In this document: piece after piece, positions 1 to 64,000 of the stretch | How the letters are laid out: every line of letters starts with the position of its first letter | Position numbering within the stretch: position 1 is the stretch's first letter | Assembly: GCA_026745465.1 (NCBI GenBank) | Contig: JACYXH010000473.1 | Location: 5,514,691 to 5,578,690, forward strand | DNA length: 64,000 nt | Source of the DNA: Lota lota | Taxonomy: Eukaryota > Chordata > Actinopteri > Gadiformes > Lotidae | Reading direction: 5' to 3' | Notes under the pieces: model-generated | Databases searched by the model: none | What the model saw: the letters and a program-made list of their open reading frames with translations, nothing else | What the model was told of the DNA's origin: nothing | Position numbers and translations under genes: made by a program

Positions 1-349
1 TTAATTAGTTGACTACGATGTGTGTGTGCTTACACTGCACACACACCATACAATGTTTTGTACAATGTGTGTATTTCCATGTGTGTTACAAGCAGGCTTT
101 GAATCATGCTGATATCACCCACTTGAGACGTTAGAAAAAATGAACTGAATGAGAAACCTCAACCAGCGTTTCACCAACACATCCAAAGCACTGATTTAAA
201 AATAAATATGGAAGAAAAACACACAGCATTCCACCTTCCGCCTTTGGAAGAGAGAACGCGGCTGCAGCCAAGGCGTGACGTTACTAAATATGCTATCACA
301 CATACAAACATACACGCACGCACGCAGAGACACACGCACGCACACACAC

Positions 350-352
350 GCA

Positions 353-416
<64 letters not shown>

Positions 417-446
417 CACACTCACACTCACACACTCACACACACT
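350..446 (+). repeat. (CA)n microsatellite with imperfect flank
   Basis: A pure CA core at about 355-409, followed by (CACACT)n-like variants. Confidence 0.95.
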
Positions 447-572
447 AAAAGTGTGAAATCAAAGAGGGTGGTTTGTGTGAATCTGGACCAACCTGTTAAC
501 ACATATTTCATGAACAATCTGTTTTTGCTGTATCGCTGTACAGACTTCCACACTTATACTAACACATTTCTC

Positions 573-661
573 CACTCGTAAGAATTATGAATATGGGTGT
601 ATAATATAATATAATTATGTATATATATATTATATACCCATATTCATAATTCTTATGAGTG
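573..661. repeat. near-perfect 89-bp palindrome
   Basis: Arms 573-608 and 626-661 are inverse copies with two mismatches (CACTCGTAAGAATTATGAAT versus CACTCATAAGAATTATGAAT, and GGTGTATAA versus GGTATATAA). The centre is AT-rich. It may be a MITE or a cruciform-forming hairpin. Confidence 0.85.
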
Positions 662-758
662 CCCTGTGCCCTAACCCCCTCTCTGCTCCTCAATGACCTA
701 CACTATATCTGAATTCACCGTAAGCTGCTAAAGCATCTGCTAAATGACTAAATAGTGA
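655..758 (+). mobile_element. SINE 3' end fragment
   Basis: Contains CCCTAACCCC...CTCCTCAATGACCTACACT...TCTGAATTCACCGTAAGCTG and ends AAGCATCTGCTAAATGAC, the typical 3' end of fish tRNA-derived SINEs. It lacks the tRNA-like head. Confidence 0.6.
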
Positions 759-1059
759 AATAGTACGATTCGAGGAGAGGACAGTTGTGCACAATCCCAC
801 CCGTAACAGGAATGAGAGGAAAAGCTGTTGCCTTTCTCCCCTGGTTCGGTGTCGAAGTGACAGAATTGGCTGAGTGTGTGAGGCGAGTGCGTTTCCCTCA
901 GACCCAGCCCTGGGGGAGGATAGACGTGCAAGGGGAACGCATGCCAACACACACAATGCTTTTGGATTGGAGTGAACATCAGAAAAAGGGCTGGATGATC
1001 TGTGGGCTGAATGGAACCGTTTAGCTGAATATAGTTTAGTCTTTCCGATGTCCCAGCCT

Positions 1060-1518
1060 CCTTCTTCTCCTCCAACTCCTCCTTGACCTCCTCCTACGCC
1101 AACTCCTCTGCCTCATTCTCCTCCTCATCCACCTCTTTCCCCTCCTCCACCTTCTTCTTCACCTCAACCACCTCCTTTCTCCACCTCCTTTCTCTTCCTC
1201 CATCTCCTCCACCACCTTCTGTTCCTCCAGCTCCTTCTCCTCCTCATCCTCCCCCTATTTATTTTCCTCCTCAACTTTCTTCTCTTTCTCCTCCTCCACC
1301 TCCCTCTTCTCCTCCTTGACGTCTTCCTCCTCTTTCAGCTTCTTCCCCTCCACCGCCTCCTTCTTCACCTCCTTCTTCTCCTCCTCCACCTAATCTCTTC
1401 AACCTCCTTCTACTCCACCACCTCCTTTCTCCTCTTCCACCTCCTCCTCCACCTCTTCCTCCTCCTTCTTCTCCTCCTCCTTTTCCCATTCCTCCTTCTC
1501 CTCCTCCTCCTTTCCAAA
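1060..1518 (+). repeat. CTC/TCC-rich polypyrimidine tract
   Basis: About 460 bp almost free of G and mostly C/T in triplet-like CTC, TTC and CCA units. Long open frames here are low-complexity artefacts. Such strand asymmetry can form triplex DNA. Confidence 0.9.
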
Positions 1519-1596
1519 TGAAGATAATGAAAATGTGATGAGAACGTAAATACATGGGTCCTGGGCCAAAACAGGAGAGTCACGGCATGCAAAGGC

Positions 1597-1795
1597 TTGT
1601 GAACCCCTAGTCTAGTGGTTCGGGTGTTACGGCTCCCCACTAGAAAGGTTCTGGGTCAGTCTGAAGTCTTCCACACCCCAAGTTGCCCTAACCCCTACCT
1701 GGTCATTAATGACACATTATAAGAAATTCGCTGGAGGACTCTTTGGATTAAAGTGTCTCCCTGGTCTGTCTACATAAGTAGACATCTCTTTTCTT
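1597..1795 (+). mobile_element. tRNA-derived SINE, decayed
   Basis: A head resembling a tRNA (TAGTCTAGTGGTTCGGGTG, then GGTTCTGGGTC) is followed by CCAAGTTGCCCTAACCCC and a TTTGGATTAAAGTGTCTCCC tail, a mutated form of the usual TTTGGATAAAAGCGTCTGC end. Confidence 0.6.
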
Positions 1796-2116
1796 TAACC
1801 AACTAATGTGTCATGTTGTCTTCTTGGCTGCGAGTACCAGTACAGCGTCTCTCTCTCTCTTGACACGCTGTTCCTGGAGAACTGATGATTTCTACCAAGA
1901 AGCGTTCTTACTTGTTGATGTCAGGCAGAGCGGAGAAGACCACGCACGAGGAGTGATGGTGTACGACTCCCAGCCTAGCTCTGCAAGTTTCACCCGTCCT
2001 CCACGCTCTGGAGTGACAGCTCAGCTTAGCAATACAAACCTTCTGCACAATGTGTATAGTGTCTGAAAGCCCAGCACATCATAGTTTTTTTTGGGCTGGG
2101 GTTGGACAGAGCTTTG

Positions 2117-2292
2117 GCGGGACAGGGTAGTGTAGTGGTAAGGCTGTTTGACTCGCAGCCAAAAGGTACTGGGTTTGATCCCCAACGTCCACAGAGAACC
2201 TGTATCCAGCCCCAATACCTCTATATGCTCTTTACTTGCATGTATCTGAACTGTGAGTCGCATTGGATAAAAGAGCATGCTATGTGACTAAC
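2117..2292 (+). mobile_element. tRNA-derived SINE, nearly full length
   Basis: A-box-like GTAGTGTAGTGGTAAGGC, B-box-like GGGTTTGATCCCC, then a body with CTGTGAGTCGCATTGGATAA and a tail GAGCATGCTATGTGACTAAC. This is a typical fish SINE layout. It is not a functional tRNA gene. Confidence 0.75.
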
Positions 2293-2809
2293 TAGTTATC
2301 GTACAATAGCTTTGGAGTTCAGCCCTGTTATGTAGATTTTGAGGTGTATTCAAGTGCTATTGGCATTAGTATGCAATTAGAGATAAAGTAAAACTCTACT
2401 TAGGCCCATAGGCAGTCAACGGACCATTAGGTCCCTATAAGTCCCTGTGGAAAACAAAAGAATTGACCAAACTCTGTGCAACTACAAAACAGCATTAAAG
2501 TCATACAAAATCAATGATGTGTTTAATTACCTTTAGGAATATAAATTGAGAGAAGTGGTGAGTCTTTATTCCGAAGAAGAAACCTACACAACTACCTAAT
2601 ACAATACAATACATAACTCACATATATACGGGAAATATAGCTATACATGTGAGAAATTTACATTTAAAAGGGATAGGTGTAGGGCACTTTAAAGAGTGTT
2701 TATGCAGTGAGTGTCTCCGTTTAAATGTCTTTGACTGTTCAAAGAAACCGCAGATGAATGAAGTCTTCCGCATATAATGATACCTCTATTCTACACTCTC
2801 TCTACGCCT

Positions 2810-2812
<3 letters not shown>

Positions 2813-2843
<31 letters not shown>
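2813..2843 (+). repeat. (CT)n microsatellite
   Basis: A short CT run before CCCATTCTC. The surrounding 2,300-3,120 is otherwise unremarkable AT-rich sequence with no gene signal seen. Confidence 0.9.
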
Positions 2844-2844
<1 letters not shown>

Positions 2845-3127
2845 ATTCTCTATCTTTCACTTTCTTTCTCGTTCTTTAGTTCTTTGCACATGAATTAACA
2901 TTATTCTAGATTGAAATTGAATTTGACGCCCTCAAAGAAGAATGATTGTTTCTGATGGAAGCCATCATAGGTTTTCAGAAATACGGGCTCTGAGATAATT
3001 TAACTACAACTTCAATAAGTAAGTTAAGAAGTCAAATGTTAAAAATGTTGAAAGAAATTGCCCTTCATAAATTGGCTGTATCCATAGCATGGCAACCTTT
3101 CCTGAATGATAAAAATCATATTCAGAT

Positions 3128-3570
3128 CACATTTAGGGTCCACCCACAAAGCTACTACTTGCTAGAATGTAGTGGCTTTCATTAACGTGAGTTTACATTT
3201 AGGGTACGCCCACAAAGCTACTACTTGCTAGCATGTAGTCGTTTTTCATTAGCGTGAGTTTACATTTAGGGTACACACACAAAGCTACTACTTGCTAGCA
3301 TGTAGTAGCTTTTCATTAGCGAGAGTTTACATTAAGCATACACACAAAGCTACTACTTGCTAGCATGTAGTCATTTTTCATTAGCGGGAGTTTACATTTA
3401 GGGTACACACACAAAGCTACTACTTGCTAGCATGTAGTAGCTTTTCATCAGCAAGAGTTTACATTAAGCGTATACACACAAAGCTACTACTTGCTAGCAC
3501 GTAGTAGCTTTTCATCAACACTAGTTTACATTAAGCGTACACACACAAAGCTACTACATACAAAGGGGTT
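3128..3570 (+). repeat. minisatellite, period 65-67 bp, about 6.5 copies
   Basis: CACAAAGCTACTACTTGCTA-type units start at 3145, 3211, 3278, 3343, 3410, 3477 and 3544. Copies differ in a TAGTAGCTTTT versus TAGTCGTTTTT segment and in ATTTAGGG versus ATTAAGC. A stray partial unit lies near 3,825-3,855. Confidence 0.9.
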
Positions 3571-4339
3571 TCCTGCAAATTGTCTTTGATGAGTAGCATA
3601 CGGTGACCAGTTTTCTGAATTGAAAAACGAGCATCATAGCCTATCAGATAGACACGAGATTAATTACCAACTGTCTCCAAATTAATATTCATCAGCAAGC
3701 TTGGACCATTGCAAGTGAAAAATTGATTACGGTAATATATCTTTTAAATCATTATGTTTTTTTAACAGAGACATTTCTAGGAAACAGGGACTTCTGATCA
3801 CCCTAAATTGGCAGGCAACTCCTTAGCGTGTAGTAGCTTTATATTAGCGTGATTTACTTTGAAGACAAAACCCTGTAAGCTGTCAAAATCATTGTCCAAA
3901 AACATGACCCTTGGGCCCATGGGAGGCCGACAGGGTGTCAGGGGGAAGGAGGATTCTGACGATGGACCTGACACACACCAGAACCAATGGAGGCTTGACT
4001 TGATCAATCGCCTATTAAATAGGACGTTTCTACCAGTCCAGTTTAGATGTAGCACTCGCTCTCTGCCTCTAGTCCCTTTTCTCTGACATCCTCTCCTTCC
4101 TTCTCCACCTGCCTGCCTCTCCCTCTCCCTCTCTCAAGAGAAGGAAACCTGTTCGTGGAATATTGACAGGGCAGCTCTTCCTTTTTTGCTTTCTTTCTCA
4201 GGCTTTTTGGTTTGTCCTACATTCCTTGGCTTGCCTTTTCCACTCTCTATCTTCTTTCTTTCTCTCTCCTTCCGTTCATCCTTCCTTCCTACTAATTTCT
4301 TTCTTTCTTTCTGCCAGCCTGTTTGTCTCTCTATATATC

Positions 4340-4620
4340 TATCTGCCTGGCTACCTTCCTATCTGTCTGTCTGTCTGTCTATCTGCCGGTTTGTCTATCT
4401 GTCAGCCGGTCTGCCTGCCTGTCTATATGTCAGCCTGTCTGTCTGTCTGCCTGTCTGTGTGTCTGTCTGACTCTCTGTCTGTCTGTCTGTCTGTCTGACT
4501 GTCTGTCTCACTGTATGTCTGTCTGTCTGTCTGCTTGCCTGTCTGCGTGTCTGTCTGTCTGTGTGTCTGCCTGTCTCTCTGTCATTCTGTCTGTCTGACT
4601 GTCTGTCTGTCAGCCTGTCT
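4340..4620 (+). repeat. (GTCT)n / (CTGC)n tetranucleotide repeat
   Basis: Imperfect CTGT/CTGC runs across about 280 bp, within a longer CT-rich stretch from about 4,090. Several frames stay open because the tetranucleotide lacks stops. Confidence 0.9.
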
Positions 4621-4867
4621 CTCCCACCCACTTCATCAGTGTCATCTGACCGGTAGATTATTAATGGCTTTATTTCCATCATTGTGTCGCCATGGTGATG
4701 AGTCCTATCATTAATCATGATGTTGCCGGGGTGATGGATCATGTCATGAATCAGCCGTGCTTTCTGGACTACAACAGCATGTTATGCAGAGCTAGCCCGT
4801 AAGACTGGGATTAGCAATTACCATAGACCCATACACACACATACACAGGTCTAGAACGCAGACACAC

Positions 4868-4869
4868 AA

Positions 4870-4901
<32 letters not shown>

Positions 4902-5013
4902 ACATAAAACGACATGCACACAAACACACATGCATATTTACACACTCACATGCATAAGAAACAGGCTTACAATGCTCGAACACACACACACACACACACA
5001 CACATACACACAC
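4868..5013 (+). repeat. two (CA)n microsatellites
   Basis: CA runs near 4,870-4,895 and 4,980-5,003, with CA-rich sequence between. Confidence 0.9.
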
Positions 5014-5524
5014 ATTCCCTACAGAGTTGGAACAAAGCCAGACAGCAGAGTGACTTCATCAGTTGGGTTTAATCAAACTGTCTGTGCTACAATCAAAATA
5101 TAAAACACACACGCACACATTTTTGTAGCAGTAGTAGAGTAGGGATGGAAGAAGTATCAATTGAGGAAAAGTCTAGGTCTGAGAAGACAGTGGAGTGTAA
5201 TTGTGATAAAGAGCTTCTAGATATATCAAGTGTAATGGACTTGCAGCAGTAGAAGCATTAGTAATATTCCTTCAAACAGAAGATAGTCCAAAACAGTTCA
5301 TCCAGACAGGACCTGCCAAAGGGCTGGAAGAGAAACATAGACTTCCGTGTATCGCCCTCTCCTCTTTCACTCTCTTTCTTTCCCAGTCGATATACTCTCT
5401 ATTTCTCTCTGGATAGTAACTGATAGCTCAGACTACATCCAACCACCAGCATGCATAACCGCTCATTAACATCTCAACAACAATGTCTGACGCACAAACG
5501 CATTTACAAATAAACAAATGAACA

Positions 5525-5526
<2 letters not shown>

Positions 5527-5561
<35 letters not shown>
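5527..5561 (+). repeat. (CA)n microsatellite
   Basis: A pure ACAC run followed by GAGG. A GT-rich counterpart lies at about 5,700-5,850. Confidence 0.9.
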
Positions 5562-5563
<2 letters not shown>

Positions 5564-6039
5564 GAACAGCATACACTGCAAACCTCACTCCCTTACCCTC
5601 ACAAAGTGATCTTTGATAAATTTAACCTCTCGCTTCATTAGTGAAGCTCCACTCGTTCACATTGATTTAATTATCAAATCATCACACTGTAGATGTGCAT
5701 GTGTGTCTATGTGTGTGCATATGTGCTTGCATGCGTGTGTGTGTGTGTGTGTGTGTGCATGTGTATCACTGGCTGTGTGCATGTGTGTGCTTGTGTACGT
5801 GCGCTTGTTTCTATGTGTGCACGCGTGCGTGTGTATGTATGTGCGTCTGCGTAATTATGCGGTGATCTTGGGTGACATTGATCAGGCTAGTCTAATTGAG
5901 AGCAGCTAGCCGTATAATTGATTCTGCTGCACTTCATAACTACATGAGTTTAGCAACATCAACAACACTGATTCACACGCCCGCGGAGTGGACTCGAACT
6001 GATATGAACCCAGGCTCTCTCTCCCCCTCTCTTTCTCTC

Positions 6040-6125
6040 TCATTCACGATTCAAAGGGCTTTATTGGCATGGAAAACATACATTTACATTGCCAAAGCAC
6101 AAAAAGTAAAACAGGATGCAACACA
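6040..6125 (-). mobile_element. LINE-like 3' tail, minus strand
   Basis: The sequence CAAAGGGCTTTATTGGCATG...TTTACATTGCCAAAGCA is, on the minus strand, a common fish retroposon 3' end that includes CAATAAAGCCCTTTG. Confidence 0.45.
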
Positions 6126-6285
6126 AGAAACAAAACATTAACTAAAACATTTAATCAAATCTTATTGTATTGTCTAAAATACTGTCTAAAATACAGTATT
6201 CTACAAATGTATAGTGTATAGAGTGAAAAGGTAAGGGTATAATAATAGCTCATGCGGTAATAGGTCCTGGGACTAGGCCATGGAA

Positions 6286-6502
<217 letters not shown>

Positions 6503-6680
6503 AAAGTTCCAACGGAGGAAGTTGTGTTGCATTGCGGGTAGTGGAGGATTCCAGCTGAAGGGGAGACATCCAAGCCTGCACCTGGTGAAGGAGGGCTGGT
6601 TCGGAGCGGAGCTGCTGCCCACTGGCAGGGCCTCACACCACTCAGAGCACTGCCTCCTCGCTGCCAAACCTACCTACCCA

Positions 6681-6692
6681 TTGTGTGTGTGT

Positions 6693-6749
<57 letters not shown>

Positions 6750-6848
6750 TGGTAAGTAAGACTGTAAACAGACAGTGGTTATAGAAGCAGGAGAGCATGA
6801 CTAAGCCTCAGGACACACAGACACACACACTATAGAACACACACACAT

Positions 6849-6894
<46 letters not shown>
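6681..6894 (+). repeat. (GT)n at 6,681-6,751 and (CA)n at 6,838-6,894
   Basis: Two dinucleotide runs in opposite phase about 90 bp apart. Together they could pair as a long imperfect hairpin. Confidence 0.95.
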
Positions 6895-6897
<3 letters not shown>

Positions 6898-6959
6898 CAC
6901 TGGTCTGGCTAGCATCCTATGTTAGAGAAGGAAAATAGCTCTAAATGGATGTATATAAC

Positions 6960-7560
6960 AGTATAGTGCTATAGAGACACAGACAGACAGAGATAGAAAG
7001 GGACAGATAGAGATAGACATAGATAGATATAGAAAGCGATATATAGGGATGGATACAGATATAGATTAATAGAGGTGAATAGATATTTAAAGGGATAGAG
7101 ATGGATAGAGATATAAAGGGATGGAGATGGACAGAGATAGAGATGGATAGGTAGAGCTAGGTAGATAGATATGAAAAGCTGTGGGAGATAAAAAAAGAAA
7201 ACTAGGGAAGACGAGAGAGAAAAGATAAGAAGATTGAAACAGCAGGAGAAGCAGAGGGAGGGAGGGAGAGAGAGGAGGAATGATGAGGGGAGGAAAGAGG
7301 AGATGAGAGAGGAGGAGCGGAAGAGAGAGGAGGAATGATGAGGGGAGGAGAGAGGAGGAGAGGAAGAGAGAGAAGGAATGATAATGGGAGGAGAGAGGAG
7401 GAGAGGAAGAGAGAAAGGGGCAGATTACAGGTGCAGTGTTGGAAAACATAGCGAGAGAGAGAGAGATCTGAGAGAGGGAGAGAAAGATAGCGGTGAAAGA
7501 GAGAGAGCAGTGAAAAAGAGAGTGAGAGAGAGAGACAGTAAGTGAGAGTGGGAGAACGAT
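6960..7560 (+). repeat. purine-rich GATA/GGA/GAGA region with a minisatellite
   Basis: GATAGA-type repeats (6,980-7,170) grade into GAGGA repeats. Between about 7,266 and 7,420 a unit containing GGAATGATGAGGGGAGGA is repeated roughly three times. Confidence 0.85.
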
Positions 7561-8867
7561 ATTAAACACAAGGGAGCTGGTCGAGCAGAATCACCTGCCT
7601 ACAGACTCTTTCTGCGTTCTCTCTTTCTCTTCATTTCCCCCCCTTCTTGCCTCATTCTGTCTTCCTCTCTTCTCTCTCCTTCTGTTCTGCCTATCAGAAG
7701 CCAAGCTCACTCCAAGTCTCTCTCTCTCTCTCTTCATATTCGTCCCAATTCTTGCTTTATCGTCTTTTAGTTCAACTCCTCTCTCTCTCTATCTTTTTTC
7801 TCTACTAACCTACCTACCCTCTCTCTCTCTCTCTCTCTCCCTAATTAGCTCCAAACCCCATTAAGGGATCTCTCATCATGTCCCTCTTTCTCGCTCCTTC
7901 GCTCTCTCTCTCTCGATCTATCGCTTTCTCTCCTTCATCGCCTCCTCCACACAAACACACATACACACACACACACACACAAACAAACACACCACCCACC
8001 CAAAATCACGTTGACCTTAATGAACAAATGAAGAGAGTAGGAGTGGGGGGAGGGGGTGTTAGATATTGCATCGAGGGAGAGCAGAATCGGTTGTATCAGC
8101 ACATCCGGACTCTAGAATCCAGCGCTGCCGCGAAAGCTGTCAGAATGTCTTTCAGTTCTTTGTGTTTGTTGTTGTTTGAGATGCATCAATGTATGGAGTG
8201 AGAGGAGAGGGGAGGGGGGTGGAGGTGGGGGAGGTGGGGGAGGAGGTGATTGCCATGATAGTATAATATTTTTATTTTGAGTGTCTTCATGGTTTGCTTG
8301 TTTTAAGATGGAGAGTGGGAGGATGGAGAGATTAGATTGAGAAGGAAGATAAAGAATTCCTGAGCTATAACAAGGCAGTAAGAATAAGAGAGAGAGAGAG
8401 GAGAGGAGAGGCGAAAGGGTAGACAGATTCAGATGATCCACTACTAACATTTAACATTAAAATAATAAATAAATAAAAAGAGTTAATGAGTACTCACACC
8501 CAACAATATAAAAAGCATTACTAGGATATAGTATCTAATCTTCCATTGGCTGCAAGTCCACTGGGGAAACCAAAATGATACCGTGTTCCCATTATCTCTC
8601 TCGTTTGGCGGCTCCTGCTGGCACAGAGGGGCACTGCAGGGAGGTATACCCAAGGCAGATACTACAGCCTTACTCAGCAGATAAGAGTCAGGGCTGGCTG
8701 CTTAGTGATCCAGTGCTGTACTCCCAATGGTCGCAGAAGATATGTGGTTCTATAGAGCAGAAGAAGCATCTTATGGATGTGTAGATTGAGTTAATGCCGC
8801 AATGGGTCTCTTATTTACCTGGCGGCCATCTTCGTTGTTAATGCCAGACATGAAACAATTTAGTTTC

Positions 8868-9032
8868 TTAGCAGAAACTTTGTCCTAAGGTGACTTACAG
8901 TGAATTCCGATACATGTCATTAATGAGCAGATAGGGGGTGAGGGCATTTTGCTCAAGGAGGTCTACAGTTAAGGTTGTGGACAGTGGGGGATGGAACACA
9001 GAACCTTTCAGCTGGGAGTGAAATGCCATCAC
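8868..9032 (-). mobile_element. SINE fragment, minus strand
   Basis: The inverse of AGCAGAAACTTTGTCCTAAG and GTGACTTACAGTGAATTC matches the SINE 3' end (GTAAGTCGCTTTGGATAAAA type). The body includes AGGGCATTTTGCTCAAGGAG and ACCTTTCAGCTGGGAG. Confidence 0.55.
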
Positions 9033-9454
9033 TCTCTGCAGCCATATCTCTCTCTCTCTGCCGTTCCCTGATTGGCTGTCTCTGCTCTCAGGTGGCATGA
9101 ACGGTACAGCCTGCTTGCATTCCCTTCTGTCGCTCTCTCTCTCTGCATCCCTCTTTCTCTCCTCTCCTCCCCCCTCCATCCTTCCCTTTCTGCCTCTCTC
9201 CCACTCTCCCTCTCTCACTCCATCCCAATCTCTCTCTTCCTCTCTCTCCCTCCCCATCCATCTCCATCCCCCCGCTCCCCCTCCATCTCTTTCCCTCTTC
9301 CTATCTCCCTCTCTGTCACCTCTGTCAGTCTGACCCCTCTGCAGCCTGCTTGGAAAGATAAGCCTCCATCTCTCTCTCTTCTTCCTCCTCTCCCCCTCCT
9401 GCTGCCTGCTCCTACCGGCCCCACGCCAAGCAAAGAAAGAAAGAATTAGGAGGG

Positions 9455-9550
9455 TTTCAGTCATGTGATCTGAAGCTCCATAAAATAAGTTTGAGCCCGC
9501 CATCTTGGTACTTCTTGACCAACGAATTCCAGAAGAACCAAGCAACCAGC
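9455..9550 (-). repeat. dispersed repeat R2, minus-strand copy
   Basis: The inverse contains CTTGGTTCTTCTGGAATTCG and GTACCAAGATGGCGGGCTC, matching 23,845-23,925 on the plus strand over about 75 bp. The family is not identified. Confidence 0.7.
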
Positions 9551-9592
9551 TGTGGTTATTGTTATGATAGTGGTGAAAAAGCACCAAGCTCT

Positions 9593-9805
9593 CTTCCCAC
9601 ATATAAACTTAGGGAGGCATTCAGTTTGTCAAAGTGAGGTTGGGTGAACTGAATGTATGCATTATGCATACGTACCCGTGAAAAGCAAAGTAAAGGTTTG
9701 GTTTCTGTATATCAAGAGAGGAAGAGTAATTAGGGCAATTGAAGGACAACAGTCAGTAGACGACTGACTTAAAAAGCCACTTAACACTAGATAAAAGTCA
9801 AAAGA
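9593..9805 (+). repeat. dispersed repeat R1, copy 1
   Basis: Shares with 17,150-17,345 the order CTTCCCACRTATAAACT, AGGGAGGCA, TATGCATTATGCATA, GTACCCGTGAAAAGC, GGAAGAGTAATTAG and GTCAGTAGACGACTGACTTA. Same orientation; identity looks high but was not computed. Confidence 0.75.
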
Positions 9806-11224
9806 TACTCTCTCCCTCTCTCTCTTTTTCATTTACTGCGACTGGTGTTGGAGAATTGTATTGGTAGTGGGTTACAGCTTTATAGCTAGCTAGCCTAGCA
9901 TGACAACCCACGCTTAAAGTTACAGTTCAGGGACCATGAGATGGGGGAGGAAAATAGAAAGACTTTAAAACATTCATACTCTGGGATTTTGAGAATACCA
10001 CAATACTGTACGCAAAGTGACTTTAAAAAATAATACAATCTTTAAATAAATGAGTGCCAACACACAAACCCTGTGTGATTCCCCCTCAGACAAAACTTCC
10101 TGTGTATGTGTGTGCTTGCGTGCACGTACACACAGGCGTTCTGTGTGTATGGGTGTCCGAGGCAATGCTCATATGTTAGTGCATGTGTGCGTCAGTGTCA
10201 GAGTATTTCAGTGACTCCATATTGCTATTCCCACCACCTACAGTACAAGGCTAACGTAATCCTGTGTTCTTCCTATTGCAGACGTCCGCAGTAAAATGAT
10301 GGAAAGCATCAGCGTTGTTCTCTTCACTTCTCACCAGTGCAGCACCACCTGTTTTAGCAACTGGCAAATGGATGATCACGTTCTGTGACGTAGGCTTCTG
10401 ATGATGTATTAAAAGAACCAGACATGAACGCGCACACAGGCAGGCATGCACGCACACACACAATCACACGCGCAAACACAGACACACACACATTCACACA
10501 TGCACATTCACATGCCTGCGCGTGCACATTCACATGCACACACACACAGACACCCACACCCACACACAAACTAGATGTACAGAGCCATCAGAGCTGTTCG
10601 TCTGCTTTGGACTGCAGAAGTCAGCAGAACTCGTGATTCATTCTCCTCTTGTACGTTCCATCCTGAAACCTCTGCGTGTGTGAGCGTGAGAGAGGCAGGT
10701 TGAAGCGTAAGGAAGGCTCTACCAGCCCATGGAGGGGTTAGTTCTCCTCCTCTGCCTTTTCTCTTTGGGAGAGAATAACGAGAAGCTGACCGCCCTAAGC
10801 AAGAGGCTCTGCTGAACTTGTTTTACAGCTTGTTTAAGTCTATGCAGGTCGGATGAACATTAACGGATAGTTGAAGGTTTCGTTCTTCTTGAAGATACCC
10901 TTCAGAGTAAGAAGGTTGATGCCGTTATCGTATTTCTCCATGTGTTTTGTAGAGCCAAATATATATATACGTATATATTTATAACCATCCGTTTCTGTGG
11001 TAAGAGTGTTAAGTGTTGTGGTGTGTTCGTGGCCAATATATTTATATATATATTTTTGTCAGTTGTCATTTAAATAGTCATAAATAGTAAATCTATGGCT
11101 GCAAACAACTTAAGCCGAGAGTTAATTCCAATTCCGGCAGATGTGTGAGGAAACGAGATTGAAATAGGATTTAAAGTTATGTCATATTCACAGTTCTGAC
11201 AGAGCAATCAGGAAAATATGTATG

Positions 11225-11236
11225 CACACACACACA

Positions 11237-11287
<51 letters not shown>

Positions 11288-11302
11288 ACACACAAACATT
11301 CA
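11225..11302 (+). repeat. (CA)n microsatellite
   Basis: A CA run with a single GACA interruption near its start. Confidence 0.95.
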
Positions 11303-12095
11303 AATCTTATGGAAAATGAAATATATACATGTAAATATTTATATATCATTCTTGTCGTCTCCTTGTTACTAATACAGAGGAGAGGAAAGAGAAAAGGAAA
11401 TGCTTAACACAACCTACTGAAACATGCTGTATTACTAAAGCACCGAAGCTTGACAAGTATTTAATGCTGCTGTTCTCAGCATCAAACAACTTGCTGTCCC
11501 GCCCCCTGGCGTGCCCATCCTTTAGGAAATCTAACTTTCCTTGTGCTAATGTACTTTTGCGCCCACTCCCTTTCAATCTTGAGGTGTGCAGTTAGACGCT
11601 AACAAGCTAAGGGGGCTTAGGCCGAGGAACAGCTGTGTGCTAGTGCCTCAGAGAGTGGGCCCGTGGGGAGACTCTCTCTCGCATCACAACGCTGACGAAG
11701 GTCTGGGGAAATACAAAAGAGTTGGATAGTTAACGGCAGAGTCATCCTGCTAACAACTAATCACATTACCCGATTGCAAACCCCAAAGTACGCTGCCATG
11801 GATGACCCCCTTCTCAGATCTCCCCTTGTAAGAGAACCCACAGCCATTCAGACCTAACCTACCTACACATTCCTTGTTTTATCGGTTTGTGGGGACTGTG
11901 TGGATCTTGTGGTGGTGGTGGTGCTAGGGGACAGACAACCAGAGGTGATGTGCAGACATGCAGGGGGGCGACGGAGCGACTGAGTACACAGGAACAACCG
12001 CAGCCCATAATCTGTAGCTGTAGGCCACCGGGATGACATTTGAGTCCTAATTTTTTACACCAACACCCGAGGCCAAACACACATGAACATGCGTG

Positions 12096-12103
<8 letters not shown>

Positions 12104-12136
<33 letters not shown>
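12104..12136 (+). repeat. (CA)n microsatellite preceded by (GC)n
   Basis: GCGTGCGCGCGC runs directly into CACACA, a Z-DNA-prone arrangement. A second CA run lies at 12,337-12,357 and a GT run at 12,517-12,544. Confidence 0.9.
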
Positions 12137-12139
<3 letters not shown>

Positions 12140-12513
12140 AACGCACTCACACGCACACACTCTTCTCGTTCACCGCTAACACGATGATAGATGCATCACA
12201 ATGAACAACAGTCTCTCAACCAATCAAATCATACAGTAGCATTCTGGATCATTTGTCACTTTGGCCATTAGGGCTGCCAACTTCTTGACATTTACCAGCA
12301 AATTCATATTTCACAAGTGCAACCAGACACATAAACACACACACACACACACACACACGGTTCCAACATACATTAGATAGATAGAAGTCCATCCTAAAAG
12401 CCCACCCATAGCCACAAAATATAAGACAAATTGTTGCCTTGTTGACATTTGCCTGCTACACAAATTTTTTCCGCTCTGCATTTTAAATTGAATATAAGAC
12501 CGATTGGTTACGG

Positions 12514-12546
<33 letters not shown>

Positions 12547-12733
12547 AACTTGTGACTGATAGATCTATTCAGATCATAAAACTTGCTCACAGCTGCTGTT
12601 AATGCGCTACCCCAATGCGCGCGCGTGTGTGTGTGGGTTTGTGTGTGATTGAGAAAGTGTGTGTTCATTTGAGAATTAGACCGATTTCATCTGACCATAA
12701 AATATGCTTGCAGTCCCTTGTTAGGCTGATCCC

Positions 12734-12838
<105 letters not shown>

Positions 12839-12925
12839 TGCGTATGTGTGTATACAAACCAGATTACACAAGAGGGAGTTTTCAGTGGTTGAAAGTTGTA
12901 CAGGCCGGTCCAGTACTAAGGCATA

Positions 12926-13500
12926 GTGGCAACTTAAACGAGAGGCTGCTCACTGCAGAGCCAATGAATGGGTGGAGCTTACCTAGTCCAGCTCCACCTC
13001 TAGGTCCAGCCCCACCCCAACTCACTCATACAGCATGAAGGAAATTCCCCTGCTGTGACAGAAGTAGGAACAACGGAAAAAACAAAAACAACGAATACAT
13101 CTGCACGTGTTGAGAATCACTGCCCGATCATTACTGGAAACCCGATTTGTTCTACCTAACCATAACCCTAACCGTAACCCCTAAACCGAAATAAACCCCA
13201 ACCATAACCCCTAAACCTAACCATAACCATAGCCCTAACATTAACCCATAACCCTAACCTCTAGACCTTACCATGACCCTAACCGTAGCCCTAACATTAA
13301 CCCATAACCCTTACCCCTAAACCTAACCCCTAGACTTTACCATAACCCTAACCCTAACCATAACCCCTACACCTAACCTAACCTGGTTGATGGACCAGCA
13401 TAAAATCCAATTAGCTGGACTCGGTCAAGAGAGGTGGAGCTGGACTAAGTTAAGCTCCACCGATTTGACTCGGCAGTGAGCACCACTTGACTTAAACAGC
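12926..13500. mobile_element. inverted-repeat element with a degenerate telomere-like core
   Basis: Left GTGGAGCTTACCTAGTCCAG...CTCCACCTCT (12,971-13,002) is the inverse of AGAGGTGGAGCTGGACTAAG...CTCCAC (13,431-13,461). Weaker matching extends outward through GCTCACTGC. The core, about 13,154-13,385, is CCCTAA/CCATAA-type repeat. Confidence 0.6.
13154..13385 (+). repeat. degenerate (CCCTAA)n-like interstitial repeat
   Basis: About 230 bp of CCTAACCATAACCCTAACCG and variants such as CCCCTAAACCTAACC. The period wanders between 6 and 8 bp, so this is a telomere-like satellite rather than a clean telomere tract. Confidence 0.8.
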
Positions 13501-13544
13501 CAATGCTATTTGAAACATCCCAAACAAAACTCCTTCTCAGGCGT

Positions 13545-13612
13545 TTTTCTCAGGGATGCCCACAGGTAGGCCGTGGACGTTGGGGTTGAAACCCAGAACG
13601 TATGAAGGGACT
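13545..13612 (-). mobile_element. SINE head fragment, minus strand
   Basis: The inverse reads GTTCTGGGTTTCAACCCCAA then CGTCCACGGCCTACCTGTG, like the B-box and following body of the SINE at 2.1 kb. Short and uncertain. Confidence 0.4.
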
Positions 13613-13811
13613 AGAAGTCTCTACACACACATGTATGTGTGCGTGCACAGAAATATGGCCCCATACATGTAAGCATGCAAGTGCAAGCACACAGAGGGAT
13701 TGTTGCAGTATTACATTTCTGTAACATTCTGGAAATATTAAGTAATTATTTCCCCTCAAAGTTGAATTGTGTGACAGTATGTACAATAAAAAAATATTAA
13801 ATACAAATAAT

Positions 13812-13828
13812 TTCTCTCTCTCTCTCTG

Positions 13829-13880
<52 letters not shown>
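13812..13880 (+). repeat. (CT)n then (TA)n microsatellite
   Basis: CT run with two CTGT interruptions, ending in TATATATATA. Confidence 0.92.
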
Positions 13881-14281
13881 AGGGTGGTAATCGGCGTCTT
13901 GTTGAGGGTGAATGCAGAAAGGTCAAATATCATTAAGAGAGATGGAAGTGCAGCCAGGCAGGAAATGAGTGTGAAGCGCTAAAGCCGGATTATTGTGCAA
14001 GATTGCATCAGGAGGAAGAGAGGGACAGCTGATATTCCACTAGGAGATTCCTCCAGCTATACAAGGAGGGAGGGAGGGAGGGGAGGTTGAGGGGGAGGGA
14101 GGCAGGGAGACATGGGGGTTCAAAGCTCAAACCTTGCAGCCCGCTTCATGTGTTGTTCTGGGCTGGGGATGTGGCAGTTTTTGGTGATCTTTCCAGCCAA
14201 GGCAATGCTAATCATTACCAGGCTGGCTGTCAGAGGAAAAAAGTACAAAGGGTGAACTGATAAGGGGAGACTTGACTGCAA

Positions 14282-14335
<54 letters not shown>

Positions 14336-17149
14336 CTGGAGTAAAAAATACATTTCAAACAAAAACACGACACAACAAGTCTCAACTTTCTGTGTTTCTG
14401 TGCTTTTACTATAATCCCTATTGAATAATAATGATTATGGTGACGTTGTGGTAACATAGTGGGACGCTCTCATGCTGCTCACAATGAACAGTTTGAATGG
14501 CTTAGAATTGATCCATCACATCAGAACACATTATACCCCAGTAAAGACCTAATGAAATTAATGTTAAGATGCTAATAAAGGTGCTAATGAACAACAGCAT
14601 GGCTAATGATGTCATAAACATTTCAACCACCCAGTGCTCATGTAATTGGTGACTCCGACTGGCTGAGTGTGTGTGAGTGAGAAAGAGAGCCCTTTGGTTC
14701 TCTATCTCTGTTGTCATCTCATCTTCATCACTTATTTCTCCCTGTTCCTCTTCCTCTCCAGCATGTGTGAGTCATCAGAGAGACGAGACAGACCCCGGGG
14801 CATCGGATGTGCCCAATGTTCCCCTGCAGGCGTGCGCACGCATGCACGCCATTTTTCATTTGAGTTTTCACATTGATGTACAGTATAAACAAAACATCAT
14901 TTAGATAACCCTATTCCAATCCAATTTGTACATTGAGTCAAACTCTCCAACACACACACACACAAATGATCTGCTTCCACCTGGTGTTGCAGTTGGAGAG
15001 GTGACCTCAGGTAAACCCTCGACAGCTCACAGGCAGCAGAGCCACAAGTCATCCCTCTTTTTTACCTCTGCAACTGGCTCCTGCCCTCCTCTACTCACCC
15101 CTCTACTGCCGTCTGTGGCTAAGAGAGGGCGAGAGAGAGATGTAGATTCATAATTGGGGCTATGAGATTGCATGCAAGACAAGCCCAATTAGGGAGGGTT
15201 TATTTCAGAAGGCTGCTGACAGATGTGTACAGCATACCACCTCCACAGCTCCACACCTGCTCTCAACGCCCATCCCATCCCCCTGGACCCTACAGCCCCT
15301 CACCTCGTGTTAGGTGCTTACAGGGCGGGAGTTTAGTGGTTGCTTCACCTCTCGCTCCCTGATACTGAAACTGAAACGTCCAGATGTAGGTTCTTCAATG
15401 TTTTCCTTTTTTATTCTTCCTCTCGTTTCTTACATTATCCCTCGCTACATTCCCTTTCCCCTCGCTCACCCCTCTCTCTGCCAAACCCCCTCCCCAACTT
15501 TCACTTTCCTGAGATCAGAGACAGATGTGCAGCCCAAGTATTTTAACCTTTTGCACACACACTTCAAACACAAGGAAGACCGCTCCCAGGCCTCCAAAGA
15601 GGCAGGTCTCCAAAATGATGCCTTTAAAAAGTCAGGCGAAACATCTGTCCAGGGCACAGCCTCGGGGGGTAGTAGCGATTGTGGGGGGGCAAAAAAAAAC
15701 AAACATGCGCTGCTAGACACATCCTTTCTAACACCTAATTGTGAGGAATTGTTCACCAAGAGGGTGAGGAAAATCCCTTCAAACTAAGAAACCATCCGAC
15801 CACAGACACATCGCATGAAGGATTTCTGTGAATCATTTATTGTTTACTTCAGAAGACAACATCAAACCCCTCTTACACATAGTTGCCTCACCAGCACCAA
15901 CAACCCTGTGTGTGTATGTGTTGCGCAAAGTCCCCCCTCCCCCCCGAGGATGTGTGTGACGTAGAACAAATTGAAAATGCATTATGAAGAGAAAGAAAAC
16001 ACATGACATGCTGAGAGTGGAATTCGGCTCCACCTCAGTTAAGTTGCTAGAATTAAAATAATTAACATACATGTCGTTATAAACAAAGGTACCTAGGTGG
16101 GCAGACTGGTTATATTACTCCCAAGTTGGTTGGTAGTTTACCTCTCAACGCACCTCGTCGAAGAAATATAACTATGGCTTGATTTGTGAGCCAAGACAAA
16201 ACGAAATAATAAAAGACCATGTGAACAGAAACAATTTCGTCATCACCAAGTGAAATGCTGAAAGCAATAAAAACAGACGTCTTTAATTCTAAAGCTATGC
16301 AAATCATAATCACAAACTTTGAAGTGGTCTTCCTTGCAAATTCTCCATAGGCACACACTCATGTGTGTTGCCTGACTCAAGACATTAAATAAAAAACATT
16401 CATTACTATATGATTTTGATTGGAAATATCAGTTGCTTCTAAATTAACATTCATTAGGCAGAGCGTGACTTGATTGTGATGTGATTTACCATCTCATTTT
16501 GTTAAAGCAGTGGAGACCCGACAAAATAAGTTTCTGAAATTAACGCACAAACTAAAATGAATAAATAAGATCTAAATAGAAACTAATTAAACAAATTTAC
16601 CAATCAAGAGTTTCTCAATTTTGAATCTTTGACATTCAGATCTAATGCAATCAAATCAGTCAAATCAGTGGTTCTCATATAAATAATTAAAGCTTGTCTT
16701 CAGCCAATTAAATAAATATCAAATTCATTTCAAGTTTATAAAGAACAAGATATGGTGGTGACACATGAGGTGACACATGAGGTTAGTCTTAGTAGCCCAA
16801 TCCTTCAGGGAATTCAGGGTATGTGGCGGCACCACATGTTTTTAAAAAGCTGAAAACTACACGTGCACATTTCAAACCGATCAATTTATGATGGTGGATC
16901 GATCGGTGAGTCAGCAGGATTCTCTCAGCGCAGCGGTGGTGGCGGGGATGTGGTGGCTAAAGCAGGCTAAGCTAAACTGAACACATGAAGCGGTGACGAC
17001 TGACAGAGGGAAACCTGAATCATTTTTCAAAGTACCAGCGTATGACCCTGCGTCATTATTTCACCATCAATGGGCCAATAACAGCTGTCCCCAAAAGCCT
17101 AGTGAGTACCTTTCAAAATAAAAGATGCCCCACTGCAACGTATCAAACT
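13881..17149. other. intergenic, no gene supported
   Basis: It contains the GT repeat at 14.3 kb and a G-rich GGGAGGGAGG stretch near 14,065-14,100. A 157-codon open frame at 15,314-15,787 has no recognisable domain. 16,380-16,760 is plain AT-rich sequence. Confidence 0.55.
14284..14333 (+). repeat. (GT)n microsatellite
   Basis: A pure GT run followed by ACCTGG. Confidence 0.95.
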
Positions 17150-17345
17150 TCCCACGTATAAACTCAGGGAGGCATACAGTTTGTAAAAGTGACGTTGGGT
17201 AAACTGAAAGTATGCATTATGCATATGTACCCGTGAAAAGCGTATATCATATTTGTATATCAAGTGAGGAAGAGTAATTAGAGCAAATGAAGGACAAGTC
17301 AGTAGACGACTGACTTAAAACGCCACTTCACACAAGTTAAAAGTT
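17150..17345 (+). repeat. dispersed repeat R1, copy 2
   Basis: The partner of copy 1 at 9.6 kb, ending in a similar CT-rich stretch. It lies 230 bp beyond the candidate tbc1d20 poly(A) signal. Confidence 0.75.
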
Positions 17346-17576
17346 AAAAATATAAAAATATTTCTCAACTCATCGCTCTCCCTCTCCCCCTCTCTTTGAC
17401 TAAAAGCTTCAGCCTCTGCCAGAAGCTTTAGAGACCAAAGAAAACAAAACTGAGTGGATATCGTGAATTGAAGATGATCCACATTGACAATTTGAAACAC
17501 AGGTTATAAAACTACTGCGTCAGTGCATGTCACCTGATATGCTCCGTCAATGGAAGATACGTAGCCTTATCTTTTG

Positions 17577-17582
17577 TTTATT
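17577..17582 (-). terminator. candidate poly(A) signal of tbc1d20
   Basis: AATAAA on the minus strand (TTTATT on plus), about 175 nt after the stop codon. It is the first canonical hexamer I noticed downstream. Other signals further on are possible. Confidence 0.45.
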
Positions 17583-17754
17583 TGTTCTTGAGTGTCAACG
17601 ACTCGTGATCTGAGACTCTACAGCATTTACATAAATATGTCACCACCATATTTCCTGTTTGCATTCACGCGCATCAACAATCTCCTTAGTCATGAGAGAC
17701 GTGCGGTTACATTACAGTGTCATCCAGTCTAATACCAGGGCACACCCATGTTGT

Positions 17755-28555
<10,801 letters not shown>

Positions 28556-28760
28556 TAAAAACGTCAACGTTGTACAACGTTACGTTTATTAGACCGAGGT
28601 TTTAGAATCCGCTGTAATAAAACATAATCGCTCACGTTAAAAAAAATTGACTAATCTGACAGTTTATTTGTTATTAAACCTTTTCGTTGTGATGTAAAAA
28701 AGCAACAACTCTCAGTCGCCTATCTCTTCTTCCTGGTTGCTTCGTGTCGTTTATTTGGGC
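28556..28760 (-). promoter_or_regulatory. 5' flank and presumed 5' UTR/promoter of tbc1d20
   Basis: This stretch lies directly upstream of the ATG exon. No TATA box was seen at a sensible distance. A CTTCCTGG stretch near 28,730 could be an ETS site (CCAGGAAG on the other strand), typical of housekeeping promoters. The transcription start is not determined. Confidence 0.35.
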
Positions 28761-29384
28761 TTGAGGGCGTATTACCGCCCTCACCTGGTGAGCTTTAGTT
28801 CCACAGCTACGTCCGACTAGTGTGTAGGCCTACTTTAATTTTAAATTAATTTCAGTTTATATCTCTCGGTTGTTCGTTGTTTGTCAAATAGGGCTTGTAC
28901 ATCAGAATGCATCATGGGATTTTTTGTTGCCGATACTTTTGTATCGTGGTAATGTTGTGGTAATGTAAAATCCTAACTCACTAGGCTGGTGAAAACTTTG
29001 TTTTGCAATGTCTTGTATAAGAAACGCTGTGGCAATCAAACACAACAATGTCTCCCCATAATGGCAAAACACTTTAATTAACTACTAAAATATTAACTAC
29101 TAAACAATGAACAAGAAAACATTACTACCAACATAATAACTAACATTCCAACACTCTAATGCTCCCAAAATGGCAGCAGTCATTGCGATGTGACACCGCA
29201 ATCGAATTCTAATCAGTTTCTGTTTTAATCTGCTTCTTAGAATGGGTCCCTGAAAGCATACATAACTGATACAAACCAACAGTAAGTGATTTAAAATACC
29301 CAGAAAACTAGTCAAACACGATTAACTATTTGGGACAGATGAAACCGTCGCAACCGCTTGTTGAGAGTGCTTGTAAAACAGACA

Positions 29385-29386
<2 letters not shown>
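28761..29386. other. intergenic, upstream of tbc1d20
   Basis: AT-rich sequence with no gene signal. A GATACTTTTGTATC palindrome lies near 28,935. Confidence 0.5.

Positions 29387-29454
<68 letters not shown>
29387..29454 (+). repeat. (GT)n microsatellite
   Basis: A pure GT run of 68 bp, 70 bp before the TIR element at 29.5 kb. Confidence 0.95.
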
Positions 29455-29455
<1 letters not shown>

Positions 29456-29524
29456 TACCTGATGTGTAGAGCAGCATTGTGTCAACCTTAGATTCCTACC
29501 GAATCACTGATTTTGTTGCTTGAA

Positions 29525-29887
29525 TGTGCAGTGTGTAGAAGTTAGTAGCATCTAGCGGAACATACTTGTCAGAAATAGAATATCACATTCATAAGTATGT
29601 TTTAATTTGTGTATAATCCCATGAAAATAAGAATTGTTTTGTGTTTTCGTAACCTTACAATGAGCCCTTTATATCTACGTAGGGAGTCCTCTGCCACAGA
29701 GCCCGCCATGTTGCACCGCCATATATCTTCAGTAGCCAAGAACGGAGTAACGGCCATAGCGAGGCCGCATTTTTTAAAATCATAATTGCTATCTCACTTT
29801 TAAACTATGGCGGTGGAGGGGGTGGGGGATTCAGTTGGTTCTGCAACCTCACCACTACATGCCACTAAATCCTACACACTGCACCTT
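29525..29887. mobile_element. short TIR element (MITE-like)
   Basis: The left end TGCAGTGTGTAGAAGTTAGT and the inverse of the right end (TGCAGTGTGTAGGATTTAGT) form imperfect terminal inverted repeats of about 35 bp, continuing into AGCATCTAGCGG versus GGCATGTAGTGG. The interior includes GC-rich CGCCATAT and a GGCGGTGGAGG tract. No target duplication could be fixed. Confidence 0.6.
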
Positions 29888-30654
29888 TAACCCAAATATC
29901 CTGTAGTGGAAACTCAGTACACTAATTTAAGCCCAGGTCTTCATCAGGGTCACCGGGACATAATCCTGGAGCCAGGCAAGCGTAACTAGTGGCTGTATAG
30001 CTCACATATGCCTGACGGGCATCACAGGAGGAGGGTGCGATGCCTTTTTGGCGAGGTGCCAGGGCCATATAAAGACATACTATCTCTTTAAATGTGGAGC
30101 AGCCTGTTCTCCAACCTAAACAACCAAAACAGTTGTTTGTCAATATGTGTGGTGTACATTTTCTATACGGATGTGGAGTGCAATTCTATTAATTGTTGCT
30201 AATGTGCTATTCTGGGGAACCCACACACCCATATGACACATTAACTGCTATATTTAAAATGAGGGAGAATGGCATGCATGTGGAGGGTGTAACCAGGGTG
30301 GAGTATTAAATGTTGTAGAACAAAAAAGTTCCAGTACATTTGCCTTATAGCCTCTAGAGACCAGGGATCTTGCAAGTTCACATTCCGTTTCTTTCTGCAG
30401 ATCACTCTGGCCTCAAGCCTGTTGAAAGCCTATTCCAAAAATGTTTAAATGATAGGACCAATCAGCATTATGTCCATGGAAGGTTTTTATCAGCGTAGAA
30501 TAAGTAATTCTCATGTAATGTTCCAAAAATAAGAATGTTTCAGGCTTCCGCATTTGAACACATCACTCATAATAATAGACAGGCGCACTCATGGCATCTT
30601 CTTTTACCAACTATATTTTACTGAAGATATTCGGCACAATATGAAATTCTAGAA
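29888..30654. other. intergenic, nothing recognised
   Basis: No coding, RNA or clear repeat signature was seen between the TIR element and the LINE 3' end. Confidence 0.5.
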
Positions 30655-31324
30655 ATTCTAGGTCTCGGTGTGGCCTTCTTTCAATACCAAAGGCTAAGAA
30701 GAAATCAGCAGGAAACAGAGCGTTCTTCTATCGAGCGCCCTATCTATGGAATAGTCTGGCCCCTGTAATCAGGGAAGCTGACTGCCAAGATATTCAAAGC
30801 AAAGCTGAAAACCTACCTCTTTACTCTTTCCTTTGGTACCTAGGGGTGCCCTCAGCTGTTTGCCGAGATTGTTGCTGCTGATAGGCACTAGATTAGCGGT
30901 TGTCTACATGTTTTCTGTGCACCCTGCCCCATCTAATTCATAATTCCGTCTGTTTTAGTGTGTTGCGGTGACTGCGACTGGATGCCTGGTCTTTTGCGGT
31001 GACTGTGACTGGATGCCTGGACTCCCCTGACGGTCAACCTGCCAGCACCCCATCACCATTTATTAATTTTCGTAACTAAATTATTTCAACTGTTTGCTTT
31101 TATTACTATGTATGTCAATTATGGCACCCATTGCACTCCTAACTATACCTGGAAGGAGGGATCCCCCACTCTGTGTTCCTTCTCAAGATTTCTTCCATGC
31201 TAATTAGAGTTTTTTTCTTGCCCTCTGGGGGGCTAGGGGGATGTCATAAATATATGGCCTGCTAAGCCCTTTGAGACTGTACCTGTGATTAAGGGCTATA
31301 CAAAACATTTTTATTGAATTGAAG
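30655..31324 (+). mobile_element. 3' end of a non-LTR retrotransposon (LINE)
   Basis: A decayed frame near 30,690-30,820 reads KKSAGNRAFFYRAPYLWNSL, then after a frameshift FKAKLKTYLFT, like the C-terminal tail of fish L2/Rex-type LINE ORF2. It ends with AAGGGCTATACAAAAC and an ATTGA-type tail. A 31-bp tandem duplication (GCGGTGACTG...GATGCCTGG) lies at about 30,964-31,019. It is 5'-truncated, as usual for LINEs. Confidence 0.7.
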
Positions 31325-31927
31325 TCTATATCCAAATCTTGTTAATACTACAGATTCAAACTTGGCATAATGTTTGTCTTTATATATACAGCATGGTTGT
31401 AGTCAATAGTAATCAATCAGTTTGCTCTGGCTGTTCTGAAAAGTTATATGATTTGAATGTAGGCCTATGTGTGTAGGCCTCTGGCAAACACGACTTGCAC
31501 AATTGCCATAGTCTGAATTGCAGAAATGATGAACAGGACTATTTAAAATTCTCAGATGGTTACAAAAGAACAAAGACTAAAAAGATAAATACAGCCTCTT
31601 TGTCAAAACTTTATCCTTGTCACTCAATGTAGAAATCAATAAGGTTACGACCAAATTCCAAATGAAAATTACACTGCAATTCATTTTCAAATGTTAATGT
31701 TGTATGTTAAAGAAAATGTGTAGCATAAATCATAATATATTAATATTGTTGTGCATGGTTATTATGTATAATGTGCTTAAATAAACACATAATTTGCTTG
31801 CACCTACCTTATCATTGGCTGTCCAAACCATTACATAATGGCATCATTGTTGGTATTCATTAGGATGGCGTTCCATTAGTCAGGTAGGGCAACAAATGTG
31901 GTATGAGGTTTTGTGACACACCTGTCA
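31325..31927 (+). other. upstream region of the candidate SEA-gene promoter
   Basis: AT-rich sequence without genes. It holds the inverted CCAAT near 31,814 and possible regulatory sequence for the TATA promoter at 31,928. Confidence 0.35.
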
Positions 31928-31935
31928 TATATAAG
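31928..31935 (+). promoter_or_regulatory. candidate TATA box for the SEA-array gene
   Basis: TATATAAG, with an inverted CCAAT element (ATTGG) near 31,814. The expected start site is about 31,958-31,965. A strong donor (TTGG|GTAAGT, exon end 32125) lies downstream, and the ATG exon at 34,289 has an acceptor directly before ATG. The link is an inference from these signals. Confidence 0.4.
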
Positions 31936-31957
31936 GGTGGAGTGATAATGAAGAGAT

Positions 31958-32125
31958 TTAATCTTTCTAAAGCTGCGGAAGTACTGATGCATCCACGTAA
32001 AGGTCCTAACAATGCTCGAGTTTATCGCTGATGGTGTATAAATTTGTTATAGAATACAGAGTACAATTCATCAAAAGAGATCTATAAATAAGAAGAAATC
32101 AAAAGGCAACAGATTTTTCTTTTGG
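31958..32125 (+). other. candidate non-coding first exon of the SEA-array gene, with a short upstream ORF
   Basis: The start is set by the TATA box and the end by a GTAAGT donor. An ATG at 31,987 opens a 14-codon upstream ORF ending TGA at 32,031. If real, the roughly 2.2-kb first intron contains the pogo-like element and an inverted dispersed repeat. Confidence 0.35.
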
Positions 32126-32379
32126 GTAAGTACCTTAGCAGTTATTTTTGCCTGGATGTTTAGTGCTTCATTAACAAACACTACATGGACTGTTATACGG
32201 AAACAGCATAAAAGTAAGTGGACATAGCTTGAAAATAAGGACAGCGTTTTTTTACTATAAGAAAATTACAAATATTACCCACTACACATAATTGTTGTTG
32301 AACATACATTAAAAAAAACATCAAAAAGTAAACATTGATCTTGAACATACTGGTAATTACCAAAGCTCTACCACAGTTA

Positions 32380-33219
32380 CCGTATTTTCCGCACTATAAG
32401 GCGCACTTAAAAGCCTTTAATTTTCTAAAAAAACGACAGTGCGCCTTATAATCCGGAGCGCCTTATATATGAATCAAGGCGCTCTTTCAAAATGTTTCAG
32501 TATGAAAAACCAATAAAAACAATTTAATAATAATAAAATGTTTCAGTACGACTGGTAAACTACAAAGCCGCACCGCTTGCAGTACCGTAGTCAGTAAACA
32601 CCGCTACTGTGCTTACTCACAGTCCCACACCACTTGTGTGTGTATAAAGACCCCAAAATGATACCTTTCAAGAGACACGCTTACGACGCAGAGTTCAAGC
32701 TCAAGGCTATCGGTCACGCAGTAGAATATGGGAATAGAGCAGCAGCGAGAGAATTCAACATTAATGAATCAATGGTACGGAAGTGGAGGAAGCAAGAAGA
32801 TGACCTGCGCCAAGTAAAAAAGACTAAACAGAGTTTCCGAGGGAACAAAGCGAGATGGCCACAGTTAGAGGACAAACTCGAACAGTGGGTTGTTGAACAG
32901 AGAGCAGCAAGTAGAAGCGTCTCTACAGTCACTATTCGAATGAAGGCAACAGCGCTAGCACGGGACATGAACATCGATGTTTTCGAGGCGGTCCTTCTTG
33001 GTGCTTTCGTTTTATGAAAAGACGTAATCTCTCCATCCGCACACGAACTCCATCTAGTGGATGCATAACGCAAACCCAGTCAAACGTTTGACTGCAGTAT
33101 CTTCTATTCTATGCGCCTTATAATCCGGTGCGCCCTATATATGAAAATAGTTCTAAAATAGGCCATTCATTGAAGGTGCGCCTTATAATCCGGTGCGCCT
33201 TATAGTGCGGAAAATACGG
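32380..33219 (+). mobile_element. pogo/Tigger-like DNA transposon, internally deleted, with TIRs and TA target duplication
   Basis: Ends read CCGTATTTTCCGCACTATAA and its inverse, flanked by TA at 32378-32379 and 33220-33221. The TIR core (about 28 bp, through GGCGCAC) is perfect. Subterminal GCGCCTTATAATCCGG blocks repeat inside both ends. At 840 bp with no DDE domain, it is non-autonomous. TA duplication and the encoded DNA-binding domain place it in the Tc1/mariner-pogo group. Confidence 0.88.
32658..33017 (+). pseudogene. broken pogo-like transposase, N-terminal DNA-binding part only
   Basis: From the ATG the frame reads MIPFKRHAYDAEFKLKAI, a Brinker/psq-type helix-turn-helix, then a CENP-B/Tc5-like second DNA-binding region (SVSTVTIRMKATALARD). 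Near 32,980 the frame shifts. The expected continuation GGPSWCFRFMKRRNLSIRTR is in another frame and stops soon after. The catalytic domain is absent, so no active transposase is encoded. Confidence 0.8.
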
Positions 33220-33339
33220 TAATATTAAAATATTTTAAGTTTGACAGTCAACTATATAGAAAAATGGTTAAAACGAAACAACTATTTTCAAAACCAGAGA
33301 AACCTTAATTTTATTCGTGGTAACGGTCCGTGTATGATA

Positions 33340-34180
33340 TTTCAATATCGATCAGGCCAACTACGACTGTGAATAGCCCCTCCTCTCCGTGCACACTCAC
33401 AATCAAAACATGGGCGAGATGAAGGATTGTTTTTGGCTTTTTCCCGCAGAAAAGAGAGCTGGCTGAATTAATTAATATAATCAATCCAGAGTGCAAGAAT
33501 CAGTATGAGGGATGCCAGTAATCCCAAAAACCTCTAACTGAATACAAGGTCTAGATCTCAACGAGTACTTGTGTAATTGTTTTGTAGGCACTTTTTTTTA
33601 TGTGAAAAAAGTCTGCGATAGTTTCCACCAATGTACACATTGGGAAATTTCATTTAATCTGTAAAATATACATTCTGTTAAGTCAGTTAAACCTGTAGTA
33701 TATACAGTCTATGTGTGTAAATACCCACACTAGAGCTCCATTGGCCTAGAAGTTCTTTACCTGCTTTTTACTGTTATGGAGCTGGTGGGATACACTTCTA
33801 AACAGCGATTTGAATCCATTGGGAACAAATAATATTTTGTATGCTTGTTTTGACCAAGGATAACAGTGCTGGGCTACCCCCCGATTGAATTCCTCACATA
33901 ACATTAGGCCCTATCTACAGATGTTTGGGTGGATGACTCATCTAAGTTCTCGGCAATTTCATTAGAATGAAACGACATAACGTGACTAATCGTAACTCGT
34001 CAATACATTAACTCGTCCTGAACCTGACTTATGCCGGAGTCACGTCGGATAGATTTCACAGGCAACGATGGTAAAGACAACAACTCCCAAGGTCCCACGT
34101 TCTTCACGGCGTCATCAAGCTACGTTTTGTTATTGTTTTGATTGAGTGACCCCTAGCTACAGAAATTGCAGATTGCACAT
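33340..34180 (-). mobile_element. dispersed repeat, minus-strand copy, just upstream of the SEA gene ATG exon
   Basis: The reverse complement matches 21,830-23,180 in several ordered blocks: TAGCTAGGGGTCACTCAATC, the GGGAATTCAATCG block, AACAGTAAAAAGCAGGTAAA, AGTACTCGTTGAGATCTAGA and ACATGTTTTGATT with GAGGGGCTATT. It is an old mobile element of unidentified family. It ends about 110 bp before the start codon exon. Confidence 0.7.
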
Positions 34181-34288
34181 TTAAAAATCTTTTTAAAAAA
34201 AATTCAGATTTTTTATTTTTTATTAAAATATTAAATCAACTGATTACCTATTAAAACTAATTTCATTCAATCATATCATGTTTTACAG

Positions 34289-34346
34289 ATGGCTCAACAC
34301 AGCATGGCTGTGGAGAAATCCATAGCAGCCATGCTAGTTGTAATAG
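34289..34346 (+). CDS. SEA-array gene exon with start codon and signal peptide
   Basis: ATG follows directly after a TTTTACAG acceptor, so an upstream non-coding exon is likely. It encodes MAQHSMAVEKSIAAMLVVI, then GTAAGT. The hydrophobic core continues across the intron into GVIMGTLA of the next exon, with a plausible cleavage after TLA before DS. That continuity supports both the splice and secretion. Confidence 0.83.
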
Positions 34347-37300
34347 GTAAGTCAACATATTAAATACAATTTCCTCATAGTCCCTATGTATCTGCATGAT
34401 TTGTATGATAAAGCGGACGGCTTTATTAATTACCGTGGGGACTTAATTTTAATGCAGATTATGTGAAAGTTTAAACCTTCTCTGAAAAGCTGAAAAGATT
34501 GTTATTCAACAACATTCAATATTCATAAAACACCACATATTCATGACAATATATATTTATTGGTGTTTGTCCATAAAGTACCAAGAAATAATCGATCTAT
34601 ATGAAAAACAGGTGTCATTATGGGTACCCTCGCTGACAGCCCATACACAATTTCAACTGGATCTACGACAACAAAAGGAATATTTAATCACACCGCAAAG
34701 AATGCAGACAGTCCATCAACTCCAACCTCAGCATCGTCTTTTAAGCTGAAGGCTACAATATCAAAGCCTTTCACTGCAGAATTATCAAACCGAACAACTA
34801 CAGAATTTCAAGACCTGGCATCGAGTGTTAGGATGGTGGTAAGTTGATTTTATTGGACATCATTTTTTGATAGCCTTCCTATACATTTCATAATAAATGA
34901 TTAATTCAGCATGTTTGGCATATTTGTTGTTGTGGTTTGCTTTGTTCTGGTTAAGCTTTTTGCTTGTCTGGTCTTATGAGCAGAAACTGCTTACAGCACT
35001 ACACTTGATCATTCTTTCAACATTTAAGTTAAAAGTGATGTTAATTCAATCCAGCCATTTTGAAGGGCTATTACATGTTTTAAACTTTGGTATGGTCTAC
35101 CCATAGTGTGATGGGATCTTTCGGGAGACATATGGGCTGGTTTTCATCACCACTAATGTCCTGCGATTCAGGTAAATGGTCCATCATAAATAAAGGTAAT
35201 TGTTGATAGTGTGAATTTAAGCTGTCTTGGGATTTTTCTTATCATGCTACATTTCCAAAAATATTATTTGTTCCAATGTGCTTTGAGCTTCATCTCAAAG
35301 CACAGGGATAAAGAGGAATTGAAATTACCTAATCAATAATATTCAGCTCTAGATAACATTGGGTCAAATAATAAGTACTATTGTATGCCTTATAAGCTAA
35401 ATATTACGGGATATGTGCCCCATTTATAAGCAACAGCATGGAGCTTTCAAGTTGTATTAAGTTGAATTGTAGCGAAATGAAGGCAATCTGTTTTTCAGAC
35501 CGTCCCCCGATGGAAACACTACAATAGAGGTGGAGCTTGTATTCAGTGAGACAGCATCACCTGAAGTGATCCCTTCAGCTAGTGACGTATTGGAGACCAT
35601 GAGAATGGCTGCAGCCAACACCTCTGCTGGCGGAATCTCATTTGATCCTGAATCTATTGTTCTGACAGGTATGCTCACACTTTCCATTTTCGATCCTATG
35701 ATAAAAGTAACAGCAATGGAATATAATGCTAACAGGAAATGCCTTGTCGCTCAAGTATGTCACTTTTCCCGGATTCCTCCAGTTCGTCATCTGACTTTCA
35801 AGTTGGAGGCTACAATATCAGAGCCTTTCACCGCAGAACTATCAAACCAAACAACTGCAGAATTTCAAGAACTGTCATCGACTGTTACGATGGTGGTAAG
35901 TTGATATTTTTTAAATATATTTTAAGACTTTCACTTAGCATTTATTGCATGTCATTTTTTGATCCCCTTCATATACATTTCAAATCAATTGATTAATTCA
36001 GCATAGTTGGCAAATTTGTCATTGTTTGCTTTGTTCTGGTTAAGCTTTTTGCTTTTCTGGTCTTCTGAGCAGAAACTGCATACAGCACTACACTTGATCA
36101 TTCCAAAAACCTGTAAACAGCAGATATGGATTTCATACAGTTATAAATTGAGAAGTGTCATTTCTTTTCAACATTTAGGTTCAAAGTGATGTTAATTAAA
36201 TCCAGCCATTTTGAAGGGCTCTTAAATGTTTTAAACTTTTGCATGGTCTTCCCATAGTGTGATGGGATCTTTCGGGAGACATATGGGCTGGTTTTCATCA
36301 CCACTAATGTCCTGCAATTCAGGTAAATGGTCCATCAAAAATAAATGTCATTGTTGATAGTGTGAATTTAAGCTATCTTGGGATGTTTTTTTTTCGTGCT
36401 ACATTTCCAGAAATGTTATTTGTTCCAATGTACTTTGGGCTTTATCTCAAAGCACAAGAATAAAGCATAATTGAAATGACCTAATCATTTATATTCAGCT
36501 CTACATAACATTTGCTCAACTAATAAGTACAATTGTATGCTTTATAAGTAAAATCTTACGGGATATGTGCCCCATCTATAAGCAACAGCATGGAGCTTTC
36601 AAGTTGTATTAAGTTGAATTGTAGCGTCATGAAGGCAATCGGTTTTTCAGACCGTCCCCCGATGGAACCACTACAATAGAGGTGGAGCTTGTATTCAGTG
36701 AGACAGCATCACCTGATGGGATCCCTTCAGCTAGTGACGTATTGGAGACCATGACAATGGCTGCAGCCAACACCTCTGCTGGCGGAATCACATTTGATCC
36801 TGAATCAATTGTTGTCACAAGTATGGTCACACTTTCCATTTTCGATCCTATGATAAAAGTAACAGCAATGGAATATAATGCTAACAGCAAATGCCTTGTC
36901 GCTCAAGTATGTCACTTTTCCCTGATTCCTCCAGTTCGCCATCTGACTTTCAAGTTGGAGGCTACAATATCAGAGCCTTTCACCGCAGAACTATCAAACC
37001 AAACAACTGCAGAATTTCAAGAACTGTCATCGACTGTTACGATGGTGGTAAGTTGATCTTTTTTAAATATATTTGAAGACTTTCACTTAGCTTTTACTGC
37101 ATGTCATTTTTTGATCCCCTTCCTATACATTTCAAATCAATTGATTCAATCAGCATAGTTGGCAAATTTGTCATTGTTTCTTTGTTCTGGTTAAGCTTTT
37201 TGCTTGTCTGGTATTCTGAGCAGAAACTGCATACAGCACTACACTTGATCATTCCAAAAACCTTTACACAGCATATATTGATTTCATACAGTCATGAAAT

Positions 37301-40300
37301 GAAAAGTGTCATTTCTTTTCAACATTTAGGTTCAAAGTGATGTTAATTAAATCCAGCCGATTTGAATGGCTTTTAAATGTTTTAAACTTTTGCATGGTCT
37401 TCCCATAGTGTGATGGGATCTTTCGGGAGACATATGGGCTGGTTTTCATCACCACTAATGTCCTGCAATTCAGGTAAATGGTCCTTCATAAATAAAGGTC
37501 ATTGTTGATAGTGTGAATTTAAGCTATCTTGAGATGTTTTTTTTAATGCTACATTTCCAAAAATGTTATTTGTTCCAATGTACTTTGGGCTTTATCTCAA
37601 AGCACAAGGATAAAGCATAATTGAAATGACCTAATCATTTATATTCAGCTCTACATAACATTGGCTCAAATAATAAGTACTATTGTATGCTTTATAAGCT
37701 AAATCTTACGGGATATGTGCCCCATCTATAAGCAACAGCACGGAGCTCTCAAGTTGTATTAAGTTGAATTGTAGCATCAAAAAGGCAATCTGTTTTTCAG
37801 ACCGTCCCCCGATGGAATCACTACAATAGAGGTGGAGCTTGTATTCAATGAGACAGCATCACCTGAAGTGATCCCTTCAGCTAGTGACGTATTGGAGACC
37901 ATGAGAATGGCTGCAGCCAACACCTCTGCTGGCGGAATCTCATTTGACCCTGAATCAATTGTTGTGACAGGTATGCTCACACTTTCCATTTTCGATCCTA
38001 TGATAAAAGTAAAAGCAATGGAATATCATGCTAACAACAAATGCCTTGTTGCTCAAGTATGTCGCTTTTCCAGGATTCCTGCCATATGTACATATAAATA
38101 TATAGTTACAAGTAACATGTTCCTTCTTAGAAACGCCAAAGACAACAACAACAACAACGACTACAACTCCAACATCCCCAGTTCGTCCTCTGACTTTCAA
38201 GTTGGAGGCTACAATATCAGAGCCTTTCACCGCAGAACTATCAAACCAAAAAACTGCAGAATTCCACAAATTGGCATCGACTGTTAGGATGGTGGTAAGT
38301 TGATATTTTTTTCATATTTTAAGACTTTCACTTAGCTTTTATTGCATGCCATTCTTCGATACCCTTCCTATACATTTCATATTAATTGATTCGTTCACCA
38401 CGTTTGGCAAATTTGTCGTTGTTTGATTTGTTCTGGTTAAGCTTTCTGCTTGTCTGGTCTTATGAGCAGAAACTGCATACAGCACAACACTTGATTATTC
38501 CAAAAACCTGCAGACAGCATATATCGATTTCATACAGTCATGAATTGAGATGTGTCATTTTTTTCCAACACTTAGGTTAAAAGTGATGTTAATTCAATCC
38601 AGCCATTTAAAAGGGCTTTTACATGTTCTAATATTTTGTATGGTCTTCCCCTAGTGTGATGGGATCTTTCGGGAGACATATGGGCTGGTTTTCATCACCA
38701 CTAATGTCCTGCAATTCAGGTAAATGGTCCTTCATAAATAAAGGTCATTGTTGATAGTGTGTTTTTAAGCTGTCTTGGGTGCTTCAACTCAAAGCACAGG
38801 GATAAAGACTAATTGAAATTACCTAAACAATAATATTCAGCTCTAGATAACATTGGGTCAAAGAGTAAGTACTATTGTATGCCTTGTAAGCTAAATATTA
38901 CGGGATATGTGCCCCATCTATAAGCAACAGCATGGAGCTTTCAAGTTGTATTAAGTTGAATTGTAGCGTCATGAAGGCAATCTGTTTTTCAGACCGTCAA
39001 ACGATGGAACCACTACAATAGAGGTGGAGCTTGTATTCAGTGAGACAGCATCACCTGATGGGATCCCTTCAGCTAGTGACGTATTGGAGACCATGAGAAT
39101 GGCTGCAGCCAACACCTCTGCTGGCGCAATCACATTTGATCCTGAATCTATTGTTGTGACAGGTATGCTCACACTTTCCATTTTCGATCCTATGATAAAA
39201 GTAACAGCCATGGAATATAACGCTAACACGAAATGCCTTGTCGCTCAAGTATATCACTTTTCCCGGGTTCCTCCAGTTCGTCATCTGACTTTCAAGTTGG
39301 AGGCTACAATATCAGAGCCTTTCACCGCAGAACTATCAAACCAAACAACTGAAGAATTTCAAGAACTGTCATCGACTGTTACGATGGTGGTAAGTTGATC
39401 TTTTTTAAATATATTTGAAGACTTTCACTTAGCTTTTACTGCATGTCATTTTTTGATCCCCTTCCTATACATTTCAAATCAATTGATTCAATCAGCATAG
39501 TTGGCAAATTTGTCATTGTTTCTTTGTTCTGGTTAAGCTTTTTGCTTGTCTGGTATTCTGAGCAGAAACTGCATACAGCACTACACTTGATCATTCCAAA
39601 AACCTGTACACAGCAGATATGGATTTCATACAGTTATAAATTGAGAAGTGTCATTTATTTTCAACATTTAGGTTCAAAGTGATGTTAATTAAATCCAGCC
39701 ATTTTGAAGGGCTCTTAAATGTTTTAAACTTTTGCATGGTCTTCCCATAGTGTGATGGGATCTTTCGGGAGACATATGGGCTGGTTTTCATCACCACTAA
39801 TGTCCTGCAATTCAGGTAAATGGTCCATCAAAAATAAATGTCATTGTTGATAGTGTGAATTTAAGCTATCTTGGGATTTTTTTTTCGTGCTACATTTCCA
39901 AAAATGTTATTTGTTCCAATGTACTTTGGGCTTTATCTCAAAGCACAAGGATAAAGTATAATTGAAATTACCTAATCGTTAATATTCAGCTCTACATAAC
40001 ATTGGCTCAAATAATAAGTACTATTGTATGCTTTATAAGCTAAATCTTACGGGATATGTGCCCCATCTATAAGCAACAGCACGGAGCTCTCAAGTTGTAT
40101 TAAGTTGAATTGTAGCATCACGAAGGCAATCTGTTTTTCAGACCGTCCCCCGATGGAAACACTACAATAGAGGTGGAGCTTGTATTCAATGAGACAGCAT
40201 CACCTGAAATGATCCCTTCAGCTAGTGACGTATTGGAGACCATGAGAATGGCTGCAGCCAACACCTCTGCTGGCGGAATCTCATTTGACCCTGAATCAAT

Positions 40301-43300
40301 TGTTGTGACAGGTATGCTCACAATTTCCATTTTCGATCCTATGATAAAAGTAACAGCAATGGAATATCATGCTAACAACAAATGCCTTGTTGCTCAAGTA
40401 TGTCGCTTTTCCAGGATTCCTGCCATATGTACATATAAATATATAGTTACAAGTAACATGTTCCTTCTTAGAAACGCCAAAGACAACAACAACAACAACA
40501 ACGACTACAACTCCAACATCCCCAGTTCGTCCTCTGACTTTCAAGTTGGAGGCTACAATATCAGAGCCTTTCACCGCAGAACTATCAAACCAAAAAACTG
40601 CAGAATTCCACAAATTGGCATCGACTGTTAGGATGGTGGTAAGTTGATATTTTTTTCATATTTTAAGACTTTCACTTAGCTTTTATTGCATGCCACTCTT
40701 CGATACCCTTCCTATACATTTCATATTAATTGATTCGTTCACCACGTTTGGCAAATTTGTCGTTGTTTGATTTGTTCTGGTTAAGCTTTTTGCTTGTCTG
40801 GTCTTATGAGCAGAAACTGCATACAGCACAACACTTGATTATTCCAAAAACCTGCAGACAGCATATATCGATTTCATACAGTCATGAATTGAGATGTGTC
40901 ATTTTTTTCCAACACTTAGGTTAAAAGTGATGTTAATTCAATCCAGCCATTTAAAAGGGCTTTTACATGTTCTAATATTTTGTATGGTCTTCCCCTAGTG
41001 TGATGGGATCTTTCGGGAGACATATGGGCTGGTTTTCATCACCACTAATGTCCTGCAATTCAGGTAAATGGTCCTTCATAAATAAAGGTCATTGTTGATA
41101 GTGTGTTTTTAAGCTGTCTTGGGTGCTTCAACTCAAAGCACAGGGATAAAGACTAATTGAAATTACCTAAACAATAATATTCAGCTCTAGATAACATTGG
41201 GTCAAAGAGTAAGTACTATTGTATGCCTTGTAAGCTAAATATTACGGGATATGTGCCCCATCTATAAGCAACAGCATGGAGCTTTCAAGTTGTATTAAGT
41301 TGAATTGTAGCGTCATGAAGGCAATCTGTTTTTCAGACCGTCAAACGATGGAACCACTACAATAGAGGTGGAGCTTGTATTCAGTGAGACAGCATCACCT
41401 GATGGGATCCCTTCAGCTAGTGACGTATTGGAGACCATGAGAATGGCTGCAGCCAACACCTCTGCTGGCGCAATCACATTTGATCCTGAATCTATTGTTG
41501 TGACAGGTATGCTCACACTTTCCATTTTCGATCCTATGATAAAAGTAACAGCCATGGAATATAACGCTAACACGAAATGCCTTGTCGCTCAAGTATATCA
41601 CTTTTCCCGGGTTCCTCCAGTTCGTCATCTGACTTTCAAGTTGGAGGCTACAATATCAGAGCCTTTCACCGCAGAACTATCAAACCAAACAACTGAAGAA
41701 TTTCAAGAACTGTCATCGACTGTTACGATGGTGGTAAGTTGATATTTTTTAATATATTTTAAGACTTTCACTTAGCATTTATTGCATGTCATTTTTTGAT
41801 CCCCTTCATATACATTTCAAATCAATTGATTAATTCAGCATAGTTGGCAAATTTGTCATTGTTTGCTTTGTTCTGGTTAAGCTTTTTGCTTTTCCTGTCT
41901 TCTGAGCAGAAACTGCATACAGCACTACACTTGATCATTCCAAAAACCTGTACACAGCAGATATGGATTTCATACAGTTATAAATTGAGAAGTGTCATTT
42001 CTTTTCAACATTTAGGTTCAAAGTGATGTTAATTAAATCCAGCCATTTTGAAGGGCTCTTAAATGTTTTAAACTTTTGCATGGTCTTCCCATAGTGTGAT
42101 GGGATCTTTCGGGAGACATATGGGCTGGTTTTCATCACCACTAATGTCCTGCAATTCAGGTAAATGGTCCATCAAAAATAAATGTCATTGTTGATAGTGT
42201 GAATTTAAGCTATCTTGGGATTTTTTTTTCGTGCTACATTTCCAAAAATGTTATTTGTTCCAATGTACTTTGGGCTTTATCTCAAAGCACAAGGATAAAG
42301 TATAATTGAAATTACCTAATCGTTAATATTCAGCTCTACATAACATTGGCTCAAATAATAAGTACTATTGTATGCTTTATAAGCTAAATCTTACGGGATA
42401 TGTGCCCCATCTATAAGCAACAGCACGGAGCTCTCAAGTTGTATTAAGTTGAATTGTAGCATCACGAAGGCAATCTGTTTTTCAGACCGTCCCCCGATGG
42501 AAACACTACAATAGAGGTGGAGCTTGTATTCAATGAGACAGCATCACCTGAAATGATCCCTTCAGCTAGTGACGTATTGGAGACCATGAGAATGGCTGCA
42601 GCCAACACCTCTGCTGGCGGAATCTCATTTGACCCTGAATCAATTGTTGTGACAGGTATGCTCACACTTTCCATTTTCGATCCTATGATAAAAGTAACAG
42701 CAATGGAATATCATGCTAACAACAAATGCCTTGTTGCTCAAGTATGTCGCTTTTCCAGGATTCCTGACATATGTACATATAAATATATAGTTACAAGTAA
42801 CATGTTTCTTCTTAGAAACGCCAAAGACAACAACAACAACAACGACTACAACTCCAACATCCCCAGTTCGTCCTCTGACTTTCAAGTTGGAGGCTACAAT
42901 ATCAGAGCCTTTCACCGCAGAACTATCAAACCAAAAAACTGCAGAATTCCACAAATTGGCATCGACTGTTAGGATGGTGGTAAGTTGATATTTTTTTCAT
43001 ATTTTAAGACTTTCACTTAGCTTTTATTGCATGCCATTCTTCGATACCCTTCCTATACATTTCATATTAATTGATTCGTTCACCACGTTTGGCAAATTTG
43101 TCGTTGTTTGATTTGTTCTGGTTAAGCTTTTTGCTTGTCTGGTCTTATGAGCAGAAACGGCATCCAGCACTACACTTGATTATTCCAAAAACTTGCAGAC
43201 AGCATATATCGATTTCATACAGTCATGAATTGAGATGTGTCATTTTTTTCCAACACTTAGGTTAAAAGTGATGTTAATTCAATCCAGCCATTTAAAAGGG

Positions 43301-46300
43301 CTTTTACATGTTTTAATATTTTGCATGGTCTTCCCATAGTGTGATGGGATCTTTCGGGAGACATATGGGCTGGTTTTCATCACCACTAATGTCCTGCAAT
43401 TCAGGTAAATGGTCCGTCATAAATAAAGGTCATTGTTGATAGTGTGTTTTTAAGCTGTCTTGGGTGCTTCAACTCAAAGCACAGGGATAAAGACTAATTG
43501 AAATTACCTAAACAAAAATATTCAGCTCTAAATAACATTGGGTCAAAGAATAAGTACTATTGTATGCCTTGTAAGCTAAATATTACGGGATATGTGCCCC
43601 ATCTATAAGCAACAGCATGGAGCTTTCAAGTTGTATTAAGTTGAATTGTAGCATCATGAAGGCAATCTGTTTTTCAGACCGTCCCCCGATGGAAACACTA
43701 CAATAGAGGTGGAGCTTGTATTCAATGAGACAGCATCACCTGAAATGATCCCTTCAGCTAGTGACGTATTGGAGACCATGAGAATGGCTGCAGCCAACAC
43801 CTCTGCTGGCGGAATCACATTTGACCCTGAATCAATTGTTGTGACAGGTATGCTCACACTTTCCATTTTCGATCCTATGATAAAAGTAACAGCAATGGAA
43901 TATCATGCTAACATCAAATGCCTTGTTGCTCAAGTATGTCGCTTTTCCAGGATTCCTGACATATGTACATATAAATATATAGTTACAAGTAACATGTTCC
44001 TTCTTAGAAACGCCAAAGACAACAACAACAACAACGACTACAACTCCAACATCCCCAGTTCGTCCTCTGACTTTCAAGTTGGAGGCTACAATATCAGAGC
44101 CTTTCACCGCAGAACTATCAAACCAAAAAACTGCAGAATTCCACAAATTGGCATCGACTGTTAGGATGGTGGTAAGTTGATATTGTTTTCATATTTTAAG
44201 ACTTTCACTTAGCTTTTATTGCATGCCATTCTTCGATACCCTTCCTATACATTTCATATTAATTGATTCGTTCACCAATTTTGGGAAATTTGTCGTTGTT
44301 TGATTTGTTCTGGTTAAGCTTTTTGCTTGTCTGGTCTTATGAGCAGAAACGGCATCCAGCACTACACTTGATTATTCCAAAAACTTGCAGACAGCATATA
44401 TCGATTTCATACAGTCATGAATTGAGATGTGTCATTTTTTTCCAACACTTAGGTTAAAAGTGATGTTAATTCAATCCAGCCATTTAAAAGGGCTTTTACA
44501 TGTTTTAATATTTTGCATGGTCTTCCCATAGTGTGATGGGATCTTTCGGGAGACATATGGGCTGGTTTTCATCACCACTAATGTCCTGCAATTCAGGTAA
44601 ATGGTCCGTCATAAATAAAGGTCATTGTTGATAGTGTGAATTTAAGCTGTCTTGGGTGCTTCAACTCAAAGCACAGGGATAAAGACTAATTGAAATTACC
44701 TAAACAATAATATTCAGCTCTAGATAACATTGGGTCAAAGAATAAGTAAAATTGTATGCCTTATAAGCTAAATATTACGGGATATGTGCCCCAACTATAA
44801 GTAACAGCATGGAGCTTTCAAGTTGTATTAAGTTGAATTGTAGCGTCATGAAGGCAATCTGTTTTTCAGACCGTCAAACGATGGAACCACTACAATAGAG
44901 GTGGAGCTTGTATTCAGTGAGACAGCATCACCTGATGGGATCCCTTCAGCTAGTGACGTATTGGAGACCATGACAATGGCTGCAGCCAACACCTCTGCTG
45001 GCGGAATCACATTTGATCCTAAATCAATTGTTGTCACAAGTATGGTCACACTTTCCATTTTCGATCCTATGATAAAAGTAACAGCAATGGAATATAATGC
45101 TAACAGCAAATGCCTTGTCGCTCAAGTATGTCACTTTTCCCTGATTCCTCCAGTTCGTCATCTGACTTTCAAGTTGGAGGCTACAATATCAGAGCCTTTC
45201 ACCGCAGAACTATCAAACCAAACAACTGCAGAATTTCAAGAACTGTCATCGACTGTTACGATGGTGGTAAGTTGATCTTTTTTAAATATATTTGAAGACT
45301 TTCACTTAGCTTTTACTGCATGTCATTTTTTGATCCCCTTCCTATACATTTCAAATCAATTGATTCAATCAGCATAGTTGGCAAATTTGTCATTGTTTCT
45401 TTGTTCTGGTTAAGCTTTTTGCTTGTCTGGTATTCTGAGCAGAAACTGCATACAGCACTACACTTGATCATTCCAAAAACCTTTACACAGCATATATTGA
45501 TTTCATACAGTCATGAAATGAAAATTGTCATTTCTTTTCAACATTTAGGTTCAAAGTGATGTTAATTAAATCCAGCCGATTTGAATGGCTTTTAAATGTT
45601 TTAAACTTTTGCATGGTCTTCCCATAGTGTGATGGGATCTTTCGGGAGACATATGGGCTGGTTTTCATCACCACTAATGTCCTGCAATTCAGGTAAATGG
45701 TCCTTCATAAATAAAGGTCATTGTTGATAGTGTGAATTTAAGCTATCTTGAGATGTTTTTTTTCATGCTACATTTCCAAAAATGTTATTTGTTCCAATGT
45801 ACTTTGGGTTTTATCTCAAAGCACAAGGATAAAGCATAATTGAAATGACCTAATCATTCATATTGAGCTCTACATAACATTGGCTCAAATAATAAGTACT
45901 ATTGTATGCTTTATAAGCTAAATCTTACGGGATATGTGCCCCATCTATAAGCAACAGCACGGAGCATTCAAGTTGTATTAAGTTGAATTGTAGCATCACG
46001 AAGGCAATCTGTTTTTCAGACCGTCCCCCGATGGAAACACTACAATAGAGGTGGAGCTTGTATTCAATGAGACAGCATCACCTGAAGTGATCCCTTCAGC
46101 TAGTGACGTATTGGAGACCATGAGAATGGCTGCAGCCAACACCTCTGCTGGCGGAATCTCATTTGACCCTGAATCAATTGTTGTGACAGGTATGCTCACA
46201 CTTTCCATTTTCGATCCTATGATAAAAGTAACAGCAATGGAATATCATGCTATCAACAAATGCCTTGTTGCTCAAGTATGTCGCTTTTCCAGGATTCCTG

Positions 46301-48713
46301 CCATATGTACATATAAATATATAGTTACAAGTAACATGTTCCATCTTAGAAACGCCAAAGACAACAACAACAACAACAACAACGACTACAACTCCAACAT
46401 CCCCAGTTCGTCCTCTGACTTTCAAGTTGGAGGCTACAATATCAGAGCCTTTCACCGCAGAACTATCAAACCAAAAAACTGCAGAATTCCAAGAATTGGC
46501 ATCGACTGTTAGGATGGTGGTAAGTTGATATTTTTTTCATATTTTAAGAATTACACTTAGCTTTTATTGCATGCCATTCTTCGATACCCTTCCTATACAT
46601 TTCATATTAATTGATTCGTTCACCATGTTTGGCAAATTTGTCGTTGTTTGATTTGTTCTGGTTAAGCTTTTTGCTTGTCTGGTCTTAAGAGCAGAAACTG
46701 CTTACAGCACTACACTTGATCATTCCAAAAACCTGTATACAGTATATATGGATTTTATAGGGTCATGAATTGAGATGTGTCATTTTCTTTCAACGTTTAA
46801 GTTAAAAGTGATGTTAATTCAATCCAACCATTTTGAAGGGCTATTGCATGTTTTAAACTTTGGTATGGTCTTCCCATAGTGTGATGGGATCTTTCGGGAG
46901 ACATATGGGCTTGTTTTCATCACCACTAATGTCCTGAGATTCAGGTAAATGGTCCATCATAAATAAAGGTCATTGTTGATAGTGTGAATTTAAGTTATCT
47001 TGGATTTTTTTATTGTGCTACATTTCCAAAAATTTTATTTGTTCCAATGTGCTTCATCTCAAAGCACAGGGATAAAGACTAATTGAAATTACCTAATCAA
47101 TAATATTCAGCTCTAGATAACATTGGGTCAAAGAATAAGTAAAATTGTATGCCTTATAAGCTAAATATTACGGGATATGTGCCCCATCTATAAGCAACAG
47201 CATGGAGCTTTCAAGTTGTATTAAGTTGAATTGTAGCGTCATGAAGACAATCTGTTTTTCAGACCGTCCCCCGATGGAACCACTACAATAGAGGTGGAGC
47301 TTGTATTCAGTGAGACAGCATCACCTGATGGGATCCCTTCAGCTAGTGACGTATTGGAGACCATGACAATGGCTGCAGCCAACACCTCTGCTGGCGGAAT
47401 CACATTTGATCCTGAATCAATTGTTGTCACAAGTATGGTCACACTTTCCATTTTCGATCCTATGATAAAAGTAACAGCAATGGAATATAATGCTAACAGC
47501 AAATGCCTTGTCGCTCAAGTATGTCACTTTTCCCTGATTCCTCCAGTTCGTCATCTGACTTTCAAGTTGGAGGCTACAATATCAGAGCCTTTCACCGCAG
47601 AACTATCAAACCAAACAACTGCAGAATTTCAAGAACTGTCATCGACTGTTACGATGGTGGTAAGTTGATCTTTTTTAAATATATTTGAAGACTTTCACTT
47701 AGCTTTTACTGCATGTCATTTTTTGATCCCCTTCCTATACATTTCAAATCAATTGATTCAATCAGCATAGTTGGCAAATTTGTCATTGTTTCTTTGTTCT
47801 GGTTAAGCTTTTTGCTTGTCTGGTATTCTGAAAACCTTTACACAGCATATATTGATTTCATACAGTCATGAAATGAAAAGTGTCATTTCTTTTCAACATT
47901 TAGGTTCAAAGTGATGTTAATTAAATCCAGCCGATTTGAATGGCTTTTAAATGTTTTAAACTTTTGCATGGTCTTCCCATAGTGTGATGGGATCTTTCGG
48001 GAGACATATGGGCTGGTTTTCATCACCACTAATGTCCTGCAATTCAGGTAAATGGTCCTTCATAAATAAAGGTCATTGTTGATAGTGTGAATTTAAGCTA
48101 TCTTGAGATGTTTTTTTTCATGCTACATTTCAAAAATGTTATTTGTTCCAATGTACTTTGGGTTTTATCTCAAAGCACAAGGATAAAGCATAATTGAAAT
48201 GACCTAATCATTCATATTGAGCTCTACATAACATTGGCTCAAATAATAAGTACTATTGTATGCTTTATAAGCTAAATCTTACGGGATACGTGCCCCACTA
48301 TAAGCAACAGCACGGAGCATTCAAGTTGTATTAAGTTGAATTGTAGCATCACGAAGGCAATCTGTTTTTCAGACCGTCCCCCGATGGAAACACTACAATA
48401 GAGGTGGAGCTTGTATTCAATGAGACAGCATCACCTGAAGTGATCCCTTCAGCTAGTGACGTATTGGAGACCATGAGAATGGCTGCAGCCAACACCTCTG
48501 CTGGCGGAATCTCATTTGACCCTGAATCAATTGTTGTGACAGGTATGCTCACACTTTCCATTTTCGATCCTATGATAAAAGTAACAGCAATGGAATGTCA
48601 TGCTAACAACAAATGCCTTGTTGCTCAAGTATGTCGCTTTTCCAGGATTCCTGCCATATGTACATATAAATATATAGTTACAAGTAACATGTTCCCTCTT
48701 AGAAACGCCAAAG

Positions 48714-48750
<37 letters not shown>

Positions 48751-51700
48751 CTCCAACATCCCCAGTTCGTCCTCTGACTTTCAAGTTGGAGGCTACAATA
48801 TCAGAGCCTTTCACCGCAGAACTATCAAACCAAAAAACTGCAGAATTCCAAGAATTGGCATCGACTGTTAGGATGGTGGTAAGTTGATATTTTTTTCATA
48901 TTTTAAGACTTTCACTTAGCTTTTATTGCATGCCATTCTTCGATACCCTTCCTATACATTTCATATTAATTGATTCGTTCACCATGTATGGCAAATTTTT
49001 CGTTGTTTGATTTGTTCTGGTTAAGCTTTTTGCTTGTCTGGTCTCATGAGCAGAAACTGCATACAGCACTACACTTGATTATTCCAGAAACCTGTAGACA
49101 GCATATATCGATTTCATACAGTCATGAATTGAGATGTGTCATTTTTTTCCAACACTTAGGTTAAAAGTGATGTTAATTCAATCCAGCCATTTACAAGGGC
49201 TTTTACATGTTTTAATATTTTGTATGGTCTTCCCATAGTGTGATGGGATCTTTCGGGAGACATATGGGCTGGTTTTCATCACCACTAATGTCCTGCAATT
49301 CAGGTAAATGGTCCTTCATAAATAAAGGTCATTGTTGATTGTGTGTTTTTAAGCTGTCTTGGGTGCTTCAACTCAAAGCACAGGGATAAAGACTAATTGA
49401 AATTACCTAAACAATAATATTCAGCTCTAGATAACATTGGGTCAAAGAATAAGTACTATTTTATGCCTTATAAGTTAAATATTACGGGATATGTGCCCCA
49501 TCTATAAGCAACAGCATGGAGCTTTCAAGTTGTATTAAGTTGAATTGTAGCGTCATGAAGGCAATCTGTTTTTCAGACCGTCAAACGATGGAACCACTAC
49601 GATAGAGGTGGAGCTTGTATTCAGTGAGACAGCATCACCTGATGGGATCCCTTCAGCTAGTGACGTATTGGAGACCATGAGAATGGCTGCAGCCAACACC
49701 TCTGCTGGCGGAATCACATTTGATCCTGAATCAATTGTTGTCACAAGTATGGTCACACTTTCCATTTTCGATCCTATGATAAAAGTAACAGCAATGGAAT
49801 ATAATGCTAACAGCAAATGCCTTGTCGCTCAAGAATGTCACTTTTCCCTGATTCCTCCAGTTCGTCATCTGACTTTCAAGTTGGAGGCTACAATATCAGA
49901 GCCTTTCACCGCAGAACTATCAAACCAAACAACTGCAGAATTTCAAGAACTGTCATCGACTGTTACGATGGTGGTAAGTTGATCTTTTTTAAATATATTT
50001 GAAGACTTTCACTTAGCTTTTACTGCATGTCATTTTTTGATCCCCTTCCTATACATTTCAAATCAATTGATTCAATCAGCATAGTTGGCAAATTTGTCAT
50101 TGTTTCTTTGTTCTGGTTAAGCTTTTTGCTTGTCTGGTATTCTGAGCAGAAACTGCATACAGCACTACACTTGATCATTCCAAAAACCTTTACACAGCAT
50201 ATATTGATTTCATACAGTCATGAAATGAAAAGTGTCATTTCTTTTCAACATTTAGGTTCAAAGTGATGTTAATTAAATCCAGCCGATTTGAAGGGCTTTT
50301 AAATGTTTTAAACTTTTGCATGGTCTTCCCATAGTGTGATGGGATCTTTCGGGAGACATATGGGCTGGTTTTCATCACCACTAATGTCCTGCAATTCAGG
50401 TAAATGGTCCTTCATAAATAAAGGTCATTGTTGATAGTGTGAATTTAAGCTATCTTGAGATGTTTTTTTTCATGCTACATTTCCAAAAATGTTATTTGTT
50501 CCAATGTACTTTGGGTTTTATCTCAAAGCACAAGGGTAAAGCATAATTGAAATGACCTAATCATTCATATTCAGCTCTACATAACATTGGCTCAAATAAT
50601 AAGTACTATTGTATGCTTATAAGCTAAATCTTACGGGATACGTGCCCCACTATAAGCAACAGCACGGAGCTTTCAAGTTGTATTAAGTTGAATTGTAGCA
50701 TCACGAAGGCAATCTGTTTTTCAGACCGTCCCCCGATGGAAACACTACAATAGAGGTGGAGCTTGTATTCAATGAGACAGCATCACCTGAAGTGATCCCT
50801 TCAGCTAGTGACGTATTGGAGACCATGAGAACGGCTGCAGCCAACACCTCTGCTGGCGGAATCTCATTTGACCCTGAATCAATTGTTGTGACAGGTATGC
50901 TCACACTTTCCTTTTTCGATCCTATGATAAAAGTAACAGCAATGGAATATCATGCTAACAACAAATGCCTTGTTGCTCAAGTATGTCGCTTTTCCAGGAT
51001 TCCTGCCATATGTACATATAAATATATAGTTACAAGTAACATGTTCCCTCTTAGAAACGCCAAAGACAACAACAACAACAACAACAACAACAACGACTAC
51101 AACTCCAACATCCCCAGTTCGTCCTCTGACTTTCAAGTTGGAGGCTACAATATCAGAGCCTTTCACCGCAGAACTATCAAACCAAAAAACTGCAGAATTC
51201 CAAGAATTGGCATCGACTGTTAGGATGGTGGTAAGTTGATATTTTTTTCATATTTTAAGACTTTCACTTAGCTTTTATTGCATGCCATTCTTCGATACCC
51301 TTCCTATACATTTCATATTAATTGATTCGTTCACCATGTTTGGCAGATTTGTCGTTGTTTGATTTGTTCTGGTTAAGCTTTTTGCTTGTCTGGTCTCATG
51401 AGCAGAAACTGCATACAGCACTACACTTGATTATTCCAAAAACCTGTAGACAGCATATATCGATTTCATACAGTCATGAATTGAGATGTGTCATTTTTTT
51501 CCAACACTTAGGTTAAAAGTGATGTTAATTCAATCCAGCCATTTACAAGGGCTTTTACATGTTTTAATATTTTGTATGGTCTTCCCATAGTGTGATGGGA
51601 TCTTTCGGGAGACATATGGGCTGGTTTTCATCACCACTAATGTCCTGCAATTCAGGTAAATGGTCCTTCATAAATAAAGGTCATTGTTGATAGTGTGAAT

Positions 51701-53417
51701 TTAAGCTGTCTTGGGTGCTTCAACTCAAAGCACAGGGATAAAGACTAATTGAAATTACCTAAACAATAATATTCAGCTCTAGATAACATTGGGTCAAAGA
51801 ATAAGTACAATTTTATGCCTTATAAGCTAAATATTACGGGATATGTGCCCCATCTATAAGCAACAGCATGGAGCTTTCAAGTTGTATTAAGTTGAATTGT
51901 AGCGTCATGAAGGCAATCTGTTTTTCAGACCGTCAAACGATGGAACCACTACAATAGAGGTGGAGCTTGTATTCAGTGAGACAGCATCACCTGATGGGAT
52001 CCCTTCAGCTAGTGACGTATTGGAGACCATGACAATGGCTGCAGCCAACACCTCTGCTGGCGGAATCACATTTGATCCTGAATCAATTGTTGTCACAAGT
52101 ATGGTCACACTTTCCATTTTCGATCCTATGATAAAAGTAACAGCAATGGAATATAATGCTAACAGCAAATGCCTTGTCGCTCAAGAATGTCACTTTTCCC
52201 TGATTCCTCCAGTTCGTCATCTGACTTTCAAGTTGGAGGCTACAATATCAGAGCCTTTCACCGCAGAACTATCAAACCAAACAACTGCAGAATTTCAAGA
52301 ACTGTCATCGACTGTTACGATGGTGGTAAGTTGATCTTTTTTAAATATATTTGAAGACTTTCACTTAGCTTTTACTGCATGTCATTTTTTGATCCCCTTC
52401 CTATACATTTCAAATCAATTGATTCAATCAGCATAGTTGGCAAATTTGTCATTGTTTCTTTGTTCTGGTTAAGCTTTTTGCTTGTCTGGTATTCTGAGCA
52501 GAAACTGCATACAGCACTACACTTGATCATTCCAAAAACCTTTACACAGCATATATTGATTTCATACAGTCATGAAATGAAAAGTGTCATTTCTTTTCAA
52601 CATTTAGGTTCAAAGTGATGTTAATTAAATCCAGCCGATTTGAAGGGCTTTTAAATGTTTTAAACTTTTGCATGGTCTTCCCATAGTGTGATGGGATCTT
52701 TCGGGAGACATATGGGCTGGTTTTCATCACCACTAATGTCCTGCAATTCAGGTAAATGGTCCTTCATAAATAAAGGTCATTGTTGATAGTGTGAATTTAA
52801 GCTATCTTGAGATGTTTTTTTTCATGCTACATTTCAAAAATGTTATTTGTTCCAATGTACTTTGGGTTTTATCTCAAAGCACAAGGATAAAGCATAATTG
52901 AAATGACCTAATCATTCATATTGAGCTCTACATAACATTGGCTCAAATAATAAGTACTATTGTATGCTTTATAAGCTAAATCTTACGGGATACGTGCCCC
53001 ACTATAAGCAACAGCACGGAGCATTCAAGTTGTATTAAGTTGAATTGTAGCATCACGAAGGCAATCTGTTTTTCAGACCGTCCCCCGATGGAAACACTAC
53101 AATAGAGGTGGAGCTTGTATTCAATGAGACAGCATCACCTGAAGTGATCCCTTCAGCTAGTGACGTATTGGAGACCATGAGAATGGCTGCAGCCAACACC
53201 TCTGCTGGCGGAATCTCATTTGACCCTGAATCAATTGTTGTGACAGGTATGCTCACACTTTCCATTTTCGATCCTATGATAAAAGTAACAGCAATGGAAT
53301 GTCATGCTAACAACAAATGCCTTGTTGCTCAAGTATGTCGCTTTTCCAGGATTCCTGCCATATGTACATATAAATATATAGTTACAAGTAACATGTTCCC
53401 TCTTAGAAACGCCAAAG

Positions 53418-53463
<46 letters not shown>

Positions 53464-56400
53464 CTCCAACATCCCCAGTTCGTCCTCTGACTTTCAAGTT
53501 GGAGGCTACAATATCAGAGCCTTTCACCGCAGAACTATCAAACCAAAAAACTGCAGAATTCCAAGAATTGGCATCGACTGTTAGGATGGTGGTAAGTTGA
53601 TATTTTTTTCATATTTTAAGACTTTCACTTAGCTTTTATTGCATGCCATTCTTCGATACCCTTCCTATACATTTCATATTAATTGATTCGTTCACCATGT
53701 ATGGCAAATTTTTCGTTGTTTGATTTGTTCTGGTTAAGCTTTTTGCTTGTCTGGTCTCATGAGCAGAAACTGCATACAGCACTACACTTGATTATTCCAG
53801 AAACCTGTAGACAGCATATATCGATTTCATACAGTCATGAATTGAGATGTGTCATTTTTTTCCAACACTTAGGTTAAAAGTGATGTTAATTCAATCCAGC
53901 CATTTACAAGGGCTTTTACATGTTTTAATATTTTGTATGGTCTTCCCATAGTGTGATGGGATCTTTCGGGAGACATATGGGCTGGTTTTCATCACCACTA
54001 ATGTCCTGCAATTCAGGTAAATGGTCCTTCATAAATAAAGGTCATTGTTGATTGTGTGTTTTTAAGCTGTCTTGGGTGCTTCAACTCAAAGCACAGGGAT
54101 AAAGACTAATTGAAATTACCTAAACAATAATATTCAGCTCTAGATAACATTGGGTCAAAGAATAAGTACTATTTTATATCTTATAAGTTAAATATTACGG
54201 GATATGTGCCCCATCTATAAGCAACAGCATGGAGCTTTCAAGTTGTATTAAGTTGAATTGTAGCGTCATGAAGGCAATCTGTTTTTCAGACCGTCAAACG
54301 ATGGAACCACTACGATAGAGGTGGAGCTTGTATTCAGTGAGACAGCATCACCTGATGGGATCCCTTCAGCTAGTGACGTATTGGAGACCATGAGAATGGC
54401 TGCAGCCAACACCTCTGCTGGCGCAATCACATTTGATCCTGAATCAATTGTTGTCACAAGTATGGTCACACTTTCCATTTTCGATCCTATGATAAAAGTA
54501 ACAGCAAGGGAATATAATGCTAACAGCAAATGCCTTGTCGCTCAAGTATGTCACTTTTCCCTGATTCCTCCAGTTCGTCATCTGACTTTCAAGTTGGAGG
54601 CTACAATATCAGAGCCTTTCACCGCAGAACTATCAAACCAAACAACTGCAGAATTTCAAGAACTGTCATCGACTGTTACGATGGTGGTAAGTTGATCTTT
54701 TTTAAATATATTTGAAGACTTTCACTTAGCTTTTACTGCATGTCATTTTTTGATCCCCTTCCTATACATTTCAAATCAATTGATTCAATCAGCATAGTTG
54801 GCAAATTTGTCATTGTTTCTTTGTTCTGGTTAAGCTTTTTGCTTGTCTGGTATTCTGAGCAGAAACTGCATACAGCACTACACTTGATCATTCCAAAAAC
54901 CTTTACACAGCATATATTGATTTCATACAGTCATGAAATGAAAAGTGTCATTTCTTTTCAACATTTAGGTTCAAAGTGATGTTAATTAAATCCAGCCGAT
55001 TTGAAGGGCTTTTAAATGTTTTAAACTTTTGCATGGTCTTCCCATAGTGTGATGGGATCTTTCGGGAGACATATGGGCTGGTTTTCATCACCACTAATGT
55101 CCTGCAATTCAGGTAAATGGTCCTTCATAAATAAAGGTCATTGTTGATAGTGTGAATTTAAGCTATCTTGAGATGTTTTTTTTCATGCTACATTTCCAAA
55201 AATGTTATTTGTTCCAATGTACTTTGGGTTTTATCTCAAAGCACAAGGGTAAAGCATAATTGAAATGACCTAATCATTCATATTCAGCTCTACGTAACAT
55301 TGGCTCAAATAATAAGTACTATTGTATGCTTAGAAGCTAAATCTTACGGGATACGTGCCCCACTATAAGCAACAGCACGGAGCTTTCAAGTTGTATTAAG
55401 TTGAATTGTAGCATCACGAAGGCAATCTGTTTTTCAGACCGTCCCCCGATGGAAACACTACAATAGAGGTGGAGCTTGTATTCAATGAGACAGCATCACC
55501 TGAAATGATCCCTTCAGCTAGTGACGTATTGGAGACCATGAGAACGGCTGCAGCCAACACCTCTGCTGGCGGAATCTCATTTGACCCTGAATCAATTGTT
55601 GTGACAGGTATGCTCACACTTTCCTTTTTCAATCCTATGATAAAAGTAACAGCAATGGAATATCATGCTAACAACAAATGCCTTGTTGCTCAAGTATGTC
55701 GCTTTTCCAGGATTCCTGCCATATGTACATATAAATACTGTATATAGTTACAAGTAACATGTTCCCTCTTAGAAACGCCAAAGACAACAACAACAACAAC
55801 AACAACAACGACTACAACTCCAACATCCCCAGTTCGTCCTCTGACTTTCAAGTTGGAGGCTACAATATCAGAGCCTTTCACCGCAGAACTATCAAACCAA
55901 AAAACTGCAGAATTCCAAGAATTGGCATCGACTGTTAGGATGGTGGTAAGTTGATATTTTTTTCATATTTTAAGACTTTCACTTAGCTTTTATTGCATGC
56001 CATTCTTCGATACCCTTCCTATACATTTCATATTAATTGATTCGTTCACCATGTTTGGCAGATTTGTCGTTGTTTGATTTGTTCTGGTTAAGCTTTTTGC
56101 TTGTCTGGTCTCATGAGCAGAAACTGCATACAGCACTACACTTGATTATTCCAAAAACCTGTAGACAGCATATATCGATTTCATACAGTCATGAATTGAG
56201 ATGTGTCATTTTTTTCCAACACTTAGGTTAAAAGTGATGTTAATTCAATCCAGCCATTTACAAGGGCTTTTACATGTTTTAATATTTTGTATGGTCTTCC
56301 CATAGTGTGATGGGATCTTTCGGGAGACATATGGGCTGGTTTTCATCACCACTAATGTCCTGCAATTCAGGTAAATGGTCCTTCATAAATAAAGGTCATT

Positions 56401-58095
56401 GTTGATAGTGTGAATTTAAGCTGTCTTGGGTGCTTCAACTCAAAGCACAGGGATAAAGACTAATTGAAATTACCTAAACAATAATATTCAGCTCTAGATA
56501 ACATTGGGTCAAAGAATAAGTACAATTTTATGCCTTATAAGCTAAATATTACGGGATATGTGCCCCATCTATAAGCAACAGCATGGATCTTTCAAGTTGT
56601 ATTAAGTTGAATTGTAGCGTCATGAAGGCAATCTGTTTTTCAGACCGTCAAACGATGGAACCACTACAATAGAGGTGGAGCTTGTATTCAGTGAGACAGC
56701 ATCACCTGATGGGATCCCTTCAGCTAGTGACGTATTGGAGACCATGACAATGGCTGCAGCCAACACCTCTGCTGGCGGAATCACATTTGATCCTGAATCA
56801 ATTGTTGTCACAAGTATGGTCACACTTTCCATTTTCGATCCTATGATAAAAGTAACAGCAATGGAATAAAATGCTAACAGCAAATGCCTTGTCGCTCAAG
56901 TATGTCACTTTTCCCTGATTCCTCCAGTTCGTCATCTGACTTTCAAGTTGGAGGCTACAATATCAGAGCCTTTCACCGCAGAACTATCAAACCAAACAAC
57001 TGCAGAATTTCAAGAACTGTCATCGACTGTTACGATGGTGGTAAGTTGATCTTTTTTAAATATATTTGAAGACTTTCACTTAGCTTTTACTGCATGTCAT
57101 TTTTTGATCCCCTTCCTATACATTTCAAATCAATTGATTCAATCAGCATAGTTGGCAAATTTGTCATTGTTTCTTTGTTCTGGTTAAGCTTTTTGCTTGT
57201 CTGGTATTCTGAAAACCTTTACACAGCATATATTGATTTCATACAGTCATGAAATGAAAAGTGTCATTTCTTTTCAACATTTAGGTTCAAAGTGATGTTA
57301 ATTAAATCCAGCCGATTTGAATGGCTTTTAAATGTTTTAAACTTTTGCATGGTCTTCCCATAGTGTGATGGGATCTTTCGGGAGACATATGGGCTGGTTT
57401 TCATCACCACTAATGTCCTGCAATTCAGGTAAATGGTCCTTCATAAATTAAGGTCATTGTTGATAGTGTGAATTTAAGCTATCTTGAGATGTTTTTTTTC
57501 ATGCTACATTTTCAAAAATGTTATTTGTTCCAATGTACTTTGGGTTTTATCTCAAAGCACAAGGATAAAGCATAATTGAAATGACCTAATCATTCATATT
57601 GAGCTCTACATAACATTGGCTCAAATAATAAGTACTATTGTATGCTTTATAAGCTAAATCTTACGGGATACGTGCCCCACTATAAGCAACAGCACGGAGC
57701 ATTCAAGTTGTATTAAGTTGAATTGTAGCATCACGAAGGCAATCTGTTTTTCAGACCGTCCCCCGATGGAAACACTACAATAGAGGTGGAGCTTGTATTC
57801 AATGAGACAGCATCACCTGAAGTGATCCCTTCAGCTAGTGACGTATTGGAGACCATGAGAATGGCTGCAGCCAACACCTCTGCTGGCGGAATCTCATTTG
57901 ACCCTGAATCAATTGTTGTGACAGGTATGCTCACACTTTCCATTTTCGATCCTATGATAAAAGTAACAGCAATGGAATGTCATGCTAACAACAAATGCCT
58001 TGTTGCTCAAGTATGTCGCTTTTCCAGGATTCCTGCCATATGTACATATAAATATATAGTTACAAGTAACATGTTCCCTCTTAGAAACGCCAAAG

Positions 58096-58141
<46 letters not shown>

Positions 58142-61100
58142 CTCCAACATCCCCAGTTCGTCCTCTGACTTTCAAGTTGGAGGCTACAATATCAGAGCCT
58201 TTCACCGCAGAACTATCAAACCAAAAAACTGCAGAATTCCAAGAATTGGCATCGACTGTTAGGATGGTGGTAAGTTGATATTTTTTTCATATTTTAAGAC
58301 TTTCACTTAGCTTTTATTGCATGCCATTCTTCGATACCCTTCCTATACATTTCATATTAATTGATTCGTTCACCATGTATGGCAAATTTTTCGTTGTTTG
58401 ATTTGTTCTGGTTAAGCTTTTTGCTTGTCTGGTCTCATGAGCAGAAACTGCATACAGCACTACACTTGATTATTCCAGAAACCTGTAGACAGCATATATC
58501 AATTTCATACAGTCATGAATTGAGATGTGTCATTTTTTTCCAACACTTAGGTTAAAAGTGATGTTAATTCAATCCAGCCATTTACAAGGGCTTTTACATG
58601 TTTTAATATTTTGTATGGTCTTCCCATAGTGTGATGGGATCTTTCGGGAGACATATGGGCTGGTTTTCATCACCACTAATGTCCTGCAATTCAGGTAAAT
58701 GGTCCTTCATAAATAAAGGTCATTGTTGATAGTGTGTTTTTAAGCTGTCTTGGGTGCTTCAACTCAAAGCACAGGGATAAAGACTAATTGAAATTACCTA
58801 AACAATAATATTCAGCTCTAGATAACATTGGGTCAAAGAATAAGTACTATTTTATGCCTTATAAGTTAAATATTACGGGATATGTGCCCCATCTATAAGC
58901 AACAGCATGGAGCTTTCAAGTTGTATTAAGTTGAATTGTAGCGTCATGAAGGCAATCTGTTTTTCAGACCGTCAAACGATGGAACCACTACAATAGAGGT
59001 GGAGCTTGTATTCAGTGAGACAGCATCACCTGATGGGATCCCTTCAGCTAGTGACGTATTGGAGACCATGAGAATGGCTGCAGCCAACACCTCTGCTGGC
59101 GGAATCACATTTGATCCTGAATCAATTGTTGTCACAAGTATGGTCACACTTTCCATTTTCGATCCTATGATAAAAGTAACAGCAATGGAATATAATGCTA
59201 ACAGCAAATGCCTTGTCGCTCAAGTATGTCACTTTTCCCTGATTCCTCCAGTTCGTCATCTGACTTTCAAGTTGGAGGCTACAATATCAGAGCCTTTCAC
59301 CGCAGAACTATCAAACCAAACAACTGCAGAATTTCAAGAACTGTCATCGACTGTTACGATGGTGGTAAGTTGATCTTTTTTAAATATATTTGAAGACTTT
59401 CACTTAGCTTTTACTGCATGTCATTTTTTGATCCCCTTCCTATACATTTCAAATCAATTGATTCAATCAGCATAGTTGGCAAATTTGTCATTGTTTCTTT
59501 GTTCTGGTTAAGCTTTTTGCTTGTCTGGTATTCTGAGCAGAAACTGCATACAGCACTACACTTGATCATTCCAAAAACCTTTACACAGCATATATTGATT
59601 TCATACAGTCATGAAATGAAAAGTGTCATTTCTTTTCAACATTTAGGTTCAAAGTGATGTTAATTAAATCCAGCCGATTTGAAGGGCTTTTAAATGTTTT
59701 AAACTTTTGCATGGTCTTCCCATAGTGTGATGGGATCTTTCGGGAGACATATGGGCTGGTTTTCATCACCACTAATGTCCTGCAATTCAGGTAAATGGTC
59801 CTTCATAAATAAAGGTCATTGTTGATAGTGTGAATTTAAGCTATCTTGGGATGTTTTTTTTCATGCTACATTTCCAAAAATGTTATTTGTTCCAATGTAC
59901 TTTGGGTTTTATCTCAAAGCACAAGGGTAAAGCATAATTGAAATGACCTAATCATTCATATTCAGCTCTACATAACATTGGCTCAAATAATAAGTACTAT
60001 TGTATGCTTAGAAGCTAAATCTTACGGGATACGTGCCCCACTATAAGCAACAGCACGGAGCTTTCAAGTTGTATTAAGTTGAATTGTAGCATCACGAAGG
60101 CAATCTGTTTTTCAGACCGTCCCCCGATGGAAACACTACAATAGAGGTGGAGCTTGTATTCAATGAGACAGCATCACCTGAAATGATCCCTTCAGCTAGT
60201 GACGTATTGGAGACCATGAGAACGGCTGCAGCCAACACCTCTGCTGGCGGAATCTCATTTGACCCTGAATCAATTGTTGTGACAGGTATGCTCACACTTT
60301 CCTTTTTCAATCCTATGATAAAAGTAACAGCAATGGAATATCATGCTAACAACAAATGCCTTGTTGCTCAAGTATGTCGCTTTTCCAGGATTCCTGCCAT
60401 ATGTACATATAAATACTGTATATAGTTACAAGTAACATGTTCCCTCTTAGAAACGCCAAAGACAACAACAACAACAACAACAACAACGACTACAACTCCA
60501 ACATCCCCAGTTCGTCCTCTGACTTTCAAGTTGGAGGCTACAATATCAGAGCCTTTCACCGCAGAACTATCAAACCAAAAAACTGCAGAATTCCAAGAAT
60601 TGGCATCGACTGTTAGGATGGTGGTAAGTTGATATTTTTTTCATATTTTAAGACTTTCACTTAGCTTTTATTGCATGCCATTCTTCGATACCCTTCCTAT
60701 ACATTTCATATTAATTGATTCGTTCACCATGTTTGGCAGATTTGTCGTTGTTTGATTTGTTCTGGTTAAGCTTTTTGCTTGTCTGGTCTCATGAGCAGAA
60801 ACGGCGTACAGCACTACACTTGATTATTCCAAAAACCTGTAGACAGCATATATCGATTTCATACAGTCATGAATTGAGATGTGTCATTTTTTTCCAACAC
60901 TTAGGTTAAAAGTGATGTTAATTCAATCCAGCCATTTACAAGGGCTTTTACATGTTTTAATATTTTGTATGGTCTTCCCATAGTGTGATGGGATCTTTCG
61001 GGAGACATATGGGCTGGTTTTCATCACCACTAATGTCCTGCAATTCAGGTAAATGGTCCTTCATAAATAAAGGTCATTGTTGATAGTGTGAATTTAAGCT

Positions 61101-62773
61101 GTCTTGGGTGCTTCAACTCAAAGCACAGGGATAAAGACTAATTGAAATTACCTAAACAATAATATTCAGCTCTAGATAACATTGGGTCAAAGAATAAGTA
61201 CAATTTTATGCCTTATAAGCTAAATATTACGGGATATGTGCCCCATCTATAAGCAACAGCATGGATCTTTCAAGTTGTATTAAGTTGAATTGTAGCGTCA
61301 TGAAGGCAATCTGTTTTTCAGACCGTCAAACGATGGAACCACTACAATAGAGGTGGAGCTTGTATTCAGTGAGACAGCATCACCTGATGGGATCCCTTCA
61401 GCTAGTGACGTATTGGAGACCATGACAATGGCTGCAGCCAACACCTCTGCTGGCGGAATCACATTTGATCCTGAATCAATTGTTGTCACAAGTATGGTCA
61501 CACTTTCCATTTTCGATCCTATGATAAAAGTAACAGCAATGGAATATAATGCTAACAGCAAATGCCTTGTCGCTCAAGTATGTCACTTTTCCCTGATTCC
61601 TCCAGTTCGTCATCTGACTTTCAAGTTGGAGGCTACAATATCAGAGCCTTTCACCGCAGAACTATCAAACCAAACAACTGCAGAATTTCAAGAACTGTCA
61701 TCGACTGTTACGATGGTGGTAAGTTGATCTTTTTTAAATATATTTGAAGACTTTCACTAGCTTTTACTGCATGTCATTTTTTGATCCCCTTCCTATACAT
61801 TTCAAATCAATTGATTCAATCAGCATAGTTGGCAAATTTGTCATTGTTTCTTTGTTCTGGTTAAGCTTTTTGCTTGTCTGGTATTCTGAAAACCTTTACA
61901 CAGCATATATTGATTTCATACAGTCATGAAATGAAAAGTGTCATTTCTTTTCAACATTTAGGTTCAAAGTGATGTTAATTAAATCCAGCCGATTTGAATG
62001 GCTTTTAAATGTTTTAAACTTTTGCATGGTCTTCCCATAGTGTGATGGGATCTTTCGGGAGACATATGGGCTGGTTTTCATCACCACTAATGTCCTGCAA
62101 TTCAGGTAAATGGTCCTTCATAAATAAAGGTCATTGTTGATAGTGTGAATTTAAGCTATCTTGAGATGTTTTTTTTCATGCTACATTTTCAAAAATGTTA
62201 TTTGTTCCAATGTACTTTGGGTTTTATCTCAAAGCACAAGGATAAAGCATAATTGAAATGACCTAATCATTCATATTTGAGCTCTACATAACATTGGCTC
62301 AAATAATAAGTACTATTGTATGCTTTATAAGCTAAATCTTACGGGATACGTGCCCCACTATAAGCAACAGCACGGAGCATTCAAGTTGTATTAAGTTGAA
62401 TTGTAGCATCACGAAGGCAATCTGTTTTTCAGACCGTCCCCCGATGGAAACACTACAATAGAGGTGGAGCTTGTATTCAATGAGACAGCATCACCTGAAG
62501 TGATCCCTTCAGCTAGTGACGTATTGGAGACCATGAGAATGGCTGCAGCCAACACCTCTGCTGGCGGAATCTCATTTGACCCTGAATCAATTGTTGTGAC
62601 AGGTATGCTCACACTTTCCTTTTTCGATCCTATGATAAAAGTAACAGCAATGGAATATCATGCCAACAACAAATGCCTTGTTGCTCAAGTATGTCGCTTT
62701 TCCAGGATTCCTGCCATATGTACATATAAATATATAGTTACAAGTAACATGTTCCCTCTTAGAAACGCCAAAG

Positions 62774-62807
<34 letters not shown>

Positions 62808-64000
62808 CGACTACAACTCCAACATCCCCAGTTCGTCCTCTGACTTTCAAGTTGGAGGCTACAATATCAGAGCCTTTCACCGCAGAACTATCAAACCAAA
62901 AAACTGCAGAATTCCAAGAATTGGCATCGACTGTTAGGATGGTGGTAAGTTGATATTTTTTTCATATTTTAAGACTTTCACTTAGCTTTTATTGCATGCC
63001 ATTCTTCGATACTCTTCCTATACCTTTCATATTAATTGATTCGTTCACCATGTATGGCAAATTTTTCGTTGTTTGATTTGTTCTGGTTAAGCTTTTTGCT
63101 TGTCTGGTCTCATGAGCAGAAACTGCATACAGCACTACACTTGATTATTCCAGAAACCTGTAGACAGCATATATCGATTTCATACAGTCATGAATTGAGA
63201 TGTGTCCTTTTTTTCCAACACTTAGGTTAAAAGTGATGTTAATTCAATCCAGCCATTTACAAGGGCTTTTACATGTTTTAATATTTTGTATGGTCTTCCC
63301 ATAGTGTGATGGGATCTTTCGGGAGACATATGGGCTGGTTTTCATCACCACTAATGTCCTGCAATTCAGGTAAATGGTCCTTCATAAATAAAGGTCATTG
63401 TTGATAGTGTGAATTTAAGCTGTCTTGGGTGCTTCAACTCAAAGCACAGGGATAAAGACTAATTGAAATTACCTAAACAATAATATTCAGCTCTAGATAA
63501 CATTGGGTCAAAGAATAAGTACTATTTTATGCCTTATAAGTTAAATATTACGGGATATGTGCCCCATCTATAAGCAACAGCATGGAGCTTTCAAGTTGTA
63601 TTAAGTTGAATTGTAGCGTCATGAAGGCAATCTGTTTTTCAGACCGTCAAACGATGGAACCACTACAATAGAGGTGGAGCTTGTATTCAGTGAGACAGCA
63701 TCACCTGATGGGATCCCTTCAGCTAGTGACGTATTGGAGACCATGAGAATGGCTGCAGCCAACACCTCTGCTGGCGGAATCACATTTGATCCTAAATCAA
63801 TTGTTGTCACAAGTATGGTCACACTTTCCATTTTCGATCCTATGATAAAAGTAACAGCAATGGAATATAATGCTAACAGCAAATGCCTTGTCGCTCAAGT
63901 ATGTCACTTTTCCCTGATTCCTCCAGTTCGTCATCTGACTTTCAAGTTGGAGGCTACAATATCAGAGCCTTTCACCGCAGAACTATCAAACCAAACAACT
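34289..64000 (+). CDS. giant mucin-like glycoprotein with at least 25 tandem SEA domains (partial at 3' end)
   Basis: A signal-peptide exon (34289-34346) joins 25 complete three-exon SEA modules and a partial 26th: 77 exons, about 3,220 codons to the window edge. Module k has exon A (SEA N-half, ending TMV or RMV), exon B (65 nt, CDGIFRETYGLVFITTNVLQF plus the split Arg) and exon C (170 nt, RPSPDGxTTIEVELVF to FDPESIVVT). A and B are followed by GTAAGT/GTAAAT donors; C donors are GTATGC or GTATGG. Each module enters and leaves in phase 1. SEA identity rests on the FR...G....VELVF core and overall length; SEA domains are typical of extracellular mucins and proteoglycans. No transmembrane segment appears before the edge. 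I do not recognise the orthologue. Tandem SEA arrays are known in MUC16, but the sequence differs. Confidence 0.87.
34612..35668 (+). CDS. SEA module 1, with N-terminal Ser/Thr-rich leader
   Basis: Exons A 34612-34838, B 35107-35171, C 35499-35668. Exon A is the longest (227 nt). It holds the end of the signal peptide and a Ser/Thr-rich spacer before FKLKATISKPFTAELSNRTT. B encodes LRF where most copies have LQF. C reads DGNTTIEV, FSETASPEVIP and SIVLT. It looks like the most divergent, founder-like copy. Confidence 0.85.
35783..36820 (+). CDS. SEA module 2 (no Thr linker)
   Basis: Exons A 35783-35895 (113 nt, SNQTT), B 36258-36322, C 36651-36820 (DGTTTIEV, FSETASPDGIP, GGITFDPES). It is a short-linker A exon combined with a type II C exon, before regular alternation begins. 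Confidence 0.87.
36935..37970 (+). CDS. SEA module 3 (type I, no Thr linker)
   Basis: Exons A 36935-37047, B 37409-37473, C 37801-37970. C reads DGITTIEV: the Asn of the usual type I DGNTT sequon is Ile here. FNETASPEVIP is kept. Confidence 0.87.
38131..39162 (+). CDS. SEA module 4 (type II, linker of 9 Thr)
   Basis: Exons A 38131-38294, B 38655-38719, C 38993-39162. A opens TPK, then nine Thr (five ACA plus ACG ACT ACA ACT), then PTSPVRPLTFKLEATIS. C reads RPSNDGTTTIEV and GAITFDPES. Confidence 0.87.
39277..40311 (+). CDS. SEA module 5 (type I, no linker)
   Basis: Exons A 39277-39389 (SNQTTEEFQEL), B 39751-39815, C 40142-40311 (DGNTTIEV, FNETASPEMIP). It carries four N-glycosylation sequons. 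Confidence 0.87.
40472..41506 (+). CDS. SEA module 6 (type II, linker of 10 Thr)
   Basis: Exons A 40472-40638, B 40999-41063, C 41337-41506. It is nearly identical to module 4, 2,344 bp upstream, with one extra ACA codon. Confidence 0.87.
41621..42655 (+). CDS. SEA module 7 (type I, no linker)
   Basis: Exons A 41621-41733, B 42095-42159, C 42486-42655. It is nearly identical to module 5 at 2,344 bp spacing. Confidence 0.87.
42816..43847 (+). CDS. SEA module 8 (hybrid: Thr linker with type I C exon)
   Basis: Exons A 42816-42979 (9 Thr, SNQKTAEFHKL), B 43340-43404, C 43678-43847 (DGNTTIEV, FNETASPEMIP, but GGITFDPES). The C exon sits only 1,192 bp after the previous type I C exon. This breaks the alternation and suggests a one-module duplication or conversion. 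Confidence 0.86.
44008..45039 (+). CDS. SEA module 9 (type II, linker of 9 Thr)
   Basis: Exons A 44008-44171, B 44532-44596, C 44870-45039. C reads FDPKSIVVT where other copies have FDPES; module 25 shares the Lys. Confidence 0.87.
45154..46189 (+). CDS. SEA module 10 (type I, no linker)
   Basis: Exons A 45154-45266, B 45628-45692, C 46020-46189 (DGNTTIEV, FNETASPEVIP). Regular alternation resumes here. Confidence 0.87.
46350..47432 (+). CDS. SEA module 11 (type II, linker of 11 Thr)
   Basis: Exons A 46350-46519, B 46880-46944, C 47263-47432. B encodes LRF, otherwise seen only in module 1. C keeps RPSPDGTTT rather than RPSNDGTTT. The A-B and B-C introns are also more divergent, so this is an older lineage within the array. 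Confidence 0.87.
47547..48542 (+). CDS. SEA module 12 (type I, no linker)
   Basis: Exons A 47547-47659, B 47983-48047, C 48373-48542. The A-B intron lacks about 38 bp near 47,831 (TATTCTGAAAACC), a deletion shared with modules 20 and 24. Confidence 0.87.
48703..49746 (+). CDS. SEA module 13 (type II, linker of 13 Thr)
   Basis: Exons A 48703-48878, B 49239-49303, C 49577-49746. The Thr tract is almost pure ACA and has lost the ACG ACT interruption. Confidence 0.87.
49861..50894 (+). CDS. SEA module 14 (type I, no linker)
   Basis: Exons A 49861-49973, B 50335-50399, C 50725-50894. C reads METMRTAAANTS (ACG), a Thr marker shared with modules 18 and 22 at four-module spacing; here the residues before it are LETMRT. 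Confidence 0.87.
51055..52098 (+). CDS. SEA module 15 (type II, linker of 13 Thr)
   Basis: Exons A 51055-51230, B 51591-51655, C 51929-52098. The linker keeps the ACG ACT interruption. C reads RPSNDGTTT. Confidence 0.87.
52213..53246 (+). CDS. SEA module 16 (type I, no linker)
   Basis: Exons A 52213-52325, B 52687-52751, C 53077-53246. Unlike modules 12, 20 and 24, its A-B intron keeps the 38-bp segment. Confidence 0.87.
53407..54459 (+). CDS. SEA module 17 (type II, linker of 16 Thr)
   Basis: Exons A 53407-53591, B 53952-54016, C 54290-54459. The tract is 15 uninterrupted ACA codons plus ACT, tied for longest in the window. C reads GAITFDPES. Confidence 0.87.
54574..55607 (+). CDS. SEA module 18 (type I, no linker)
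   Basis: Exons A 54574-54686, B 55048-55112, C 55438-55607 (FNETASPEMIP, MRTAAANTS). The following intron carries a 4-bp TATA-area insertion (AAATACTGTATATAG) shared only with module 22. Confidence 0.87.
55773..56813 (+). CDS. SEA module 19 (type II, linker of 12 Thr)
   Basis: Exons A 55773-55945, B 56306-56370, C 56644-56813. The following 114-nt intron carries an in-frame TAA near 56,867, the only such stop I found among these short introns. Confidence 0.87.
56928..57924 (+). CDS. SEA module 20 (type I, no linker)
   Basis: Exons A 56928-57040, B 57364-57428, C 57755-57924. The A-B intron has the 38-bp deletion. Confidence 0.87.
58085..59137 (+). CDS. SEA module 21 (type II, linker of 16 Thr)
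   Basis: Exons A 58085-58269, B 58630-58694, C 58968-59137. It is the four-module counterpart of module 17 (4,678 bp apart), with GGITF instead of GAITF. Confidence 0.87.
59252..60285 (+). CDS. SEA module 22 (type I, no linker)
   Basis: Exons A 59252-59364, B 59726-59790, C 60116-60285. It shares the MRTAAANTS and AAATACTGTATATAG markers with module 18, exactly 4,678 bp upstream. Confidence 0.87.
60451..61491 (+). CDS. SEA module 23 (type II, linker of 12 Thr)
   Basis: Exons A 60451-60623, B 60984-61048, C 61322-61491. It is the counterpart of module 19, without the intronic TAA. Confidence 0.87.
61606..62602 (+). CDS. SEA module 24 (type I, no linker)
   Basis: Exons A 61606-61718, B 62041-62105, C 62433-62602. 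The A-B intron has the 38-bp deletion. It opens the next four-module block. Confidence 0.87.
62763..63812 (+). CDS. SEA module 25 (type II, linker of 15 Thr)
   Basis: Exons A 62763-62944, B 63305-63369, C 63643-63812. C reads FDPKSIVVT like module 9. This is the last complete module in the window. Confidence 0.87.
63927..64000 (+). CDS. SEA module 26, start of exon A (cut by window edge)
   Basis: A CCTCCAG acceptor is followed by RHLTFKLEATISEPFTAELS and continues to the last base. The array therefore extends beyond the window, and the gene's end is not visible. Confidence 0.85.

Follow-up and report, generated by a model that had tools for sequence, protein, structure and literature searches.

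According to a 2014 review, no identified mammalian mucin other than MUC16 makes such extensive use of SEA domains (PMC4046138). Excerpts of two further papers give 19 repeats for the revised model of human MUC16 (PMC10829539) and five exons, about 1.9 kb in all, for a MUC16 repeat (PMC3431878). The cleavage motif of MUC1 is cited in part of another source as GSVVV (PMC4456727). As for fish, the SEA domain of the gilthead sea bream Muc13 and I-Muc is reported, in the section drawn upon, to lie beside the membrane span, which is followed by a cytoplasmic tail (PMC3680472), and the portion of a 2006 survey used here names only Muc13 and a MUC1-like gene as transmembrane mucins of Fugu (PMC1552070). 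A search of the open-access literature found no published description of a GPI-anchored mucin-like gene with tandem SEA domains.

The DNA analysed here, a stretch of 64,000 nucleotides from Lota lota referred to as the window, holds the 5′ part of a gene (gene 1); a sister gene (gene 2) follows downstream, past the window. The window part of gene 1 comprises 77 exons with 9,669 coding bases and 3,223 codons, in agreement with the initial annotation of one gene of 77 or more exons and about 3,220 or more codons. It consists of a signal-peptide exon, 25 whole modules, each built of exons A, B and C, and a partial A exon of the 26th module. At least 25 tandem three-exon modules had been claimed at that stage, and a repeat finder using no gene model detected 25 copies of a direct repeat (family D1) with a spacing of 1,110–1,243 bases between positions 35,391 and 63,834. 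The features of gene 1 are as follows:

34289..34346, + strand: exon 1, with the ATG and the greater part of the signal peptide (MAQHSMAVEKSIAAMLVVIG...), ending in phase 1
34612..34838, + strand: exon A of module 1, 227 nt, with the signal-peptide end, a Ser/Thr-rich lead-in and the start of the first SEA
35107..35171, + strand: exon B of module 1, 65 nt
35499..35668, + strand: exon C of module 1, 170 nt
35783..37970, + strand: modules 2–3, each with a short A exon of 113 nt without the linker
38131..63812, + strand: modules 4–25, with long and short A exons, mostly alternating
63927..64000, + strand: start of exon A of module 26, truncated by the window end, the remaining 39 bases lying outside
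C473:5582046: end of module 28, with the 5,000-N run after it
C473:5582191-5587190: run of 5,000 N, located within gene 1 or at its end

Past the window, the gene continues to at least 28 modules and then enters the 5,000-base N run, which masks its 3′ end. In modules 4–25, the long A exons (164–185 nt) carry a poly-Thr linker and the short ones have 113 nt; modules 8 and 9, both with a long A exon, are the exception to the alternation. The Thr-rich linker is absent (113-nt A exon) in 14 of the 28 gene-1 modules. Directly before the ATG, gene 1 reads ...TTTTACAG and gene 2 ...TTTTATAG, and because of these bases an upstream non-coding exon is possible. A 32-base core of exon B is present in 25 copies in the window without a mismatch in any of them. 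Across the whole genome, its 34-base version matches exactly at 25 forward sites, 24 of them in the window and one just past it, and at none in reverse; read backwards as a control, this version gave no exact match genome-wide. When one module was used as a protein query against its own genome, the best 150 of 186 candidates were all located on contig C473.

Gene 2 is complete in the assembly, with one start exon, one end exon and no internal stops. It has 104 exons, 14,739 nt, 4,912 codons and 34 SEA modules, and its array modules carry Ser/Thr/Pro-rich linkers. Thr, Ser and Pro account for 20%, 9% and 7% of the protein, respectively, mostly in linkers, each some 30 residues long, and in one longer stretch ahead of module 33, with no long unbroken domain.

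The assignment of the modules to the SEA family, for which a Pfam check of the joined exons had been suggested, was borne out, as the first 289 codons of gene 1 (signal and two modules) matched Pfam SEA (PF01390) with 81.9 bits (E 4.3e-23) against a curated cut-off of 26.4 bits, the first match beginning at residue 63. Single-domain scores were 43.8 bits for a gene-1 module and 34.0 bits for a gene-2 module; module 33 reached 28.7 bits and the last SEA with the tail 37.2 bits. A piece with parts of two SEA domains scored 16.0 bits, below the cut-off, and a long Ser/Thr linker with a part domain gave no match above any cut-off. The Pfam SEA search of the own genome returned two matches, on contigs C501 and C592, and none at the array locus; since the array SEAs are each split over three exons, this search says little about the number of SEA genes. 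In tblastn, three gene-2 queries gave a best E of 0.007 against the C501 stretch. The C592 stretch resembles another SEA gene. Among solved structures, the best match of the module profile was the mouse MUC16 SEA (1ivz, E 6.3e-6), followed by two transmembrane-protease chains (0.0039 and 0.0057) and ADGRF1 (0.069 and 0.093). For a lone module, two designed helical proteins (E 0.006) ranked above the mouse MUC16 SEA (0.14). The earlier remark that the sequence is unlike MUC16 is correct at the sequence level, yet the nearest structure to the module profile is a MUC16 SEA.

GPI-anchored proteins are characterized by a signal peptide, a C-terminal small-residue site, a spacer and a hydrophobic tail ending at the stop. 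Inspection by eye and a hydropathy scan revealed this sequence pattern in gene 2. Its last exon encodes a short hydrophobic tail up to the stop (...GGGSSGMNKSSAFIISLMALLSWLLVSS-stop), and only the N-terminus and the last 20 residues of the protein exceeded the limit used in the scan. Gene 2 has a single GS[IV][IVT] motif, located in its last SEA, whereas the 3,567 codons of gene 1 have none; the array modules contain no G-S motif. The last SEA of gene 2 reads QGSIIN, aligned with GSIV of ADGRF1, and differs from the self-cleaving MUC1-type G-S-V-V-V in that I replaces V twice and N stands at the fifth place. A smaller relative was found in the same genome:

C758:1406819-1409892: smaller SEA gene

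Like gene 2, it has a penultimate SEA followed by a last SEA with GSIIN (52% identical), a similar short hydrophobic tail up to the stop and Ser/Thr/Gly-rich repeats. Unlike gene 2, it has only two SEA domains in the 30 kb viewed, and its expanded part is the Ser/Thr/Gly region, not the SEA.

For exon A (its last 113 nt) and for exons B and C, the identity is 95–99% within each gene, whereas between the genes it is 80–93%; the corresponding values for introns are 92–97% and 80–83%. Judged by these identities, the arrays have been homogenised separately in each gene. Neighbouring modules of gene 1 are 91% identical at lag 1 and 97% at lag 2, and those of gene 2 are 99% identical at both lags; gene 1 looks to have been amplified largely as two-module units and gene 2 as one-module units. 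The similarity of the two genes extends to their flanks:

28994..34683, + strand: flank upstream of gene 1 with its 5′ end, with a copy at gene 2 in six aligned pieces

The copy has 4,656 aligned bases with a length-weighted identity of 93%. The sequence directly after the N run is 96% identical over 1,605 bases to that past the stop of gene 2, and because of this match the masked 3′ end of gene 1 is presumed to be like that of gene 2.

An open frame across many copies surprises less when these are near-identical, and the array might be a relic, in decay or without function, or else a repeat of the satellite type that is open by chance. The mean dN/dS of 0.69 between gene-1 and gene-2 modules (0.77 and 0.75 within the genes) can be read in this way, as such values may indicate weak amino-acid constraint, seen likewise in fast-evolving or decaying genes. 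Values above 1 came from some sub-comparisons with few sites, among them 4.9 for exon B between genes (dS 0.019), 2.3 for exon A within gene 2 and 1.3 for exons B and C of both genes' first modules. Between the genes, exon A (identity 0.796) is no better conserved than introns (0.797–0.830), and exons B (0.931) and C (0.857) are above them. Against a relic or a satellite stands the frame itself. The exon edges were set by an exon-motif search beside AG/GT, so the canonical splice sites are partly built in, whereas phases and lengths are not. The exons end in phases A = 0, B = 2 and C = 1 in 28/28 gene-1 and 34/34 gene-2 modules, so that the modules of gene 1 are indeed bounded by phase-1 introns and interchangeable, as had been proposed; nor did any stop or phase error appear when gene 1 was joined up to the N run (exon 1 and 84 exons of 28 modules, 3,567 codons). 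In 60 array modules of both genes, the length of all 180 exons is 2 mod 3, with exon B always 65 nt, exon C always 170 nt and exon A 113 to 227 nt in steps of three only, while the introns have many lengths in all three mod-3 classes. The 134 distinct exon variants comprise 43 silent and 91 amino-acid-changing ones and no stop, in comparison with 33.4, 95.9 and 4.7, respectively, predicted by random placement of these changes. Moreover, gene 2 is open through 104 exons with both ends present. The pseudogene or satellite reading, very improbable in our judgement, was rejected because of the frame and the exon lengths, despite a dN/dS that is not low. Scarcely credible are many small SEA genes lined up at the locus with one transcript each. 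The modules are self-contained and near identical, in keeping with such a row, but a single signal-peptide exon precedes each array, a single tail exon closes gene 2 and every C exon is in phase with the next A exon. Queries with start and end exons against 30 kb upstream and the extended window matched only the two ends of gene 2, with the array stretches masked, which also hides the start of gene 1 and anything within the arrays. Separate small genes were rejected on these grounds.

The number of modules could in part be a product of the assembly, with real modules collapsed or over-expanded, as the 5,000-N run lies within gene 1 or at its end and certain modules are 99–100% identical. The distinct variants, with 30 different module proteins among the 62 modules of both genes, and the ordered two-module periodicity of gene 1 speak against this, and we consider it rather unlikely, though a more serious concern than the other alternatives. 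Less likely still is that gene 1 and gene 2 are orthologues of MUC16 (CA125) whose array was inherited as the same array. Tandem SEA domains and Ser/Thr/Pro-rich linkers are common to both, and the mouse MUC16 SEA is the top structure match of the module profile; however, the human MUC16 SEA chains, present in the structure collection, were missing from the six matches obtained up to E 10. A tree of 17 SEA rows, weakly resolved and with several long branches (and a long-branch warning), placed MUC16 beside the array clade, though at a weak fork (73/72). In the same tree the five MUC16 rows formed one separate clade (98/97) with no row from this genome inside, and the array rows grouped with module 33 and the penultimate SEA of the C758 relative (89/95). 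MUC16 repeats have two invariant C-loop cysteines, which the array modules lack; they have a different single cysteine each, at the start of exon B, with a second one, in exon C, in module 1 of gene 2. In addition, the GPI-like end of gene 2 has neither a membrane span nor a cytoplasmic tail. As several defining features of MUC16 were looked for and are missing, the array was classed as working like MUC16, not as being MUC16.

The locus probably encodes a mucin-like rod on the cell surface, held by a GPI anchor, its SEA array having been expanded independently of MUC16 and homogenised per gene; the best reading of the array is that it is related to that of MUC16/CA125 yet independently expanded. 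Gene structure, SEA membership, phases, sister gene and tail are read directly from the DNA, as is the separate homogenisation. Gene 1, of which the window has the 5′ part, would be a giant gene encoding a glycoprotein of the cell surface, with a signal peptide, an SEA chain with Thr/Pro/Ser-rich linkers, a membrane-proximal G-S-I-I SEA and a GPI-anchor signal, the last two as read in gene 2. If expressed, the product may form a long, N- and O-glycosylated beads-on-a-string rod held by GPI on the epithelial surface, and the last SEA might cut itself, so that the rod could be pulled off or shed. Unequal crossing-over or gene conversion may add, delete and homogenise modules. Since the modules are three-exon phase 1-1 units, copies can be gained, lost or homogenised without a frame break. 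On the wider proposition, that a GPI-anchored SEA family built CA125-like giant arrays independently of mammalian MUC16 and that array turnover outpaces that of the gene, each copy having swapped most of its array for other module types after a whole-gene duplication with flanks still about 93–96% alike, our opinion is evenly divided. If true, this would be a further SEA array, built separately and with a different membrane anchor; long SEA chains would then be a repeatable solution, and the role of the array would be separable from that of the membrane span and tail of MUC16. It would also be a natural example of very rapid module turnover between sister genes, and a giant rod with a lipid anchor and a last SEA that cuts itself could be released without any cytoplasmic signal. 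Annotation may divide or overlook giant repeat-rich genes like these.

In comparison with the mucins described so far, both arrays are like MUC16, their nearest well-known analogue, in combining tandem SEA domains with Ser/Thr/Pro-rich linkers. As in MUC16, the repeats are similar over most of the array and show more variation close to the membrane (R18 and R19 in human MUC16, modules 33 and 34 in gene 2), and no G-S motif is found at the aligned hairpin either in the four human MUC16 repeats compared or in the array modules. In contrast, the modules of gene 1 and gene 2 have three exons and 1.1–1.25 kb, against five exons per MUC16 repeat. MUC16 has a huge Ser/Thr-rich N-terminal domain, whereas gene 1 has none, its first SEA starting from residue 63, and MUC16 ends with a membrane span and cytoplasmic tail, gene 2 with a GPI-type tail. 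In mucins of the MUC1 and MUC13 type, the single SEA beside the membrane bears a G-S motif of the cleavage type, and the last SEA of gene 2 has a cleavage-like G-S-I-I; gene 2 differs from these mucins in its many extra SEA modules and its GPI-type tail.

A repeat finder run without a gene model detected one family (D1) of 25 copies at window 35,391-63,834, spaced 1,110-1,243 bases apart. The core of exon B was found without mismatch in 25 of 25 copies in the window. In the 575 Mb assembly (867 contigs), a 34-base exon-B pattern occurred exactly 25 times, always on contig JACYXH010000473.1 (C473), with 24 occurrences within the window (C473:5514691-5578690) and one just past it, and its backwards control had no exact occurrence in the whole genome. 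The repeats corresponded to modules of three exons (A, 113-227 nt; B, 65 nt; C, 170 nt in gene 1), each encoding one SEA domain. The features considered are as follows.

Window 34,289-34,346, plus strand: exon 1 of gene 1, with the start codon and most of the signal peptide
C473:5598000 (start) to C473:5641098 (stop): gene 2, beginning with nearly the same signal-peptide exon as gene 1
Window 20995-26910, minus strand: four pieces, apparently of one TBC-domain gene (one piece RabGAP-TBC, 25.0 bits, just below the cut-off of 25.2)
Window 32598-33014, plus strand: open frame matching DNA-binding domains of the Brinker type (33.3 bits) and of Tc5 transposases (24.8 bits), both over their cut-offs

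The rest of the gene 1 signal peptide was encoded by the first A exon. Within the window, exon 1, 25 full modules and a partial A exon gave 77 exons and 3,223 codons, reproducing the 77 exons and about 3,220 codons of the initial annotation. Reading of 80 kb of downstream sequence extended gene 1 to 28 modules, made up of 84 exons in addition to exon 1, and 3,567 codons in this one assembly, and the reported absence of stops was borne out over the whole joined frame. The last visible module ended at C473:5582046 and was followed by exactly 5,000 N, which hide the 3' end of the gene. Gene 2, joined from the same single assembly, comprised 104 exons, 14,739 nt, 4,912 codons and 34 SEA modules in an intact frame with a single stop at its end; the first AATAAA lay about 125 bases 3' of this stop. 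Sequences resembling a splice acceptor were located immediately 5' of both ATGs, TTTTACAG in gene 1 (window 34269-34288) and TTTTATAG in gene 2 (C473:5597981-5597999), so that a non-coding first exon further upstream is possible in both genes. The TBC-domain gene presumably resembles TBC1D20; its presence close by, the compact introns and the genome size are compatible with a ray-finned fish. The Brinker/Tc5 open frame was positioned about 1.3 kb upstream of gene 1 exon 1, within a segment (32378-33220) missing from the upstream flank of gene 2.

The exon-end phases were constant (A = 0, B = 2, C = 1) in 28 of 28 gene 1 and 34 of 34 gene 2 modules, and the splice sites appeared canonical, partly by construction, as exon edges were set by motif searches. 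Lengths and variants were tested in 60 array modules, a set that excludes gene 2 modules 33 and 34, which have diverged. All 180 array exons had a length of 2 mod 3, and the array introns (60 A-B, 60 B-C and 58 C-A) fell in all three length classes. The long A exons of gene 1 (164-185 nt) varied always in steps of three; their poly-Thr linker, from 38131 onwards, is a coding ACA-rich microsatellite of varying length. The 134 distinct exon variants included 43 silent and 91 amino-acid-changing ones and no stops, against 33.4, 95.9 and 4.7 expected for the same changes placed randomly. A mean dN/dS of 0.69 between the genes and about 0.75 within them counts against strong constraint, as does a between-gene divergence of exon A similar to that of introns. 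Values above 1 were obtained in some subsets with few sites; among them were the between-gene comparison of exon B, the comparison of exon A copies within gene 2, and that of exons B and C from the first module of each gene.

The first 289 codons of gene 1 matched Pfam SEA with 81.9 bits (E 4.3e-23, cut-off 26.4), and single domains, one per type, exceeded the cut-off in four of four cases; the Pfam search proposed in the initial annotation thus gave SEA matches. Searched against solved structures at E up to 10, a profile of eight module rows matched six chains. The best was 1ivz (6.3e-6), followed by two transmembrane-protease SEA chains (0.0039, 0.0057), two ADGRF1 chains (0.069, 0.093) and an unrelated ATPase subunit (0.99). 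Two results count against this: the human MUC16 SEA chains present in the collection were not among the six, and for a lone module two designed helical proteins (0.006) ranked above 1ivz (0.14). A passage of PMC10829539 terms 1ivz a murine SEA domain, and the structure paper's title, as given in the reference list of PMC4046138, names the SEA domain of the murine MUC16 homologue.

Taken from frame, phases and SEA matches, the main reading of one giant gene of three-exon SEA modules holds, and gene 1 and gene 2 are, on their sequence, a real, unusual giant gene pair. No description of such a gene was found in the open-access papers searched; this argues only weakly for novelty, and public databases may well already contain unnamed predicted proteins of this type.

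Identity of array exons within and between the two genes (mean, %; exon A, last 113 nt)
Within gene 1: A 95.4, B 99.2, C 95.6
Within gene 2: A 98.7, B 99.4, C 98.6
Gene 1 versus gene 2: A 79.6, B 93.1, C 85.7

The flanks common to both genes shared 93% identity on the upstream side (weighted over six pieces totalling 4,656 bases) and 96% on the downstream side (1,605 bases). Between the genes, the arrays have thus diverged more than their flanks. The pattern is most simply read as reflecting an ancestor in which modules had already diverged, and amplification of different ones by each gene after the duplication; selection or conversion could contribute. The first modules of the two genes were partly similar (exon A 95.6%, exon C 85.3%), so module turnover stopped short of the very start of the array. 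Gene 1 modules were more alike at even than at odd distances (91.1% at lag 1, 97.3% at lag 2, 96.9% at lag 4), because modules with the poly-Thr linker mostly alternate with linkerless ones (A exon of 113 nt). No such rhythm was present in gene 2 (98.8 and 98.9%).

Downstream of its 32 array modules, gene 2 encoded a long Ser/Thr/Pro stretch that carried the diverged SEA of module 33; another linker and the last SEA (module 34) came next, and the final exon encoded VTGGGSSGMNKSSAFIISLMALLSWLLVSS before the stop. Only the signal peptide and the final 20 residues were prominent in hydropathy. A GPI signal combines small residues with a short spacer and a terminal hydrophobic segment beyond which nothing follows, and the gene 2 tail fits a predicted signal of this type by these hallmarks and its hydropathy. 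Gene 2 contained a single GS[IV][IVT] pattern, QGSIIN in its last SEA, and none was present in the 3,567 codons read for gene 1. The MUC1 SEA self-cleaves at GSVVV, as cited in PMC4456727; the last SEA of gene 2 may be self-cleaved likewise, GSIIN differing from GSVVV at three of five positions.

The gene 2 end, used as a genome query, hit C473 38 times and one other contig, C758, twice (40 matches, E up to 0.1). The last SEA of the C758 relative was 52% identical to that of gene 2 and contained GSIIN; the exon after it terminated in ...NLLTALVLLALSWFLSRQS-stop, and Ser/Thr/Gly repeats and one further SEA lay upstream. The C758 end in turn gave five matches, four on C758 and one on C473. From these matching ends, the family seems to share a core made up of a penultimate SEA, a last SEA and the tail, with putative expansion of the SEA on C473 and of the Ser/Thr/Gly repeats on C758. 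An apparent partial second copy of the C758 last-SEA end and tail exon was noticed by eye at C758:1411800-1412000, and a further SEA-containing stretch with a FRNGSIVV motif at C592:1029793-1030289 of the same assembly.

The likeness to MUC16 (CA125) lies in the predicted formation of a long surface chain of SEA domains. The 17-row SEA tree had several long branches and drew a long-branch join warning from the tool. The five MUC16 rows formed a single clade (98/97), the array rows clustered with module 33 and the C758 penultimate SEA (89/95, under the tool's mark for firm support), and the fork uniting both sets was weak (73/72). The four array rows were not a clade of their own relative to module 33 and the C758 penultimate SEA (2 changes). 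Each array module has a single cysteine, located where exon B begins, so the number per domain is odd (gene 2 module 1 has two). With 28 cysteines counted so far in gene 1 and 34 in gene 2, pairing between modules or molecules would be possible. MUC16 has two invariant cysteines in its repeats, of which a revised model counts 19 (PMC10829539); each repeat is encoded by five exons, and a putative membrane span plus cytoplasmic region is described (PMC3431878). Membership in MUC16 was rejected, as the modules here have one, differently placed cysteine and three exons, gene 2 has a predicted GPI-type end, and the MUC16 rows form a separate clade in a weakly resolved tree.
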